Assembly (NCBI RefSeq): GCF_007483665.1
Contig: NZ_VIQO01000012.1
Coordinates: 186,001-250,000 of the forward strand
Direction of reading: 5' to 3'
DNA length: 64,000 bases
Origin: Catellatospora sichuanensis
Lineage (GTDB): Bacteria; Actinomycetota; Actinomycetes; Mycobacteriales; Micromonosporaceae
The first letter of the stretch is position 1. Each line of letters begins with the position of its first letter. The notes beneath the pieces were generated by a model. It saw nothing but the letters and a program-made list of their open reading frames with translations, did not search any database and was not told the origin of the DNA. A program made the position numbers and the translations under genes. Positions 1-64,000 of this stretch are shown piece after piece.

Positions 1-18
1 AGTGAGCGGGAGCACCTT

Positions 19-1170
19 GTGAAAGTAACGGCCGTTGAGTCCTATGTCGTCAAGCTGCGCCCACCGGAGGCCTATCTGGGCGCACGGCCGGCCGACGCGG
101 CACCCGGCGACGCCTACTACCTGCGACCGCCGTGGCGCAGCCTCTACTCCGACCGGTTCGAGTCGCTGCTGGTCCGGATCACCTGCGACGACGGCACCTA
201 CGGCTGGGGCGAGGCACTCGCGCCCGTCGCACCCGAGATCGCGCAGGCCGTCGTCGACCGGCTGCTCGCACCCGTGCTCATCGGCCGCGACCCCCGCCGT
301 GTACGGCCGCTGTGGGCCACACTCACCGGGCTGATGCGCGAACGCGGCCACCTCACCGGACACCAGGCCGACGCCCTGGCCGCGGTCGACATCGCACTGT
401 GGGACCTCGCCGGCAAGGCACACGGCGCACCCGTGCACGCGCTGCTGGGCGGAGCCTTCCGCGACGAGATCCCGACCTACGTCTCCGGACTGGCCAAACC
501 CACCGACGCCGAACGCGCGGCCCTGGCGCGGCAGTGGACCGACGGCGGCGTACGCGCCATCAAGCTGCACCTGGGCCACGGCGTCACCGCCGACCTCGCC
601 ACCTTCGACGCCGTCCAGGCCGCGCACCCCGACCTGCGGGTCGCGGTCGACGCACACTGGGCCTACTCCCTCGGCGACGCGCTGCGGCTCGGCCGCGCCC
701 TCGACGAACGCGGCGCCTGGTTCCTCGAAGCACCCCTGGTGCCCGAGGACGTGACCGCGCACCGCGAACTCGCCGCCGCGCTGAGCACCCCGGTCGCCGT
801 CGGCGAGGCGATGCGCAACCGCTACGAGTTCCGGGAATGGCTGCACGCCCGCGCCGTGGACCTGTGCCAGCCCGATGTGGGACGCACCGGCATCACCGAG
901 GCGATGGAGATCGCCGCGCTCGCCGCCGCACACCACCTGCCCGTCGCCCCGCACCACTCCGTCGGCCTCGGTGTCGCCGTCGCCGCCGGCCTGCACGTCA
1001 GCGCCGCCGTCGACGACATGCCGGCGTTCGAGTTCCAGCCCGCCACCATGGCGGTCGCCAACCGGATCCTCACCGGCCCGCTGACCGGCGGTCCGGTGGC
1101 CTTCGCACTACCCCGGTCACCCGGCCTCGGCGTCGAGGTCGACATCAGCACCCTGCAGGAGGAAGCATGA
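19..1170 (+). CDS. Enolase-superfamily sugar-acid dehydratase (mandelate racemase/muconate lactonizing type)
   Basis: This 383-residue protein has the two-domain layout of the enolase superfamily: an N-terminal capping domain and a barrel. The barrel shows the usual stations in order: AIKLHLG at the end of strand 2, VAVDAHW on strand 3, FLEAPL on strand 4, VGEAM on strand 5 and PVAPHHS near the end. Family members abstract a proton alpha to a carboxylate using Mg2+, and many are sugar-acid dehydratases. The genes that follow encode an aldolase, a dehydrogenase, a KDG-type kinase and a lactonase, so dehydration of an aldonic acid to a 2-keto-3-deoxy acid is the likely job. The exact sugar is not visible. 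The GTG start at 19 has a GGGAG element upstream, and the stop overlaps the next start as ATGA. Confidence 0.85.
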   Translation: MKVTAVESYVVKLRPPEAYLGARPADAAPGDAYYLRPPWRSLYSDRFESLLVRITCDDGTYGWGEALAPVAPEIAQAVVDRLLAPVLIGRDPRRVRPLWATLTGLMRERGHLTGHQADALAAVDIALWDLAGKAHGAPVHALLGGAFRDEIPTYVSGLAKPTDAERAALARQWTDGGVRAIKLHLGHGVTADLATFDAVQAAHPDLRVAVDAHWAYSLGDALRLGRALDERGAWFLEAPLVPEDVTAHRELAAALSTPVAVGEAMRNRYEFREWLHARAVDLCQPDVGRTGITEAMEIAALAAAHHLPVAPHHSVGLGVAVAAGLHVSAAVDDMPAFEFQPATMAVANRILTGPLTGGPVAFALPRSPGLGVEVDISTLQEEA

Positions 1171-2066
1171 CCCGCTCGTCCGACGTACGTGGCCTGATCC
1201 CCGTCCTGGCCACCCCCTTCCAGCCCGACGGCTCGCTCGACCTGCCGTCGCTGCGGCGACTGGTGGAGTTCCAGGTCGCCTCCGGGGTGGACGGGGTGGC
1301 CGTGTTCGGCTTCGCCAGTGAGGGGTTCGCGCTGACCACGGCCGAGCGGGCGGGCATCCTGCAGACCGTCGTCACGGCCGCACCGGCGCAGCTGCCGATC
1401 GTGGCGGGCGTCGCCGCCGTCGGCACCCGAGACGCGGTCGAGCAGACGCGCGCCGCCGCCGCGAACGGCGCCAGCGTCGCCATGGTGGTACCGCCGTTCA
1501 TGGTCAAGCCCAGCCCCGCCCAGATGGTCGACTTCTACGGCACGGTCGCCGCCGAGGGCGGACTGCCGGTCATGGTGCAGGACGCACCCGGACCGACCGG
1601 TGTCAACATGCCGGTCTCACTGCTCGTCGAACTGTCCAAGATCGACGGCGTCACGTCGGTCAAGGTGGAGACCCAGCCGACCACGCCGAAGGTCGCCGCC
1701 GTGCACGAGGGCACCGCCGACGACTTCCTCACCCTCGGTGGGCAGAACGCGCTGTTCCTGCTGGAGGAGTACGCCCGCGGCGCCGTCGGCACCATGCCCG
1801 CCTGCGAGTTCCCCGACCTGCTGGCACCGGTGCTGCACCAGTGGTCGGCCGGGGACGCCGCCGCGGCACGCGCGTCGTTCACCAGGCTGCTGCCGCTCAT
1901 CCGGTTCGGGCTGCAGCCGGGCATCGCCTGGTCGATCCACAAGCATGTGCTGGTACGCCGGGGAATCATCGCCTCCGCCACGGTGCGCCCGCCCGCCGTC
2001 GACGCCGACGCAGCCACCCTCGCCTGGCTCGACGACATCCTCACCGACCTCGGGCTGCCGGCGTGA
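1167..2066 (+). CDS. DapA/N-acetylneuraminate lyase-family aldolase
   Basis: The 299-residue product starts MTRSSDVRGLIPVLATPFQ, the typical first strand of the dihydrodipicolinate synthase family. It carries GVAVFGFASEGF in place of the usual GTTGE loop, and VKVET where the Schiff-base lysine is expected. Family members are class I aldolases that cleave or form C-C bonds using pyruvate. Here, beside a sugar-acid dehydratase and a KDG-type kinase, a 2-keto-3-deoxy sugar-acid aldolase or dehydratase is more likely than lysine biosynthesis. The ATG at 1167 overlaps the preceding stop and the preceding GGAGGA is a strong ribosome binding site. An in-frame extension reaches upstream inside gene 1, but it lacks family homology and is not used. 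Confidence 0.85.
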   Translation: MTRSSDVRGLIPVLATPFQPDGSLDLPSLRRLVEFQVASGVDGVAVFGFASEGFALTTAERAGILQTVVTAAPAQLPIVAGVAAVGTRDAVEQTRAAAANGASVAMVVPPFMVKPSPAQMVDFYGTVAAEGGLPVMVQDAPGPTGVNMPVSLLVELSKIDGVTSVKVETQPTTPKVAAVHEGTADDFLTLGGQNALFLLEEYARGAVGTMPACEFPDLLAPVLHQWSAGDAAAARASFTRLLPLIRFGLQPGIAWSIHKHVLVRRGIIASATVRPPAVDADAATLAWLDDILTDLGLPA

Positions 2067-2761
2067 CCGGCCGCGGGGTGCTCGTCGTCGGTTCCGGCTC
2101 ACCCATCGGGCAGGCCATCGGTGCGGCCTTCACCACCGGGGGTGACACCGTCGTCGGCGTCTCCCTGCACACCCCCGCCGACCTGATCGCCGACTGCGCC
2201 ACCGCCGAGGGCGCACGGGCCGCGGTGCAGGCTGTGCTCGACCGCGCCGGATCACTCGACGTCGTGGTCCTCGCGGCGGCGGTCATGCCGGTCGCGCCGA
2301 TCACCGCGACCACCGACACGCAGTGGCACGCCGCGCTGGACGCGGTGCTCGGCACCGCGTTCGCGGTGTGCCGCACCGCGCTGCCGGTCCTGCCCCGCGG
2401 CGGCGCGATCGTGGCGGTGAGCTCGGTCAACGCCACGCTCGCCGCGCCGGGCGTGCCCGCTTACGCGGCGGCCAAGGCAGGGCTCGAAGGCCTGGTACGC
2501 CAGCTGGCCCTCGAATACGGACCGCGCGGGATCAGCGTCAACGCCGTCGCTCCCGGCCTCATCGACGACGGCGGCTCGGCCGCGGCGACGGCCGGATACC
2601 CGCTGGGCCGTACCGGACGGCCGCACGAGGTGGCCGCCGCCGTGCACTTCCTCGCCGGGGCCGGCTTCATCACCGGCGCGGTGCTTCCGGTCGACGGCGG
2701 CCTGTCCATCGCGTCGCCGGCCGCGTTCCTGCGCGACGACCTGCGGGCACGATGGCTGTGA
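2063..2761 (+). CDS. Short-chain dehydrogenase/reductase
   Basis: A 232-residue classical SDR. It shows a Rossmann glycine motif (VVGSGSPIGQAIG, a TGxxxGxG variant), AVSSVN carrying the catalytic serine region, the YAAAKAGLEGL active-site YxxxK motif and a C-terminal FITGAVLPVDGG, which is standard for FabG-like members. It probably oxidises or reduces a sugar acid or keto-deoxy acid with NAD(P)H. The GTG start at 2063 overlaps the aldolase stop (GTGA), and the end overlaps the kinase start. It is therefore translationally coupled inside the sugar-acid operon. Confidence 0.85.
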   Translation: MTGRGVLVVGSGSPIGQAIGAAFTTGGDTVVGVSLHTPADLIADCATAEGARAAVQAVLDRAGSLDVVVLAAAVMPVAPITATTDTQWHAALDAVLGTAFAVCRTALPVLPRGGAIVAVSSVNATLAAPGVPAYAAAKAGLEGLVRQLALEYGPRGISVNAVAPGLIDDGGSAAATAGYPLGRTGRPHEVAAAVHFLAGAGFITGAVLPVDGGLSIASPAAFLRDDLRARWL

Positions 2762-3708
2762 CCCGGCAGCTCGACATCGTCGGCTTCGGCGAGGCGATGG
2801 CGCTGTTCCAGCCCTTCGACGGCGCCGACCTGCGCACCGCCGCGCAGGTCGGCGTACACGTGGCGGGCGCGGAACTGAACCTGTGCGCCGCCGCCGCCCG
2901 GGTCGGGCTGCGGGCCGGGTTCTGCAGCAGGGTCGGTGACGACCCGCTCGGCGACCGGGTCCTCGACCACGCCCGGTCACTGGGCGTCGACACCGCACTC
3001 GTCGCCGTCGACTCGCAGCGCCCGACCGGCCTGTTCCTCAAGGACGTCCGGCCCGACGGGCTGCGGCGGGTGCACTACTACCGGAAGGGCTCGGCGGCGT
3101 CCGCGATGACCGGCGACGACGTGGCCCGGCTGCTGGCGGAACCGCCCCGGCTCGTCGCGGTCTCGGGCATCACCTCGGCGCTGGGGGAAGGACCCCGGAC
3201 AGCCGTACGCACGCTGCTGCGCCGCGCCCGCGCGGCCACGACCATGGTCGCCTTCGACCCCAATCTGCGCCCCGCGCTGGGCGGCCTCGAAGGGCAGGTC
3301 GCCGAGGCACGCGCGCTGCTGCCGCATGTCGACGTCCTGCTGCTCGGCCTGGACGAGGCCGAGCCACTCTTCGGCACCGCCGACCCGAAATCGATCTTCC
3401 GGGCCGCAACGGCCGCCGGAGTGCGTGAGACGGTGCTCAAGGCCGGCCCCGACGGCTGCTACCACGCCACCGACGCCGGGATGGCGCACCTGCCGACGGC
3501 GGCGTCCACCGTGGTGGACCCGGTCGGGGCAGGTGACGCGTTCGGCGGCGGCTACCTGGCCGCCCGGCTGCACGGCGCGGCACCCGCGGGGGCGGCCTGG
3601 CTCGGCAGCCGGCTCGCGGCCGGCGTCGTGGCCGCGCACGGCGACACCGACGGGCTGCCCGCCCCCGAGACGGCGCAGGCACTGCTGCGCGACGCCCTCG
3701 ACCGATGA
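2752..3708 (+). CDS. PfkB-family sugar kinase, 2-keto-3-deoxygluconate kinase type
   Basis: The 318-residue protein opens DIVGFGEAMALFQP and contains GAELNLCAAAARVGL near residue 40, as in KdgK-like ribokinase-family proteins. It ends with the PfkB signature DPVGAGDAFGGGYLA, where the aspartate of GAGD is the catalytic base. It would phosphorylate a 2-keto-3-deoxy sugar acid with ATP, making the substrate for an aldolase. The ATG at 2752 lies inside the end of the SDR gene, so the two are coupled. KDG kinase is the best guess from sequence and context; other sugar kinases of the family cannot be ruled out. Confidence 0.85.
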   Translation: MAVTRQLDIVGFGEAMALFQPFDGADLRTAAQVGVHVAGAELNLCAAAARVGLRAGFCSRVGDDPLGDRVLDHARSLGVDTALVAVDSQRPTGLFLKDVRPDGLRRVHYYRKGSAASAMTGDDVARLLAEPPRLVAVSGITSALGEGPRTAVRTLLRRARAATTMVAFDPNLRPALGGLEGQVAEARALLPHVDVLLLGLDEAEPLFGTADPKSIFRAATAAGVRETVLKAGPDGCYHATDAGMAHLPTAASTVVDPVGAGDAFGGGYLAARLHGAAPAGAAWLGSRLAAGVVAAHGDTDGLPAPETAQALLRDALDR

Positions 3709-3797
3709 ACCGGTCTCTATTCAGCCGGCGGTATCGGGACACCCTCACCTATTATCCTGGCGGTCCGGGCAGGTGCGGTCAGCTGGAAGGCCTTTCC

Positions 3798-4247
3798 ATG
3801 CGAGAAGATCATCCAATCGACCGTCTGGTTGTCGCGATGGCAGGAGAGGCGTCTGCATCGATTGCCACCGCGATGCGGGCCGCTGCTCGACAACTCGCCG
3901 GTCGGCGCTCCTGGACTCTTGGTCCGCCTGAGTTCTTCGACGAATCAGGATCTCGGGATGGCCACTCCATGGGACTCGTGCTGTCGATCTACACGGCTCT
4001 GCCGCCGTGGGGCCAGGACCTGGATCGTCAAGTGGACCGCGACCACTTGGAGGAGGTCAAGGAGCTGATCGGCGAAGTCTGTCGGCTCTCGGTCGGGCAC
4101 CACGTGTCATTTGTCGTCGATCTTGCCGGGGAATCGATCGGCATGGTCGAATCCGGCCACCTGGACACCTCACTCGAAGTCGGCCTCATAAGCGAGTGGG
4201 AGCGGGTCCTTTCCGAATCACAGTCCGGTGCCACGACGGATTCATGA
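3798..4247 (+). CDS. Hypothetical protein
   Basis: A 149-residue protein I do not recognise. It starts MREDHPIDRLVVAMAGEAS, is hydrophilic and acidic in its second half, and shows no signal peptide or membrane span. The ATG at 3798 has a GGAAGG element 7 to 8 bases upstream; an in-frame ATG at 3705 overlaps the kinase stop but lacks such a site. Codon use is less GC-biased than its neighbours (codons such as gat, tcg and gtt), which hints at separate ancestry. Its stop overlaps an ATG at 4244. Confidence 0.6.
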   Translation: MREDHPIDRLVVAMAGEASASIATAMRAAARQLAGRRSWTLGPPEFFDESGSRDGHSMGLVLSIYTALPPWGQDLDRQVDRDHLEEVKELIGEVCRLSVGHHVSFVVDLAGESIGMVESGHLDTSLEVGLISEWERVLSESQSGATTDS

Positions 4248-4303
4248 CGACATCACCGGCTCGCCGGCAGGGCGTACCGGCGACCGGACTACGGAGCAGG
4301 CAC

Positions 4304-5215
4304 GTGGACGTGATCTCAACGGAGGCCTACCAGCTCGGCGAGTGCCCGCGGATCGATCCGCGCACCGGTGAGCTGCTCTGGGTCGACATCCCGGCAGGAC
4401 GGCTGCACCGCGGCCGATGGCACGGCGCGACGCTGGCCGGCACCGCCGAGCACCCGGTGGGCGCACACATCGGCGCCGTGGCACCTGTCGCCGGGGACGG
4501 CACCGGATGGGTGGTGGCGGCCGACCGGGGATTCGCGCACGTGGCCGCCGACGGCACGGTACGCCCCCTCGGCAGGACCATGCCCGACGGCGATACACCG
4601 CCGACCGCCGTGATCACCGCTCCCGGCACGCGGATGAACGACGGCGCCTGCGATCCGGCCGGCCGGTTCCTGGCCGGCAGCCGGATCCTGCCCGGCACCG
4701 CGCCCGGGTCCGGGGCGCTGTACCGCCTCGACCCGCACACGACGGTGAGCACGGTCCTCACCGGCGTCGGGTGCTCCAACGGGATCGGCTGGAACGCCGG
4801 GGCAACGGCCATGTACTACATCGACTCGCTGGCCCGTCGGCTCGACGTCTTCGACTACGACCCCGCGACCGGCGCGGCCACCGGGCGGCGGGAGCTTGCC
4901 GCCTTCGACGACGGCAGCCCCGACGGGCTGTGTGTCGACGACGAGGGCTGCGTCTGGGTGGCGGTGTGGGACGCGTGGTGCGTACGCCGGTTCACCGCCA
5001 CCGGGCGGCTGCTCACCACACTGGACCTGCCGGTGCCCAGGCCCACCGCGGTCTGCCTCGTCGGGACGGCACTGGTGGTGACGACCGCGTGGTCCGGGCT
5101 GGACCCGGCGGCCCTGGCCGAGGCGCCGCTCAGCGGGCGGATCTTCGCTGTCGACGTCGGCGTCACCGGACCGGCCGCCACCGCCTGGGCCGGTGACCTC
5201 GGCGAGCTTTCCTGA
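4304..5215 (+). CDS. SMP-30/gluconolactonase family protein
   Basis: The 303-residue protein carries the beta-propeller signatures of the SMP-30 family: LGECPRIDPRTGELLWVDI at the N-terminus, MNDGACDPAGRFLAG (metal-binding Asn/Asp), CSNGIGWN, MYYIDS and DGSPDGLCVDDEG. The family hydrolyses sugar lactones with a divalent metal. A lactonase fits directly upstream of the sugar-acid dehydratase step in this locus. GTG 4304 is preferred because GGAGCAGG lies 7 bases upstream and family homology begins right after it. ATG 4244, overlapping the upstream stop, is the alternative and would add 20 residues. Confidence 0.8.
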   Translation: MDVISTEAYQLGECPRIDPRTGELLWVDIPAGRLHRGRWHGATLAGTAEHPVGAHIGAVAPVAGDGTGWVVAADRGFAHVAADGTVRPLGRTMPDGDTPPTAVITAPGTRMNDGACDPAGRFLAGSRILPGTAPGSGALYRLDPHTTVSTVLTGVGCSNGIGWNAGATAMYYIDSLARRLDVFDYDPATGAATGRRELAAFDDGSPDGLCVDDEGCVWVAVWDAWCVRRFTATGRLLTTLDLPVPRPTAVCLVGTALVVTTAWSGLDPAALAEAPLSGRIFAVDVGVTGPAATAWAGDLGELS

Positions 5216-5429
5216 GGCCGCTCCGGTCACGAGGGCGGCGCCACGCATCGGCGGCGGCGAGCATCGCCTGACCGAGGTGCTGGAGGAATTCGCCCGTGCC
5301 GTCGAGGCGAGCACCCGCTGTGCGGACGGAGGAACTGCGCCCACGCTGCTCGGATTCGCGGCGGTCGTCGTGGTGGCAGCCGGTGCGGCCGCCGCGGTGC
5401 TCGTGGCGAGCACCGGGCGGCCCGGTTCC

Positions 5430-7730
5430 TCACAGCACCGGCGCGCCGACGTCGAGCCGGTAGACGCCCAGGCCGTAGGTGCCGGCCGTGATCAGGGTGC
5501 GGCCGCCGGAGACCGCGGTCGCCAGGTCCATCACGGACACCACCGGTAGGCCGGTGCCGGCGGCTGACCAGGTGGCACCGGCGTCGGTGGAGGTGTAGAC
5601 ACCGACGTCGGTGCCGACGTAGATCGCGTTGCGGTTCTGCGGATCGAGGACCAGGTCGTTGACGGGCGCGTTGGGCAGGTTGCCGGAGATGTGCTGCCAG
5701 CTGGTGCCGCCGTTGGTCGAACGGTAGACGTGCGCGGCCGAGTCGCCCGTGGTGTATCCGGAGAACGTCGCGTAGACGAGGTTGGCGTCCGTGGGGTCGA
5801 CGGTGAGCCGGGTGACCCAGCGCTGCGGCAGCGCGGTGCCGATCTCGGTCCAGGTGCTGCCGGTGTTGCGGGTGACCCAGATCCGGCCGTCGTCGGTGCC
5901 GACGTAGATGGTCGCGGCGCTGGTCTTCGCGACGGCGATAGTCGAGATGGTGTTGTAGCTGGTGCTGCCGCTGCTGCCCCGGCTCAGGTCGCCGCTGATC
6001 GCGGACCAGCTCTGCGCCGAGTTGGTGGAGCGGTTGAGGCGGTTGCCGCCGTAGTACATGATCGCCGGGTTCGACGGGTCGAACACGACGGGCGTCAGCC
6101 AGGCACGGCGGTCCGAGGTCGTCGATCCGAAGCCGCTCATCGAGTTGCCGCCGTTGGTGGAGCGGCCGCAGGAGCCGTTCTGCGAGCAGGCGTACACCTT
6201 CTGGTGGTTGGTGGGGTCGATGAGGTTCTGCAGGCCGTCGCCGCCGTAGTAGGAGCCCCACGCCGACCAGGACCGGACCGAGCCGTTGTCCTGCAGGCCG
6301 CCGCTGATGCGCGTGACGTCCTGCTGGGACACCGCGACGGTGTAGAACTGCATGTTGCCCAACCGGGTGGTCTTGGTCCAGCTGCCGCTCAGCGACCCGT
6401 TCGCGGTGGAGCGGTAGATGCCGCCGTCGTTGCCGATGAACACGCGGTTGGCGACCCGGGGGTCGAACGCCACCGCGTGCTGGTCGACGTGGAAGGAGCT
6501 GGAGTTGCTGGTCCAGCTGCCGCCCGCGTTGCTGGATTCGAGCATCGGCACGCCGGGCACCCAGATGTGCTGGGGCGCGACCGGGTCGACGAAGATCCGG
6601 GAGAACCACCAGCCGAAGGTGGACTGGGACGAGTTCAGCGCCGTCGTGTTGGTGATCTTCGTCCAGGTGTCGCCGCGGTTGGTCGAGGTCCAGAAGCCGA
6701 GGAAGTTGCCGGTGGCGTTGGCCGCGATCGCGTACACCCGGTTGGCGTCGCTCTTGGCGACCGCGACGCCCATCCGGCCCACGTTGGTTCCCGACGCCGG
6801 CAGCGTGCTGGCGAGCCGGGTGAAGCTGGTGCCGCCGTTGGTGGACCGGAACAGACCCGAACCGACGCCGCCGTAGCGGCGGCTGCCGGGCATCCGCTGG
6901 TGGTCCCACATCGTGACGTAGATCCGGTTGGGGTCGGCCGGGTCGAGGGCGACGTCGGAGGCGCCGGTGGTGGAGTTGGCGCCGGCGAGGATCTGCGTCC
7001 AGGTGGAGCCGCCGTCGGTGGTGCGGTAGAGGCCGCGGTCACCGCCGGGGACGTAGAGGTTCCCGGTGGCCGCGACGAGGATCCGGTTGTTGTTGGTGGG
7101 GTCGACGGCGATCCGGCCGATCCGGTTGGTGCCGGTCAGGCCGATCGACTGCCAGGTCACGCCGTGGTCGGTCGAGCGGTAGACGCCCGTGCCGGGGAAG
7201 GAGGCGCTGCCGCCGCCGGGGTTGGCCTCGCCGGTCCCGGCGTAGAGGGTGCCCGCGCTGGTGATCGCGATCGCACCGATGGCCTGGGTGATGGCGGGGT
7301 CCCACGCGTAGTTGAACGTGCTGCCCGAGTCGGTGCTCTTCCAGACGCCGCCCGAGGCGGTCGCGGCATACACGGTGTTGGCGACCGACGGGTCGACGAC
7401 GAGGTCGGTGACCCGGCCGCCGAGGTTCGTCGGGCCCATCGACTGCCAGGCGGGCAGCGCGGCGAAGGTGGCCGCGCCGCCGCCGATCCGTTCGGCCTGG
7501 GCACGGGCTCGTCCCGCCAGCGCGACGAGGTCACCGGTCTGACCGGCGCCGAGGCGCTGCGCCATGAACCACTCGTCGGCGCCGGACGGGCCGGCGGCAC
7601 CCTCCAGCGCTTCCAGCGCGGCGACGTCGGCTCCGATCACGACATCGGCGGGCAGGCCTTGCGCGTCGGCGGCTGCGACGAGCGTCAGACCCAATAGGAC
7701 GGTGACACCGAAACCCAGTGATGATCTCAT
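5430..7730 (-). CDS. Secreted BNR/sortilin-type repeat protein
   Basis: A 766-residue protein with a classic signal peptide (MRSSLGFGVTVLLGLTLVAAADAQG). Many copies of the Asp-box pattern follow, such as STDSGSTF, STDHGVTW, TTDGGSTW, STNGGTSF and STDAGATW. Asp boxes form beta-propeller blades in sialidases, xyloglucanases and VPS10-like proteins. No catalytic set can be assigned by eye, so glycosidase activity is not claimed. The ATG at 7730 follows GGTGGGG; an upstream in-frame ATG at 7766 would bury the signal sequence. It is divergent from the ABC importer and convergent with the lactonase gene. The 214 bases between 5216 and 5429 hold nothing I can name. Confidence 0.75.
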   Translation of the reverse strand: MRSSLGFGVTVLLGLTLVAAADAQGLPADVVIGADVAALEALEGAAGPSGADEWFMAQRLGAGQTGDLVALAGRARAQAERIGGGAATFAALPAWQSMGPTNLGGRVTDLVVDPSVANTVYAATASGGVWKSTDSGSTFNYAWDPAITQAIGAIAITSAGTLYAGTGEANPGGGSASFPGTGVYRSTDHGVTWQSIGLTGTNRIGRIAVDPTNNNRILVAATGNLYVPGGDRGLYRTTDGGSTWTQILAGANSTTGASDVALDPADPNRIYVTMWDHQRMPGSRRYGGVGSGLFRSTNGGTSFTRLASTLPASGTNVGRMGVAVAKSDANRVYAIAANATGNFLGFWTSTNRGDTWTKITNTTALNSSQSTFGWWFSRIFVDPVAPQHIWVPGVPMLESSNAGGSWTSNSSSFHVDQHAVAFDPRVANRVFIGNDGGIYRSTANGSLSGSWTKTTRLGNMQFYTVAVSQQDVTRISGGLQDNGSVRSWSAWGSYYGGDGLQNLIDPTNHQKVYACSQNGSCGRSTNGGNSMSGFGSTTSDRRAWLTPVVFDPSNPAIMYYGGNRLNRSTNSAQSWSAISGDLSRGSSGSTSYNTISTIAVAKTSAATIYVGTDDGRIWVTRNTGSTWTEIGTALPQRWVTRLTVDPTDANLVYATFSGYTTGDSAAHVYRSTNGGTSWQHISGNLPNAPVNDLVLDPQNRNAIYVGTDVGVYTSTDAGATWSAAGTGLPVVSVMDLATAVSGGRTLITAGTYGLGVYRLDVGAPVL

Positions 7731-7744
7731 ATTCCCCACCCCGG

Positions 7745-7786
7745 CTAGACATGCAATGCTACGCATCTATACATCTGAAGGTCTAG
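7745..7786. promoter_or_regulatory. Inverted repeat in divergent promoter region
   Basis: The 65-base gap between the secreted BNR gene and the ABC importer contains CTAGAC at 7745-7750 and its exact reverse complement GTCTAG at 7781-7786, separated by 30 bases. The gap is clearly more AT-rich than its surroundings. It could be an operator for a sugar-responsive repressor, but no regulator gene lies next to it and the arms are only 6 bases long. Confidence 0.3.
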
Positions 7787-7795
7787 AGGTGTCTG

Positions 7796-8629
7796 GTGTC
7801 CTGGCACGACTTCGCCGCACTCCGCCGCCGGCGCACCTACGGCGCCGTCGCGGTGACGGCGATCTTCGCCTCGCCGCTGCTGCTGCTCCTGGCCGGTTCG
7901 CTGCGAGAACCGGGCGATCCGCCCGTCGTCGCGCCACCGCTCATCCCCGACGACCCCGGCCTGACCGCCTACCAGCAGGCGATCACCCACGGCGACCTGG
8001 TACGCGCGGCCGCCAACTCGATGATCGTCGCCGCGGTCGGCGTGCCCCTGAGCCTGCTCGTGGCGTCCCTGGCAGGGTTCGCCCTGACGCAGCTCCCCCG
8101 CCGCATCACCAGCGCCGTGCTCGGCCTGTCCGTGCTGGCGCTGATGGTGCCCGCCACCGCGCTGCTGCTGCCCCGGTTCGTGCTGTTCCGCACGCTCCAC
8201 CTGACCGACACCCTCGTGCCGCTCATCGCACCCGCGCTGATCGCCACCTCACCGCTCTACCCGCTGGTCTACTACCTCGCCTTCCGGGCCATCCCCGCCG
8301 ACAGCTACGACGAGTGCCGGCTGGCAGACCTCACCCCGATGCAGACGTGGCGGCGGATGGCGCTGCCCCAGGTCCGGCCGGTCACCGCGGGCCTCGCCGC
8401 GCTGACGTTCGTGCTGACCTGGTCGAACCTGCTCGACCCGATGGTCTACCTCTACGACCGGGCGACCTTCACCCTGCCGCTGGCGCTGCGCGCCCTGGCG
8501 GCGATGGACCCGCACAACCAGCCCGTGTTCCTCGCCGGCGCCGTCCTCACCACCCTGCCGACCCTGCTCGTGATCGGGGTCGCCCAGCGCCGGTTCATGC
8601 ACTCCTACGGCCCTGAAGGAGCCTCGTGA
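7796..8629 (+). CDS. Carbohydrate ABC transporter permease (MalG type)
   Basis: A 277-residue integral membrane protein with about six hydrophobic spans. The permease coupling loop is at YDECRLADLTPMQTWRRMALPQVRP, equivalent to the EAA motif that contacts the ATPase. It is the inner-membrane channel half matching the MalG/UgpE group. The GTG start at 7796 has GAGGT about 6 bases upstream. It is the first gene of a four-gene importer operon whose stop overlaps the binding-protein start, so all four are probably co-transcribed and coupled. The substrate is likely a sugar, or a sugar acid or glycoside used by the upstream catabolic genes. Confidence 0.85.
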   Translation: MSWHDFAALRRRRTYGAVAVTAIFASPLLLLLAGSLREPGDPPVVAPPLIPDDPGLTAYQQAITHGDLVRAAANSMIVAAVGVPLSLLVASLAGFALTQLPRRITSAVLGLSVLALMVPATALLLPRFVLFRTLHLTDTLVPLIAPALIATSPLYPLVYYLAFRAIPADSYDECRLADLTPMQTWRRMALPQVRPVTAGLAALTFVLTWSNLLDPMVYLYDRATFTLPLALRALAAMDPHNQPVFLAGAVLTTLPTLLVIGVAQRRFMHSYGPEGAS

Positions 8630-9954
8630 AGCGAACTGTCGCCCTGCTGAGCCTGCTCACCATGCTCACTGCCACCGGAGTCACGGCCGGGTGCGGCGCC
8701 GACACCGACCCGGCGGCCGACACCGTGTCCCTGCTGGTCGCCGGCACTCCCGACGAACTCGCCGCTTATCGGGCGCTCGCCGCCGAGTACGAGAAGGCCT
8801 CCCCGGGCGCCATGGTGACCCTGATCGAGGCGAGCAGCGCCAAGGACCTGATGACCAGGGTCTCCACCTCGATCGCCGGGAACGCCGCACCGGACCTGTT
8901 CCTGATCAACTACCGCAACTTCGGGCAGTTCGCCACCAAGGGCGCCCTCGCGCCGATGACGGCCCGGCTGGCCGCCTCCGGCAGCCTGCACGACAAGGAC
9001 TTCTACCCGCAGGCCATGGGCGCCTTCCGCTGGCGCGGCGAGCAGATGTGCCTGCCGCAGAACATCTCCAGCCTCGCCGTCTACTACAACCGCAGCCTGT
9101 TCACGAAATACCAGGTCCCCGAGCCGGTGGCGGGATGGCACTGGAACGACATGGTCGCCACCGCGCAGGCGCTGACCCGCGACGCCGGCGGCCAGACCGT
9201 GAAGGCCGGGGAGCCGGAGGCCGCCGGAGTGCCGGTGGCCGTGCACGGGCTGGGCGTCACACCCGAGCTGATCCGGCTCGCGCCGCTGATCTGGTCCAAC
9301 GGCGGCGACATCGTCGACGACCCAGCCGCCCCGACCCGGCTGACCCTCGACACTCCCGCGGCGCGGCAGGTGATCCAGGACTTCCTGGAACTGCCGAAGA
9401 TCGGCGTCGTCCCGTCGGACGTCGAGGTCGAGACCCAGGACCACGAGGCCCGGTTCGCCGCCGGCAAGGTCGCGATGTTCGTCTCCTCGCGACGGGTCAC
9501 CACCGCCTTCCGGGCGATCACCGGATTCGAGTGGGACGTCGCCCCGCTGCCGCAGTACCGCTCCCCCGCCAACATCCTGCACAGCGACGCCTACTGCATG
9601 ACCAAGGCGTCGAGCCGCCAGGACGCGGCGTGGCGCTTCCTCGAATACGCCCTGAGCGACCCCGGGGCCGCCCTCATGGCCAAGACCGGGCGCACCGTCC
9701 CGTCGCGGACCTCCGTGGCGACCTCGCCCGCGTTCCTGTCCCCCGGCACGTCACCGGCCCGCTCGCAGATCTTCCTGGACACGATCCCGGCGCTGCGGCC
9801 GGTGCCCACGATCTCGACCTGGCCGGAGATCGAGGACGCGACCGGCAAGATCCTCGAGAACGCCTTCTACCACGGCGACCCGATCGACAAGGTCATCGCC
9901 GACCTCGACGCGGCGACCCGCGCGATCTTCCAGCGCGGCACGGCGGCGCGGTGA
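8626..9954 (+). CDS. Extracellular solute-binding protein (family 1 lipoprotein)
   Basis: A 442-residue protein with an N-terminal hydrophobic signal ending GVTAGCGAD. The cysteine is the expected lipid attachment site, although the residue at -3 is Thr rather than the usual Leu. The mature part has the family 1 sugar-binding features DLFLINYRNFGQFATKGAL, YYNRSLFTKY, WHWNDMVATAQALT and AAGKVAMFVSS. It should be a membrane-anchored sugar receptor outside the cell. The GTG start overlaps the end of the permease gene and the stop overlaps the ATPase start (GTGA). Confidence 0.85.
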   Translation: MKRTVALLSLLTMLTATGVTAGCGADTDPAADTVSLLVAGTPDELAAYRALAAEYEKASPGAMVTLIEASSAKDLMTRVSTSIAGNAAPDLFLINYRNFGQFATKGALAPMTARLAASGSLHDKDFYPQAMGAFRWRGEQMCLPQNISSLAVYYNRSLFTKYQVPEPVAGWHWNDMVATAQALTRDAGGQTVKAGEPEAAGVPVAVHGLGVTPELIRLAPLIWSNGGDIVDDPAAPTRLTLDTPAARQVIQDFLELPKIGVVPSDVEVETQDHEARFAAGKVAMFVSSRRVTTAFRAITGFEWDVAPLPQYRSPANILHSDAYCMTKASSRQDAAWRFLEYALSDPGAALMAKTGRTVPSRTSVATSPAFLSPGTSPARSQIFLDTIPALRPVPTISTWPEIEDATGKILENAFYHGDPIDKVIADLDAATRAIFQRGTAAR

Positions 9955-11000
9955 CAGACGGGCTGAGGCTGCGCGGCGTACACCTGTCGCGCGGGGCGAT
10001 CACCGCCCTGCGCGGCATCGACCTCGTCGTACGCCGAGGCGAGCTGCTGGTCGTCCTGGGCCCGTCCGGCGCGGGCAAATCCTCGCTGCTGCGGGCCATC
10101 GCCGGGCTCGACCCCGTCAGCGGCGGCACCGTCGCCATCGGCGGGCGCGACGTCACCGCGCTGCGGCCCGGACAGCGCAACGTGTCCATGGTGTTCCAGT
10201 CCTACTCGCTGCTGCCGCACCTGACGGTGGCCGACAACATCGCCTTCGGTCACCGGATCCGCGGCGCGGACCGCCGGGTCGCCGCGGCCCGCGCGGCACA
10301 GGCCGCGGCGACGGTGGGCTGCGCGGACCTGCTCGGGCGCCGCCCGCACCAGCTGTCGGGCGGCGAGCGCCAACGGGTGGCGCTGGCCCGGGTGCTGGTA
10401 CGCGAGCCCGACGTGTTCCTGCTCGACGAGCCCCTGGCCAACCTGGACGCCGCCCTGCGGACGCGCATGCGCACGGAGATCAGGGCGGTGCACGACAGGC
10501 TCGGCACGACGACGGTCTACGTGACCCACGACCAGTCGGAGGCGATGGCGCTCGGCGACCGGATCGCCGTGCTCCGCGACGGCCGCATCGAGCAGGTCGA
10601 CACCCCGGACGAGGTGTGGCACCGCCCGCGCACCCGCTACGTCGCCTCCTTCGTCGGCGGCCCCGGCATGAACCTGCTCCCCGGTGTCGGGCCGCTGCGC
10701 CGGCCAGGTGTGGAGGCGACAGCCGTCGAGCTGGGGGTACGCCCGGAGCACGTGACGCTGAGCAGCGGTATCTCGCCGGTCGGCCCGCTCGGCGAGGTCG
10801 AACGTGTCGAGGTGCTCGGTGAGGATGCGCTGGTCCACCTCCTCGTCGGCGGGCACCCCGTGATCGCCCGGGTCCCGGCCCACACCCGGCCCACCCCCGG
10901 TGACCGGGTCTCCGTCAGCGTCGCCGAGGAGCACCTGCACGCCTTCGACACGGTCACCGGCGAACGGATCCCGCTGCCCGCCGAGGCGGCCGTGCGATGA
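9951..11000 (+). CDS. ABC transporter ATP-binding protein (MsmX/UgpC type)
   Basis: The 349-residue protein has Walker A GPSGAGKSS, a Q-loop in MVFQSYSLLPHLTV, the signature LSGGERQRVALARVL, Walker B VFLLDEPLANLD and the switch histidine in VTHDQSEAMALGDR. A C-terminal TOBE-like domain follows (GVRPEHVTL). It powers the importer encoded around it. The GTG at 9951 overlaps the binding-protein stop, and the end overlaps the second permease start as ATGA. The gene sits between binding protein and second permease, so the operon is self-contained. Confidence 0.9.
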   Translation: MTDGLRLRGVHLSRGAITALRGIDLVVRRGELLVVLGPSGAGKSSLLRAIAGLDPVSGGTVAIGGRDVTALRPGQRNVSMVFQSYSLLPHLTVADNIAFGHRIRGADRRVAAARAAQAAATVGCADLLGRRPHQLSGGERQRVALARVLVREPDVFLLDEPLANLDAALRTRMRTEIRAVHDRLGTTTVYVTHDQSEAMALGDRIAVLRDGRIEQVDTPDEVWHRPRTRYVASFVGGPGMNLLPGVGPLRRPGVEATAVELGVRPEHVTLSSGISPVGPLGEVERVEVLGEDALVHLLVGGHPVIARVPAHTRPTPGDRVSVSVAEEHLHAFDTVTGERIPLPAEAAVR

Positions 11001-11923
11001 ATCGGGACCGCCGTCAGCTGGTGCTGATGCTGCTGCCGTATTTGATCGGGCTGGTTGTCCTGGTGCTGCTGCCCGCCGCGGCCACGATGGCGATGGCGTT
11101 CACCGAGACCGATCTGATCGCCACCTCACGTCTCATCGGCGTGGCCAACTTCGTCGAGCTCACCAGAGACCCGGCGGTAGGAGCCGCGGTCGGCAACTCG
11201 CTGTCCTACCTGATGTTCTCAGTGCCGTTGCGCCTGGTCATCGCGGTCGGACTGGCCCTGCTGCTGCATCGGCGCGCCCGCGGCGCCGGCACGGCCCGGG
11301 CTGCGGTGCTGCTGCCGGGCGCCGTCCCGGAACTCGCCTACGGGCTGATGTGGCTGTGGCTGCTCAACCCGATCCAGGGCCCGGTCAACCAGCTCCTCAT
11401 GCTCGGCGGGCAGGGCGGGCGGACCGCCTTCGGCACCCTGCCGCCGCAGTGGCTGACCGACCCCGAGGACGCCCGCGCGGGCATCGTCCTGATGAGCCTG
11501 TTCACCATCGGCGAGACGTTCGTCATCGTGCTCACGGCCCGGCTGGCGCTGCCACCCGAGGCGTACGAACTCGCCGAACTGGAAGGAGCCCGCGCCGGGC
11601 AGGTGCTGCGCCGGGTGACGCTGCCGCTGCTCGCGCCGGTGCTCGCCGTCCTGGTCCTGCGTGACACGCTGATGAGCCTGCAGGCGTCGTTCGTGCCGAC
11701 GCTGGTCGTGACGAACGGCGGCCCTCCGCCGTACGCGACGACCTACCTGTCCCTGGTGCTCTATCAGGACGCGTTCGAGTATCTGCGGTACGGCTACGCC
11801 GCCGCGGTCGCGGCGCTGATGCTGGGTTTGACGGCGGTGGCGGTGCTGATCCAATGGCGCCTGCTGCGCCGCTGGGCGTCGCACGGCGTCGTCGGCGTGG
11901 GAGCGCAACGGCCCGGGAACTGA
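10997..11923 (+). CDS. Carbohydrate ABC transporter permease (MalF type)
   Basis: A 308-residue membrane protein with about six spans. The coupling loop is at AYELAELEGARAGQVLRRVTLPLLAP, the EAA motif of MalF/UgpA-like permeases. It pairs with the first permease of this operon. The ATG at 10997 overlaps the ATPase stop. Downstream, 11924-11992 separates it from a convergent SDR gene and contains GC-rich dyads but no clear terminator with a T tract. Confidence 0.85.
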   Translation: MNRDRRQLVLMLLPYLIGLVVLVLLPAAATMAMAFTETDLIATSRLIGVANFVELTRDPAVGAAVGNSLSYLMFSVPLRLVIAVGLALLLHRRARGAGTARAAVLLPGAVPELAYGLMWLWLLNPIQGPVNQLLMLGGQGGRTAFGTLPPQWLTDPEDARAGIVLMSLFTIGETFVIVLTARLALPPEAYELAELEGARAGQVLRRVTLPLLAPVLAVLVLRDTLMSLQASFVPTLVVTNGGPPPYATTYLSLVLYQDAFEYLRYGYAAAVAALMLGLTAVAVLIQWRLLRRWASHGVVGVGAQRPGN

Positions 11924-11992
11924 CGCCGCGGGCACCGGGGTCGCCCGAGGACCCGCCCGCCGGCCGCGGAGGCCAAAGCGGGTGGCTCGTCG

Positions 11993-12874
11993 TCAGGTGC
12001 CCAGCTCGGGTCCCGGTGCCTGCTCCGCTGACCGGGCGCGGCGGGCGGCGATGTCGCCCAGCACGGTGAACAGCGCCACCACGAGCCGGTCGAAGACCCG
12101 GTCCGGCAGCAGCCAGCGCGCGAACACCGCGGCTCGCGCGCCTCGGCCGACCGCGTAGCGGGTACGCGGCCTGCGTGCCGTCGCGGCGCGGGCGATCGCG
12201 TCGGCGACGACCGACGGCGGCGAGATGTGCTCCGGCTCCGACATCAGCGCCGCGGCATACCGGCGGGCGTGTTCGTCGTATGCTCCGCCGCCGGACGTGG
12301 CGATCAGCTGCTCACCCGCCACCCGCGGGAACTCGGTCGCTATGCCGCCGGGCTGGATCACGACCACGTGGATACCCAGCGGTTTCAGTTCCACCCGGAG
12401 GCAGTCGCTCAGCCCCTCCAGCGCGTACTTGGTCGAGTGGTACCAGCTGCCCAGTGGCTGGTACAGCCTCGCCCCCACGGAGGAGACGTTGATGATGCGA
12501 CCCGCTCCCTGCGCCCGCAACTGGGGCAGGACGAGCTGGCAGAGCCGGGCCGCGCCGAATACGTTGACCTCGAACTGCCGCCGTGCCTCATCCATCGGCA
12601 CATCCTCGAGCGCCCCGAACGATCCGTATCCGGCGTTGTTGACCAGCACGTCGATGCGGCCCGACTCGGTGACGACGCGGTCGACCAGTGCCACCAGAGC
12701 GGCGTCATCGGTGACGTCGACCGAAGCGGTGTGGATGCCCACCGCCGCCAGCGACGCCATCCGGTCCAGTCGGCGGGCCACCGCATACACGGTGAAGCCG
12801 AGCTCGTGCAGCCGGAATGCGGTGGCCGCGCCGATCCCCGCGGACGCTCCGGTCACGACGGCGACCGTGCTCAT
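11993..12874 (-). CDS. Short-chain dehydrogenase/reductase
   Basis: A 293-residue classical SDR with AVVTGASAGIGAATA for cofactor binding, LVNNAGYGSFG, INVSSVGA and the YHSTKYALEGL active site (YxxxK). The C-terminal extension is longer than in FabG-like enzymes, as in the dehydrogenases often annotated as oxidoreductases of the DltE/retinol type. The ATG at 12874 follows AAGGTGGA; the frame is open upstream but lacks homology there. It is a single gene transcribed toward the ABC operon, and its substrate is unknown. Confidence 0.8.
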   Translation of the reverse strand: MSTVAVVTGASAGIGAATAFRLHELGFTVYAVARRLDRMASLAAVGIHTASVDVTDDAALVALVDRVVTESGRIDVLVNNAGYGSFGALEDVPMDEARRQFEVNVFGAARLCQLVLPQLRAQGAGRIINVSSVGARLYQPLGSWYHSTKYALEGLSDCLRVELKPLGIHVVVIQPGGIATEFPRVAGEQLIATSGGGAYDEHARRYAAALMSEPEHISPPSVVADAIARAATARRPRTRYAVGRGARAAVFARWLLPDRVFDRLVVALFTVLGDIAARRARSAEQAPGPELGT

Positions 12875-12960
12875 GTGCTCCACCTTCTCGGTGTACGAAC
12901 TGGCAGCGGCGCTCACGGTACAGCACGGCAGTGGTGACCCGCTCCTATGCAGACACATGC

Positions 12961-13629
12961 TTATCCGGGAAGTTGCAGACGGGTCCAGGTCAGTCCATCA
13001 GTGGTGGTCTGTACGAGGTCGGTTCCGATGGGCGACCGCTCGTCGTAGAGCCATGCGCGACCCGGGCAAGCACCGAATCCACCGTTGCCGGTGTGCTGCC
13101 GCTGGGTGGCGAAATGCAGCCCTCCGTCCCGGCTGATGAGCAGATCCGAGGCGCCGTCCCGCTCGTCGACGACCATCAGAGATCCATCCGAGCCGACGGC
13201 GAACGACCGGACTTCGCTGCTGGTGGGCAGATCGGTGGCGACGTCCTGCCATGACTGTCCGCCGTTGGCCGTGTGCAGCAGCCGGGACGGGCGCGTGGGA
13301 GGCGGTTCGTTGCGGTCCACCGGCAGGGGTTCGGTCAGCAGGTAAGCCTCCTGGCCGTTGACCGCCGCCACGCCGCTCGAGGTCGTTCCCTCCGGCGCCT
13401 GCGACGTCCGCCACGTCGCGCCCCGGTCGATGCTGCGAGCCACCATGGCAGGCCGGGGGTGGTCACCCGGCCAGTACGTGATCCACAGAGCACCGTCCGG
13501 GCTGGCGTAGACGTTGAAGGGCGGATAGGGCGACGGCGGTTGTCCGCTGAGCCGGAACACCTGACCGGAGGCGGGATCGACGGCCAATGGGCCCGTGATC
13601 GCGCCGCAGCCCTTCTGGCAGGAGACCAC
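12961..13629 (-). pseudogene. 3' remnant of a BNR/exo-alpha-sialidase-like protein
   Basis: This frame encodes an Asp-box protein segment (SIDRGATW, TANGGQSW, SRDGGLHF, TTDGLTW) of up to 222 residues from a GTG at 13629. It lacks any signal peptide or N-terminal domain. Its 5' end runs into the truncated sigma-factor gene in another frame with no space for its own start region. I read it as the surviving 3' part of a larger gene whose 5' part was lost in the same deletion that cut the sigma factor. It could still be translated from the GTG. Confidence 0.5.
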
Positions 13630-14003
13630 CCGGGCACGTGTGGGAGGGCAAGGGCGTACCGCTGCCCCTCGGGCAGCTGCCGCAGCGCGGCCAGCAGCGC
13701 CAGGTGTTCCGGCGCATGGTCGGCGACATCCGGCGGCGGCCCGACCCGGCGCAGCAGCCCATCGAGCATGCGTCGGCGTCGATGTCGGGTGCGGGCGATG
13801 TTGACCGCCACCCGCCGCAGCCAGGACTCCGGGTTGTCGAGGCCCGCGAACCGGCGGGGAGCGGCAAGCGCCCTGGTGAATGCCTCCTGGACCACTTCCT
13901 GCGCCTCGCCCAGGTCCCCGGTCACCGCGTAGAGCGGGACGACCAACCGCCGGAAGGATCCGGCATAGACATCACTGATCAGATCACCGTTGGACACCGT
14001 CAC
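13335..14003 (-). pseudogene. Truncated ECF sigma factor (region 4 missing)
   Basis: From the GTG at 14003 (or 13997), after a GGAGGAGAAG site, the protein has sigma-70 region 2: YAGSFRRLVVPLYAVTGDL, AQEVVQEAFTRALA and NPESWLRRVAVNIARTR. It then reaches LRQLPEGQRYALAL, the start of region 4. There the homology stops, and the frame continues as Arg/Pro-rich sequence overlapping the BNR remnant in another phase. The helix-turn-helix that recognises the -35 element is absent, so the product should not work as a sigma factor. A deletion fusing this gene to the downstream BNR gene is the simplest explanation. Confidence 0.6.
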
Positions 14004-14203
14004 CTCTTCTCCTCCCTCTGCCACTCGCGGGAGAGCGAGAAGGTTCCGCCGTCGGCCGACTACGGCGGCAGGAGGTGGCCGAGACGGCAGTGGCCGAGGT
14101 CGAACCACCGGCCCGAGCCGTTACCCCCAGTAGGGTGACTGTCGCTGTCGGGCATCTGTCGCTCCGCTACCCGCCCGCCGCAGACAGCGGCTGTAATCGA
14201 TGT

Positions 14204-15379
14204 ATGATCCCGGCCGCTGAAAGTGCTTTCGTGCAACGGTCCAGCTCACCCGCTGCGCTGGGGAGCACACTCGCGGCTCTCGGGCAGCACGAGCCGATCG
14301 TCTTCGACGAGTTCATGAACGCGCCGCTGGTGCTGCGGCACCGGGACGTGAGCGCCGCGCTGCGCGACACCGCCACCTTCAGCACCCGGTTCTACGGCCT
14401 GGGTCCGATGAGCGCTGCCATGATCGCGCTCGACGGGACGCCGCACCACCGGCTCAGGCGCGTACACAACCGCTTCTTCAGCGCCGGCGCGAGCGCGAAG
14501 TATGCCCAGGCCGTGGTGCCGATCGCGAAGCGCACCTTCGGCGCGGTGGCCGCGAAGGCCGAGGTGGAACTCGTCGGTGACGGCATCGCCCGATACCCGA
14601 TGGAGGTCTTCCTCACCCTGCTCGGCGTCCCAGACGAGCTGGGCGATCAGGGCCTGGAATGGGTACGCGCGATCATCACATGGCTCGGCTCGCCGATGGA
14701 CGAGTCGGTGGCCGCCGCCGGCCAGCAGGCGTACGCGCGGCTGAGCGACTACACGTCCACGCTCGTACAGCAGGAGCGGCGCGACCGCGGCGACAACATG
14801 CTCGGCGAGATCATCCGGGCGTTCGAGGCGGAGGACGCCTACTCCCTCGAAGACGTGACGACCGCGGTCGTCAGCCTGCTGCTGGGCGGTTTCGAGACCA
14901 CGATCCAGATGATGTCGGCCACGGTCTCCGCCCTGCTGCTCAACCCGGACGCGCTCGCGCAGGTGCGGGCAGAAGCCGGCCTCGCCGAGGCCGCGATCGA
15001 GGAAGCCTTCCGGTGGGCCAACCCGACCGCGGGGCTCTACCGCTTGGTGACCCGCGACGTCGAACTCGCCGGGACCGCCCTCGCCGCCGGCAGCATGGTG
15101 TACCTCTGCATCGCCGGCGCGCACTTCGACCCGCAGGTCTATCCCGACCCCGAAACCTTCCGCCTGGACCGCCGTGGCGGCGCCCACCTGGGCTTCGGAC
15201 TCGGCCCGCACTACTGCGTCGGCGCACCGCTGGCCCGCATCGAAGTCGCCGCGGCCCTCACCGCGCTGCTCGACGCCTGCCCCGGCCTGCGCCTGGACCC
15301 CGACACGCAACCCAGCTTCCACTACGGCGCGCGAGGCTTCGTCCAGCACGGCACCGAGGCCCTCCCGGTCTTGACGTGA
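14204..15379 (+). CDS. Cytochrome P450
   Basis: The 391-residue protein has the bacterial P450 landmarks in order: HHRLRRVHNRFFS (C-helix), LLLGGFETT (I-helix oxygen-binding groove), EEAFRW (ExxR of the K-helix) and FGLGPHYCVGAPLARIE, with the heme-ligating cysteine. It would monooxygenate a small molecule using electrons from a ferredoxin; no ferredoxin gene is adjacent. ATG 14204 gives the family length, although no clear ribosome binding site precedes it. An upstream in-frame start at 14075 would add an unrelated leader. The 200 bases between 14004 and 14203 separate it from the divergent sigma remnant. Confidence 0.85.
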   Translation: MIPAAESAFVQRSSSPAALGSTLAALGQHEPIVFDEFMNAPLVLRHRDVSAALRDTATFSTRFYGLGPMSAAMIALDGTPHHRLRRVHNRFFSAGASAKYAQAVVPIAKRTFGAVAAKAEVELVGDGIARYPMEVFLTLLGVPDELGDQGLEWVRAIITWLGSPMDESVAAAGQQAYARLSDYTSTLVQQERRDRGDNMLGEIIRAFEAEDAYSLEDVTTAVVSLLLGGFETTIQMMSATVSALLLNPDALAQVRAEAGLAEAAIEEAFRWANPTAGLYRLVTRDVELAGTALAAGSMVYLCIAGAHFDPQVYPDPETFRLDRRGGAHLGFGLGPHYCVGAPLARIEVAAALTALLDACPGLRLDPDTQPSFHYGARGFVQHGTEALPVLT

Positions 15380-15459
15380 CCGCGGACGTCCTCGACGAGA
15401 TCCCCGCCCGCGACATTCCCGCAGCGGCAGGCCCGCGACACGTGCCCCCGCTTTCGTGC

Positions 15460-16083
15460 TCAGCGCTCGTCGGTCCGGCGGATCGTGGCGAGCCAGCCCT
15501 GCGCGATGTCCTGGATGGAGCTCATCTCGATCACCGCGGGTTCGATGCGTTCCACCGTCCAACCCTCGTCGAACGCGGCCCGGATCTCGTCCTGGGTGAC
15601 GCGGCGAGGACCCCAGTCACCGGGCTCCCGTTCGCTGAAGCAGAGCAGGTAGTAGGTGCCGCCGGGAGCGACCGCGGCCCGGGCGGCCTGCCCGTAGACG
15701 ACGCGGTCCGCGTCGGACAGCGTGTGGAACAGCGCCGAGTCCAGCACGGTGTCCCAGCGCCCATGTTCCGGCAGGTGCAGGACGTCGTCCACGACGAAGG
15801 CCGCCGCCAGGCCCCGCGCGGCGGCCTTTGCCCTGGCCAGGCCGATCGCCGTCGGTGACTGGTCGATCCCGGTCGCGGTGAGCCCGGCCGCCGCCGCCAT
15901 CAGGGCGTGCTCGCCGGTTCCGCAGCCGACGTCGAGCACCCGGCCGTGCAGGCCGCCCGCGGCGGCCACGGCGGCGAGCGCCGGCTGCGGCCTGCCGATC
16001 TCCCAGGGAGGCGTGCCGGTGTAACTGGTGTCGAAGTTCCGGCGGCGCTCGTCGTCCGGCCCTGTGGCGCTGTGCTGAGTCAC
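15460..16083 (-). CDS. Class I SAM-dependent methyltransferase
   Basis: A 207-residue protein with motif I VLDVGCGTGEHALMAA, the acidic motif II ATGIDQSP, DTVLDSALFHTL for motif IV and a PGGTYYLLCF post-motif. The N-terminal FDTSYTGTPPWEIGRPQPAL resembles thiopurine/tellurite-type small methyltransferases. The substrate cannot be read from the sequence. It is convergent with the P450 gene and close to a lactonase-like gene in the same direction. It starts at GTG 16083. Confidence 0.8.
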   Translation of the reverse strand: MTQHSATGPDDERRRNFDTSYTGTPPWEIGRPQPALAAVAAAGGLHGRVLDVGCGTGEHALMAAAAGLTATGIDQSPTAIGLARAKAAARGLAAAFVVDDVLHLPEHGRWDTVLDSALFHTLSDADRVVYGQAARAAVAPGGTYYLLCFSEREPGDWGPRRVTQDEIRAAFDEGWTVERIEPAVIEMSSIQDIAQGWLATIRRTDER

Positions 16084-16144
16084 CAGACGATGATTCCACC
16101 ATCGCCGGGCGATGTCGTCGCCGAACGGCCGTCGGCCCGATGAC

Positions 16145-17146
16145 TCACGGCAGGGTGAAATGCGCGATCGCCGCCGAGTGCAGACTGCCCAGCCACACCG
16201 TGCCGGATTCCTCCCGCACTCCGGTGACCATGGAGAACCCCGGCGTGGCGGTCTGCAGGTCGTGGACCGTACGCCCGGCAGTGTCGACGGCCTGGACCCA
16301 GACGGTGTCGGCGGGTTGCGGCAGCAGCGCTTCGGGCAACGCCCACAGCATCCGCCGCAGGACCGGCGGCCGCGGCGCGAGCAGATCGAGCGCTCGGTTG
16401 CGCGGCGAACCCATCGCGATCCAGATCAGACCATCGCTGCCGCGCGCGATGTTGTCCGGAAAGCCGGGCAGGTTGTCCACGAGGACGTCGCTGCGGCCGG
16501 TCTGCGGGCCGGTCAGCCACCAGCGGGTCAACCGGTACGCACCGGTCTCCGCGACGGCGACGAACGACTCGTCGGCCGCGAGGGCGACACCGTTGGCGAA
16601 GTGCAGGCCGGTGAGGACGGTGGTGACCGTGCCGTCCGGATCGCGGCGCAGCAGGCGACCGCTTCCGGAATGCTCGATGAGGTCGGCTTTCCAGTGCGCG
16701 AGGTCGAACCGGGCCGACGAGTCGCTGAACCAGATCGCACCGTCGGCGGCGATCGCCGCGTTGTTGCAGACCCGCAGCGGCACGCCGTCGATCGGCGTAC
16801 CGGCGGGAACGAGGTCTTCGATCGCCCCGTCGGTGGGCCGCACACTGAGCAGGCCGCGAACGGCGTCGCAGACCACCAGGGCACCCTCGGCGCCGACCTC
16901 GATGCCGAGCGGCCGACCGCCGGTATCGGCGACGACCTCCACGATGTCGTCGCGGACCCGGAGGATCCGGCCGTCGGCGAGGCCGGTGTAGATCGCGCCA
17001 TCGGGGGCCGCCGCGACGTCCTCCGGTCCGATGCCGGGCAGTGGGTGGAGGACAGGCTGGGGCATCGGGACCGCGCCGTGCGGCTGGCGCGCCCGGGCCG
17101 GGGTGGCCGGCGGCTGCCATACGATCGGCCTGATACGAGGCTTCAT
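16145..17146 (-). CDS. SMP-30/strictosidine synthase-like beta-propeller protein
   Basis: The 333-residue protein has LPGIGPEDVAAAPDGAIYTG, RPLGIEV, NNAAIAADGAIWFSDSS, LHFANGVALAADESFVAVAET, LPGFPDNIARGSDGLIWIA and PGFSMVTGVREESGTVWLGSL. This series is typical of the strictosidine synthase-like/gluconolactonase group. Members in bacteria are mostly lactonases or esterases of unknown substrate. There is no signal peptide. It lies just downstream of the large HEAT-repeat gene and upstream of the methyltransferase, all on the minus strand. Confidence 0.75.
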   Translation of the reverse strand: MKPRIRPIVWQPPATPARARQPHGAVPMPQPVLHPLPGIGPEDVAAAPDGAIYTGLADGRILRVRDDIVEVVADTGGRPLGIEVGAEGALVVCDAVRGLLSVRPTDGAIEDLVPAGTPIDGVPLRVCNNAAIAADGAIWFSDSSARFDLAHWKADLIEHSGSGRLLRRDPDGTVTTVLTGLHFANGVALAADESFVAVAETGAYRLTRWWLTGPQTGRSDVLVDNLPGFPDNIARGSDGLIWIAMGSPRNRALDLLAPRPPVLRRMLWALPEALLPQPADTVWVQAVDTAGRTVHDLQTATPGFSMVTGVREESGTVWLGSLHSAAIAHFTLP

Positions 17147-17158
17147 GGGATGCTCAGA

Positions 17159-20100
17159 CTAATCCTGGCCGAGCCGTGATTCAACGGTGCCCGATCGCCG
17201 AGACGGGAGGCCCTTCGCCGTCGACGTGTCGCGCTCGATGATCTGATCGAGGATCGTGGTGTAGTGGTGTCGTCGGTCCGGGCGGGCGTGGCCGGCCGCG
17301 TGCCTGAGCGCCGGGGCCGCCGAAGGTCCGAGATGGACGAGACCGGTGGCGGCGGTCCTGCGGACAGCGGTGTGCGGGTGTGTGAGCAGGCCGACGATCG
17401 CGGGGATCGCGGGCTTGTAGGCCCCGTGGCTGAGGGTGTCGATCGCTGAACGGACCACATCGGGTTCGGGGTCGTCGAGCAGGACCGCGGTGTGGCGCAG
17501 GTAGGTGGGGCGGTCCAGGAGCTTGCGGGCGATGCGATGGCTGTGCAGGCGGATTCTGGCGTCGGGGTGGTGGAGCAGTCCGGCCAGCAGGTTCTCGAGT
17601 TCGGGGTCTGAATCGGTGGTCGGCCTGACCCGGGACGGGCGGTCGTCCTCGTGCGCCTCGGCGAGGCGGGTGAGCGCGCGGCGGACCTGTTCGGTGTGGC
17701 CGGTGCGGATCAGGTCCAGTAGTTCGTGCCGTGATGGAACGGACATCGCGTGGCCCGGGGTCGGCTGCGGTCGCTCGCGTAGCGCCGAGAGCCGAGCGGA
17801 GTCGCTGTCGGCACCGTCGGGATGGCGTAGTGGGCCGTCCACGAGGGTGAGTTTGTCGGCGAGGTCGTCGCGTCCTTCGGCGCGCAGCCGTTCGCGGGTT
17901 TCGTCCAGTGCCGGGGTGCGCAGCAGGGGCCAGCCAGCGATCAGGTCGAGGAAACCCCAGGCCCCGGCGTCGAGCCGTGCGCGAAGGCTTTCCGCGAGGA
18001 CGTCGGCGAACTCGGGAGCCCGGCGCAGCGCACGTTCGGCGGCGGCGCGGGTGGCGGGTCCGCCGCACTCCCACCATTCCAGCAGCAGCGGCAGTAGGCG
18101 GTGCAGGTCGGACGGGTCGAGATGGAACGCCACGCGGGCAGCCCGTTCGCGCACGGGGTCGGCGATGGTCCGCAGCTCGGTTTCGTCGATGCTGGTCAGC
18201 ACTCGTGCGAGGTCGGCGTTGATCGCGACGTCGGCACGTCCGTACAGGAACGCGTGGAGCACGTCGCGGCCGGTATCCGGTTCGGGCCACTCGCGCAGCG
18301 CCGCAGCCGCGGCGTCACGACGGCTGGCGGTGGGTGCGTCGAGCATGGCGAGCAGGCGTACGCGTTGCGCGGCCGAGCGTGGCTGGTCGAGGTCGCCGTC
18401 GTGCGGGGCCCGTGGCCCGGGGGTGGCCTGGTGGGCTTGCTCGGCGAGGGTCCAGGGCGGTGCGTCGACGGGCTGGAGGGCTTCCATCCAGTCCAGCATC
18501 GTGCTGCGGGCGTCCCGGTGTGCCGACGGGAACGCGTCGATCAGCGCGTCGAGGCGGGCGCGTGACGGGAGCGTGTGGTCGTCGCGGGAGCGGAAGTCGT
18601 GCAGGGCGTCCGGGGTGCGTACGGCGGCTTCGAGCCGGAGCCGCCAGGCCGCGGCCTCGCCGGACGCGGGTGTGGCGGTGACGGCGAAGGCGTCGCGTAG
18701 TGTCGCGATCTCGGCGGCCCAGGGGTCGGGGCCCAGCCGGGCGGCGGTGAGGGCCTGCTCGACGTCGGCGCGGGTCAGCACTGCGCCGCACCGGCGGAGC
18801 AGTGCCAGCGGTGACCGATGCCCGGCCGCGGTGGGCGCGAGGGCGCGCAGCCGGGCCGCGACGTCGAGTGCCAGGGCGGCGTGCAGGGTCGGCGCGACCG
18901 CCTCGAGTACCGCGAGGAGACGGTCCCGGTCGTCGCCGGTGGCGTCGGACAGGGCGGCGGTCAGTGTCCGGACCGCCCGGGCGAAGGTCACGATCTCGTC
19001 GGCCGGCCATGGCGCGGGGCAGAGCCGCAGGGTCAGCCGCAGCGTGGCCGGTCGCGTGGCCGCCTCGGCGCCGGCCAGGTGGAGCCAGTCGGCCAGCATC
19101 GGTCGTAGCCGGGTGAGCTGGTCGGCACTCAGGTGCTCGGGCTGCCGTTCATGTCTGTCCACGATCCGCTGGGCGGTCTCGATGTGCCAGCCGTCGCGCA
19201 CCAGTGTGTCGACGTCCTCGCCGGACGGACCGCCGCCGGTCGGCGTCCGGCTGGCCGGCGTTGCGATGCCGTGTGCCGCCAGCTGCGCGGCCAGGTCCTC
19301 CACCGTCCCGGCGGCGAGCCTGACCCGGCCTGCGGCGACCAGTGCGAGCAGCGCCGGCGTGACCGGGGAGCCCTGCTGTGCCAGGGCGTCGACCGCGCGC
19401 GCCGACAGCATCCCGCCGAGCCCGTCGAGCAGCAGCCTGCGGGGCCGCTCGTCGTCGGCCTGTTCGGCGGCCGCGAGGACCGTGGCGGCGTACGCGTCGC
19501 CGAGGATCGCCCGGAGTGCCTCGATGAGCGTGGCGCGCAGGCCCGGGTTGTCGTGGTGGCCGAGCCAGAACAGCAGCTTCGGCACCACCGCGGGCGTACC
19601 GGCGTGCACCAGGACCGCGGCGGCGGTCTTCTTGATGTTCATGGTGGGGTGATCCAGGCACGCCGCGACCGCCGGCGCGGCCCAGTGCGCCCGGACGTGG
19701 CCGAGCGCGAGCAGCGCCTGCCGGACGGTCTGCCCGTCGCGAGCGGCGGTCAACGCGATCAGGCTCGCCGACAGCGCCTCGGCGTCCTCACCGGTCGCAT
19801 CGGCGGCCAGCAGCGCGATCACGTGCTTGCGGACGTGGCGGTCACGGTGGCGCAGCAGCCGGTGCACCCGGGCGCGGGTGCCGGCATATGGGGCCCGTAG
19901 CAGCAGGGCGAGCAGGACGGCCTGCTCGCCGGCGGACAGGCCGGGGCGATCGAGCAGGTCCAACGCCATCGTCGCGACGAGCGCGTGGCCGGCCTCGCGG
20001 GCGTCGGCGGCCTCGCGCAGGCAGAACGGTCGTAGCCTGCCGCGGTCGTGGAGCCGGCCGCCGAGCGCGTGAATCGCGGTCACGACCTCGTCGGGCACGG

Positions 20101-21868
20101 CGGGTTCGCCCGCGGGCGGCCCGTCCGAGCGCCCGGCGTCGGCGGGTCGGGTGGCGCCCGGCTCCCACGACGCCGCGAGGTCCGCCACGATCCGCAGCAG
20201 GAGGTCGGCGATGGTCGCCAGGGTGGCCGCGTCGCCGTTGCGGGCCAGCGCCAGCAGCGCCGCCGCCGGGTCGTCCGGGTCGAAGTCGGCGCCCAGCAGC
20301 GCCAGTTCGCGTCGGTCGGGTGCACCGAGGTCGGCCGCGATCCGGCGGGGAACGTCGCGGGGGTCGAGGCGGGCCAGGATCGCGGCTCGCCGGTCGGGAT
20401 CGTCGGTGAGGTGCCACAGCAGTTCCAGCGCCCGATGGCGGACCGGCCGCAGGTGGGGCGCGATGACGCCGGCCGTGGCGGCGCCGCCCGGCGGGGTCAG
20501 GCCGAGCCCTTCCTGCAGCACGGCCACGGTCCGCTGACCGCCGACGGCCTCCAACGTGTGCAACGCCGCGGCCGGTGCCTGCGGCAAGGCGCCGACGACC
20601 GCGGCCTCGGCCGGGGCGTGGCGCAGCGCCCGGATCGCGGCCAGGAAAGGCTCCGGACGAGAGGTCGCGGGCAGCACACCGGCGATCGTGTCGCCCACCG
20701 GAAGGTCGCCGCTTCCCTGCCGGGCAAGCTCGACCAGCAGCGCCAGCCGCCGCGGCCACCTCGCGTCGTCGGCATCCTCGACCACCAGCGCGTCGAACGC
20801 CGCACGCCGACACGTGAACATGATCGTGGCGGCCTCCGCCGCGGAAACGGTGTGGTCGGCGAGCGCGAGGTCCACGATGGCCGCCGCCTCTCCACCGGCC
20901 GGGAAGAGGCCGCGCCGGTGCATCGCCCGCAGACACGCGACGACAGGCCCGCCGAGCAGCAACGGGTCGGTCGCGGCGGTCGCCACGAGTGCGCGGATGT
21001 CTTCGCGTCCGGCCAGGTTCCCCAGCGCCTGCAGCGCCCGCTGCCGCGACCGCGGCGGCATCGCGGTGTCTTCGACGACGTCGCGCAGGAGGTCACCGTG
21101 TCCGTGACGGGTCGCGGCCGCGAGCGCGGCATCGATCACCTCGGGCGCCGGTGACGGCACACCGGCTGAGAGGAACGGTTGCAGCCTCTCCCGGCGCAGC
21201 GGGGCGAGCGCGGCCCACGGCTCGGCGAGCTCCTGCAGCGCTGCGGCGGCCACGCCAACGGAAGCGAGCAGCCTGCCGATGTGCTCGCGGGCTCGGGCCG
21301 GGGCCAGCAGCGCGGTGTGCAGCCCTTCGCGGGCCAGCCGCAGCGCCTCGCCCTGGAGCACCCGGTCACCGCTGGCGGCCAGCTCACCGACCAGCTCGTC
21401 GAGCTGGTCGGTGTCGGCGGCGGCGATCCCGGCCACGGCCTGGAAGAGCAGCTCGCCCGCCGGTTCGTGGCGGACCGTGGCCGGCTGGTGGGAGACCTCG
21501 GCCCGCAGCCAGGCGAGCTGCACGCGGACCGGCAGACCGGCCGCACGCCACTGCGGCCGGCGGTGCTGGGGGACGTGGCGCCAGAGCTGCTGATGGAGGC
21601 CGGCCAGGAGGAACGCCGTCTCCGGCGGGTCGTCCAGGGTCGTCGGCAGCAGCTCGGCGAGTTCGGCCGCCTCGGATTCCGCGGTGCCCGGTTCAGCGAT
21701 CCGCGCGCCCAGCAGGTCCAGGCCCAGATGCCGCAGCAGCGGGTCTTCGTGACGGACGAGCAGCTTCACGACTGCCGGCGTGCAGTCCTGCGCACCGAGG
21801 TGGCCGGTGAGCCAGCCGAGGTCGCCACGCCGCACCGCGGCCCGAATCGGCTCGCTCACTGCTGTCAT
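17159..21868 (-). CDS. Giant HEAT-repeat protein
   Basis: A 1569-residue protein built almost wholly of alpha-helical HEAT-like repeats. Clear examples are near residues 45-60 (LLVRHEDPLLRHLGLDLLGA), 640-700 (HRLLRHRDRHVRKHVIALLAAD, CLDHPTMNIKKTAAAVLVH) and the C-terminal end (LLHHPDARIRLHSHRIARKLL, LLDDPEPDVVRSAIDTLSHG, LLTHPHTAVRRTAATGLVHLG). No catalytic domain, signal or membrane span is visible. Such proteins act as scaffolds or as predicted immunity or stress factors in actinomycetes; the role here is unknown. The ATG at 21868 opens the gene, with only a weak upstream site. Confidence 0.75.
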   Translation of the reverse strand: MTAVSEPIRAAVRRGDLGWLTGHLGAQDCTPAVVKLLVRHEDPLLRHLGLDLLGARIAEPGTAESEAAELAELLPTTLDDPPETAFLLAGLHQQLWRHVPQHRRPQWRAAGLPVRVQLAWLRAEVSHQPATVRHEPAGELLFQAVAGIAAADTDQLDELVGELAASGDRVLQGEALRLAREGLHTALLAPARAREHIGRLLASVGVAAAALQELAEPWAALAPLRRERLQPFLSAGVPSPAPEVIDAALAAATRHGHGDLLRDVVEDTAMPPRSRQRALQALGNLAGREDIRALVATAATDPLLLGGPVVACLRAMHRRGLFPAGGEAAAIVDLALADHTVSAAEAATIMFTCRRAAFDALVVEDADDARWPRRLALLVELARQGSGDLPVGDTIAGVLPATSRPEPFLAAIRALRHAPAEAAVVGALPQAPAAALHTLEAVGGQRTVAVLQEGLGLTPPGGAATAGVIAPHLRPVRHRALELLWHLTDDPDRRAAILARLDPRDVPRRIAADLGAPDRRELALLGADFDPDDPAAALLALARNGDAATLATIADLLLRIVADLAASWEPGATRPADAGRSDGPPAGEPAVPDEVVTAIHALGGRLHDRGRLRPFCLREAADAREAGHALVATMALDLLDRPGLSAGEQAVLLALLLRAPYAGTRARVHRLLRHRDRHVRKHVIALLAADATGEDAEALSASLIALTAARDGQTVRQALLALGHVRAHWAAPAVAACLDHPTMNIKKTAAAVLVHAGTPAVVPKLLFWLGHHDNPGLRATLIEALRAILGDAYAATVLAAAEQADDERPRRLLLDGLGGMLSARAVDALAQQGSPVTPALLALVAAGRVRLAAGTVEDLAAQLAAHGIATPASRTPTGGGPSGEDVDTLVRDGWHIETAQRIVDRHERQPEHLSADQLTRLRPMLADWLHLAGAEAATRPATLRLTLRLCPAPWPADEIVTFARAVRTLTAALSDATGDDRDRLLAVLEAVAPTLHAALALDVAARLRALAPTAAGHRSPLALLRRCGAVLTRADVEQALTAARLGPDPWAAEIATLRDAFAVTATPASGEAAAWRLRLEAAVRTPDALHDFRSRDDHTLPSRARLDALIDAFPSAHRDARSTMLDWMEALQPVDAPPWTLAEQAHQATPGPRAPHDGDLDQPRSAAQRVRLLAMLDAPTASRRDAAAAALREWPEPDTGRDVLHAFLYGRADVAINADLARVLTSIDETELRTIADPVRERAARVAFHLDPSDLHRLLPLLLEWWECGGPATRAAAERALRRAPEFADVLAESLRARLDAGAWGFLDLIAGWPLLRTPALDETRERLRAEGRDDLADKLTLVDGPLRHPDGADSDSARLSALRERPQPTPGHAMSVPSRHELLDLIRTGHTEQVRRALTRLAEAHEDDRPSRVRPTTDSDPELENLLAGLLHHPDARIRLHSHRIARKLLDRPTYLRHTAVLLDDPEPDVVRSAIDTLSHGAYKPAIPAIVGLLTHPHTAVRRTAATGLVHLGPSAAPALRHAAGHARPDRRHHYTTILDQIIERDTSTAKGLPSRRSGTVESRLGQD

Positions 21869-21991
21869 GCCGCCCGATGTTAGTGCGTCGGGTGATCGCC
21901 TCCGGTCCGGCCGACCTGAGGTGTCCAGGGAGCACCGTGCCGCGGCGACAGCACCGCGTGCCTTGACCGGATGAAGGGGCCGGTGTCCCCG

Positions 21992-22084
21992 TCATGCCCG
22001 CGCTCCGGCCAGGAGGTGGCGTGCCATGACGATGCGCTGGATCTGGTTGGTTCCCTCGTAGATCTGCGTGATCTCGGCAACCAT
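21992..22084 (-). pseudogene. Acyl-CoA dehydrogenase C-terminal scrap
   Basis: Reading the minus strand from 22084 gives MVAEITQIYEGTNQIQ followed by RIVMARHLLAGARA and a stop. This is the highly conserved last helix of acyl-CoA dehydrogenases. Upstream of AEITQIYEG the same frame has no dehydrogenase homology, so only about the last 28 codons survive. The break lies near 22083. The rest of the 21869-22307 gap holds two short perfect inverted repeats (ATTAC-N5-GTAAT at 22138-22152 and AAGCG-N3-CGCTT at 22174-22186) and no gene. Confidence 0.7.
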
Positions 22085-22307
22085 GTGCCCTGACCAGCAA
22101 AAATGCTCAGCTCGGACGGCCCCAGCACTGGCCCAGCATTACGCGAGGTAATCATGCGACTACCCTGGCGCGGAAGCGTAGCGCTTGCCAGCGTCGTCAC
22201 CGGGCTGGGCCCGATAGTCCTATGACGTCGGAGCGGCCCTTCCAACCCCGGAGACTCTGATGTGCTGATGTCCTACCCGGCGGGCAGGATGGGCGCGGGA
22301 GGTACAG

Positions 22308-22706
22308 ATGACCGACATCGCGGACGTTCCACCCGCCGTTGTGGGCCGGCTCCGGGTGATCTGCGGGGAACTGCCCGAGGCGTACGAGGAGCCGGCGTGG
22401 ATCGGCCTGCGGTGGCGGATTCGCCGGCGGACGTTCCTGCACGTCTACGCCACCGACGAGAGGCGGTCGGCGTACATCGATCTGGACGATCCGGCCATCC
22501 TGATGACCTTCCGGGCGCCGCCCGCGGAGTTGGCCGCGCTGGCGCATGCCGGCCCTCCGTTCTTCCGGGCCGACTGGGCTGTGAATGTCGTGGGAATGGT
22601 GCTGGACGACGAGACGGACTGGGCCGAGGTTGCCGAGCTGGTGACGGACAGCTATCGCGTGCAGGCGCCCCGCCGCCTCGCGTTCCGGCTGAAGGCAGGT
22701 GGATGA
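22308..22706 (+). CDS. MmcQ/YjbR family protein
   Basis: A 132-residue protein of the YjbR (double wing, CyaY-like fold) family. It has AYEEPAWIGLRWRIRRRTFLHVYA, a central ILMTFRAPPAE and the C-terminal DWAEVAELVTDSYRVQAPRRL, which is the most conserved part of the family. Function is unknown for most members; DNA binding has been suggested. The ATG at 22308 follows a GGGAGG site. It is a single gene next to a transposase fragment. Confidence 0.8.
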   Translation: MTDIADVPPAVVGRLRVICGELPEAYEEPAWIGLRWRIRRRTFLHVYATDERRSAYIDLDDPAILMTFRAPPAELAALAHAGPPFFRADWAVNVVGMVLDDETDWAEVAELVTDSYRVQAPRRLAFRLKAGG

Positions 22707-22758
22707 ACCGCCGGCTACCTCCCCACGTTGCCGCTTATCCAGGAAGGTCATTCAGAAG

Positions 22759-23298
22759 TCATCCCCAGGCTCGATAGATCTCCAGCATGGTGACGGTCCG
22801 TAGTATGTCGGGGAAGTCGTGCATGATCCGGTGGTAGCCGGTCTTGAGGATCTTCCACGACTTCAGATGCGCGATGGCGCGTTCGACGGCTGCCCGGATG
22901 CGGTCGACCGAGCGGTTGTACGCCTTCTGGCCGTCGGTGAGTTCTCCGCCGCGTGGCTTGCGGTCCGGGGTGATCATGCCGATGCCCCGGTAGCCGCCGT
23001 CGCCGGTCATGCCCGGCCCGCCTGGCGCATAGTGGCCCGACCACCGTTCGGCGAGGCCGGAGACGAAGAACGCCGCCGCGTCGTGGCGGGCGCCGGGGAC
23101 GGGATCGCCCGCGTCCGCGACCCGCCCGTCCAGATCCGCGACGACCTGCACGTTCTGTCCGCACAGGTGCTTCTTGCCGGAGTACAGCCCGTCATGGCCC
23201 TTGCGTTCGCCGACCGGGGCGACGAACCCGTCGACCAGGACACCCTCGCGCTGGGCTTGAGCGTGCCGCATCGCGAGATCGCCGTCCATTGCCGGGAC
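22759..23298 (-). mobile_element. 5'-truncated IS5-type transposase (DDE_Tnp_4)
   Basis: The frame encodes the C-terminal 60 percent of a DDE transposase: VDGFVAPVGERKGHDGLYSGKKH, ADAGDPVPGARHDAAAF, GDGGYRGIGMITPDRK and RSVDRIRAAVERAIAHLKSWKIL, ending with YRAWG and a stop at 22759. The glutamate of the DDE triad fits AAVERAI. The N-terminal third is missing because the 832-bp DinB repeat begins at 23299, exactly where the transposase frame is cut. The element is therefore inactive. No terminal inverted repeat could be paired. Confidence 0.75.
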
Positions 23299-24130
23299 GC
23301 GCTTTCACTCGGTTCGGGTATCGGCCTCGAGCACGGTGAGGTCGCGCACCGCGTACCGGTGATGCTCGGCCTCTTCCTTGAACACGACGCTGAGGCAGCG
23401 GCGTACGACGTAGTCCTTGTCCGGGTAGGGGTCGGCCGGCTTGCGACCACATACCCGGTCGAGCTCGGCCTCGGTGAGCTCGTCGACGACCCGGCGCATC
23501 GTGGCCATGCGGGCGAGCCGCGGCGCGAGTACCTCGTCGAGCGTCGGGGTGGCATCGAGGGTGAGCCCGAGGAGCTTCGCCAATGCTTCGGCCGGCATCC
23601 CGCCGCCAGGAAGGCCCAACGAGTGGTGCGGCGCATCCTCCTCGAGCACGGCGTTGCCGATCCAGGCATCACTGGCCATCAGCAGATGCCGCTGCGTCTC
23701 GACGAACGACCACTCGCCGTCGACCTGCTCGTTCAGCTTCGCCTCGGGTAGGCGCCTGGCACGGTCGAGCGTCTCCTCCCACTGCTTCTCGATGGCATCC
23801 CAAGCAGCCCGGTATTCGGCGGCGGACGTGGCCTCACGGGCCAGCACCCGGTTGGGATGCAACCGGTCGAGCTCGGCCTCGACATAGGCGGTCACGTCGA
23901 CGTCATTGACAACGACACGCTCGAAGCCGCCACCGAGGGAGACGTTACCCCCATAGCAGTCCACAATCTTCAGGCCGGTGACGTCGCAATCGCGAATCTC
24001 GAGACCAGAGAGATCGCACAGATGGATGCGGGCACCACGGAACTGGTCACCTTGGGTGTACTCAGCAGGCATCGGGACAGTTTCCCGTATCCATCCCGCC
24101 CCCGCAAGTGAATGGCACAACGTGAGGGTT
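23299..24130. repeat. 832-bp direct repeat, left copy
   Basis: Bases 23299-24130 match 57900-58731 at a constant offset of 34601 with only two substitutions that I could find (a g/a near 23390 and a g/a near 24099). Both copies lie in the same orientation. Left boundary: a transposase fragment here, an IS remnant at the right copy. Right boundary: the A-domain gene here, a promoter region at the right copy. No terminal inverted repeats or transposase lie within the repeat. Confidence 0.9.
23305..24072 (-). CDS. DinB-family protein with short pentapeptide-like N-terminus (copy 1)
   Basis: The 255-residue product starts MPAEYTQGDQFRGARIHL and carries a few pentapeptide-type turns (LSGLEIRDCDVTGLKIVDC) in the first 50 residues. 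A DinB_2-like four-helix domain follows, with WSFVETQRHLLMASDAWI and a C-terminal EEAEHHRYAVRDL histidine pair. DinB-like proteins are often metal-dependent thiol-transferases (mycothiol-dependent in actinomycetes); activity here is inferred only from fold. It lies entirely within the repeated 832-bp unit and is duplicated at 57906-58673. The ATG at 24072 is followed by perfect homology in both copies. Confidence 0.7.
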   Translation of the reverse strand: MPAEYTQGDQFRGARIHLCDLSGLEIRDCDVTGLKIVDCYGGNVSLGGGFERVVVNDVDVTAYVEAELDRLHPNRVLAREATSAAEYRAAWDAIEKQWEETLDRARRLPEAKLNEQVDGEWSFVETQRHLLMASDAWIGNAVLEEDAPHHSLGLPGGGMPAEALAKLLGLTLDATPTLDEVLAPRLARMATMRRVVDELTEAELDRVCGRKPADPYPDKDYVVRRCLSVVFKEEAEHHRYAVRDLTVLEADTRTE

Positions 24131-25684
24131 GCGTACTGCGTCCGGGTGGGAGAGTGCGGGATCGAGCATCTTGGCGAGCGCTCGACGATCGATCTTGCCC
24201 GCGCGGTTGAGAGGCATCTCGTCCAGCCAGACGTAGACGCGTGGAATCATCGGCGCGGGTAGCCAACTACCCAGTTGGCTCGTGAGCAGCTCGTCGGGTC
24301 GCCGTTCGCCGACCAGATAGGCGACGATGGCCGCGCCGCCCGGGGTGTCCTCGCGCAACAGTGCCGCCGCGTCGACCACGCCTCGGCATGCGCGCAGGTT
24401 GTGCTCCACCTCGCCGATCTCGACCCGGTACCCACTGATCTTGATCTGGTCGTCGATTCGGCCGACGTACACGTAGTTCCCGTCCGGCTGAAGCCGAACG
24501 TTGTCCCCGGTGGCGTACATGCGCTCGCCGGGCCTCTCGGCGAACGGGTCCGGGAGGAACGAGGCCGCCGTGCGGCCGGGACGGCCGAGATAGCCTCTGG
24601 CAAGACCGGCACCGGCCAGGTACATCTGGCCGGTGTCGCCGGCCGGGACGGGGTTCAGCTCCTCGTCGAGGACATAGGTTCGCACGTTGCGGATCGGGCG
24701 CCCGATGGGGACCCACTGCGGGGTCGAGGCGTCGCAGGGATACCACGTCGCGGCCACCGAGGCCTCGGTCGGGCCGTAGCCGTTGTGGACGACCAGCGAG
24801 TCGTTGCTGCCCAGGTCCGGCCCGTCGAGTTGGGACCCGCCGGTGATGACCAGGCGCACGCCGGCCGCGGCCAGCCGGGGAAGCAGGGACGTCCCGTACG
24901 GCCCGAGCACCGCGGCCGGGACTTCCAGCGCGGTCACGCCGAGCGCGCGGACGGTGCGCAGGATGCGGTTGGCGGGCAGGTCGCCGCCGTCGGCGATGGC
25001 GACGCAGGCGCCGAAGCAGAGCGGCATCAGGCAGTCGTGCATGGTGCTGTCCACGGTGAGCGCGGTCGTCCACAGCATCACGTCGTCGGTCCTGATCAGG
25101 TCGATGTCCTCGAACGAGGCGATGATCAGGTTCAGGAGGCCTTCGTGCGGCACGCCGACGATCTTGGGCCGCCCGGTCGAGCCCGACGTGGTGAGCGCGT
25201 ATGCCAGGTCGAGCGGCCTCGGCGAGGGGAGCTCCGTGGCGGCGGGGCTGTCGGGGCTGTCGTGGCCCGTCTGCGGGCCGGTTACGTCAATGAGCTGGGC
25301 GTCGGGCAGCCAGTCGACCGGCGCGGTAGCAAGGACGCGTCCGCAGCCGACGTCGTCGAGCACCCCGCGATTGCGCAGCGGCGGATCGTCGGGGTTCATC
25401 GGCAGACACGCCGCGCCGCTTCGCAGGATGGCGACGATGCCGATCAACGCGGCCGGGCATTGCCGCGCGATGAGACCGACGATCGGTCCGGCGTCGTCGG
25501 CCACCAGCCGCCGCGCAAGTCGCGCCGACAGCCGATCGAGCTCGGCATAGGTCCACGAGCGTGCCGAGGTCCGGATGGCCGTGGCCGCCGGCCGGTCGCG
25601 AAACTGGCGCTCCAGGAGATCGACCAGGGTCCGTGCACCCGCGGTCCGGGCCGACCGTCGAGAATCCTGCACCGCAAGTACCAC
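24062..25684 (-). CDS. Stand-alone NRPS adenylation domain with repeat-derived tail
   Basis: The 540-residue protein is one adenylation domain: A3 [11 protein letters not shown]4 region LTVDSTMHDC, A5 NGYGPTEASV, A7 YATGD, A8 GRIDDQIKISGYRVEIGEVE and A10 NRAGKIDRR with the catalytic lysine at residue 497. It would activate an amino or aryl acid as AMP ester for a separate carrier. By hand alignment the specificity positions read about D-S-H-E-I-G-G-V-A-K, which I cannot match to a known code. Residues 519-540 come from the 832-bp repeat, so the native 3' end, possibly with a carrier domain, was replaced. It lies 7 bases downstream of the large NRPS gene. Confidence 0.85.
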   Translation of the reverse strand: MVLAVQDSRRSARTAGARTLVDLLERQFRDRPAATAIRTSARSWTYAELDRLSARLARRLVADDAGPIVGLIARQCPAALIGIVAILRSGAACLPMNPDDPPLRNRGVLDDVGCGRVLATAPVDWLPDAQLIDVTGPQTGHDSPDSPAATELPSPRPLDLAYALTTSGSTGRPKIVGVPHEGLLNLIIASFEDIDLIRTDDVMLWTTALTVDSTMHDCLMPLCFGACVAIADGGDLPANRILRTVRALGVTALEVPAAVLGPYGTSLLPRLAAAGVRLVITGGSQLDGPDLGSNDSLVVHNGYGPTEASVAATWYPCDASTPQWVPIGRPIRNVRTYVLDEELNPVPAGDTGQMYLAGAGLARGYLGRPGRTAASFLPDPFAERPGERMYATGDNVRLQPDGNYVYVGRIDDQIKISGYRVEIGEVEHNLRACRGVVDAAALLREDTPGGAAIVAYLVGERRPDELLTSQLGSWLPAPMIPRVYVWLDEMPLNRAGKIDRRALAKMLDPALSHPDAVRNPHVVPFTCGGGMDTGNCPDAC

Positions 25685-25691
25685 CTATCGA

Positions 25692-28600
25692 CTAAGTTTG
25701 GTCGCCCAGCGACCAGCGGATCGCATCGGGGAGCATCGACTCCCACGCCGCGTAGGTGTGGCCGCCTTCCCCGATCGCGCTTCGTACGACATGTCCGTCG
25801 GCCGCGAGCTCGACGGCTGTGCGTTCGGTCGCTTCCACCAAGCTGAGTCCGTCGTCGAGGACGATGTCCTTCTCCTCCCGGCTCGCGGACAGGAAGAACC
25901 GCGACCCGCCTCTCGACCGGTCGGGCCTCGCCGGGCCGAGCCGATGTTCGCTCAGCGGGCCGGAGATGGCCACGGCGCCGTGGAAGCGATCCGGCCGGCG
26001 CAGCGCGGAGCGGATCGCCGTGACCGCCCCCAGACTCGCGCCCACCGCGACGGCTCGGCCGACCGGCCGGTTCCCGAGCCAGGTGCGCAGGTAGGGGAGC
26101 AGCTCGTCGGCGAGCGCGTCGACGATCCCGTCGTCGAGGAGCTCGCTGCGGCGGGTCGACCATTCGCTCGGACTCAGGAATATCGCCGCGGTGGTGGGGA
26201 TCCGATCCTGCAGGGAGAGCCGGTCCAGAATCGCCGGCAGGCGCATGATCTCCACGAACTCGGAGCCGTCGAGGACGAGCAGCAACGGGAGGTCGGCATT
26301 CTTCCGGAGCGGGTTCTCGGTGGAGATGAACAGATCCACGCGTCGGCACCCGGCGAGCTTCTCGCCGCGCCAGGTTCGCTGGACGAGCCGGTCCTCACGC
26401 GAGGCCGCGCTGAGGTCGGGCAGGCTCTCACGCAGGATCGCGGCCGCGTAGCTCGCAGGCGTCCGATATTCCAGCATCAGCTGCAACGGCACCTCGCGGC
26501 CGAGTTCGCGGCGGACCGTCGCGGTCGCGCGCGGCACCAGCAGGGAGTGCCCGCCCTGGTCGAAGAAGTCGTCGGAGGCCGAAAGCGGCCTGCCGAGCAC
26601 GGCGGACCATGCCGCGACGACCCGTGCTTCGAGCCCGGTCGCGGGCGGCAGGTCCACTCCGGCGCGCGTGGTGGCGGTGGTGACCGGTGGCAGCGCGGCG
26701 CGGTCGAGCTTGTTGTGCGCGGTCAGGGTGAATCGGGGGATCGTGACGAAGTGGTCCGGGCGCATGTACGCGGGCAGTGTTTCGCGGAGCATGTCGCGCA
26801 GCGCCCCCACGTCCACCGACCTGGCCGCCACGATGTAGGCGACCAGCGCGGGGCCGGTCGCCAGGGTGGCCCGGACGACCGCCGCCGCGGTGATGTCGGG
26901 ATGGCGCAGCAGGGCGTGTTCGACCTCGCTGGTCTCGATCCGGAAGCCACGGATCTTGACCTGGTGGTCGGTGCGGCCGAGGAAGTCGATGGCTCCGTTC
27001 GGCAGGTAGCGGCCCAGGTCTCCGGTGCGGTACATCCGCGACCCGGGCGGCCCGAACGGATCGGGAACAAACGACGCCGCGGTCAGGCCGGGGCGGGAAT
27101 GGTACCCCCTGGCCAATCCGTCGCCAGCCAGGAAGATCTCGCCGCGCATGCCGACCGAGACCGGCTGGAGGTCCTCGTCGAGGATGTAGGCACTCGTGTG
27201 CGGGATGGGGCGGCCGATCGGAACTCTGCCCGACCACGGCCCGCCTTCGAACACGGTGGCCAGCACCGTGCACTCGGTCGGTCCGTACGACGCCACGACC
27301 CGGCAGCCGGGTAGGAGTCCCTCCACCAGGGCGAAGCTCCTCGGGTTGACAACGTCGCCGCCGACGACGAGCTGGCGCAGCCCGGACAGGATGTGCGGAT
27401 CCTGCTCGACGAGGATGTCGAGCTGCGGAGAGACCAGCTTGAGCGTGGTGACCTGGTGTTCGCGCAGGACATCCCGCAGACCGTCGAGGAGGGACCCGGG
27501 ATCGGCGACCACCACCCGGCCGCCGTGGGCCAGCGGCGCCCATTCGAGCACGGCGACATCGAATGTCAGCGGACCGGTCTGGAGAAACACCGACCCCGGG
27601 CCTACCTCGAGATAGTGCGGTGCGCCTTCCACCAGTCGGCTCAGGGCTCGATGTGAGATCGCCACCGACTTGGGGTTTCCGGTCGATCCGGATGTCGATA
27701 TCAGGTAGGCCAGACTGTCCGGAGCCGGGAGAGTCGGAAGATTGTCGGTGGCGTATCCGGTCAGGTCCGGGCTGCCGTCACCGATGGTGAGAACCGGCGT
27801 CTCCATCGAGGGCAGGCGGGCCAGAAGCGGTGAGCCGACGATCATCAAGACGGCGGCGGCATCCGACATCAGGAGGCGGATCCGATCGGCTGGGAAGTCG
27901 GGGTCGACGGGCAGGTACGGTGCGCCACATTTGGCCAGCGCGAGCAGCACCACGAATCGTTCGACGGTGCGTTCCAGGCAGACGCCGACCACCTTCTCCG
28001 GTCCGACGCCCAGGGTTAGCAGGTGTCGGGCCAGCCGGTTCGCGCGTTCGTTCAGCTGCCCATAGGACAGCGGGCCGCCGTCGCCGACCACCGCCGGCGC
28101 GTCCGGCGTGCGGGCGGCCAGGGTCTGCAGACGTTCGACAACGGTGGTCCCGGCCGCCGGAGTCCGATCGTTGCCGCGCCGCAGCAGCGTGCGGTCGGCC
28201 CGGGTGAGCAGGTCGAAGTCGCGCATCAGCGCGTCCGGCGTCGCCACGCCCTGTTCGAGCGTGCGGATGTAGCGGTCCGCGAGCGTGGCGATCGTGGCCC
28301 GGTTGAACAGCGCGGTCGGGTACACGAAGGTCGCCCGCAGCCGCCCCTCAACGATCCGCGTGGTGAGCGAGAGGTCGAACCTGGCAGTCACCGGCAGGTC
28401 GGGTTCCCACCACACCGGCGCGTCTGGATCCTCGGCCAGGTCATCCCGGTCGCCGGCGTGATTCACGACGACGTCGAAGATCGGATTCCGGTGCGCCTCC
28501 GACCCGGCTTTGAGCGCACCCACGATCTGCTCGAGCCGCGCGTCCTGGTGCGCGTCCGCGGCCATCCAGGCGTCCCGGGTTCGGGTGATCGCCTCGCGAA

Positions 28601-29561
28601 AGGTCAGCTCCGTCGTGGTCAGGTCGACCCGCAGGATCATGGTGTTGATGAAGAACCCGATCAGATCTCGCAGGTCCGGGTGTGTCCGGTCGGACACGAT
28701 GGCGCCGATGACGACGTCGGACTGGCCGCAGAAGGCCCGGAGCGTCGCGACGAACGCGGCACTGACCACCATCGCCGGGCTCGCGCGCGTACGCCAGGCC
28801 AGGGCGGTCATGGCCGCCGTGGCCTCGCTCGGCAGCTCGAGGACGACCGTCTCGCCGACCGCGTCGATCGCCGTGGGCCGAGGCAGATCCAGGGGCAGTT
28901 CCAACGGTTCGTAGCCGGCCAGCGCCTCGGTCCAGTAGTTCAGCTGGGATCGGAGCAGGTCGTCGGTCAGGAAGTCGCGCTGCCACCTGGCGTAGTCGCC
29001 GTACTGGACGGGCAGCCCCGGAAGGCGCGGTGTCCTGGCCGTCAAGGCCGCCTCGTACAGCTCGAACAGATCCCTGGCGAAGACGTCCATCGACCACCTG
29101 TCGGTGATGATGTGGTGCATCGTCACCAACAGGCCGGGCCCGTCGACCAACTCTGCGGCCACCGCTCGAAACAGCGGAGGCCGCGCCAGGTCGAAGGGCC
29201 GCACGGCAGCCTGTTCGACGGCTTCCTGCCAGTCGGGGCCGGCCCAGACGAGCGGGATCTCGACATGGTCGACGATCTCCTGGGTGACCGCCCCGTCCGG
29301 CGACATGAGGAACTTCGTCCGCAGGATCTCGTGGCGCCGCACCAGGGCATCGAGGGCGGCGAGCAACGCCTCGCGGTTCACCTCCGCCGGAAACCGCCAG
29401 CCACAGCTGATGTGGTACTGGTCGTGCGACGAGTCCAGTTGACGCAGCCACCACATTCGCTCCTGTCCCGCCGACAACGGGAATTCGCTCGCCGTGCTGT
29501 CGCGAAACGGTGGGATCGGGTTCCTCGGGCGCGACTGGCGTGCCGGCACTGCTACCCCCAA
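25692..29561 (-). CDS. NRPS C-A-PCP fused to an enterochelin-esterase-like domain
   Basis: A 1289-residue NRPS. The condensation domain (about 25-450) has HHIITDR at 149-155, where the usual final Gly of HHxxxDG is Arg. The adenylation domain (about 480-960) has A3 STSGSTGNPK, A4 LTFDVAVLEW, A5 ASYGPTECTV, A8 [14 protein letters not shown] and A10 HNKLDRAA. The carrier domain has FFDQGGHSLL with Ser1006. Residues about 1063-1289 are not a type I thioesterase but resemble the Fes/IroE esterase group: LLLVLDGSEF, GASLGA with nucleophile Ser1176, and GEGGHTYAAW with His1268. It may release or cleave the peptide by hydrolysis or transesterification. TTG 29561 or GTG 29549 is the start. Confidence 0.85.
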   Translation of the reverse strand: MGVAVPARQSRPRNPIPPFRDSTASEFPLSAGQERMWWLRQLDSSHDQYHISCGWRFPAEVNREALLAALDALVRRHEILRTKFLMSPDGAVTQEIVDHVEIPLVWAGPDWQEAVEQAAVRPFDLARPPLFRAVAAELVDGPGLLVTMHHIITDRWSMDVFARDLFELYEAALTARTPRLPGLPVQYGDYARWQRDFLTDDLLRSQLNYWTEALAGYEPLELPLDLPRPTAIDAVGETVVLELPSEATAAMTALAWRTRASPAMVVSAAFVATLRAFCGQSDVVIGAIVSDRTHPDLRDLIGFFINTMILRVDLTTTELTFREAITRTRDAWMAADAHQDARLEQIVGALKAGSEAHRNPIFDVVVNHAGDRDDLAEDPDAPVWWEPDLPVTARFDLSLTTRIVEGRLRATFVYPTALFNRATIATLADRYIRTLEQGVATPDALMRDFDLLTRADRTLLRRGNDRTPAAGTTVVERLQTLAARTPDAPAVVGDGGPLSYGQLNERANRLARHLLTLGVGPEKVVGVCLERTVERFVVLLALAKCGAPYLPVDPDFPADRIRLLMSDAAAVLMIVGSPLLARLPSMETPVLTIGDGSPDLTGYATDNLPTLPAPDSLAYLISTSGSTGNPKSVAISHRALSRLVEGAPHYLEVGPGSVFLQTGPLTFDVAVLEWAPLAHGGRVVVADPGSLLDGLRDVLREHQVTTLKLVSPQLDILVEQDPHILSGLRQLVVGGDVVNPRSFALVEGLLPGCRVVASYGPTECTVLATVFEGGPWSGRVPIGRPIPHTSAYILDEDLQPVSVGMRGEIFLAGDGLARGYHSRPGLTAASFVPDPFGPPGSRMYRTGDLGRYLPNGAIDFLGRTDHQVKIRGFRIETSEVEHALLRHPDITAAAVVRATLATGPALVAYIVAARSVDVGALRDMLRETLPAYMRPDHFVTIPRFTLTAHNKLDRAALPPVTTATTRAGVDLPPATGLEARVVAAWSAVLGRPLSASDDFFDQGGHSLLVPRATATVRRELGREVPLQLMLEYRTPASYAAAILRESLPDLSAASREDRLVQRTWRGEKLAGCRRVDLFISTENPLRKNADLPLLLVLDGSEFVEIMRLPAILDRLSLQDRIPTTAAIFLSPSEWSTRRSELLDDGIVDALADELLPYLRTWLGNRPVGRAVAVGASLGAVTAIRSALRRPDRFHGAVAISGPLSEHRLGPARPDRSRGGSRFFLSASREEKDIVLDDGLSLVEATERTAVELAADGHVVRSAIGEGGHTYAAWESMLPDAIRWSLGDQT

Positions 29562-29569
29562 ACTCGTGC

Positions 29570-29827
29570 CTATTTGCGCGAACTCTCAACCGCCGCGGAT
29601 ATCGTGTTGATGCTGCGGAAGGTCGCCTCCTTGAGCGCCTCCTCCGGCAGCTCGATCTCGAACGTGTCCTCGATGGACAACATCAGACCCAGGCAGGTCA
29701 AGGACGTCATGCCCAAGCTCCAGAGATTATCGTCAGGGCGAAGATCCTGGCTGTACCCGTTCAGGTTGAGCTGCTTCGTCACGAGGCTGCGAACGGTGTC
29801 CGCGACAGATGGTTGATAAGCGGGCAT
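29570..29827 (-). CDS. Free-standing acyl/peptidyl carrier protein
   Basis: An 85-residue carrier protein with helix 1 VADTVRSLVTKQLNLNG and the phosphopantetheine site LWSLGMTSLTCLGLML, the attachment serine being in MTSL. A helix III region ATFRSINTISAAV follows. It should be primed by a phosphopantetheinyl transferase and hold the substrate for the neighbouring FAD enzyme or for the first NRPS. It is the gene between the FAD oxidase (2-base gap) and the C-A-PCP-esterase gene (8-base gap), so the three are co-transcribed. Confidence 0.8.
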   Translation of the reverse strand: MPAYQPSVADTVRSLVTKQLNLNGYSQDLRPDDNLWSLGMTSLTCLGLMLSIEDTFEIELPEEALKEATFRSINTISAAVESSRK

Positions 29828-29829
29828 TG

Positions 29830-31401
29830 CTACCGCGTCCCCCCGGTGCCGGTTGTGGCCCCAGCCGGTTGGGCTACGTCGCCATCGCCCTTGAAGGTAC
29901 GCAGAAAGCGCGCGACACGACGTGCACCATGCAGATTCCCTTGTGCGTACCAGAGAATGTCGGGGCCCAGGCCGTAATCGACGCCGAGTTGCTCATAGGT
30001 CTGCACGGCCATGTTCCGGTAGTAGTCGGTGAGCTGCGAGGTCGTCATCTGTGGTGCGGCCTGCGCGCCGGTCTCGAACCAGGCGGCAAGGCTGTGTGTG
30101 ACATATTCATCGATCGACCATTCCATGGTTCTGGTCGCCACTGGCTTGCGCATCGGCTGGAAAATCGAGTCGATGATTCCGGACTTTCCCTGCAGTTCAT
30201 TGGCGACGTGCTCGGCCAGCAGGGGCGCACAGTGGAAGCCGTCCCGGTAGGTGCCCGTCATCAGATACAGGCCCGAGGGTGGCATCCAGCCGACCAACGG
30301 GAATCCATCGAGCGTGACGGGGCGGTTGCCGCTGCACCATTTCGTGACCTCGTGGATGGCTGCCCGCTCGTCGAGCTGTTGCATTGAGTACTGGGCCAAG
30401 AAGCGGACGTCGGCCATCCAGGTGACACTGGAGATGGTGTTCACCAAGCGGTTGGTCGCGCCGTAGTACTCCAGCCCGCCGCCTTGCGGCACCACGTGCA
30501 GTCCGCAGGCGAAACCGCGATTCGGCGTCCGAACCACGCTGGTGAACGGTTCACCGCCCGTCCGCTTGGCGATCATCGCGAAGCCGAGCCCCGGAAAGGT
30601 CGGCATCAGATCGGGCACGTCGAACACGGTTCGTACCAGCGACTCACTGTGGATGCCGGCGGCCACGACGACAGCGCCGGCTTCGATGAGATGGCCGTCG
30701 TCCAGCTCGACCCCGGTCACCGCCTCGTCGCTGCCGACCAGCCTCCGTACAGTCTGATCGAGAAGGATCGCTCCCCCATGCCGCAATCGGCGTTCCAGCG
30801 ACGCCAGCACCCCGCGAGCATCCACGGCCCCCTCCGTCGGCAGATGAATGGCACGCAATGCGCGCGACTCCGTCCGGGGGTTGTAACCGGGGATGTCGGT
30901 CGGGTCGACCTCCTTCCACGGCTTGTCGTACTGGTCGAGGGCGTCGATTATCGCGGCGAAGTTCACCGTGTCCAATTCGGCTCCGACGGAGTTCAAGATG
31001 ATGTGCGATTCCGTCGTTGTCTGCAGCGGCCGGTCGGATGGCTTGAACTCATCGAGCCGCCGCAGCGCCTCGGGCCATTTGTCATGGGCGGATATGCCGA
31101 GCTCGAACCTCGTCCGCGCGGCGTCGGTCCGCAGCGATTCGGTCGTGGTCTCACCGAAACAGCCGAGCATCGCACCGGCCGCCTGGCTGGCGCCCGTGTC
31201 GCGATTGCTCGGACCCACTACCACCACTGATCCGACCTGGCGCTCGATCAGCTCGTCAGCAAGAAACATGCCGAGCGCGCCGTTGCCGATGATCACCACA
31301 TCAGCCTTGGTCGGCCTCTTGGCGCCAGCGGCGGATACGAGATCAGAAGACCTCATGGTCGGATTGGACACCCCGGGCTCCTCAGATTTGGATGATGCCA
31401 C
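29830..31401 (-). CDS. FAD-dependent amine oxidase-like protein (DAO family)
   Basis: The 523-residue protein has the FAD dinucleotide motif VVIIGNGALGMFLADEL near residue 35, a second-strand TGASQAAGAMLG and the C-terminal YLMTGTYRDGFHCAPLLAEHVANEL. These are hallmarks of the D-amino-acid/glycine oxidase superfamily (ThiO-like). The last 100 residues extend past the usual family end and have no match I know. It probably oxidises an amine or amino acid, free or bound to the adjacent carrier. The GTG at 31401 lies 11 bases after the upstream stop; ATG 31356 is an alternative start just before the FAD domain. Confidence 0.75.
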   Translation of the reverse strand: MASSKSEEPGVSNPTMRSSDLVSAAGAKRPTKADVVIIGNGALGMFLADELIERQVGSVVVVGPSNRDTGASQAAGAMLGCFGETTTESLRTDAARTRFELGISAHDKWPEALRRLDEFKPSDRPLQTTTESHIILNSVGAELDTVNFAAIIDALDQYDKPWKEVDPTDIPGYNPRTESRALRAIHLPTEGAVDARGVLASLERRLRHGGAILLDQTVRRLVGSDEAVTGVELDDGHLIEAGAVVVAAGIHSESLVRTVFDVPDLMPTFPGLGFAMIAKRTGGEPFTSVVRTPNRGFACGLHVVPQGGGLEYYGATNRLVNTISSVTWMADVRFLAQYSMQQLDERAAIHEVTKWCSGNRPVTLDGFPLVGWMPPSGLYLMTGTYRDGFHCAPLLAEHVANELQGKSGIIDSIFQPMRKPVATRTMEWSIDEYVTHSLAAWFETGAQAAPQMTTSQLTDYYRNMAVQTYEQLGVDYGLGPDILWYAQGNLHGARRVARFLRTFKGDGDVAQPAGATTGTGGTR

Positions 31402-31412
31402 TCAGCGCGTGA

Positions 31413-33230
31413 TCAGAAGTCGAAGATGTAGAGGCCGAAGTTCCGGTCGGATACCAGGACGTAGTTCTTCCCACCGATCCTGTGGATTTTGACGCCCCAG
31501 AAGTCGATGCCGGGCTCGCGGAAGGCGCCGACCTCCCGCAGGCCATCGCTGCCGTAGCTCAGCACCCGGAGGCCACCGGCGAAGAAGGTCGCGTACACCA
31601 GTCGGCGATCGGGGTCGATCGCCACGTGCGACGCCGAGAAGTCGCCGAAGCCGGTGCCGTACCTCGGGTCCTGTGACTCGGGGATGGCGTACGTGTCGAT
31701 CTGGGTGACCGAGCCGGTGCCAGCGCCCGGGATGTCCGTCTTGTACAGCCGGAGGTAGCCCCAGCCTACGAACTCCGACTTGACATCGGTCGCGCAGATC
31801 TCTGGATCGGCCGGTGTCGGGGTGTTGCCGGCGGTCTCCTCGGTCACGTCGGGCACACCGAGAAGCCGCAGACCCGTCAGGCGGTTGACGAACATCAGCG
31901 GGATCGTTCCCCTGGCCGCCGTGGGGAACTGCTGCATAGCGTCCGGCCCCTGGTGGTTGAAGATGATGCCCGCGCTGTAGCCGGCCGCGGTGATGGCATC
32001 CAGCTTCTCCTGGAACGCGCATCCCGGGGCCGACCCGCCGGTCAGGATCGAGGCGTCACGCTCGATGAGCGCGATCCCGCGCCCGGGCGGCACGGTGCCG
32101 GGGCAGCCGGAGCCGACAAAGGTGGGCGTACCAGAGATGGGGTGGTCGGCATCGACCGGTGCCGAACCCGAGCTCCAGGCCGCGACGTACTCGGTGCCGG
32201 CGTGCGGGCCCGATGTGATCGTGCCGAAAAGGCGATAGGCTTCGATGTTCTCGTCGGCGCCCACCAGATACTCGGCGTCGGGCGAGAGGTCGTGATGGTT
32301 GGCGTTGCCCTCCGGCCAGATCTGTTGCCCGCGCTTGGCACGCTCCTCGTCGAATTCGGCGTACTCGGTCCGGGCAATCAGCGAGACGTTGCCCGGCGTC
32401 GGGTCGGTGACGTCGAGCAGGACGTACCCGCCGTCCCAGTATGTCGCGGTCATGACGTACCGGTCGCCGACCCGGCGTACGTCGACGGCGTGCCCGAACA
32501 CCGAGATGAGGCCCTTCGAAGGGTCTCCGGTCACATGGAACGGTGCAATCCTCAGGTCAAGGGCGTTGACCATCACCGGGTTACGGGGATCAGTGATCTC
32601 CATGATGACGATGTCGGTGGTGGGCTTGTCGGTGACGAAACTGACGTAGGTGCGGCTAGTGGAGCTGTCCGTCCAGGCGCAGGTGTAGTACGCCGCCAGG
32701 GCCTGGTCCGCCGGCTCATTGTGCGAATCCGTGTAGTCGCCGGCGTGGGCGGCGAGGAGCTGGGCATTCTCCGGGTCGGAAACGTCCCAGATGCTGATGC
32801 CACCCCGCTGGCGCGGCTCGGTCGGATCGGGTGCATCGGCCAGGATGTAGTGTTCGTGGGGGTGGATGAACAGCGCACCACTGAAGTACTCGTTGGCGAT
32901 CTCGATCACGCACGGACCCTCGCCGACGTAGTTGCCATTCGTGGTCTCGATGAACGCGCTCTCGACCTCGAAGGGCGCTTTCGGGTCGCTGATGTTCATG
33001 ACGTAGGCGCCTGTCCGCACACACGTCGGATGCCGGTATACCGTGAGGAACGCGTAATCGCCGTAGGCAGCCACGTCCGCGATGTGACGCGCGAGGCCCG
33101 CACCCGACGGGTTGGTGACCGTGGCCTTACCCACCAGCGTCACCCCGTACGAGACGGACGGCAGGTGCCCGTCAAGCTCCCGAGCGCGCCAGACGAAGCC
33201 CTCGGCCTGGACCACATCCGTGCCGGTCAT
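31413..33230 (-). CDS. LVIVD-repeat protein with protease-associated domain insert
   Basis: A 605-residue protein with repeated blades of the LVIVD beta-propeller type (AYVMNISDPKAPFEVE, ISIWDVSDPENAQLLA, IVIMEITDPRNPVMV, YVLLDVTDPTPGNV). In the middle is a stretch like a protease-associated (PA) domain (IALIERDASILTGGSAPGCAFQ, GIIFNHQGPDA, PLMFVNRLTG). No signal peptide is seen, which is unusual for this family. It heads the minus-strand biosynthetic operon 11 bases before the FAD enzyme, so a role in the pathway is plausible but unknown. The ATG at 33230 has GGGAGG upstream, inside a tandem duplication. Confidence 0.65.
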   Translation of the reverse strand: MTGTDVVQAEGFVWRARELDGHLPSVSYGVTLVGKATVTNPSGAGLARHIADVAAYGDYAFLTVYRHPTCVRTGAYVMNISDPKAPFEVESAFIETTNGNYVGEGPCVIEIANEYFSGALFIHPHEHYILADAPDPTEPRQRGGISIWDVSDPENAQLLAAHAGDYTDSHNEPADQALAAYYTCAWTDSSTSRTYVSFVTDKPTTDIVIMEITDPRNPVMVNALDLRIAPFHVTGDPSKGLISVFGHAVDVRRVGDRYVMTATYWDGGYVLLDVTDPTPGNVSLIARTEYAEFDEERAKRGQQIWPEGNANHHDLSPDAEYLVGADENIEAYRLFGTITSGPHAGTEYVAAWSSGSAPVDADHPISGTPTFVGSGCPGTVPPGRGIALIERDASILTGGSAPGCAFQEKLDAITAAGYSAGIIFNHQGPDAMQQFPTAARGTIPLMFVNRLTGLRLLGVPDVTEETAGNTPTPADPEICATDVKSEFVGWGYLRLYKTDIPGAGTGSVTQIDTYAIPESQDPRYGTGFGDFSASHVAIDPDRRLVYATFFAGGLRVLSYGSDGLREVGAFREPGIDFWGVKIHRIGGKNYVLVSDRNFGLYIFDF

Positions 33231-33289
33231 GTGTGCCTCCCATGTGTGCCTCCCGACCACGCGTGCCGTCCAACACGCGTGCCGTCCAA
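33228..33289. repeat. Two adjacent short tandem duplications in the operon leader
   Basis: A 13-base unit (catgtgtgcctcc on the plus strand) occurs twice back-to-back at 33228-33240 and 33241-33253, duplicating the ribosome binding site plus ATG of the LVIVD gene. Four bases further, a 16-base unit (cacgcgtgccgtccaa) occurs twice at 33258-33273 and 33274-33289. All four units are perfect. The second ATG created by the first duplication is out of frame with the gene. Confidence 0.8.
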
Positions 33290-33407
33290 CGGAAGGATGC
33301 CGTCGGCGGCCCCGGGCTGTCCCGTCGCCGGTTCACGTGACTGCGATGCCCCGGGTGGCGCGGCCTAAGGTCCATCTCAAATAGAGGGCGAATCGGGAGA
33401 CGGACGC

Positions 33408-34694
33408 GTGGACATCGGTACGCTCGCGACGCTCGTCCGCGCGATTCTCGTGATCATTGTGGTGGCCCGGCTGCTCGGGCTCCTGTGCCGACGGTTCGGG
33501 CAGCCGGAGGTGATCGGCGAGATCGTCGGTGGCATCCTGCTCGGTCCGACCCTGCTCCACGGCGCGATCACCCGTGAGCTGTTCCCGACCGACATCCGCC
33601 CGGCGCTCGCGATGCTGGCCACCGCCGGGATCTGCGTATTCATGTTCCTGGTTGGGCTGCACCTGGCCGACGGCCGCCTGCGCGGGCAGGGCCGAATCGC
33701 CGTCGCGCTGTCGCTCGGCTCGATGGTCGTGCCGTTCGTGCTCGGCACCCTGTTCGCGATCGGCATCGTCGGCGACCGGTCCGGCCGGGCCGCGGTTCTC
33801 TTCTGCCTCTTCGTCGGTACGGCGATGTCGGTCACCGCGTTCCCCGTCCTGGCCCGGATCCTGACCGACCGCGACCTGATCGACACTCCCATCGGCGGGT
33901 TGGCGCTCGCTACGGCCGCAATCGGTGACGTCATCGCCTGGTCGATGCTCACGGTCCTGGTCGCCTTCTCTCACGGAAGCACGCTGCCGTGGCAGGTGCT
34001 GCTGGTCCTGCCCTTCGTGGCGATCCTCGTCGGGGTGGTGCGACCGCTGCTGGCCAAGCTGGCGGAGCGCACCCCCCGGACCCGGGTACGGAGCCGGGGA
34101 GCCAGGGTGAGCCTCGATGCCGGACTGGCGATCGCGATCGCCGCTGCCCTGGTGCTGTCGTGCGCGGCGACCTCGTGGATGGGGCTGCACGAGATCTTCG
34201 GTGCCTTCCTGCTCGGTGCGGTCATGCCCCGGACGGGCGCGACTGCCTTGCGCGCGCACGTGCTGCCGTGGCTTGAGCGCATCGACCGAGTGGTGTTTCT
34301 GCCCCTGTTCTTCGTGGTCGCCGGTTTCGCGGTCAACCTGTCCGGGATGGACTGGCGGGAGGCGGGCCTGCTGCTGTTGATCCTGCTGGTCGCCATCGGC
34401 GGCAAGATGGCCGGCGTCTTCGGGGCCGCTCGGCTGTGCCGGGTGTCCGTCCGGCACAGCGCCGGGCTCGCCCTGCTGATCAACACTCGCGGGCTCACGG
34501 AGCTGATCGTGCTGTCGGTCGGCCTTCAAATCGGCCTGCTCGACCAGCGGCTGTACTCGCTGATGGTCGTCATGGCGTTGGTCACCACGTTGATGCCGGG
34601 CCTGCTGCTCTCCTTCGTCTACCCGAAGCAGGCGACACGGGAGCGCGAGTCCCGGCCAGTCACACCACTGCTGGAAAGGGAGTCGATGCCATGA
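33408..34694 (+). CDS. Kef-type cation/proton antiporter
   Basis: A 428-residue membrane protein with about 11-12 spans, matching the Na+/H+ exchanger (CPA2, KefB-like) family. It has [21 protein letters not shown] near the N-terminus, [13 protein letters not shown] for the ion-binding region, [12 protein letters not shown] with the conserved acidic residue and [12 protein letters not shown]. Such antiporters recur in NRPS clusters of actinomycetes as presumed self-protection or export helpers; no mechanism is shown here. GTG 33408 has a GGGAG site upstream. It is divergent from the LVIVD operon and its stop overlaps an ATG leading into MbtH. Confidence 0.85.
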
Positions 34695-34733
34695 ATCCGT
34701 CCGTTGCGGAGGAGGTCGATGCCATGAACCCGT
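34682..34733. repeat. 33-base period duplication around the MbtH start
   Basis: The 19-base stretch gtcgatgccatgaatccgt at 34682-34700 recurs at 34715-34733 with one substitution. The period is 33 bases, so it is in frame. It makes two possible MbtH starts, ATG 34691 and ATG 34724. Only the second is preceded by a GGAGG site. Confidence 0.75.
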
Positions 34734-34915
34734 TCGACGACCCAGAGGGCCGATTCCTGGTGCTCGTCAACGACGAGGAGCAGCACTCGCTGTGGCCGAG
34801 CCGCCGGGCGGTACCCGCCGGCTGGCGGATCGTGTACGGCGAGGACAGCCGGCAGGCGTGTCTGGACTACGTCGAGCAGCACTGGACCGACCTGCGTCCG
34901 CTAAGCGTGCGCTGA
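34724..34915 (+). CDS. MbtH-like NRPS chaperone
   Basis: A 63-residue protein with the complete MbtH signature: [39 protein letters not shown] and [14 protein letters not shown]. The conserved tryptophans and the NxExQxSLWP core are intact. MbtH proteins bind adenylation domains and are often needed for their folding or activity. The start at 34724 is chosen for its GGAGG site and the family N-terminus; ATG 34691 would add 11 residues from a local duplication. It immediately precedes the TubC-docked NRPS, its most likely partner. Confidence 0.92.
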
Positions 34916-34951
34916 GTGGACCCCGCGCCGCCCGCAGAGAAGGGACAGCCC

Positions 34952-37900
34952 GTGCTTGCGATTTCCGATCTCCTGGAGGAACTGCGCTTGGCCGGCATCC
35001 AGCTGTGGCTGCAGGACGGCAGGCTGCGATACCGGCCGGCCGGCGCACTGGACGGCGAGCGGTTGGCGGTGCTCCGTGAGCGGCGCGACGAGCTGATCTC
35101 CGCGATACGCGCCGACCCGGCGCCGGCGGCTCGGCCGGACAGCATTCCGCTGTCCGAGCACCAGCAGGGCATGTGGTTCCTCGATCAGATGGGCCTGCTG
35201 GGGCCGGCGTACAACCAGACGTCCCTGCACCGCATCGCTGGTGATCTGGACGTGGCGGCGCTGCGTTCGGCGATCACGGAGATCATGCGGCGACACGAGA
35301 TCCTGCGGACCGCGTTTCCCGCGCGCGACGGGATCGGGGTACAGGTGGTGGAGCCGGCCGGCGACCCCCGCTTCACCTTCCTGGACGTGTCCGGCCTGTC
35401 CGTCGCCGAGCAGGACCGGTGGTTGGACGACCGAAAGCGGATGTACGCGGAGTACCGGTTCGACATCTCCGCGGCGCGCAACTTCTGCACCGAGCTGATC
35501 CGCTTCGGCCCGGCCGAGCACGTGCTGGTTTTCCGCTCCTATCACCTGGTGATCGACGGGTCTTCGTACGCCCACCTCTTCCACGAGCTGCGCACGCTCT
35601 ACGCGGCGTACCGGACCGGGATCCCGTCCCCGCTGCCCGAGCTGACCATGCAGTACGCCGACTACGCACTGTGGCAGCACGGCCGGGATGGTGCCGTGGC
35701 GAAGCGGCACCTGGACTATTGGAAGGAGCGGCTGGCCGACGCGCCGGACGTCTTCGACCTGCCGACGGACCGGCCCCGGACGGCGGTCGCCGACCTCGCC
35801 GGTGGCATGGTCGAGGTGCCAGTGCCCGCCGAGGTGGCCGACGGGCTGCGCCGGCTGGCCGGGCGCGAGGACGCCACGCTGTTCATGGTGCTGCTCGCGG
35901 CGTTTCACACGCTGCTGTATCGGTGGAGCGGGCAGACCGACGTCAGCATCGGGATGATCGCCGACGGGCGGGCGCACCCCGACGTCGCCGCCAACATCGG
36001 CCACTTCGTCAACCCGGTGGTGCTGCGGGCCGACCTGGCCGGGCAGCCGACCTTCGCCGGGCTGCTCGGCCAGCTTCGGCCTCGGCTGGTCGAGGCCCTG
36101 GAGCACCGGCACGTGCCGTTCGACCGGCTGGTGGCCGAGCTGCGGCCGCAGCGGGACCTGGCGGTACATCCGCTTTTCCAGGTGCTGTTCACCTACCTGG
36201 CGGCAGAGCCGTTCGACCTCCTCGACGGGCTGACCGTCACGCAGATCGAGCCGGGCGAGCCGAAGGCGATGTTCGACCTCACGCTCTCGGTCTCGGAGAC
36301 CGAGGCGGGGGACATGTACGTCGGCATGGCGTACCGGACCGCGCTGTTCGATCGCTCCACCGTGCAGCGCCTGGCCGGCTACCTGATCAACCTCCTCACA
36401 GCGGTCGTCGCCGCACCCGACGTGTCGATCGACGACCTGCCTCTGATGTCGGCCGCGCAGCGGCACGAGGTGCTCGAGGTCTGGAACGACACCGCCAACC
36501 GGTTCGACGACGGCAGCTGTCTGCACCAGGTGATCGAGCGGCAGGTCGCCGCCGCGCCGGCCGCCACCGCGGTGGTGTTCGAGGGCCGGGCGCTGACCTA
36601 CCGCGAGCTGGACGAGCGGGCCAATGCCCTGGCGTGGCACCTGCGCGAGCTGGGCGTCGGCCCCGACGAGCGGGTCGGCATCGCGCTGCACCGATCGCTG
36701 GACATGGTGGTCGCCAACCTGGCGGTGCTCAAGGCCGGTGGGGCGTGCGTGCCGATCGACCCGACTTACCCGATGGCCCGCCAGCAGCTGATCGCCGAGG
36801 ACGCGGCATTGCAGCTGCTGATCCGCCCGACGGCCAACGAGGGCGGAGCCGGGTCGGCGCCGGTGCTGGCGTTCGATGCGTTCGGCACACCGGCCACCGC
36901 CACCAGCCCGCCGAACCTGGCCGACCCGGCCCACATCGCCTGGGTGCTCTACACCTCCGGGTCCACCGGCCGGCCCAAGGGCGTGGCCATGTCACACCGG
37001 GCCCTGCACAACCAGGCGCAGTGGCAGCAGCGCCAGGGCCCCGGCGGCCGCGGACGCACGCTGCAGTGGGCCGCGCTCAGCTTCGACATCTTCTACCAGG
37101 AGATGGTGACCACGCTGTCGGTCGGCGACACGCTCGTCCTGGTCAGCGAGGAGGTCCGGCACGACTTCGAACGGCTGCTCGACGTGATCTCCGAGCAGCG
37201 GATCGAGCGGATATTCATGCCGTTCGTGGCCCTGCGCGGGCTGGCCGAGCTGGCCGTGCGCCTGGACCGGATCCCGCGGTCGCTGCGTGCGGTGCTCACG
37301 GCGGGCGAGCAGCTCCAGGCCACCCCGGCGATCCGGGCCTTCTTCGAACAGATGCCCGCCTGCACCCTGTACAACCAGTACGGACCAATCGAGGTGCACC
37401 TGGCCACCTCCCACCAGCTCGACCCCGATCCGACGACGTGGGCGGAGCTGCCACCCATCGGCCGGCCCTTCGACAACGTGCGGACGTACGTGCTCGACGC
37501 CGAACTGCGGCCGGTGCCGCCCGGCGTGGCCGGTGAGCTGTTCGTCGGCGGTATCGCGCTGGCCCGCGGCTACCTGGGCCGTCCGGAGCTGACGGCGGAA
37601 CGGTTCCTGCCCGACCCGTTCAGCACCGGTGCCCGGATGTACCGCACCGGCGACCGGGTCCGCTGGAACGCCGCCGGCCAACTGGAGTTCATCGGCCGCA
37701 TCGACGACCAGGTAAAGATCCGCGGGTTCCGGGTGGAGGTCGCCGAGATCGAGGCGGTCCTCACCGGCTGCCCGGGCGTGCGGGAGTGCGCCGTCGCCGC
37801 CCACCGCCACGGCGCCGGCGACGTACGCCTGGTCGCCTATGTCGTGCCGGACGCGGATGCCCCGCCGACCGCCACCGAGCTCCGCGCCTTCCTCGCCGCC

Positions 37901-38275
37901 CGCCTGCCCGACTACATGGTGCCGGCCGCCTACCAGACGGTGACCGAGCTGCCGCGGACGCCCAGCGGGAAGCTGAGCCGGCGGTTGCTGCCGCAGCTGT
38001 ACGACGGGCCGGAGTGGGCCGGGGCGGCCCAGTACGAGTCGCCGAGCACGCCGCTGGAGGAGCACATCGCCGCGATCTGGGCCGAGGTGCTAGCCGTGCC
38101 CCGGGTCGGCCGGCGCGACAACTTCTTCGAACTGGGCGGCCATTCGCTGCTGGCGGTCACCGTCGTCACCCGGCTCAGCGAGGTTGTCGGGCGCACGGTC
38201 GCCCTGCGCGCCCTCTTCGAGGCGCCGACCGTGGCCGCCCTCGCCAGCCGCCTGAGCGACGCCGAAGAGCGATGA
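34952..38275 (+). CDS. NRPS: TubC docking-C-A-PCP
   Basis: About 1107 residues. The first 55 ([21 protein letters not shown]) form a TubC-type N-terminal docking domain, so the protein accepts a chain from another NRPS. The condensation domain (about 60-500) has YHLVIDG at 197-203, in which the first His of HHxxxDG is Tyr and the catalytic second His is kept. The A domain has A3 [12 protein letters not shown]4 [11 protein letters not shown]5 [11 protein letters not shown]8 [15 protein letters not shown] and A10 [12 protein letters not shown] ends the protein ([10 protein letters not shown], Ser1065). There is no release domain. GTG 34952 is favoured by AGAAGGGA; GTG 34916, directly after the MbtH stop, is the alternative. 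Confidence 0.88.
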
Positions 38276-38547
38276 GCGGCTCGCGCCGGCCATGCCGGGC
38301 CTGCCCGGCTCGGTGGTTCCGCGTGGGCTCGTTCGACGTCGAGAACCGGCCGAAGTCGTCGACCTGCTTCGACCCGAAGACGGGGTCTCGCATCATTCCG
38401 GAGTTGGGCATCCCGGTCTGCGTGCATCCGGACAGGATCGGGTTGCCTCTCGGGGCATACGCGAGCGCCGGCACGCCGCTGCCATATCTGCGGCGGCTCT
38501 GGCTGAGGATCCGGCTGGCCGTCTCGAGCGGCACGCGGCCCCGCTGA
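38272..38547 (+). CDS. Small unknown ORF overlapping the NRPS stop
   Basis: An ATG at 38272 overlaps the NRPS stop (ATGA) and opens a 91-residue frame rich in Cys, Arg and Pro: [33 protein letters not shown] do not recognise it. The overlap argues for coupling, but the composition and lack of homology mean it may be chance. It fills most of the 317-base convergent gap to the StrR-type gene; nothing else, including a clear terminator, is evident in that gap. Confidence 0.3.
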   Translation: MSGSRRPCRACPARWFRVGSFDVENRPKSSTCFDPKTGSRIIPELGIPVCVHPDRIGLPLGAYASAGTPLPYLRRLWLRIRLAVSSGTRPR

Positions 38548-38592
38548 CCGGCTGGGTCCCACCGGACACCGGGCAACTGGCGATGGACGTGA

Positions 38593-39651
38593 TCAGCCGT
38601 GCTGACCGCTCGCCTGGTCGTCCTCGAGCCCCATGGCGAGCTGGATCCAGGCCGCCGCACAGGCTCTCGCCAGCGCGCCGAGGTTGATCCGGGAGTGCGG
38701 CGGGATGTGGCGCAGCGGGAGCGGGATCTCGTCGGTCAGCAGCACCCGCGGACCGAGCCAGCGCAGCAGCATCCGGCCGGACTCGGTGTAGCGCAGCGAC
38801 GGATCGCGCTGCATGGTCTTGAGCAGCGACCGCAACTCGTCGGAGGGGTCCGCCTCCGGCAGCTTTACGGTCATCTGCCGGTCCTCCGCCCGGTCGGCGC
38901 GGTCCGGCCGGGTCCGCCGGTCCAGTACCGGGTCCTCGCCGGCCCGCAGGCGCGCTCGGACGCTCCGCGCGGTCTCCACGGAGATGCCGGCGTCCTTCGC
39001 GATCTGGCGCAGGGTCGCGTCCGGGTGGCTGGCGATCAGCGCGGCCGCGACCCCCCGCCCGGCCGCGCCGTTGATCGGCCGGACCCGGCCGTCCCGGCCG
39101 ATCCGCGCCTGTACCGGCGGGCCGTCGATCTCGCGGCGCAGCGATCCGATGGTCTTCGCCGCCAGACCGGCGGTGAGGGCGATGGCCCGGTCCGACAACC
39201 GCGGCTGGGCGCGGATGATCCGGACGGCCGCTGCACGCCGATCGGCCGTCGAGAGGGGCATGCCGTGTGACACGTTGAGCCGGACGGCGAGCAGGAACGC
39301 CTCGTTGTCGTCGCCGTCGAACAGCTTCGCGGAGATCTCCCGCTCGCCGCGCAGCCGGGCGGCGGTGAGCCGGTGCGCCCCGTCGATCACCCGCATCGTC
39401 CTGCGGTGCACCACGATCGGTGGCAGGTTCGCTTCCGTCTGCGCCAGCGATCTCGCGTGAGCCATGTCCACGCCCGCGGAGCGCGGCGAGTCGGCGTCGC
39501 GGACCGCGGAGATCGGCAGCCGTACGACGGCGTTGTCCCGGGCCGGGACCGGCTCGGCGGACCTCTGGCCATCGGTGGACGATCGGGGTTCGACTGGGGA
39601 TCGAGAGGTGTCGACCGACACTGGGGAGCCCCCGTTCTTTGTCACGGCCAC
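38593..39651 (-). CDS. StrR/NovG-type ParB-like pathway regulator
   Basis: The 352-residue protein matches the StrR family of cluster-situated activators. It has a ParB-like N-terminal domain with VRLPISAVRDADSPRSAGVDMAHARSLA, LPPIVVHRRTMRVIDGAHRLTAARLRGE and FLLAVRLNVSHGMPLS. A helix-turn-helix region follows (SDRAIALTAGLAAKTIGSLRRE and ATLRQIAKDAGISVETARSVRARL). StrR, NovG and Bbr activate streptomycin, novobiocin and balhimycin genes by binding long inverted repeats. This is the likely master activator of the cluster. It lies 83 bases downstream of the Aat gene in the same direction. The start is GTG 39651. Confidence 0.88.
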   Translation of the reverse strand: MAVTKNGGSPVSVDTSRSPVEPRSSTDGQRSAEPVPARDNAVVRLPISAVRDADSPRSAGVDMAHARSLAQTEANLPPIVVHRRTMRVIDGAHRLTAARLRGEREISAKLFDGDDNEAFLLAVRLNVSHGMPLSTADRRAAAVRIIRAQPRLSDRAIALTAGLAAKTIGSLRREIDGPPVQARIGRDGRVRPINGAAGRGVAAALIASHPDATLRQIAKDAGISVETARSVRARLRAGEDPVLDRRTRPDRADRAEDRQMTVKLPEADPSDELRSLLKTMQRDPSLRYTESGRMLLRWLGPRVLLTDEIPLPLRHIPPHSRINLGALARACAAAWIQLAMGLEDDQASGQHG

Positions 39652-39734
39652 GGCCGTCGAGCGAAGACACGGCCTTCACTCATCCTGACCCTGCGGCCGG
39701 ACGTACGGGATTCACCTATTTTGGGGTCAACGAC

Positions 39735-40490
39735 TCACTCGGCGGGCGTGCGCAGGAAGCCCAGGCGGCGTACCTCCTCCACGCCGCCGGCCAGCGGGAC
39801 CGGATCGCCGCCGCGCGACAGGGCGGCGAGGAACTCCCGGCGCGGCATTGGCCCGGCATTGAGCCGCCGACTCTGCTCGCTGTCCCACTCGACGTCCAGC
39901 AGCGTCACGCCGGTGCCGGCCAGCCGGCACTCCATGTCGAGCAGCGCCACCTTCGAGGCGTTGGTCTGCCGGTGGAAGCAGGTGTCCAGGGTGAATACCG
40001 TGCCGACGCCGATACCGACGGCCCCCCCTACCATCTCGTCGCCGTCCCAGACCTCGACGCTGTGGGCCCAACCCAGCTTGTGCAGCTCCACCATGCACTC
40101 GCACAGCTCGTCGGTGAGCCACTCGGGAGTGCGGTTCGCGCGGCACTCGGCGAGCACCCGGTCGAAGCGCTGGTTCGCGGTGGTGGTCCAGCGCAGCCGG
40201 TTGCGCAACAGCTTCATCAGGCTGCGTGGCTTGGTGAGCCGCCCGTACGGGATGACCGGGCGCGGGTCCGGTGACCACCAGGTCAACGCGAACGGATCGG
40301 GGAGCGGCGAGTCGAGCACCGCGGTCGTCCCGGCCGCCACCGAATCCTCGTACAGGAAGTGGTTCACCTCGGCCGCGGCCGCGGATACCGCCGGCATCGG
40401 GAAGGCGCCGTGCCGGTAGCCGGCGAGGACGGTCGCCGGGTCGAGGCGGCCACCGATCGCGGCCGGCGCGTCGCCCGGGGCACTATCCAT
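39735..40490 (-). CDS. Leucyl/phenylalanyl-tRNA-protein transferase homologue (Aat family)
   Basis: A 251-residue protein clearly of the Aat family: AGYRHGAFPMP, LTWWSPDPRPVIP, KPRSLMKLLRNRLRWTTTANQRFDRVL, LHKLGWAHSVEVWDGDEMVGGAVGI, FHRQTNASKVALL and MPRREFL. Aat normally moves Leu or Phe from tRNA to protein N-termini in the N-end rule pathway. Aligned to the E. coli enzyme, the Asp of its catalytic relay is kept (Asp199), but the Gln two residues later is Glu201. In this cluster it may transfer an aminoacyl group from tRNA to a small-molecule amine; that is inference. Two broken copies of the gene lie near 57.2-57.6 and 60.3 kb. It is divergent from the thioesterase gene. Confidence 0.8.
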   Translation of the reverse strand: MDSAPGDAPAAIGGRLDPATVLAGYRHGAFPMPAVSAAAAEVNHFLYEDSVAAGTTAVLDSPLPDPFALTWWSPDPRPVIPYGRLTKPRSLMKLLRNRLRWTTTANQRFDRVLAECRANRTPEWLTDELCECMVELHKLGWAHSVEVWDGDEMVGGAVGIGVGTVFTLDTCFHRQTNASKVALLDMECRLAGTGVTLLDVEWDSEQSRRLNAGPMPRREFLAALSRGGDPVPLAGGVEEVRRLGFLRTPAE

Positions 40491-40571
40491 CGCAAGACCG
40501 TCCCACACGCATCCCTCGCAGCGAAACACATGTCGATTCTGGCCTCCGACCACCGACCGACGGGACCCCTC

Positions 40572-41363
40572 ATGACCGCATCCTCGACAGAGAGCACCTT
40601 CGAGGCATCGGCGCGGTGGCTGCGCCGGCCGCGTCCCTGCCACGACCCGGCGAGCCGTCTGGTCTGTCTGCCGCACGCCGGCGGCACCGCCAGCGCGTAC
40701 GCTTCCTGGGCCGCCCGGCTGCCGGCCCGGATCGAGCTGATCGCCGTGCAGTACCCCGGCCGGCAGGACCGGCTGGCCGAGCCCTGCGCGCGGTCCGTCC
40801 AGGAGATCGCCGACGCGCTCGTTGCGGCGCTGGCCGCCTACACCGACCGGCCGCTGTACCTGTTCGGGCACAGCATGGGCGGCCTGGTCGCCTACGAGGT
40901 CGCGGCCCAACTGGAGGCCGGCGCCGGGCCGGGTCCGGCGGGCCTGTTCGTCTCCGGCACGCTCGCCCCGCACCGGTTCCTGCCGCCCCGGGAGGTGCTC
41001 GACAACGCGATCATCGAGGCGGAGACCCGGGCGTCCGGCTGGACCGATCCGATGGTGTTCGAGCACCCGGAGCTGCGCGAGCTCGTGCTGCCGGCGCTGC
41101 TGGCCGACTTCCGGGCGGTGCTGTCCTACCGCCACCGCGATCCGGCGCGGCTGCGTTGCCCGATCGTCGCCTACGCGGGCAGCGACGGTCCCGCCGACGT
41201 GCCGGACCAGCTGGCCTCCTGGGGCGAGCTGACCTCCGGCCCGGCCGCCTGGCGGCGCTTCGACGGCGATCACTTCTACCTCCAGCCCCGGGAGGCCGAG
41301 CTGGTTGCCGACATCCTGACCCGGATGTCTAACTGGGGAAGCGCCTCAGTTGGACGCCTATGA
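40572..41363 (+). CDS. Type II thioesterase
   Basis: A 263-residue alpha/beta hydrolase: LVCLPHAGGTASAY near the N-terminus, AVQYPGRQDRL, the nucleophile elbow YLFGHSMGGLVAYEVA and FDGDHFYL with the catalytic histidine. Type II thioesterases remove wrong or misprimed groups from NRPS carrier proteins. ATG 40572 gives the usual length; an in-frame ATG at 40530 would add 14 residues, and neither has a strong ribosome binding site. The stop overlaps the next ATG at 41360. It is the first plus-strand gene after the divergent Aat/StrR pair. Confidence 0.88.
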   Translation: MTASSTESTFEASARWLRRPRPCHDPASRLVCLPHAGGTASAYASWAARLPARIELIAVQYPGRQDRLAEPCARSVQEIADALVAALAAYTDRPLYLFGHSMGGLVAYEVAAQLEAGAGPGPAGLFVSGTLAPHRFLPPREVLDNAIIEAETRASGWTDPMVFEHPELRELVLPALLADFRAVLSYRHRDPARLRCPIVAYAGSDGPADVPDQLASWGELTSGPAAWRRFDGDHFYLQPREAELVADILTRMSNWGSASVGRL

Positions 41364-41380
41364 GCGAAGGAGGAAGAACC

Positions 41381-42391
41381 GTGGCCGATTCGGATCTCGC
41401 CGAGCGGTACCGCTTCGCGCCGGATATCCTGGCCGCGGTCCGGGCGGTGTCCCGACCGGACAACTGGCACGGCCCGCTGGAGGCCGTCGAGCATTGGACC
41501 TGGATCGCCGTCTGGTGCGCGGCGTCGGTGCTGGCGTGGCGGCACACCCCCTGGTGGCTGGGGGTGCCGGTGTACATCGTGGCGATATTCTTCATCGGCG
41601 GCCGGCAGCGGGGCATCGCCGGCATGCTGCACATGGCCACGCACCGGGCGTTCATGGCCAACCATCGGGTCGGCAGCGTGATCGGCGCGGTTCTTGGCGG
41701 ATATCCTGTGCTGCAGAGCTATACCGGCTATCAGGCCTCGCATCTCGGTGAGCACCACGGCCGACTGGGTGACCCGGAGCGGGACCCGGACTACCGCCAG
41801 TACCGGGACAACGGGCTGTGCGGGGACGACCTGAGCCGCCGGGCGCTGCGCCGGTACCTGTGGCGCGTCATAACGCCCCGGGCGACCGTCTCGTACGTGC
41901 TCTACCTGCTGCGGCACCGCATCATGACAGCCAGCGAGCGCCCGGCCGAGCGGATGCTGCGGGTGACCCTGCTGGCGGCGGTGCTCGCCTGGGCCGTCCT
42001 GGGCGGCTGGTGGCCCTGGTTGCTGCTGCTCTGGTTCGTGCCGCTCGTCACCACGCAGGTGTGGATCGGCGCGGTGGCCGAGCTGATGGAGCACTTCCCG
42101 CTCATCGAGACGGCCCCCCGGAAAGACATCTACATGTCCTGGAACCGGGTCTACGGACTGGGCACCCGGTTCCTGCTGGGCGAGAAGGACGGCGAGGGCT
42201 TCCACCTGGTCCACCACCTGTACCCCCGGACGCCGATGTGGCGGCTGCGTGAGGTGGACGCGATCCTGTGTCGCGACCCGGTGTACGCGGCCCTGCCCCG
42301 GCTCGGCGGCGCCCTGGGTGGCCTGGAGCAGATCTACCGATCGCTGCCCCCGCGGCGGGACCACACCGCTCCCGGGATCGCCCGCACATGA
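41381..42391 (+). CDS. Membrane fatty-acid-desaturase-family enzyme
   Basis: A 336-residue protein with hydrophobic hairpins around 40-75 and 195-235 and the three histidine boxes of the di-iron desaturase/hydroxylase family: HMATH at 84-88, HLGEHH at 121-126 and HLVHH at 275-279. An additional His lies in LMEHFP. Such enzymes desaturate or hydroxylate acyl or amino-acyl chains, and in NRPS clusters some act on tethered substrates. The GTG at 41381 is preceded by AAGGAGG at ideal spacing; ATG 41360, overlapping the thioesterase stop, is the alternative. The stop overlaps the next ATG. Confidence 0.8.
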   Translation: MADSDLAERYRFAPDILAAVRAVSRPDNWHGPLEAVEHWTWIAVWCAASVLAWRHTPWWLGVPVYIVAIFFIGGRQRGIAGMLHMATHRAFMANHRVGSVIGAVLGGYPVLQSYTGYQASHLGEHHGRLGDPERDPDYRQYRDNGLCGDDLSRRALRRYLWRVITPRATVSYVLYLLRHRIMTASERPAERMLRVTLLAAVLAWAVLGGWWPWLLLLWFVPLVTTQVWIGAVAELMEHFPLIETAPRKDIYMSWNRVYGLGTRFLLGEKDGEGFHLVHHLYPRTPMWRLREVDAILCRDPVYAALPRLGGALGGLEQIYRSLPPRRDHTAPGIART

Positions 42392-42858
42392 CCAGCCCAG
42401 TGGTCGTGGTCTACACGGCCGGGGCGCCACGCCGATCGAGCTTGCCGCCGATGCCGGGGACTACAAACTGCTGTTTGCCGCACCCGTCGGAGACCTGCCG
42501 GACGGCCTGGCCGAGCTGCTGGCAGCGGTTGGCGAGCTCATTGACGTCACCGACGAGGCGGCCGGCGCCGCCGCGCTCGCGGCCCGGCACGGCCGGCCAG
42601 TACACGCTGCTCTACCGCGTGGGCGGCGTGAGCCAGCCGTCGCGCTCGGCCAAGCCGGCCACCTCCGTGCGCTCCATCAAGGTCAGCAACATGACCGGCG
42701 GGAAATGGAACCTCGACCTCTGGCCGAGTGAGGGAAAGTACTTCCGGCCAGTGGTGCGCGACGGAGCCGGCGCCATCGTCGGCGTCGGCAACCCCACCTG
42801 GCTGCTGCGTACCACCCCCGGCCACGGTATCCCCGCCGCCCGGAAACTCCCCACCTGA
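42388..42858 (+). pseudogene. ATP-grasp ligase N-terminal fragment, frameshifted and fused
   Basis: The ATG at 42388 overlaps the desaturase stop and encodes MTSPVVVVYTAGA. After about 42423 the family homology moves to another frame: TPIELAADAGDYKLLFAAP, LAELLAAVGELIDVTDEAAG. This looks like the first 80 residues of an ATP-grasp carboxylate-amine ligase. Near 42600 it breaks, and the original frame continues with an unrelated tail (SIKVSNMTGGKWNLDLWPSEGKYF) resembling the C-terminus of a secreted protein. Two events, a frameshift and a deletion or fusion, are needed to explain it. No functional ligase can be made. Confidence 0.5.
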
Positions 42859-42878
42859 CCGTCGCCGGCGGCGTGGGG
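42849..42878. terminator. GC-rich hairpin between convergent genes
   Basis: CCCCAC at 42849-42854 pairs with GTGGGG at 42873-42878, and the loop contains the self-complementary GCCGGC. The hairpin ends exactly at the aminotransferase stop codon and lies between convergent reading frames, a usual place for a bidirectional terminator. It lacks a T tract, as is common in high-GC actinomycetes. Confidence 0.4.
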
Positions 42879-43964
42879 TCAGACGATGCGCTGAACCCAG
42901 CCGAACTCGTCCTCGGCACGGCCGTACTGGATATCCAGCAGGGCGGAGCGCAGCGACGTCGTCACCCGCCCCGACCCACCGTCACCCACGACGATCTCGC
43001 CATCAGCGGACAGCAGCCGGGCGATCGGCGTGATCACCGCCGCCGTACCGCAGGCGAACATCTCCGTCAGCGCACCGCTCGCGGCGTCGGACCGGAACTC
43101 GTCGATCGAGTACGACCGCTCCTCGACGGTGAGCCCGCGGTGCCGGGCCAGGGTGATGACCGAGTCCCGGGTGATACCCGGCAGGATCGTGTCGGTCAGA
43201 GGCGGGGTGACCAGCGTGTCCCCGAGCACGAAGAAGACATTCATGCCGCCGAGCTCCTCGAAGTGCCGGTGCTCCGTGGCGTCGAGGAAGACCACCTGCT
43301 CGCAGCCGTGCCGCATGGCCTCGGCCTGGGCCAGCAGACTGGAGGCGTAGTTGCCCCCGTATTTGGCTGCACCAGTGCCGCCGGGGCCCGACCGGTTGTA
43401 CTCCCGCTCCAGCCAGATCGAGCACGGCTTGGCCCCACCGGCGAAGATCGCCCCGACCGGCGAGGCCAGCACCAGGAACTGGTACTCCAACGCCGGCCGC
43501 ACCCCCAGGTACACCTCGGAGGCGTACTGGATCGGCCGCAGGTAGAGGCTGGACTCACCGCTGCCCGGAACCCAATCCCGGTCCTGCTCGATGAGAACTC
43601 GCAGGGAATGAAGGAACAGCTCCGGCGGCAGCGGCGGCATCGCCATGCGCTCGGCGGACCTGACGAACCGCGCGGCGTTGGCGTCGGGCCGGAACATCAC
43701 GACCCCGCCGTCGGGCGCGCGGTAGGCCTTCAGCCCCTCGAAGACTGACTGAGCGTAGTGCAGCACCGCGGTGGCCGGGTCCATCCGCAGCGGGGCATAG
43801 GGCTCGAGTCGGGCGTCGTACCAGCCCTTGCCGTCGGAATAGCTGATCGACACCATGTGGTCGGTGAAGGTCCGCCCGAAGCCCGGGTTCGCCAGCAGCG
43901 CCTCCCGTTCGGCCACGGCGACGGGGGTGGCGTTCTGTCGAGTTTCGAACTCAAGGCTGCTCAT
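42879..43964 (-). CDS. Branched-chain amino acid aminotransferase (class IV)
   Basis: A 361-residue class IV PLP aminotransferase: FTDHMVSISYSDGKGWYDARLEPY, ALHYAQSVFEGLKAYR-type substrate loop (VLHYAQSVFEGLKAY), the lysine region GGTGAAKYGGNYASS, QVVFLDATEHRHFEELGGMNVFFV and LTEMFACGTAAVITPI. It interconverts branched-chain keto acids and amino acids with glutamate. In the cluster it could make or convert a precursor keto acid for the NRPS, for example together with the keto-acid methyltransferase at 53 kb. ATG 43964 follows GGGGGTGAAG. It is divergent from the LuxR regulator. Confidence 0.88.
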   Translation of the reverse strand: MSSLEFETRQNATPVAVAEREALLANPGFGRTFTDHMVSISYSDGKGWYDARLEPYAPLRMDPATAVLHYAQSVFEGLKAYRAPDGGVVMFRPDANAARFVRSAERMAMPPLPPELFLHSLRVLIEQDRDWVPGSGESSLYLRPIQYASEVYLGVRPALEYQFLVLASPVGAIFAGGAKPCSIWLEREYNRSGPGGTGAAKYGGNYASSLLAQAEAMRHGCEQVVFLDATEHRHFEELGGMNVFFVLGDTLVTPPLTDTILPGITRDSVITLARHRGLTVEERSYSIDEFRSDAASGALTEMFACGTAAVITPIARLLSADGEIVVGDGGSGRVTTSLRSALLDIQYGRAEDEFGWVQRIV

Positions 43965-44011
43965 GAGCTTCACCCCCGGGATGTGTCAAGGTGCGATCAC
44001 GCCTGGCCGGG

Positions 44012-44040
44012 AGCCTACCGTCCATTTAGGCCGCCGCCAA
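44012..44040 (-). promoter_or_regulatory. Candidate sigma-70-type promoter for the aminotransferase
   Basis: On the minus strand TTGGCG (44040-44035) and TAGGCT (44017-44012) are separated by exactly 17 bases and lie about 48 bases before the ATG at 43964. It is the best promoter match I found in the 342-base divergent gap 43965-44306. The rest of the gap holds no gene. Confidence 0.35.
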
Positions 44041-44306
44041 CGCCGTGGCACCATGCGTTTTCGCTTTGACTGTCCCCGAAAGCAGCGACAAGCGTTCGGC
44101 TGATTCACACTGTTAGCGTCGGCACGAACTTTTGATCAACTCCCTGCATTCGCCGGTGCGGGGGGTGGCTGTGTTCGGCCGCCATGGACGACGGAAGAAG
44201 GAGTTGCTGACCGACCAGGGCGACGGCTGCCGGCGGTGGCGACGGCAGCGACCGGCGCAGAGATCCAGTCGCCGAATAAGGACAGAATGAAAGACGGGGG
44301 CGAAAC

Positions 44307-44990
44307 ATGATCCGCACCGACATTCTCGTCAATTCACCCATCTTCCTCATCGGCCTGGTCGACACGCTGACCAAGGCCGGCATCAAAGTCGTCGCCAGGC
44401 GAACCTCGCCCACAGTGGACGCGTCCTGCCTCGCGGATGCAGCTGTGATCGACGTTGACGCGCTTCGGATACCCGACGACCTGACGCATATCACCGAGGT
44501 GGCCAAAAGCGCGGCGGTCCTGGTCCTCAGCAACTCGGACTGCATCGAGGCCGAGATGTACCTGCGCGCCGGAGCGTTGGGGGTCGTGAGCAAACTGGAG
44601 TCCTGCGAGGGCATCATCGGCGCGATCCGGGCGGTGACGTCCGGAAGCCGCGTCTGGCCGGCCGAGTCCGGTGGCGAGCCCACCGCGCTGCACGCCGACA
44701 CATCGGGCTACCACCTGTCCGAGCGCGAGGAGCAGGTGCTGCGGCAGATCTCCCGTGGCCTGACCCACGGTCAGATCGCCACCCGGTTGTGCATCAGCCC
44801 GCATACGGTCGACACCTATGTCAAGCGCATCCGGGCCAAGCTCGGCGTTGGCAACAAGGCGGAACTCACCCGGGCTGCGCTGCTCGGCCGACCTGCCGCC
44901 GAGAGCCGAGACACCCGGTTGCCCAAACAACGAGACACCCGGTTGCCCAAACAATCGGAGACCGCGTCGCTCATCAGGGAGGTTGCATGA
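44307..44990 (+). CDS. NarL/LuxR-family response regulator
   Basis: A 227-residue regulator. Residues 1-115 form a receiver-like domain (ILVNSPIFLIGLVDTL, AAVIDVDALRIP, AAVLVLSNS, GALGVVSKLES). The acidic pocket is incomplete, so phosphorylation is uncertain. Residues about 140-200 form the LuxR helix-turn-helix: LSEREEQVLRQISRGLTHGQIATRLCISPHTVDTYVKRIRAKLG. Similar regulators control lipopeptide clusters in actinomycetes. The C-terminal tail contains two exact copies of RDTRLPKQ. The ATG has GGGGGCGAAAC upstream. It likely controls the right arm beginning at 45158. Confidence 0.85.
   Translation: MIRTDILVNSPIFLIGLVDTLTKAGIKVVARRTSPTVDASCLADAAVIDVDALRIPDDLTHITEVAKSAAVLVLSNSDCIEAEMYLRAGALGVVSKLESCEGIIGAIRAVTSGSRVWPAESGGEPTALHADTSGYHLSEREEQVLRQISRGLTHGQIATRLCISPHTVDTYVKRIRAKLGVGNKAELTRAALLGRPAAESRDTRLPKQRDTRLPKQSETASLIREVA
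44907..44954 (+). repeat. Perfect 24-base tandem duplication in the LuxR gene
   Basis: The 24-base unit at 44907-44930 is repeated exactly at 44931-44954, in frame, adding a second RDTRLPKQ to the tail of the regulator. Perfect identity suggests a recent slippage or duplication event. Confidence 0.9.
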
Positions 44991-45051
44991 CGCCGCCCGG
45001 TGACGCGCACGGCATCCATCCCGGGGCGGCGGCGGCCCGACCCTGGTTCCG

Positions 45052-45086
45052 GTGACAAGACGCCCCAGCCGGCGGAACCCTACGGT
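45052..45086 (+). promoter_or_regulatory. Promoter-like elements shared with the duplicated block
   Basis: GTGACAAGAC at 45052 and CCTACGGT ending at 45086 recur upstream of the paralogous pseudogene (58847-58880), with 23 and 22 bases between GTGACA and TACGGT. The intervening bases have diverged. TACGGT could be a -10 box, but the spacing to GTGACA is longer than the sigma-70 ideal, so another sigma factor or an activator site is possible. Confidence 0.35.
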
Positions 45087-45157
45087 GTGCTCAACGTGGC
45101 GGCTGACGCCAGACACGTCCGACCAGCGATCACGGTCATTACGAGGAGGGAATCACG

Positions 45158-46087
45158 GTGGCTGAAAGCGTTGTCCAAAAGGTGACCCAGGGTCTGACGG
45201 CCGAACAAGTCCAGTTCTTCACGGAGAACGGGTTCATCGGCCCCTTCGACCTCTACTCCGAGGAAGAGGCTCCGCTGGTCTGGAGCCAGGCCATGATCGA
45301 TATGGTCACGTCCGAGAACAAGCCGCACAACTCGACCAAAATCAACTACGACCGCCATCTCGACTGTGAAGCGCTGTCCCGGCATATCGCCCACCCGGCG
45401 ATCGTCCACAAGCTGCAGAGCCTCATGGGCGACGACATCATGTGCTGGAAGACGAACATCTTCGAGAAGGAGCCCGGCGACTCGGGAACGGGCTGGCACC
45501 AGGTCGAGGCATTCACTATATACGACGAGGCGGAAACCGTCTCGTATCCCTCACTGCGCTACACCGAGGAGTCCACGGCCGCCACGCAGGAGCTAACCGT
45601 CTGGGCGGCCTTCTCCGAGGCGGACAAGGAGCACGGCTGCCTACGCTTCCTGCCCGGCAGCCACAAACAGTGGTACTACGACGAGTCGAAGCCGATGACG
45701 TACAACGTCGAGAGCAAGGCCCACGACTTCTTCGGCTACGACTACTCAGAGCTCAAGCTCGACAAGGACTGGGATCCGAACAGTCACGAGATCGTCGACA
45801 TGGAGTTGAAGCCCGGCCAGTTCGTCATCTTCCTGGCCAAGTGCGTCCACGGCTCGCACCCCAACACGAGTGCCACCAGGCGCGTGGGGTTGGCGTCGCG
45901 TTACGTCTCGCCGTCCGTGCGGGTCTACGAGCACATCGACCGTCTCAGCGGGTTCGGCGACTCGATCGACCTCGACTACCACGGATGCGTCATGGTCTCC
46001 GGCGAGGACAAGTACGGGCACAACCGGATGTACCGGGAGAACCTCAACGGCTTCCCCTTCCCGAAGGTCGAGTCCGATGGCCACTGA
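45158..46087 (+). CDS. SyrB2-like nonheme Fe(II)/2-oxoglutarate enzyme (putative halogenase)
   Basis: The 309-residue protein is close to the SyrB2/CytC3 family of carrier-dependent aliphatic halogenases: TGWHQVEAF, ITVWTAF-like LTVWAAFSEADKEHGCLRFLPGSHK, FFGYDYSELKLDKDW, PGQFVIFLAKCVHGSHPN and VGLASRYVSPSVRVYE. His114 and His231 are the expected iron ligands and Arg248 the oxoglutarate anchor. At the position of the third ligand (Asp/Glu in hydroxylases, Ala or Gly in halogenases) it has Val116, so a halide site is possible but not proven. It would act on an aminoacyl group held by the carrier encoded next. GTG 45158 has a strong GAGGAGGG site. Confidence 0.8.
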   Translation: MAESVVQKVTQGLTAEQVQFFTENGFIGPFDLYSEEEAPLVWSQAMIDMVTSENKPHNSTKINYDRHLDCEALSRHIAHPAIVHKLQSLMGDDIMCWKTNIFEKEPGDSGTGWHQVEAFTIYDEAETVSYPSLRYTEESTAATQELTVWAAFSEADKEHGCLRFLPGSHKQWYYDESKPMTYNVESKAHDFFGYDYSELKLDKDWDPNSHEIVDMELKPGQFVIFLAKCVHGSHPNTSATRRVGLASRYVSPSVRVYEHIDRLSGFGDSIDLDYHGCVMVSGEDKYGHNRMYRENLNGFPFPKVESDGH

Positions 46088-46358
46088 CGACTACCGGCAG
46101 AGGTTCGCCGAGATCCTCGCGACTCAACCTTTCGGCGACGGTCTCACCTACGAGCAGGTCGTCCGGGCGCGGTCGCGGCAGGAACTGGGCATCAGCTCGC
46201 TGAACATGATCATCGTGCTGATGAACTACATCAAGAAGTACACGGACGGCACCATCACCGTCCGCCCGGAATGGGTCTCCCGGCTCAACGACATCGACGG
46301 CATCGTCTCCGTACTCCGAGAGATCGATGCGATCGGCGTCGAACCGGCTCGGTCCTGA
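46077..46358 (+). CDS. Stand-alone carrier protein partner of the halogenase-like enzyme
   Basis: A 93-residue carrier: FAEILATQPF, then ELGISSLNMIIVLMNYIKKY, where the second serine of ISSL fits the phosphopantetheine site, then DGTITVRPEWVSRLNDIDGIVSVLREI. It is an unusual, short carrier close to those working with KAS III-like transferases. The ATG at 46077 overlaps the end of the halogenase-like gene by 11 bases, so the pair is made together. The loading enzyme is probably the A domain at 47341 or the free A domain at 24062. Confidence 0.75.
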   Translation: MATDDYRQRFAEILATQPFGDGLTYEQVVRARSRQELGISSLNMIIVLMNYIKKYTDGTITVRPEWVSRLNDIDGIVSVLREIDAIGVEPARS

Positions 46359-46414
46359 CGTCGCCACCTCGCCGGGCCCGGCAATTCCCGACCCTCTGCC
46401 GATCGAAGGGAACC

Positions 46415-47344
46415 ATGATCTCGGATCACGAAGACATCGGCATCGGCTCGTTCGCGTGCGCCTTCGGCGATGTGGAATGCAAGCCGGAGAACATCCCTGA
46501 TTTCGGCGCCCTCTGGGAGACCGTGTCGTTCGGCACCGACTTCCGTGAGATGGGATGTACGACGTACCGGAAAATGTCCGGGCCGGTCGAAGACTATGTC
46601 GTGGACGCCGTGCGCCGAACCCTCCGGGACGCCGGCGTCGCCGCCGCGGACATCGACCACCTTGTGTTCGCGACCAGCGACCCGACCTTGGCTCTGTTGC
46701 CGTCCGACTTCGCGAGCCGAGTGCTACTCGCCTTGGGAATGAACGACTGCGTCCCTCATGTCATGTCCTATCAGCGGTGCTGCAGCTCGCTGACCGCGCT
46801 TCGGCACGGTCAGCGGCTGTTGGCCGATCCGGAGGCGACCCACGTGGTGGTCGTCGCCGTGGACTTCGTGCCGCACGACCGCGACCGGGTGCTCCCCTAC
46901 GCGATGTTCGGTGACGCGGCCGCGAGCTGCCTGCTGTCCCGCCGGCCGGGACTCGTGCGGCTGGTCTCGTCCGCGGTGAAGATCGACCCGGAGGGATTGC
47001 GCGGCCGCGACACGTTCGTCTCGCGCAAGGATGTCGCCGAACGGACGCTGTCCGCGGTGCTCCGGGCCGGCGGCCGGCAGCAGGCACAGATATCCAAGGT
47101 GTTCGCGGCCAACCTGCACAAGCCGCTGACGCTATTCAACGCGACATCCGTCGGTCTGCGCCCGGACACCCTGCACTTCGCCGACACGCTCGCCGCCTAC
47201 GGACACTGTGGAAACGCCGATTGGATGATCAACCTGGCCGATTTCCACGAGCGGTTCGGCATTCAGCCCGGACAGACGTATCTGGCGCAGTCCCTGGCGC
47301 CGGGGTTCTACGCCTGCGGACTCTTCGAAGGAAGCGCGCAGTGA
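46415..47344 (+). CDS. KAS III-like (FabH/CerJ-type) acyltransferase or condensing enzyme
   Basis: A 309-residue thiolase-fold protein: DHLVFATSDPTLALLPSDFASRV, SYQRCCSSLTALRHGQRLL with active-site Cys122 or Cys123, VVVVAVDF, PYAMFGDAAASCLLS and the C-terminal AYGHCGNADWMIN. FabH uses Cys-His-Asn; here the HQAN box reads FAAN and the GNTS box reads GHCGN, so the mechanism differs from a normal beta-ketoacyl synthase. CerJ-like members transfer acyl groups. It may move the processed acyl group off the neighbouring carrier. The ATG at 46415 follows CGAAGGG. Confidence 0.75.
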   Translation: MISDHEDIGIGSFACAFGDVECKPENIPDFGALWETVSFGTDFREMGCTTYRKMSGPVEDYVVDAVRRTLRDAGVAAADIDHLVFATSDPTLALLPSDFASRVLLALGMNDCVPHVMSYQRCCSSLTALRHGQRLLADPEATHVVVVAVDFVPHDRDRVLPYAMFGDAAASCLLSRRPGLVRLVSSAVKIDPEGLRGRDTFVSRKDVAERTLSAVLRAGGRQQAQISKVFAANLHKPLTLFNATSVGLRPDTLHFADTLAAYGHCGNADWMINLADFHERFGIQPGQTYLAQSLAPGFYACGLFEGSAQ

Positions 47345-49743
47345 GCGGGTATCTGTCCACAACGGAGTGCATCGGACCGATCGCCCTACCGGACGGCGTG
47401 CTGGAAACCCTGCACTCCCTCGCTCGGGCGGCCGGCGTGGACAACTTCGACCCGCTGTCCCTCTGCGCCGGTGTACTGGCCGAGCGGCTGCCACGCCCGG
47501 GCACCCATTGCCGCATCCGGGTCACCCGGGGGCCGGTCGAGGCGATCGTTGGGGCGACCGGCGCCCCGGACCTGTCCCTCAACTTCCGCGAGGCGCTCCG
47601 GCAGGCCCGCCGGCCGCGGAACACCATCGTGCCCGGACCGGGGGGCGACGACGAACCGGTCGCCGTGACGATCCTGTTCGTCCGGTCCGGCCGGCAGCTG
47701 TACGTCGAGACCATGACGGACTCGTCCGACCTCCCCACCGCGCAGGCCTGGGCGCGCTCCTTCCTGCAACTGCTGACCAGCATGGCGAACGAACCCGATC
47801 GGCCGATGCTCGACCATCCGCTGGTCGGCGCCGAGGAACGCGAGCGGATCCTGCACGGCCTCAACCCGCAGCGCAACCCGGATATCCGATACCGCACGAT
47901 GGCCGAACCGTTCCAGGCGCAGGTGGAGCGAACCCCGGATTCGATCGCGTTGCAGGACGAGAACGGGGACACGGTCAGCTACCGGGAGCTGAACGAGCGC
48001 GCGAACCGGCTGGCCCACCACCTGCGCGAGCGCGGTGCCCGCCCGGGTACTCGGATAGGCGTCTTCCTCCAGCGCGGCATCCACCAGGTTGTCGCGTTCT
48101 ACGCCGCGGCCAAGACCGGCGCCACCTACGTTCCCCTGGACGCCGACCTGCCGGACCAGCGCATCGCGTTGATGCTGGCGGACTCGGCGCCAAACCACGT
48201 GCTGACCGATCCGGCCTGCCACGCTCGCCTGCCCGACGGCGCGTGGGAGATCCACGACGTTCACGCGGAGCGCACATGGTCCGGCCGGCCCGCGACGAAT
48301 CCGGATCTCGACGGCGGCCCGGGTGGCGTGGCCTCCGAGCCGGTCCACATCCTCTACACGTCGGGGACGACCGGCCGCCCCAAGGGCGTGGCCTCCCGCA
48401 CGGCCGGCACCCTGGCCAACGTCTTCTGGATGCAGCGCCAGTACCCGTACCATCTCGGCGATACGGCCCTGTACAAGACCTACGCCGGGTTCGACGTGCA
48501 CATCTGGGAGATCTTCTGGCCGCTCTACCATGGGGCGCGGTTGGTGATCTGCCGGCCCGGCGGCGAGCGCGATCCGCGGCACCTCGCCGGACTCATCCGG
48601 GACCACGACGTGTCGATGATCTTCCTGGTGACGACGCTGGTGCCGGCTTTCCTGGACGAGATGTCTCGGGTCGGGTCCCACGCGCTGCGGTGGTTGGTGT
48701 GCGGCGGCGAGTCGATGAGCCCGCGGATCCCGGCGGCCTTCCACGCCGCGCTGCCCGGCAGCACCCTCGTCAACGCCTTCGGTCCCACCGAGGCCGGTTC
48801 GGTCACCGACAACGTCATCGAGCCCGGCTGGGACGGCGTCGTCGTTCCGGTCGGCCGTCCCGCGGACAACTTCCGGGCAACCGTCCTGGACACCAACCTC
48901 GATCTTGTCCCGGTCGGCACGCCCGGGGAGGTGTACATCAGCGGTGTTGTCGGCCTGGCGGACGGCTACTGGCGGCAGCCGGGCAGGACCGCGGAGCGGT
49001 TCGTCGCGGATCCCCACGGGTCGCCGGGGTCGCGGATGTACCGCACCGGTGATCTCTGTCGGCTTCGCGAGGACGGCGCGCTGGAGCACCTCGGCCGGAT
49101 CGACCGGCAGGTCAAGATCCGTGGCCTGCGGATCGAACCCGGTGAGGTCGAGGCGGTGCTGGCCGCTCACCCCGCGGTCGGCGACTGCGCGGTGATCGCC
49201 CACGGGTCGCCGCCCCGCCTGCTCGCCTTCGTCGTCCCCGCCGGCGGGCGCACCACCGCCGACCTGGACCCCGCGGCGCTCCTCGAACTCGCGGCCGGAC
49301 TGCCCCGCCAGATGCGGCCCGCGCAGGTCGTGCCCGTGGACCGTCTTCCGGCGACGGTGAACGGAAAGCTGGACCACAACGAGCTGATCAGGATCTGGCA
49401 GGCGTCGACCGTGCCCGAGCGTACGGTCGTGCCCCCCGCCGACGAGCTGGAAGCCACCCTCGTCGAGATCTACCGGCGGGTCCTGGGGCGGTCGCCGATC
49501 AGCGTCCTGGACACGTTCGTCGAGCTCGGCGGCCACTCGATCCTCACGTTCCGGCTACGCGACGAGTGCCAGGCGATCCTGCGAACCGCGCCCGACCTGA
49601 CGAAACTCCTTGACGGGACATTGCGCGACGTGGCCGCGGCGATCCGCGACGGAGGGTGCCCACCCGAGACGAAGGTTTCCGTCACCGCTGGAGCCGCTGG
49701 ACGAGAACTGGAGGACGGTTCTGGACACGCTGACGACCGGTGA
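47341..49743 (+). CDS. NRPS A-PCP protein with a short N-terminal condensation remnant
   Basis: An 800-residue protein. The first 170 residues lack a usable condensation active site but end in the linker found before A domains (ERILHGLNPQRNPDI), so they look like the C-terminal part of a condensation domain. The A domain has A3 LYTSGTTGRPKG, A4 AGFDVHIWEI, A5 NAFGPTEAGSV, A7 YRTGDLC, A8 GRIDRQVKIRGLRIEPGEVEAV and A10 VNGKLDHN. The PCP is FVELGGHSILTF. It resembles the SyrB1 or CytC1 type loading partner of carrier-dependent halogenases. GTG 47341 overlaps the KAS-like stop (GTGA). Confidence 0.85.
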   Translation: MSGYLSTTECIGPIALPDGVLETLHSLARAAGVDNFDPLSLCAGVLAERLPRPGTHCRIRVTRGPVEAIVGATGAPDLSLNFREALRQARRPRNTIVPGPGGDDEPVAVTILFVRSGRQLYVETMTDSSDLPTAQAWARSFLQLLTSMANEPDRPMLDHPLVGAEERERILHGLNPQRNPDIRYRTMAEPFQAQVERTPDSIALQDENGDTVSYRELNERANRLAHHLRERGARPGTRIGVFLQRGIHQVVAFYAAAKTGATYVPLDADLPDQRIALMLADSAPNHVLTDPACHARLPDGAWEIHDVHAERTWSGRPATNPDLDGGPGGVASEPVHILYTSGTTGRPKGVASRTAGTLANVFWMQRQYPYHLGDTALYKTYAGFDVHIWEIFWPLYHGARLVICRPGGERDPRHLAGLIRDHDVSMIFLVTTLVPAFLDEMSRVGSHALRWLVCGGESMSPRIPAAFHAALPGSTLVNAFGPTEAGSVTDNVIEPGWDGVVVPVGRPADNFRATVLDTNLDLVPVGTPGEVYISGVVGLADGYWRQPGRTAERFVADPHGSPGSRMYRTGDLCRLREDGALEHLGRIDRQVKIRGLRIEPGEVEAVLAAHPAVGDCAVIAHGSPPRLLAFVVPAGGRTTADLDPAALLELAAGLPRQMRPAQVVPVDRLPATVNGKLDHNELIRIWQASTVPERTVVPPADELEATLVEIYRRVLGRSPISVLDTFVELGGHSILTFRLRDECQAILRTAPDLTKLLDGTLRDVAAAIRDGGCPPETKVSVTAGAAGRELEDGSGHADDR

Positions 49744-49808
49744 CGCGGAGAAGCTCGCTCAAACGGCGCCTCGATCCGGAGAACCTTTCCGGTAAAACTT
49801 CAACATCG

Positions 49809-49825
49809 ATCCGGGTTGGCCGGAT
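49809..49825 (+). promoter_or_regulatory. Perfect hairpin abutting a ribosome binding site
   Basis: ATCCGG (49809-49814), a 5-base loop and CCGGAT (49820-49825) form a perfect stem directly before the GAAGGAAA ribosome binding site of the LLM oxidoreductase gene. It could modulate translation or mark the end of the upstream transcript. Confidence 0.3.
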
Positions 49826-49837
49826 GAAGGAAAACAC

Positions 49838-50728
49838 ATGCGATTCGGCATCCAGATCGTCCCGGAGGACCGTTGGCAGACGGCGCGCGTGAAGTGGCGC
49901 CGGGCCGAGCAGATGGGATTCGATCACGCGTGGACCTATGACCACCTGAACTGGCGGGCGTTCCGCGCGAAGGACTGGTTCACCCTCGTCCCGACGCTGA
50001 CCGCGGCGGCCGTGGAGACCGAACGGATCGGGCTGGGCGTCCTGGTCGCCTCGCCCAACCTGCGACATCCGGTGTACCTGGCCAAGGAAGTCGCCGCCAT
50101 CGAGGACATCTCCGGCGGCCGCTTCATCCTCGGTCTCGGCGCCGGTGCCGAGGGCTTCGACGCCACCATGACCCGCCGGACCGCGTGGAGCCGGCGGGAG
50201 CGGACCGAGCGGTTCGCGGAATACGTGCGGCTCACCGACTCGCTCCTGCGGCAGCCGGTCACCACCTTCGACGGCCGCTACTACGTCGCCGACGAGGTTC
50301 ATTCGTACCCACTGTGCCAGCAGCGGCCCCGCGTCCCGTTCGCCGTCGCCGCCGCCGGGGCCCGCGGCATGCGCTTGGCGGCCGAGTACGGCTCGTACTG
50401 GGTGACGACGGGCGAGCCCAACCGGGTCGAGAGCGCGCCGTACGAACAGGCGCTCCCCGTCGTCCGCCGGCAGGTGGAGGCGCTCGAGAAGGCCTGCGTG
50501 GAGGTCGGCCGTGACCCGGCCACGGTGGCCCGGTTGCTGGTCTGCGGCCCGTCCGTGGGCGGTGTTCTCGAGTCGCCGGCGGCGTTCTTCGATGCAGCGG
50601 GCCGATTCGCCGAAGCCGGCATTACGGATTTCGTCGTGCATTGGCCTCGGCGCAGCGAACCCTATTCGGGAAAGGTGGAGATCTTGGAGAAAGTGGCCGA
50701 GGACCTGGATCGTCACCGGAACACGTGA
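49838..50728 (+). CDS. LLM-class flavin/F420-dependent oxidoreductase
   Basis: A 296-residue TIM-barrel protein of the luciferase-like monooxygenase family: MRFGIQIVPEDRW, GFDHAWTYDHL, RIGLGVLVASPNLRHPVYLAKEVAAIEDISGGRFILGLGAGA and VPFAVAAAGARGMRLAAEYG. Members use FMN or F420. In antibiotic clusters they often hydroxylate or reduce tethered or free precursors. The ATG at 49838 has GAAGGAAA upstream. It starts a run of small tailoring genes all on the plus strand. Confidence 0.85.
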   Translation: MRFGIQIVPEDRWQTARVKWRRAEQMGFDHAWTYDHLNWRAFRAKDWFTLVPTLTAAAVETERIGLGVLVASPNLRHPVYLAKEVAAIEDISGGRFILGLGAGAEGFDATMTRRTAWSRRERTERFAEYVRLTDSLLRQPVTTFDGRYYVADEVHSYPLCQQRPRVPFAVAAAGARGMRLAAEYGSYWVTTGEPNRVESAPYEQALPVVRRQVEALEKACVEVGRDPATVARLLVCGPSVGGVLESPAAFFDAAGRFAEAGITDFVVHWPRRSEPYSGKVEILEKVAEDLDRHRNT

Positions 50729-50803
50729 CCTGCGTACCGAACTGGGAGTCGCCTAGCGTATCGGGAGAGCCCCAAATTCGGCTGAGAGGGATTGCGTGAT
50801 CCG

Positions 50804-51667
50804 ATGCGAACCCACTATGTAGCGGACACCCCACTCGATGACGTCCGCCTCGCCAAAGACCTCGAGCACAGCGATTCACTTCCGTGGTCCGAAGCGCACA
50901 GCGACTACCTTTCCCGCGGCGCCTATAGGAGCTGCATGCTCTGGACCCCGGGCGGAGCCGATGGCGACGGGGTGGTCACCAAATACGATCACCGCCAGCC
51001 CGGCGCGTTCACGGAGTACGGCAACCAGCTTCCCTATCTCCGCGAGCTGATCAGCACGGTTGTCGATCTGGACCGGCTGAACTTCGTGCGGCTGGCGAAG
51101 GTACAGAACAGCGTGGGCTTACCGCACCGGGACCTGCTCGAGCTCAGCGACATCCCGGACGACACCCGCAACGCCCACCGGGTGCACATCCCCCTCGCCA
51201 CCAACGAGAACTGCTTCTTCAGCGAGGGCAACACCGTGTACCAGATGCGCCGGGGCGAGATCTGGTTCCTCGACGCCTCAGTGATCCACTCGCTAGCGGT
51301 GCTCTCCACCGAGGCGCGGATCCACCTCATGCTCGACTTCGCGAACGCGCCGTCCGAGAAGCCATTGATCACGATCCCGGGCCACAGCGTCGACGCCGGC
51401 ATTCCGGAGGACCGAATGGTCAAACGACCACCGGTCACCGATGCCGACCGCGCCAGCCTATTGCGGCTCGCCGACGTCATGACAATGGAAACGGTCGACG
51501 AGATATTCAGCATCGTCATCAAAAAGCATTACCGGTACGACGGTGGCGACGACTTCGTGTGGAGCACGATGATTGACATCGCGCACGCTAGCGGGGACAC
51601 CGAAGCCCTCCGGCACATCGAGGAGCTGCGTCGCTACTTCACCATCGAACGGTCCCCCTACACATAA
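50804..51667 (+). CDS. L-proline cis-3-hydroxylase-like Fe(II)/2-oxoglutarate dioxygenase
   Basis: A 287-residue protein with the layout of proline 3-hydroxylase, in the aspartyl/asparaginyl hydroxylase group. It has YLRELISTVVDLDRLNFVRLAKVQNSVGLPHRD, MRRGEIWFLDASVIHSLAVLS and a helical C-terminal domain ending in KKHYRYDGGDDFVW. The iron triad is His108, Asp110 and His162, with Arg172 for oxoglutarate, all in place. It likely beta-hydroxylates an amino acid, with proline the family's known substrate. ATG 50804 is preferred; TTG 50792 has a GAGAGGG site very close and is the alternative. Confidence 0.8.
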   Translation: MRTHYVADTPLDDVRLAKDLEHSDSLPWSEAHSDYLSRGAYRSCMLWTPGGADGDGVVTKYDHRQPGAFTEYGNQLPYLRELISTVVDLDRLNFVRLAKVQNSVGLPHRDLLELSDIPDDTRNAHRVHIPLATNENCFFSEGNTVYQMRRGEIWFLDASVIHSLAVLSTEARIHLMLDFANAPSEKPLITIPGHSVDAGIPEDRMVKRPPVTDADRASLLRLADVMTMETVDEIFSIVIKKHYRYDGGDDFVWSTMIDIAHASGDTEALRHIEELRRYFTIERSPYT

Positions 51668-51726
51668 CCGCGCGAGCCGCCGGCTGCCCGAGAAATGCGG
51701 AACTCCTCCGAAGACAGGAGAGAACC

Positions 51727-52272
51727 TTGGCTCCAACCACATCTGACGTGGCCGCGCCGGGCAAGCCCTCGGCCCGCCCGGTTCCGCTGACCGGGGCGAT
51801 CGACCACGTGGGCATCCAGACGATGGACCTGGAGAACGCCGTTCTCTGGTACCGGGAGTTTCTCGGCTGCACGGTCTCCTGGGAGATGAGCGGCGGCTTC
51901 TCCGACCTGAGCCGGCGGCGGCTCCCCGGCCTGACCCGCCTGGTCGAGGTGGCCGTGGGCGACATCCGCCTGCACCTGTTCACCCGCGACCGCGGTACGC
52001 ACGGGCCGCCGGCCGGCGAGGTGAACCAGTTCCAGCACCTGTGCATCCGGGTCGACACGCCGGAACAGCTGCGACTGTGGCGCGGCCGGTACCGGGAGCT
52101 GTACGAATCGGGCCGCTTCACCTTCGCTCGCGCCGAGCCGGCCACCGAGATCGACATCGACGGTCAGGGCATGCAGAGCTTCTACGCGTACGACGTGAAC
52201 GGCCTGGAGTTCGAATTCACCTACCTTCCGGATACCTCCGAGGGAACGGATGCCGCCGATGCATCCGCTTGA
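51727..52272 (+). CDS. VOC (glyoxalase/dioxygenase) family protein
   Basis: A 181-residue protein with a paired beta-alpha-beta-beta-beta fold: IDHVGIQTMDLENAVLWYREFLGC, IRLHLFTRDRG, VNQFQHLCIRVDTPEQL and QSFYAYDVNGLEFEFTY, with the metal-binding His, His and Glu of the family. Members are isomerases, dioxygenases or resistance proteins; which one is not visible. The TTG start at 51727 is well supported by AGGAGAG seven bases upstream. The stop lies inside the next gene's start region. Confidence 0.75.
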   Translation: MAPTTSDVAAPGKPSARPVPLTGAIDHVGIQTMDLENAVLWYREFLGCTVSWEMSGGFSDLSRRRLPGLTRLVEVAVGDIRLHLFTRDRGTHGPPAGEVNQFQHLCIRVDTPEQLRLWRGRYRELYESGRFTFARAEPATEIDIDGQGMQSFYAYDVNGLEFEFTYLPDTSEGTDAADASA

Positions 52273-53254
52273 GGCACCGGCGGTCGTCACCACCCTCCCG
52301 TCCGGCGCGGAATGGGAGTTCGGCGGTCATCCCTACGGGCTTGAGCCGCTGGCCCTGCCCTCCCGATGGGTACCCCGAACAGTGTCCGTGGACCCGATGC
52401 GGATCGAGGAACTGCGGGAACGGCTGGCGCACGCGTCACCCGCCTCGGTCCACGACCTGCGTCCGGACAGTGCCGAGGACATCGACCGCCTGTTCTGGTT
52501 CCGGTGGATCACCGCCCACCAGACCACCTTCCTGCTGTGGCAGATGCTCGGGGCCATCCTGCGGGAGAGCGAGGCCGCGCGGGTCGAACACGAGGAGCTC
52601 GCCACGCAGGCGCGATTGCTGGTGTGCGGCTATTCGCTGATGCTGATGTACGGAAGCTCCGCCCCCCGGCACATCTACGGACCCGTCATCCGGATGCCGA
52701 TGGCCCGCCAGCACGTCAATCTCACCGGCGCCTGGGCCCGCGACTATGCACCGGTCCGGCCGCTGATCCGGGGCAAGGTGACGATCGGCTCCGGCACCGT
52801 GGCGGAAGCCCTGCGCCACGAGTGCGAACTCAACGAGCAGGTTCACGAGGGGATCGCGGACAAGGTCCTGTCCTCGGGCGAGGTGTCCTTGCTGCAGAGT
52901 CCCAAGCCGAAGGGCCGACAGCAGATCCCCCGGGACACCTTGATGTGGCTGTACGACGGCATCTTCCTGACCAGCCGTGCGGCCGTCTCCCAGCTCGCTG
53001 TCGGCAGCCAGCTGGTCCGCCGACTGCACGCCATCTTTCTCGACATCACCGCTAACGGCCTGTACCCCTCCTTCGCGCCGAGCGCGCATGAGGAACCGCC
53101 CCGTCTGCGGAACCCGGAGGTGATGCGACGCAAGGCGGGACTGACGGACTGCGTCCTGGAGATCCTGAGCTTCGTAGGCGCGCCGGCTACCCAGGCCCAC
53201 CCATCGAGAACGGTCCGGACCAGCTCCACGGTGCGAAAGTTGAGGACTACATGA
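52250..53254 (+). CDS. Heme-dependent aromatic oxygenase-like protein (TDO/LmbB2 tyrosine hydroxylase type)
   Basis: A 334-residue, mostly helical protein. FWFRWITAHQTTFLLWQMLGAIL resembles the helix of tryptophan 2,3-dioxygenase that carries the distal histidine. The later HVNLTGAWARDYAPVRPLIRGK resembles the heme-dependent tyrosine 3-hydroxylases of lincomycin and anthramycin pathways, as far as I remember those sequences. If correct it would hydroxylate an aromatic amino acid. The assignment is tentative. The ATG at 52250 overlaps the VOC gene, and the stop overlaps the methyltransferase ATG. Confidence 0.45.
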   Translation: MPPMHPLEAPAVVTTLPSGAEWEFGGHPYGLEPLALPSRWVPRTVSVDPMRIEELRERLAHASPASVHDLRPDSAEDIDRLFWFRWITAHQTTFLLWQMLGAILRESEAARVEHEELATQARLLVCGYSLMLMYGSSAPRHIYGPVIRMPMARQHVNLTGAWARDYAPVRPLIRGKVTIGSGTVAEALRHECELNEQVHEGIADKVLSSGEVSLLQSPKPKGRQQIPRDTLMWLYDGIFLTSRAAVSQLAVGSQLVRRLHAIFLDITANGLYPSFAPSAHEEPPRLRNPEVMRRKAGLTDCVLEILSFVGAPATQAHPSRTVRTSSTVRKLRTT

Positions 53255-54264
53255 CCGCCGCGACAACCCATCTGCCCAAGGAAGCGCGATACTGTGCGGA
53301 TACCTTCAACGGTGCCGTGGCCGCAGCCGCTCTCAGCGCGGCCTGGGACATCGGCTTGTTGGACGAGCTCGCCGACCGGGACGCTGTCGACGTACCCGAG
53401 TTCACCGCCCGCACCCGCACCCACCCGGAGGCGGTTCGCCGGATCCTTGTCGCGCTGTCCAGCCGCAGGATCGTGGTCGTCGACGCCGGGCCGAACCTGG
53501 CCCGGCGCGGACCGGGATTCGACGAGGCGTTCCGTACCAGGGGCTTCTTCTACTGGCTGACCAGGGGCTGTGGCGAGCTCTTCACCGATCTCACCACCCT
53601 GGTTCGCACCGATGAACGCGGCGACCGCCAGATGCGCCGCGATTCGCGGGCGATCAGCGTGGCCTGCCGGAGCATCGCCCGCAATTTCTTCGACCCGCCG
53701 CTGCGGGATCTCCTCGACGGTATCGACTACACGACCGTCGCCGATCTCGGCTGCGGCAGCGGCGATCGGATCATCATGTTGGCCGAGCGGCGACCCGCGA
53801 TCCGGGCCATCGGGGTCGATATCGCCCCGGGGGCGTTGACGGTCGCGGGAGAGGCGGTCCGGGATGCGAACCTGACGGACCGGATCACGCTGCTTCGGGA
53901 TGATGTGCTGAACATGTCGCCGAGGCCGGAGTACGCCGACGTCGAACTGGTCACCTGCTTCCTCATGGGGCACGACTTCTGGCCACGGGACAACTGCGTG
54001 AAGACACTGCAGAAGCTCCGAGAGACCTTCCCCAACGGACGAAACCTCCTCCTCGGCGACACCTGTCGGTCCGTCGGCGTCGAAGGCCCGGACCTGCCCA
54101 TGTTCACGCTCGGCTTCGAGACCGTGCACGCGATCATGGACCAGTACCTGCCCACGCTCGACGAGTGGTACTCGGTGATCGATGAGAGCGGCTGGCGCCT
54201 CGCTGATCAGCGGCTCATCGAACTTCCCGCGTTCAGCTTCATCTTCCACCTGACCCCAGCCTGA
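53251..54264 (+). CDS. MppJ-like SAM-dependent methyltransferase (possible alpha-keto acid C-methyltransferase)
   Basis: A 337-residue O-methyltransferase-fold protein with an N-terminal dimerisation/winged-helix domain, then TTVADLGCGSGDRIIML as motif I and IGVDIAPGAL. It closely recalls MppJ, the phenylpyruvate C3-methyltransferase of mannopeptimycin biosynthesis, which holds a catalytic iron with two histidines. Here His241 (LMGHDFWPRD) and His293 (FETVHAIM) have the same 52-residue spacing that I recall for MppJ. A beta-methylated aromatic or branched amino acid precursor is therefore plausible, with the aminotransferase at 43 kb completing it. It is coupled to the preceding gene by ATGA. 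Confidence 0.7.
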   Translation: MTAATTHLPKEARYCADTFNGAVAAAALSAAWDIGLLDELADRDAVDVPEFTARTRTHPEAVRRILVALSSRRIVVVDAGPNLARRGPGFDEAFRTRGFFYWLTRGCGELFTDLTTLVRTDERGDRQMRRDSRAISVACRSIARNFFDPPLRDLLDGIDYTTVADLGCGSGDRIIMLAERRPAIRAIGVDIAPGALTVAGEAVRDANLTDRITLLRDDVLNMSPRPEYADVELVTCFLMGHDFWPRDNCVKTLQKLRETFPNGRNLLLGDTCRSVGVEGPDLPMFTLGFETVHAIMDQYLPTLDEWYSVIDESGWRLADQRLIELPAFSFIFHLTPA

Positions 54265-54310
54265 TCCGTCATCGACGCGGCCGGCGCGGCCGTACCCGGA
54301 GGAACACCCC

Positions 54311-54706
54311 ATGGACGCACCTTCCACAGCCGCCGCCCCGGCCGCCCGAATGGATCTTCCGCTGTTTCGCGAGATTCCCGGACATCACGCACCCACACCG
54401 TTCTACCTGACCGACGACATGTACGGCGGGCTGTGCTTGGAGCTGGCCGGCGGCGAGCTCAGCGACAAGGTGGGAAAGCCGGTGGCCGATCCGCATACCC
54501 ACGAGTGTCCCGAGATCTATCTGCTGCTGTCACCGAATCCGGGCGGTGGCGTGATCGAGGTGGTCGCCGACGGACGCCACCACACGCTGACCTCGCCGGC
54601 GACATTCTTCATCCCGGCCGGTACGGTGCACCACTTCGTCACCCGCAAGGCCGAACCGGGCACGTATTGTCTGGGCCTGCTGCTCACCGGGTCAACCCAA
54701 CGATGA
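54311..54706 (+). CDS. Cupin-domain protein
   Basis: A 131-residue single-domain cupin with motif 1 DPHTHECPEIYLLL (His62, His64, Glu68) and motif 2 FFIPAGTVHHF, giving the usual three-His, one-Glu metal site. Such proteins are isomerases, epimerases or dioxygenases; the reaction cannot be told. The ATG at 54311 follows GGAGGAACACC. Its stop overlaps the gamma-glutamyltransferase start. Confidence 0.75.
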   Translation: MDAPSTAAAPAARMDLPLFREIPGHHAPTPFYLTDDMYGGLCLELAGGELSDKVGKPVADPHTHECPEIYLLLSPNPGGGVIEVVADGRHHTLTSPATFFIPAGTVHHFVTRKAEPGTYCLGLLLTGSTQR

Positions 54707-56508
54707 CCGTCCTGCGACCCCAGCTCACCGGTACCTCCGGCGCCGTGGCCTCGACGCATTGGTTAGCGTCCGCCGTCGGCATGGGCATCCTCGACCGGGG
54801 TGGCAACGCCTTCGACGCGGCGGCGGCCGCCGGCTTCGCCCTCCAGGTGATCGAGCCGCACTCGAACGGGCCCGGCGGCGACGTCGTGATCTCGGTCTAC
54901 CCGCGCTCGGCCGGCACGGTACGCGTCATCTGCGGACAGGGCCCGATGCCGCAGGCGGCGACCATCGAGCGGTTCGGCGCGCTCGGCATCGAGCAGATGC
55001 CCGCGGCGGGCCTGCTCCCCGCGACCGTGCCGGGCGCGTTCGGCGCCTGGATGCGCCTGCTCGCCGAGTTCGGCACGATGCCACTGGCCACCGTCCTGGA
55101 ACCGGCGATCGGGTACGCCTCCGGCGGCTACCCGCTGCTGCCCGGCGCCGCGGCGACGGTCGCGGCGATGGCTCCGCTGTTCCGGACGGAGTGGACCGCG
55201 TCCGCGCGCACCTACCTGCCCGACGACGCGGTACCGGCGGCCGGCGCCCGGATGCGCAACGCCGCGCTGGCCGGCACCTACGAGCGGCTGCTGCGCGAGG
55301 CGCGGGCCGCGTCGACCGACCGGGAGGCCCAGCTCGAGGCGGCCCGGGCGGCCTTCTACGAGGGCTTCGTCGCCGACGCGATCGACGGCTTCGCGCGTAC
55401 CACCGAGGTGCTCGACTCCACCGGCGGCCGGCACCGCGGCCTGCTCACCGGCGACGACCTGGCGGCCTGGCAGCCTGCCGTCGAGGAACCGTGCGCGCTG
55501 CCGTACGGCGACTTCACCGTCTACAAGCCGGGGCCGTGGTCGCAGGGCCCGGTCTTCCTCCAGCAGCTGGCGATCCTGTCCGGCTGCGACCTGCGCAGCA
55601 TGGGGCTCGGCACCGTCGACTACGTCCACACCCTCGCGGAGGCGGCTAAGCTCGCGTTCGCCGACCGCGAGGCCTGGTACGGGGACCCGGCGCACACACC
55701 GGTGCCGATGGCCGAGCTCCTGGCGCCGGAGTACACCGCGCGGCGGCGCTCGCTGATCGGCGACCGTGCGGCCCTCGACCCCCAACCCGGCCGGGTGGGC
55801 CCCGGCCAGCCCTGGATCCCGCAGGCCAAACCGGAGCAGCCGGGCGCCGACGAGCCGGACTGGATGACCCAGCTGCGCAGCGGCATACCCACCGTGACCG
55901 CCGGTGCGCCGCAGGCCGGTGCCGGGAACACCTGCACCGTCGCGGTCGCGGACCGGTGGGGGAACCTGGCCGTGGCCGTGCCCAGCGGCGGCTGGCTCAA
56001 GAGCTCACCGGTGATCCCCGATCTCGGCTTCCCGCTCGGCACCCGCGGCCAGACCGCCTGGCTCGTCGACGGCCACCCGAACTCGCTGGCGCCCGGCCGG
56101 CGTCCGCGCACGACGCTGAGCCCCAGTATCGTGCTGCGCGACGGCGAGCCGTTTCTGGCGTTCGGCACGCCGGGCGGTGACCAGCAGGACCAGTGGACGC
56201 TCCAGGTGTTCCTCGCGATCGCGGAGTTCGGGCTGGAACCGCAGGCCGCGACCGAGCTCCCCGCCGTCAACATCGACCACTTCGCGCAGTCGTTCGCGCC
56301 GCGCGCCTCCCGGCCGGGCGTGCTGGTCGCGGAACGCTCGCTCGGGCCCGAGGTGCTCGCCGGCCTGGAGCGGAAGGGCCACCGGCTCGACGTGGTGCCG
56401 GCGTCCACCCTCGGCAAGGTCTGCGCCGCCGGTGTCGACCCGGATACCGGCTTCCTTCGGGCCGCGACCGGCCCGCGCGGCCGCCAGGCCTACGGAGTGT
56501 GTCGGTAG
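54703..56508 (+). CDS. Gamma-glutamyltransferase family protein
   Basis: A 601-residue Ntn-hydrolase precursor: ASTHWLASAVGMGILDRGGNAFDAAAAAGFALQVIEPHSNGPGGD at the start of the large subunit, and GAGNTCTVAVADRWGNLAVAV, where the Thr after Asn is the expected autocleavage site and nucleophile. RPRTTLSPSIVLRDGEPFLAFGTPGGD follows in the small subunit. No signal peptide is present, so it is cytoplasmic. It could remove or add a gamma-glutamyl group on a pathway intermediate, or hydrolyse another amide. The start overlaps the cupin stop. Confidence 0.82.
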   Translation: MTVLRPQLTGTSGAVASTHWLASAVGMGILDRGGNAFDAAAAAGFALQVIEPHSNGPGGDVVISVYPRSAGTVRVICGQGPMPQAATIERFGALGIEQMPAAGLLPATVPGAFGAWMRLLAEFGTMPLATVLEPAIGYASGGYPLLPGAAATVAAMAPLFRTEWTASARTYLPDDAVPAAGARMRNAALAGTYERLLREARAASTDREAQLEAARAAFYEGFVADAIDGFARTTEVLDSTGGRHRGLLTGDDLAAWQPAVEEPCALPYGDFTVYKPGPWSQGPVFLQQLAILSGCDLRSMGLGTVDYVHTLAEAAKLAFADREAWYGDPAHTPVPMAELLAPEYTARRRSLIGDRAALDPQPGRVGPGQPWIPQAKPEQPGADEPDWMTQLRSGIPTVTAGAPQAGAGNTCTVAVADRWGNLAVAVPSGGWLKSSPVIPDLGFPLGTRGQTAWLVDGHPNSLAPGRRPRTTLSPSIVLRDGEPFLAFGTPGGDQQDQWTLQVFLAIAEFGLEPQAATELPAVNIDHFAQSFAPRASRPGVLVAERSLGPEVLAGLERKGHRLDVVPASTLGKVCAAGVDPDTGFLRAATGPRGRQAYGVCR

Positions 56509-56510
56509 CC

Positions 56511-57194
56511 ATGTTCGTACCGAGCCACTACCGGATCAAGGACGAGGACTGGCACCGCCGGATCATCGACGGCCACCCCCTCGCGACGCTCACCACGAAC
56601 GGGACGACCGCTCCCCTGGCCACCCGCCTGCCGGCCCTGGTCGCGCCGGGTGAACCCGAGTCCGGCCCGCTGGCCGGCACCGAGATCCTCGGCCACCTCA
56701 ACCGCGCCAACCCGCACTGGAAGGCGCTCACGGACGGCACGTACGCCCGGCTGATGTTCGACGGGCCGGGCGGCTTCGTCACGCCGGCCGTCTACCCCGG
56801 CGACCCGTCCGCGCCGACGTGGAACTTCGCGGCCGTGCACGTCTGCGGCCGCCTCCGGTTGATCCGCGGGCGGGAGGAGACACTCGAGGTCGTCCGGTGG
56901 ACGGCCGCTCGCCTGGAGGATCGCTTCGGCGCGGGCTGGGACCAGACCTCCTCGGTCGACTACTTCCGCCGGATCGTGCACGGCGTCGGTGCCTTCCGGC
57001 TGACGATCGAGTCGGTGGAGGCGCTGTTCAAACTCAGCCAGGAGAAGCCGGCGGACGTGCAGGAGTCGGTGATCCGCCGCTACGAGGCGGATCCCAGCGG
57101 CGCCGGCTGGCCGATCGCCCGGCTGATGCGGGAGGCCGGGATGGGCGGCTCCGCCGGATCGCCGGACGAGACCGTGTCCTCCTGCCCCTTCTGA
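56511..57194 (+). CDS. PaiB-like FMN-binding protein
   Basis: A 227-residue flavin-reductase/PNPOx-fold protein of the PaiB family: MFVPSHYRIKDEDWHRRIIDGHPLATLTT, HLNRANPHWKAL, PTWNFAAVHVCGRLRLI and the typical C-terminal FKLSQEKPADVQESVI. PaiB was named as a repressor in Bacillus; most homologues bind flavin or heme and their role is unclear. The ATG at 56511 lies two bases after the upstream stop, so it is in the same operon. It is the last intact gene before the rearranged zone. Confidence 0.78.
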   Translation: MFVPSHYRIKDEDWHRRIIDGHPLATLTTNGTTAPLATRLPALVAPGEPESGPLAGTEILGHLNRANPHWKALTDGTYARLMFDGPGGFVTPAVYPGDPSAPTWNFAAVHVCGRLRLIRGREETLEVVRWTAARLEDRFGAGWDQTSSVDYFRRIVHGVGAFRLTIESVEALFKLSQEKPADVQESVIRRYEADPSGAGWPIARLMREAGMGGSAGSPDETVSSCPF

Positions 57195-57218
57195 CCTGCC
57201 CCACCGCACAAGATACCG

Positions 57219-57599
57219 ATGATCCAACAACGAAGGCCGCAACGAGGGGGGCCGCTCGACTCGCCGCTACCCGATCCGTACGCGTTGACCTGGTGGTCGC
57301 CGGACCCACGACCAGTCATCCCCCATGGGCGGTTGACCAAGCCGCGCACCCTGATGAGGCTGTTGCGCAACCGGCTGCCGTCGAAGGTGGCGCTGCTGGA
57401 CATCGAGCACCGGCTGGCCGGCACCGGTGTGACGCTGGACGTCGAGTGGGACAGCGGGCAGAGCCAGCGGCTCGGTGCCGCGCCGGAACCGCGCCGCGAG
57501 TTCCTCGCCACCCTCACCCGCGGAGGTGATCCGGTCCCGCTGGCCGGTGGCGTGGAGGAGGTACGCCGCCTGGGATTCCTGCGAGCCGTTGGGCCCTAA
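57219..57599 (+). pseudogene. Aat-family pseudogene with internal deletion
   Basis: This 126-codon frame matches the Aat homologue at 39735-40490 in two blocks: LDSPLPDPYALTWWSPDPRP through LLRNRL, and SKVALLDIEHRLAGTGVT through RRLGFLRAV. The segment equal to residues of about 100-178 of the intact protein, with the catalytic glutamate and substrate pocket, is missing, as is the N-terminal 58 residues. One codon is also lost in TLLDVEW. It is a dead partial copy, on the opposite strand to the intact gene. Confidence 0.8.
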
Positions 57600-57790
57600 C
57601 AGGACCGCATCTCAGTTGATTTGGGGTTGAGCCGGTCGGCTTGCCGACAACAGATCAGAGCGGATGCCAGGCGCAGGAATCCGGTGTAGTGGGAAGCGGC
57701 GGGCCAGCCGACGGAACCGGCTGACCCACTCCAGGCAGCGTTCGATGGGATGTGGTTCGCTGTTTGCGCGGCGTGGCACTCACCGAGTAG
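57596..57790 (-). mobile_element. Decayed IS5-family transposase C-terminal remnant
   Basis: On the minus strand one frame reads HPIERCLEWVSRFRRLARRF, and the next frame continues HYTGFLRLASALICCRQADRL to a stop at 57596. Together they are the end of an IS5-type transposase with one frameshift near 57700. No 5' part or terminal repeat is visible. It adjoins the right 832-bp repeat, as the left repeat adjoins another transposase fragment. Confidence 0.6.
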
Positions 57791-57899
57791 TTGGCCGTGT
57801 TCCTGGCAGGTGTGGCAGACGACCAGAATCTTGCGGCCGGGAGTAGCAGCAGCACTGCGGCTGGAAGTCGCCCGACCGGTCAGCGCTCCTGCTCGGTGG

Positions 57900-58731
57900 G
57901 CGCTTTCACTCGGTTCGGGTATCGGCCTCGAGCACGGTGAGGTCGCGCACCGCGTACCGGTGATGCTCGGCCTCTTCCTTGAACACGACACTGAGGCAGC
58001 GGCGTACGACGTAGTCCTTGTCCGGGTAGGGGTCGGCCGGCTTGCGACCACATACCCGGTCGAGCTCGGCCTCGGTGAGCTCGTCGACGACCCGGCGCAT
58101 CGTGGCCATGCGGGCGAGCCGCGGCGCGAGTACCTCGTCGAGCGTCGGGGTGGCATCGAGGGTGAGCCCGAGGAGCTTCGCCAATGCTTCGGCCGGCATC
58201 CCGCCGCCAGGAAGGCCCAACGAGTGGTGCGGCGCATCCTCCTCGAGCACGGCGTTGCCGATCCAGGCATCACTGGCCATCAGCAGATGCCGCTGCGTCT
58301 CGACGAACGACCACTCGCCGTCGACCTGCTCGTTCAGCTTCGCCTCGGGTAGGCGCCTGGCACGGTCGAGCGTCTCCTCCCACTGCTTCTCGATGGCATC
58401 CCAAGCAGCCCGGTATTCGGCGGCGGACGTGGCCTCACGGGCCAGCACCCGGTTGGGATGCAACCGGTCGAGCTCGGCCTCGACATAGGCGGTCACGTCG
58501 ACGTCATTGACAACGACACGCTCGAAGCCGCCACCGAGGGAGACGTTACCCCCATAGCAGTCCACAATCTTCAGGCCGGTGACGTCGCAATCGCGAATCT
58601 CGAGACCAGAGAGATCGCACAGATGGATGCGGGCACCACGGAACTGGTCACCTTGGGTGTACTCAGCAGGCATCGGGACAGTTTCCCGTATCCATCCCAC
58701 CCCCGCAAGTGAATGGCACAACGTGAGGGTT
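57900..58731. repeat. 832-bp direct repeat, right copy
   Basis: The right copy of the 832-bp unit, same orientation and 34601 bases from the left copy, with two substitutions seen. It carries the whole DinB-family gene and about 58 bases of its upstream region. Flanks differ completely from those of the left copy on both sides, so the unit boundaries are sharp. Confidence 0.9.
57906..58673 (-). CDS. DinB-family protein (copy 2)
   Basis: A 255-residue protein with the same sequence as the product of 23305-24072; the coding substitution I found is silent. Its upstream region differs from copy 1 beyond the repeat edge at 58731, so the two copies have different promoters. Function as for copy 1: a DinB_2-like fold with a conserved EEAEHHRYA helix, possibly thiol-transferase-like. 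The 314-base gap 58674-58987 upstream contains the repeat edge and promoter-like elements only. Confidence 0.7.
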   Translation of the reverse strand: MPAEYTQGDQFRGARIHLCDLSGLEIRDCDVTGLKIVDCYGGNVSLGGGFERVVVNDVDVTAYVEAELDRLHPNRVLAREATSAAEYRAAWDAIEKQWEETLDRARRLPEAKLNEQVDGEWSFVETQRHLLMASDAWIGNAVLEEDAPHHSLGLPGGGMPAEALAKLLGLTLDATPTLDEVLAPRLARMATMRRVVDELTEAELDRVCGRKPADPYPDKDYVVRRCLSVVFKEEAEHHRYAVRDLTVLEADTRTE

Positions 58732-58846
58732 CTGTCGTACGTCGGGGACGGCGCCGGGCTGTGAGGACGAGCGCGGATGGGCGGGGTCCGCGCTCGGGAT
58801 GCGGGTCCGGCCATGCGGTGCCGCACCGATGCAGACCCCCGTTTCA

Positions 58847-58880
58847 GTGACAAGACCCGTCCGTCCGCGCCGCCTACGGT
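58847..58880 (+). promoter_or_regulatory. Promoter-like elements upstream of the duplicated halogenase pseudogene
   Basis: GTGACAAGAC (58847-58856) and CCTACGGT (ending 58880) match the pair at 45052-45086 upstream of the intact paralogue, with nearly the same spacing. Conservation against a diverged background suggests a shared promoter or activator site. Confidence 0.35.
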
Positions 58881-58987
58881 TGGCTCAGCTGGCGTGTCAG
58901 TAGCCTCCATCGGCACTGGCCCGCCCCGCATTCCTCGTTCCAGGCATGTCCGGCTCGCAGGAACCTCATCGAAAGAAGGGGGTCAAG

Positions 58988-59883
58988 GTGGCGGAAAGCA
59001 CGAGCGACCCGGCGATCCGAGGGCTGACGGCCGAACAGGTGGAGTCCTTCAAGGAGAACGGGTTCCTTGGGCCGTTCGACCTCTATGCCGAGGAAGAGGC
59101 TCCGCTGGTCTGGAGCCAGGCCATGATCGAGATGGTCACGTCCGAGAACAAGCCGCACAACTCGACCATCATCAACTACGACCGGCACCTGGACTGCGAC
59201 ACGTTGTCGCGGCACATTGCCCAGCCGGCGATCGTCCACAAGCTTCGCAGCCTCATGGATGACGACATCATGTGCTGGAAGACGCACATCTTCGAGAAGG
59301 AGCCCGGCGGCTCGGGAACGGGCTGGCACCAGGTCGAGGCATTCACTATGTACAACGAGTCGGAAACCGTCTCGTATCCCTCGCTGCGCTACACCGAGGA
59401 GTCCGCGGCCGCCACGCAGGAGCTGTTCGTCTGGACGGCCTTCTCCTCGACGGACAAGGCGCACGGCTGCCTACGCTTCCTGCCCGGCAGCCACAAGCAG
59501 TCCTACAACGTGGAGAACAAGTCCCACAACGGCTACGACTATGCGGAGCTCAAGCTCGACAAGGACTGGGATCCGAACAATCACGAGATCGTCGACATGG
59601 AGTTGAGGCCCGGCCAGTTCGTCATCTTCCTGGCCAAGTGCGTCCACAGCTCGCACCCGAACATCAGTGCCGACAAGCGCGTCGGGTTGGTGTCCCGCTA
59701 CGTCTCGCCGTCCGTGCGGGTCTACGAGCACATCGACCGCTCAGCGGATCCGGCGACGCGATCGAACTCGACTACCACGGCGGCGTGATGGTGTCCGGCG
59801 AGGACACGTACGGGTACAACCGGATGCACCGCGAGAACCTCAACGGCTTCCCCTTCCCGAAGGTCGAGTCCGACGGCCACTGA
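58988..59883 (+). pseudogene. SyrB2-like enzyme paralogue, frameshifted
   Basis: From GTG 58988 (AAGAAGGGGG upstream) the frame gives 266 residues closely matching the enzyme at 45158, including TGWHQVEAF with the same His-x-Val. A block equal to about WYYDESKPMT of the intact copy is deleted. Near 59740 one T of CGTCTC is missing, so the frame ends as RSADPATRSNSTTTAA at 59788. The true C-terminus (GDAIELDYHGGVMVSGED to FPKVESDGH) continues in another frame to 59883. The lost part follows the iron and oxoglutarate ligands, so residual activity cannot be fully excluded. Confidence 0.8.
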
Positions 59884-60169
59884 CGCCTACCGGCAGAGGT
59901 TCGCCGAGATCCTCGCGCGACCCAACCCACGCGCGCCGACCTCGCCGACGAGCAGATCGTCCAGGCGAAGTCCCGGCAGGAACTGGGCATCAGCTGGCTC
60001 AACATGATCATCGTGCTGATGAATTACATCAAGAAGTACACGGACGGCACCATCACAGTCCGCCCGGAATGGGTCCCCCGGCTCAACGACATCGACGGCA
60101 TAGCCGACGTCCTCCGCGAGATCGACACGCCCAGTCGACGCGAGCGCGGTCGAACCGGCCCGGTCCTGA
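59873..60169 (+). pseudogene. Decayed carrier protein paralogue
   Basis: DNA matching the carrier gene at 46077-46358 continues here, but the start ATG has become ACG and the attachment motif GISSLN is now GISWLN. The phosphopantetheine serine is thus replaced by Trp. The frame also shifts relative to the intact copy before ELGIS. No working carrier can be made. The downstream part (MIIVLMNYIKKYTDGTITV, PEWVPRLNDIDGI) is still nearly identical. Confidence 0.8.
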
Positions 60170-60225
60170 CGTTGCCACCTCGCCGGCCCGGCAATTCCCG
60201 ACCCTCTGCCGATCGAAGCGGAACC

Positions 60226-60283
60226 ATGATCTCGAATCACGAAGACATCGGCATCGGCTCGTTCACGTGCGCCTTCGGCGACG
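60226..60283 (+). pseudogene. KAS III-like gene, first 19 codons only
   Basis: The ATG at 60226 opens MISNHEDIGIGSFTCAFGD, which matches the start of the KAS III-like gene at 46415. Homology ends abruptly at about 60283, where unrelated sequence leading into an Aat 3' scrap begins. This marks the right end of the duplicated block. Confidence 0.8.
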
Positions 60284-60306
60284 GGCGACGGGCGGCGGTG
60301 TGCAGA

Positions 60307-60338
60307 AGGTACGCCGCCGGGATTCCTGCGAGCCGTTG
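60307..60338 (+). repeat. Aat 3'-end scrap, direct repeat of 57559-57591
   Basis: The 32 bases here equal 57559-57591 except for one missing T, and correspond to the last codons of the Aat-like genes (EVRRLGFLRAV). The following gttgacccc also matches DNA just after the stop of the intact Aat gene. The scrap and the pseudogene at 57219 thus bracket the right DinB repeat and the decayed halogenase block. Confidence 0.75.
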
Positions 60339-60445
60339 ACCCCGGCCTCGTCGGCGCCAGACTGACCAACGGACTCACACGCCCAGAGAAAGATCGACGT
60401 CGTCAAAAGCGGCCTGACCCTATTTTCACGTCCGCAGTGCGGCAA

Positions 60446-60823
60446 CTACATATCGGCGGGAAGTAGACGCAACGCCGGCACGTGCGTTGGCCGAACGGTC
60501 CGGAAGCGGCGGTGATCGAGCGTCGCAACCTTCGGCTCGCGGATCCGCTCGACCAGCGCGATCACGCTTGCGTCGACCGCCCCGAGGCTGAGGTCGGCGT
60601 AGGAGCGCTGCAGGTCTCGGCACCGGTCAGCCGCTTGTGGCACCAGCAGTCGAGTTCGGCCATGACCAATTCGGGAACGAACAGCACGGGGCTTACGTCC
60701 CCGGCGCAAGTCGGCGGCGAACTTGATGACTGCCTCGGCCAGGACGAAGGTCAGCGGGACGCCGCGTCGCTCGGCCTCGGCCTCCAGGGGGCCAGGTCCT
60801 CGCGTGGAGCGGCCCGGCCACAC
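60446..60823 (-). pseudogene. VapC-type PIN-domain toxin remnant
   Basis: The C-terminal part (RSYADLSLGAVDASVIALVE, then KVATLDHRRFRTVRP) is the classic end of a VapC PIN-domain ribonuclease, with two of the acidic residues. The N-terminal part is in another frame (VLFVPELVMAELDCWCHKRL) and the region between is shortened, so the gene is broken. No VapB antitoxin is seen. The 60339-60445 stretch before it holds nothing recognisable. Confidence 0.55.
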
Positions 60824-60836
60824 GGCCGGGCCGCGC

Positions 60837-63800
60837 TCAGATTTCCTCGTAGCCCATCCGCCGGGCGATCGCGGCGCTGATCGCCGCCGCTAGTTGGTCG
60901 GCGTGCTCCTGGTCGAAGAGGCTCAGGTGGTTTCCCTTGATCTCGACGGTCGTCACCTCGGCGGCGAGGGCGGACCAGCCGCGGTCGCCGTCCATGTAGC
61001 CGGCCGGGAACGGCGGCGCGTCGGCGGGCAGCGGGTCGCTCGCGCGCAGGAGGTCCACCTCGGCCGGGTAGTACTCCGGCCGGTAGTCGAGGAACGCCGC
61101 GCGGTTGCGTTCGACGGTCTCGGCCAGCTCGGCCTGCGTCGCCGGGGTGGCGTCGGCCCCCTCCAGGCGCAGCACGTCCAGCGCCAGGACCGAAGCCCGG
61201 ACCTGGGCCGCGTCCGCCGCCGCGGACATGAACGCGGGCGGCGCCCAGGTGTCCAGCAGCAGGGTCGCGGCGACCCGCTCGTTGCGATGCAGCCAGCGGC
61301 GGGCCATCTCCAGCGCCACGGCGCCGCCCATCGACCAGCCGGCGACCACGACCGGGGCGACGCCGCGTACCGCGTCGACCTCGTCCACGTAGCGGGCCGC
61401 GATCTCCTCGATCGACGCCGGCGGACCGTCCGGCGGCGACTGAAGCGCGTACACCGCGAACTCCCGCCCGAGCCGCTTGGCCACCTGGTAGAACGGCAGC
61501 ACCGAACCGCTCGCGGCGTGCACGAAGACCACCAGCGGCGCGCCCGGGTGCTCGACCAGGCTCACCAGCGCGTCCACGCCCGCTGCAGGTCGCATCGCGC
61601 CCAGCGTCGCCGCCAGCGCGCGGACCGTCGGGCCGGTGAACACGTCCAGGACGCTCGGCTTCAGCCCGAACTCGCTCGCGCATTCCTCGATCAGCTTGAA
61701 GACCAGCAGCGAGTGGCCACCCATGTTGAAGAAGCTCTCGGTGACCGAGACCGAGTCCCGGCGCAGGACCCGACAGAAAATCCCGGCCAGCCGCGCCTCC
61801 ATCTCGGTCTCGGGTGCGTCGGTGCGGTCAGCTTCCGTGTCGCGGTCCCGGAGGTCGAGCAGCGCGGCCACGTCGATCTCGCCGCTGCCCCTCCGGGGGA
61901 TCTCCTCCACTACCGTGACGGTTGCCGGCATCAGGTACTCCGGCAGCCGCGCGGCGGCGCCATCGACGAGTCTTCTCCCGGACAGCTCACGTTCCCCGTC
62001 CGGCACCACGAAGGCGGCGAGGCCGCCGTCCGGCGCCGCGGTCACGACGGCGCGCCGCACGCCGTCCTGGTCGGTGAAGGCCGCCTCGATCTCGGCCGAC
62101 TCGACGCGCAGGCCGTGGATACGGACCTGCCGGTCGATCGGGCCAAGGTGCTCCAGCACGCCGTCCTCCCGGTGCCGGCAGAGCTCGCCGGTGCGGAACA
62201 TGCGGGCGCCGGGGGCAGCGAACGGGTCGGCCACGAACCGGTGCGCGGTCAGCGCCGGCCGCTGGTGGTATCCGCGGGCGAGGCCGATCTCGCCGCCGAC
62301 GTAGAGCTCGCCGACCACGCCGATCGGCACCGGCGCCAGCGCCTCGTCCAGCACGTAGAGGGCGCGGTGGCCGGCCGGCCGGCCCTGGTCGGTGACCCGT
62401 CCGGTCTCGGCCGGCCCGTAGCCGGCGACGAGGTCGCCCGGGAACCCGGCCACGTCCGGCACCATCGACGGCACGACCGACAGCGTCGTGACGCCGTACG
62501 CCTCCACATAGTCCGCCAGCCGCCGCGGGTCCCGGTGCACCGCTGGCGGCGCCAACGCGACCGTCGCACCCTGCGACAGCGGCCAGAAGCAGTCCTCGGG
62601 CGTCGCCAGGAGCGCCACGTCGCCGGCACCGAGGGGATGGTCGTGCTGAAGTTGCGCCAGCTCGGCCAGCGCCCCCTCGACCGGGTAGGCGATCGCGGCC
62701 GGCCGGTCGGTGGCGTGCGCCGTGTAGCGCAGGCACAGCAGGTCGTACCCGGTTGCCTCGACCGGCAGGTCGTCGGCGGGCGCCCCGGCCCACCGGCCGG
62801 ACTCCGCAAACGAGTGCACCTGCCACGGTCCTGCCGGCACGCGGCCCGCCGTCGACCCGTCAATGATCACCGCAGCCGGGGCGGCACCGTCCAGCATCGC
62901 CCCGAGCCGGCCCTCCTCCGGATCGAGCGTTACGTACGGGGCGCCGACCTTAGCCGCGGCAAGCAGCGCGACCGTCTGGTCGACCCCAGGGGAAAGGCAC
63001 AGCGCCACGACGTTTCCCGGACCGACCCCGGTGTCGCGCAGGAACCACGCCAGCCGGTTGGCCCGGGCGTTCAACTCGGCGTAGCTGAACTGGCCCTCGG
63101 CACCGCACACCGCGATCGCGTCCGGGGCGCGCCGGACCTGCTCCTCGAACGGCTGCGCCAGCGTGCAGTACGCGACGTCCGGCCGGACGTCCCGGTTGAG
63201 CCCGTGCAGCACGCGCTCTCGCTCTGCCTGCGACAGCAGCGGCAGCTCGAACGCTCGCGCGTCCGGCCGCTCGGCGGCCGCGGCCAGCAGATGCTCGAAA
63301 ACACCTGCGTATCGGAGCGCGGTCCCCCGGTCGAACAGGTCGCCCGAGTACAACATGATGCCGTCGAGCGCGTCGCCGTCCGGGTGCAGGATCAGGGCCA
63401 GGTCTACCGGCATGGCGTTCGTGTTCAGCGCCACACTCTTCTCGGCCGCCCGGCCCGAGCCGCCGACCGGCTGCAGCAGCGTGACGATGGTCTGGAACAC
63501 CTGGTGCACCCCGGACAGCCGGGGCAACCCCAGTTCGGCCACCACCCGGGCGTACGGTACGGCCTGATGGTCGTGGGCCTCCAGGAATGCCTCGTGCACC
63601 CGGCGGACGACCTCGCGGAACGTCGGGTCGCCGGACAAGTCGGTGCGCATCGGCACCGTCCGCACGAAGCAGCCCACCATCGACTCGGCGACCTCTTGGT
63701 CCCGGCCGGCCAGCGGGACGCCGACGAGGATGTCCTGCTGCCCCGCCATCCGGGCCAGGAACAGCTTGTACGCGGCGAGGACGACAACGAACACGGTGAC

Positions 63801-64000
63801 CCCGTCGTCTGCCGCCAGCCGCTGCAGCCGAGTCAGCAACGAACCGGGAATCGTGACCGGCACGGTGGATGCGGCGCGGCTGGCTCGGGCCGGCCGGGGA
63901 TGGTCCCTCGGCAGGTCCAGCACCGGCAGATGACCGGTCAGATTGTGGGTCCAGTAGGCCAAATCGCGCTGGACCCTCGCCTCGTCGGTGTTCTCGCGTT
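60837..64000 (-). CDS. Terminal NRPS (C-A-PCP-TE) with degenerate A domain, truncated by the window edge
   Basis: More than 1041 residues; the frame stays open to the right edge, so the 5' part, including the condensation HHxxxDG motif, lies outside. The visible part has the second half of a condensation domain (DILVGVPLAGRDQ, MVGCFVRTVPMR) and an A domain with serious losses. A3 reads YTAHATDRPAA instead of TSGTTGxPKG, the A4 FDxS box is absent, the stretch before GYGPAE is shortened and A10 reads GSGEID with no catalytic Lys. A PCP (FFNMGGHSLLVF) and a type I thioesterase (VVAGWSMGGAVALE, IKGNHLSLF) follow. The A domain looks inactive, so the PCP must be loaded in trans or unused. It is related to the A domain of the 47341 protein. 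Confidence 0.85.
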   Translation of the reverse strand, partial: RENTDEARVQRDLAYWTHNLTGHLPVLDLPRDHPRPARASRAASTVPVTIPGSLLTRLQRLAADDGVTVFVVVLAAYKLFLARMAGQQDILVGVPLAGRDQEVAESMVGCFVRTVPMRTDLSGDPTFREVVRRVHEAFLEAHDHQAVPYARVVAELGLPRLSGVHQVFQTIVTLLQPVGGSGRAAEKSVALNTNAMPVDLALILHPDGDALDGIMLYSGDLFDRGTALRYAGVFEHLLAAAAERPDARAFELPLLSQAERERVLHGLNRDVRPDVAYCTLAQPFEEQVRRAPDAIAVCGAEGQFSYAELNARANRLAWFLRDTGVGPGNVVALCLSPGVDQTVALLAAAKVGAPYVTLDPEEGRLGAMLDGAAPAAVIIDGSTAGRVPAGPWQVHSFAESGRWAGAPADDLPVEATGYDLLCLRYTAHATDRPAAIAYPVEGALAELAQLQHDHPLGAGDVALLATPEDCFWPLSQGATVALAPPAVHRDPRRLADYVEAYGVTTLSVVPSMVPDVAGFPGDLVAGYGPAETGRVTDQGRPAGHRALYVLDEALAPVPIGVVGELYVGGEIGLARGYHQRPALTAHRFVADPFAAPGARMFRTGELCRHREDGVLEHLGPIDRQVRIHGLRVESAEIEAAFTDQDGVRRAVVTAAPDGGLAAFVVPDGERELSGRRLVDGAAARLPEYLMPATVTVVEEIPRRGSGEIDVAALLDLRDRDTEADRTDAPETEMEARLAGIFCRVLRRDSVSVTESFFNMGGHSLLVFKLIEECASEFGLKPSVLDVFTGPTVRALAATLGAMRPAAGVDALVSLVEHPGAPLVVFVHAASGSVLPFYQVAKRLGREFAVYALQSPPDGPPASIEEIAARYVDEVDAVRGVAPVVVAGWSMGGAVALEMARRWLHRNERVAATLLLDTWAPPAFMSAAADAAQVRASVLALDVLRLEGADATPATQAELAETVERNRAAFLDYRPEYYPAEVDLLRASDPLPADAPPFPAGYMDGDRGWSALAAEVTTVEIKGNHLSLFDQEHADQLAAAISAAIARRMGYEEI

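Follow-up and report, generated by a model that had tools for sequence, protein, structure and literature searches.

Repeated recombination as the probable cause of near identity between two DinB-family genes in an NRPS cluster

The window analysed here is a stretch of 64,000 bp from a draft genome (contig C8, 186001-250000). It carries two nearly identical copies of a DinB_2-family gene, one at the left edge of an NRPS cluster (c1) and the other inside it (c2). Comparisons among genomes show that c2 is of mixed ancestry, and that the two copies were homogenised separately here and in Actinomadura rudentiformis. We consider it very likely that c1 and c2 are homologues of separate origin, and that homologous recombination between them, on more than one occasion, has made them identical. 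Horizontal spread of the NRPS cluster is part of this best explanation, and the same high likelihood applies to the explanation as a whole. The DinB pair is a fresh case of a known process, concerted evolution by recombination.

The repeat pair and the island around it

The repeats and the features that adjoin them are the following.

22308..22706, plus strand: YjbR-family gene, which goes with c1-type DinB genes in other genomes
22759..23289, minus strand: IS5-type transposase fragment, absent at the same place in A. rudentiformis
23299..24130, minus strand: repeat copy 1 (c1), DinB_2-family gene (ORF 23305-24120); left edge of the foreign block
24062..25684, minus strand: adenylation-domain gene, the open frame of which ends inside c1
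24143..64000, and on to about 78957 past the window, no strand assigned: cluster block, also present in A. rudentiformis (about 97%) and in G166 (about 96%)
57900..58731, minus strand: repeat copy 2 (c2), the same DinB_2-family gene, within the cluster block

The copies form 832-bp direct repeats that lie 34,601 bp apart, start-to-start. They differ by exactly two mismatches (23389/57990 and 24098/58699), at both of which c1 has G and c2 has A, and their protein products differ at one residue. The initial annotation was thus accurate in describing two DinB copies of the same orientation with two differences. A DNA search of the draft genome itself (9.45 Mb, 65 contigs) listed c1 and c2 as the only copies, and the other 10 genomes of the genus yielded only short, weak DNA matches to the 832-bp repeat. 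Because of the length and the identity of the match, we exclude chance as the source of the likeness.

A draft of 65 contigs might also contain a single consensus that an assembler wrote into both places. Further, an A. rudentiformis contig (C10) stops at the left end of c1, where the overlapping contig C18 continues into YjbR. However, both contexts recur elsewhere. That of c1 (YjbR - DinB - adenylation gene) is present in the single-contig genome G257, that of c2 in the single-contig genome G166, and both are present in the separately assembled A. rudentiformis (G316), which has the same arrangement and the same pattern; each pair also keeps its own differences. An assembly artefact in one copy, an outcome for which the initial annotation had allowed, is therefore extremely unlikely.

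To the left of c1 is the YjbR gene, and to its right is the 3' end of the adenylation gene. The cluster block extends from ~24143 to ~78957 in extended coordinates (about 55 kb), and its identity is mostly 96-98% to A. rudentiformis and mostly 95-97% to G166. It codes for NRPS modules, two ABC transporters, desaturases, a haem-oxygenase-like protein and a Lys/Orn-type N-monooxygenase with an FMN_bind_2 part. The interval between the repeats had been credited with most of the biosynthetic genes, both regulators and the MbtH gene. Its DNA (24131-57899) does make up about 62% of the block, and it has an MbtH-like motif near 34769 and one LuxR-type regulator at 44307-44990. However, two NRPS genes, two ABC transporters and an N-monooxygenase of the cluster lie outside the interval, and no second regulator was identified.

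The edges of the inserted DNA were located by comparison within the genus. In genus member G005, a match to window position 21923 is followed, 12 bp on, by a match to 94680; the window genome therefore holds about 72.7 kb of inserted DNA at this place. The right edge of the island is less certain, because G002 joins 21930 to 98290 instead. Two origins for the island were considered and rejected. A tRNA-borne island found no support from ARAGORN, which detected no tRNA in the five loci scanned. Regarding a plasmid origin, 117 plasmid records matched, none with 80% query cover; the best 20 of these covered at most 17% of the query, mostly at NRPS or YjbR genes.

Direct repeats that bracket a cargo, one of them beside an IS5-type fragment, call to mind a composite transposon with the copies as its ends, or a circle that integrated through one crossover in DinB and left them as scars. 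Yet the repeat encodes no transposase, only the DinB_2 gene. The DNA beyond c2 is not host chromosome but still cluster, shared with two genomes to about 78957, and comparison with G005 places the island edges at 21923 and 94680 rather than at the repeats. We give this reading almost no credence. Transposition of the 832-bp unit itself is likewise disfavoured: no transposase lies inside it, and the flanks around c2 are DinB-native. Both copies had been described as touching transposase debris. At c1 there is indeed an IS5-type sequence, but in the alignment it ends about 30 bp before the repeat; A. rudentiformis has other sequence where this fragment adjoins c1, so the fragment is not needed for the repeat. 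At c2, the "debris" was a by-eye reading, and the open frame tested against Pfam yielded nothing significant. A part played by the transposase pieces is not supported.

Homogenisation in two lineages

The clearest evidence for recombination comes from a 688-bp core of the repeat. Within this core, c1 and c2 agree at 687/688 positions in the window genome and at 685/688 in A. rudentiformis, and copies from the two genomes agree with one another at 652-656/688. Thirty-six core sites have two letters among the four copies. At 32 of these the copies pair by genome, at none by position and at none crosswise, and the remaining four are single. The same clusters hold a second duplicated pair, which served as an internal control:

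45158..46087, plus strand: PhyH-family gene, chlorinating-enzyme subfamily (TIGR01762, above cut-off)
59011..60281, plus strand: second, broken copy of the PhyH/chlorinase-type region 45181-46470, not homogenised

Pieces of these two PhyH copies are 87-97% alike. Their sites paired very differently: 3 by genome, 52 by position, 2 crosswise and 40 single (Fisher p about 1e-20 for DinB versus PhyH). When G166 replaced A. rudentiformis in this control, the counts were 5, 40, 1 and 79, respectively. The 32 DinB sites that pair by genome and the lack of any that pair by position, set against the PhyH control, lead us to conclude that the copies were homogenised separately in the two lineages. In a 65-row tree, both DinB pairs cluster by genome (support 100/99 and 100/100). 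Pairing by position is rejected in the AU test (p 5e-49 and 1e-46), for which the pairs were chosen once the data were known. Thus, the copies within a genome are closer to each other than to the same-position copies of related genomes, as concerted evolution predicts. On these comparisons, recombination between c1 and c2 is well supported, and the pattern indicates that recombination across 34.6 kb has occurred. The hosts of the window cluster and of the A. rudentiformis cluster appear to belong to different families. Regarding direction, three bases at the left end of the A. rudentiformis c2 are of c1 type, at sites where the window genome and G166 share other letters; these bases point to c1 as the donor.

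Several results do not fit a simple story. Only two genomes hold both copies, and two informative genomes give neither a date nor a rate. Between the window genome and A. rudentiformis, the DinB core is 5% different, the sequences right of c1 (993/1001) and left of c2 (303/306) are ~1% different, that right of c2 is 3% different (968/1000), and YjbR is 2% different (11 of 497). Divergence between genomes cannot be increased by conversion inside one of them, so it seems that one lineage also received an allele from an external source, either before the homogenisation events or between them. Further, four genomes (G300, at locus L023, and G303, G315 and G317) each keep two unlike DinB genes, with 93-94% and 82-86% match, and the L023 genes belong to separate clades of the 65-row tree. 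Co-residence alone therefore does not homogenise such genes. Finally, c1 of A. rudentiformis is without 156 bp of the 5' part of the gene, a difference that persists despite the putative conversion.

Mixed ancestry of the inner copy

The surroundings of c2 bear on its origin.

57203..60831, no strand assigned: c2 block, an insertion to judge by related clusters, which have just 65 bp (G111) and 117 bp (G131) at this place
57254..57583, plus strand: Leu/Phe-tRNA transferase-like gene fragment, an inverted copy of part of 39751-40317
57836..57899, no strand assigned: downstream flank of the c2 DinB gene, resembling that of another DinB lineage (L071 64/64, L043 62/64)
58732..58790, no strand assigned: flank upstream of the c2 DinB gene, like L043 at 49 of 52 columns

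Among the best matches for 354 genomes of the window's family and the matches listed for 341 of that of G316, the c2 block was seen only in the window genome, G166 and G316; these scans took one genome per species and scored only the top two candidate places in each. The flanks of c2 resemble the other DinB lineage more closely than its core does. The c2 core matches L071 at 88.4% of 675 columns (597/675) and L043 at 722/829, and the contrast between flank and core has Fisher p values of 0.001 (L071) and 0.0001 (L043), with gaps left uncounted and with flanks that are short (64 and 52 columns). In the native genes L043, L044 and L040 the core is better conserved than the flank; slow flanks are therefore not the reason for the contrast. 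Conversely, 39 sites distinguish the two DinB lineages, and at most of them the c2 core carries the letter of the c1 lineage (35 sites here, 33 each in A. rudentiformis and G166). Since c2 combines the flanks of one lineage with a core like that of c1, an older DinB homologue at this site was probably overwritten by c1-type sequence out to the ends of the homology. The flanks thus appear to retain a history of their own, distinct from that of the replaced core, with borders at the homology ends. G166 has c2 and no listed match to the YjbR side of c1, and its c2 core is nevertheless of the c1 lineage. The first replacement of the core is on this account probably older than the split of the three carriers.

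These observations also bear on the idea that each lineage produced its c2 afresh, by placing a copy of c1 at one and the same site. Such copying would leave near-identical copies within each genome, and the right-hand ends of c2 do differ among the three carriers. However, it would have had to hit one spot in all three carriers, where the left-hand neighbours also agree, and between DinB-native flanks, and G166 has c2 without c1. We regard this idea as very unlikely.

In the explanation that we favour, replacement of an existing homologue, the starting state would have been c1 with YjbR at the left edge of the NRPS cluster and c2 in a 3.6-kb insertion inside it. In its simplest form, gene conversion would have proceeded from c1 to c2, out to the limits of the shared sequence, and the 832-bp length would be the mere extent of c1-c2 homology. 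Ordinary RecA-type machinery is the presumed agent, and we infer conversion in preference to transient duplication and collapse.

Possible loss or amplification of the 34.6-kb unit and relation to known systems

A crossover between c1 and c2 would delete or duplicate the 34.6-kb unit. Excision or amplification is thus possible, and neither was observed. The predicted deletion product would read YjbR - DinB - 58732 onward. DinB genes 93-96% identical and with a c1-type left side are found in 23 other genomes. This count was drawn from 50 rows after removal of those from the window genome (2), A. rudentiformis (3) and G166 (2), of rows without the c1-type left mark (L034 with its duplicate L093, and L077), and of rows judged to be same-genome duplicates from identical values. 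At 16/23 of these loci the DinB gene is followed by a stub of the adenylation-gene 3' end, with varying endpoints; L083 is cut by a contig end, and L077, from the same MAG, has the stub, which would make the figure 17/23. The BLAST ends of the stubs vary from about 24145 to 24767, and each may be off by some bases. We read the stubs as relics of cluster loss, although a stub may instead simply have moved along with YjbR-DinB. Cluster DNA was sought under 28 handles (24 genomes; four handles were duplicate-valued), and matches of >=96% spanning most of the query came only from G316 and G166. In G305, part of the cluster query matches at 70%, elsewhere in the genome.

None of the 23 relic loci with a c1-type left side has a c2-type right side (L083 being cut at the contig end), and no deletion junction appears among the matches listed in the 354 and 341 genomes at the top two candidate places of each. 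Thus, the loop-out with a scar junction that had been envisaged left no trace in this material. The absence says little about rate, because the scanned genomes may never have had c2, and it is weak evidence against loop-out. Of the earlier claim, then, recombination between the copies is supported by their likeness within each genome and by the mixed c2, but for loss or amplification of 34.6 kb no junction was found.

A related proposal is that unequal crossing over by turns duplicates the enclosed unit in tandem and collapses it, and that the repeats are homogenised in this way. Such a process would also be expected to keep the copies alike within each genome, and the direct repeats are much longer than recombination needs. 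Nonetheless, no duplication or deletion junction was found, and to swap the c2 core in full while its flanks stay unchanged, crossovers would be required close to each end of the repeat, whereas conversion would accomplish this in one event. We consider this process unlikely, and equally so the broader notion of the DinB pair as a working recombination hinge, whose reversible cycles of 34.6-kb duplication and collapse would keep the copies alike in two or more unrelated hosts. If the latter were true, the hinge would control the copy number of the greater part of an NRPS cluster.

Deletion between direct repeats is known to occur in bacteria. The geometry here is alike and would allow deletion of the enclosed unit, but no deletion product was seen.

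Two better-defined systems offer comparisons with the conversion that we favour. One report describes concerted evolution of PKS/NRPS clusters by internal recombination, with gene conversion as the favoured cause (PMC4256081). As in the DinB pair, copies in one cluster are closer to each other than to their counterparts in related clusters. The case described there concerns synthase domains, whereas ours concerns an accessory DinB gene, at the cluster edge and in an insertion, with c2 mixed at exact borders. Another report (PMC4573296) describes a Streptomyces cluster, located between RsA and RsB, whose tandem amplification depends on ZouA. Both systems have a cluster-sized unit between two recombination sites in direct order. 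However, ZouA involves a relaxase acting on oriT-like sites, with amplification observed, whereas here the sites are long homologous repeats and amplification was not observed. The titles listed by our literature searches include none on this DinB pair.

These results carry two cautions and one opportunity. Near-identical direct repeats can be old homologues that were made alike, rather than the products of recent duplication, and the interval between such repeats need not equal a cluster or a mobile unit. At the same time, two sites of one cluster that lie 34.6 kb apart and appear to have recombined in two hosts may provide a defined pair of sites for studying cluster stability.

Extent of the inserted DNA

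Relative to another member of the genus (G005), C. sichuanensis carries an insertion of about 72.7 kb, running from position 21923 of the window to extended coordinate 94680. A tRNA gene was sought at these two edges in the loci scanned, and none is there.

Genes within the cluster block

45158-46087, non-haem-iron chlorinase-type gene
59011-60281, broken second copy of the chlorinase-type gene
56193-57194, separate FMN_bind_2 gene
Extended 73608-75539 (L021, the window's continuation, 13608-15539), Lys/Orn-type N-monooxygenase with an FMN_bind_2 part
39735-40400, minus strand, Leu/Phe-tRNA protein transferase-like gene inside the NRPS cluster (domain match in ORF 39735-41273)

The chlorinase-type gene and its broken copy have separate histories, kept in three genomes. 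We take the N-monooxygenase and the separate FMN_bind_2 gene to have a putative likeness to piperazate enzymes. An inverted fragment of the transferase-like gene (57254-57583) adjoins the right-hand DinB repeat, c2, in C. sichuanensis; most of this fragment is missing from A. rudentiformis.

DinB loci in other genomes

L023 8758-9597 and 10001-10810, two DinB genes of Nonomuraea sediminis, in opposite orientation

These two genes, about 0.4 kb apart, belong to different lineages and are still unlike each other.

In L048, L025, L026, L091 and other loci, DinB has on its right a stub of the same adenylation gene; such stubs follow the YjbR-DinB pair in many genomes that lack the cluster. The stubs are at most about 640 bp long, with up to 99% identity to the window. 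The pattern would fit many losses of the cluster, with differing end points.
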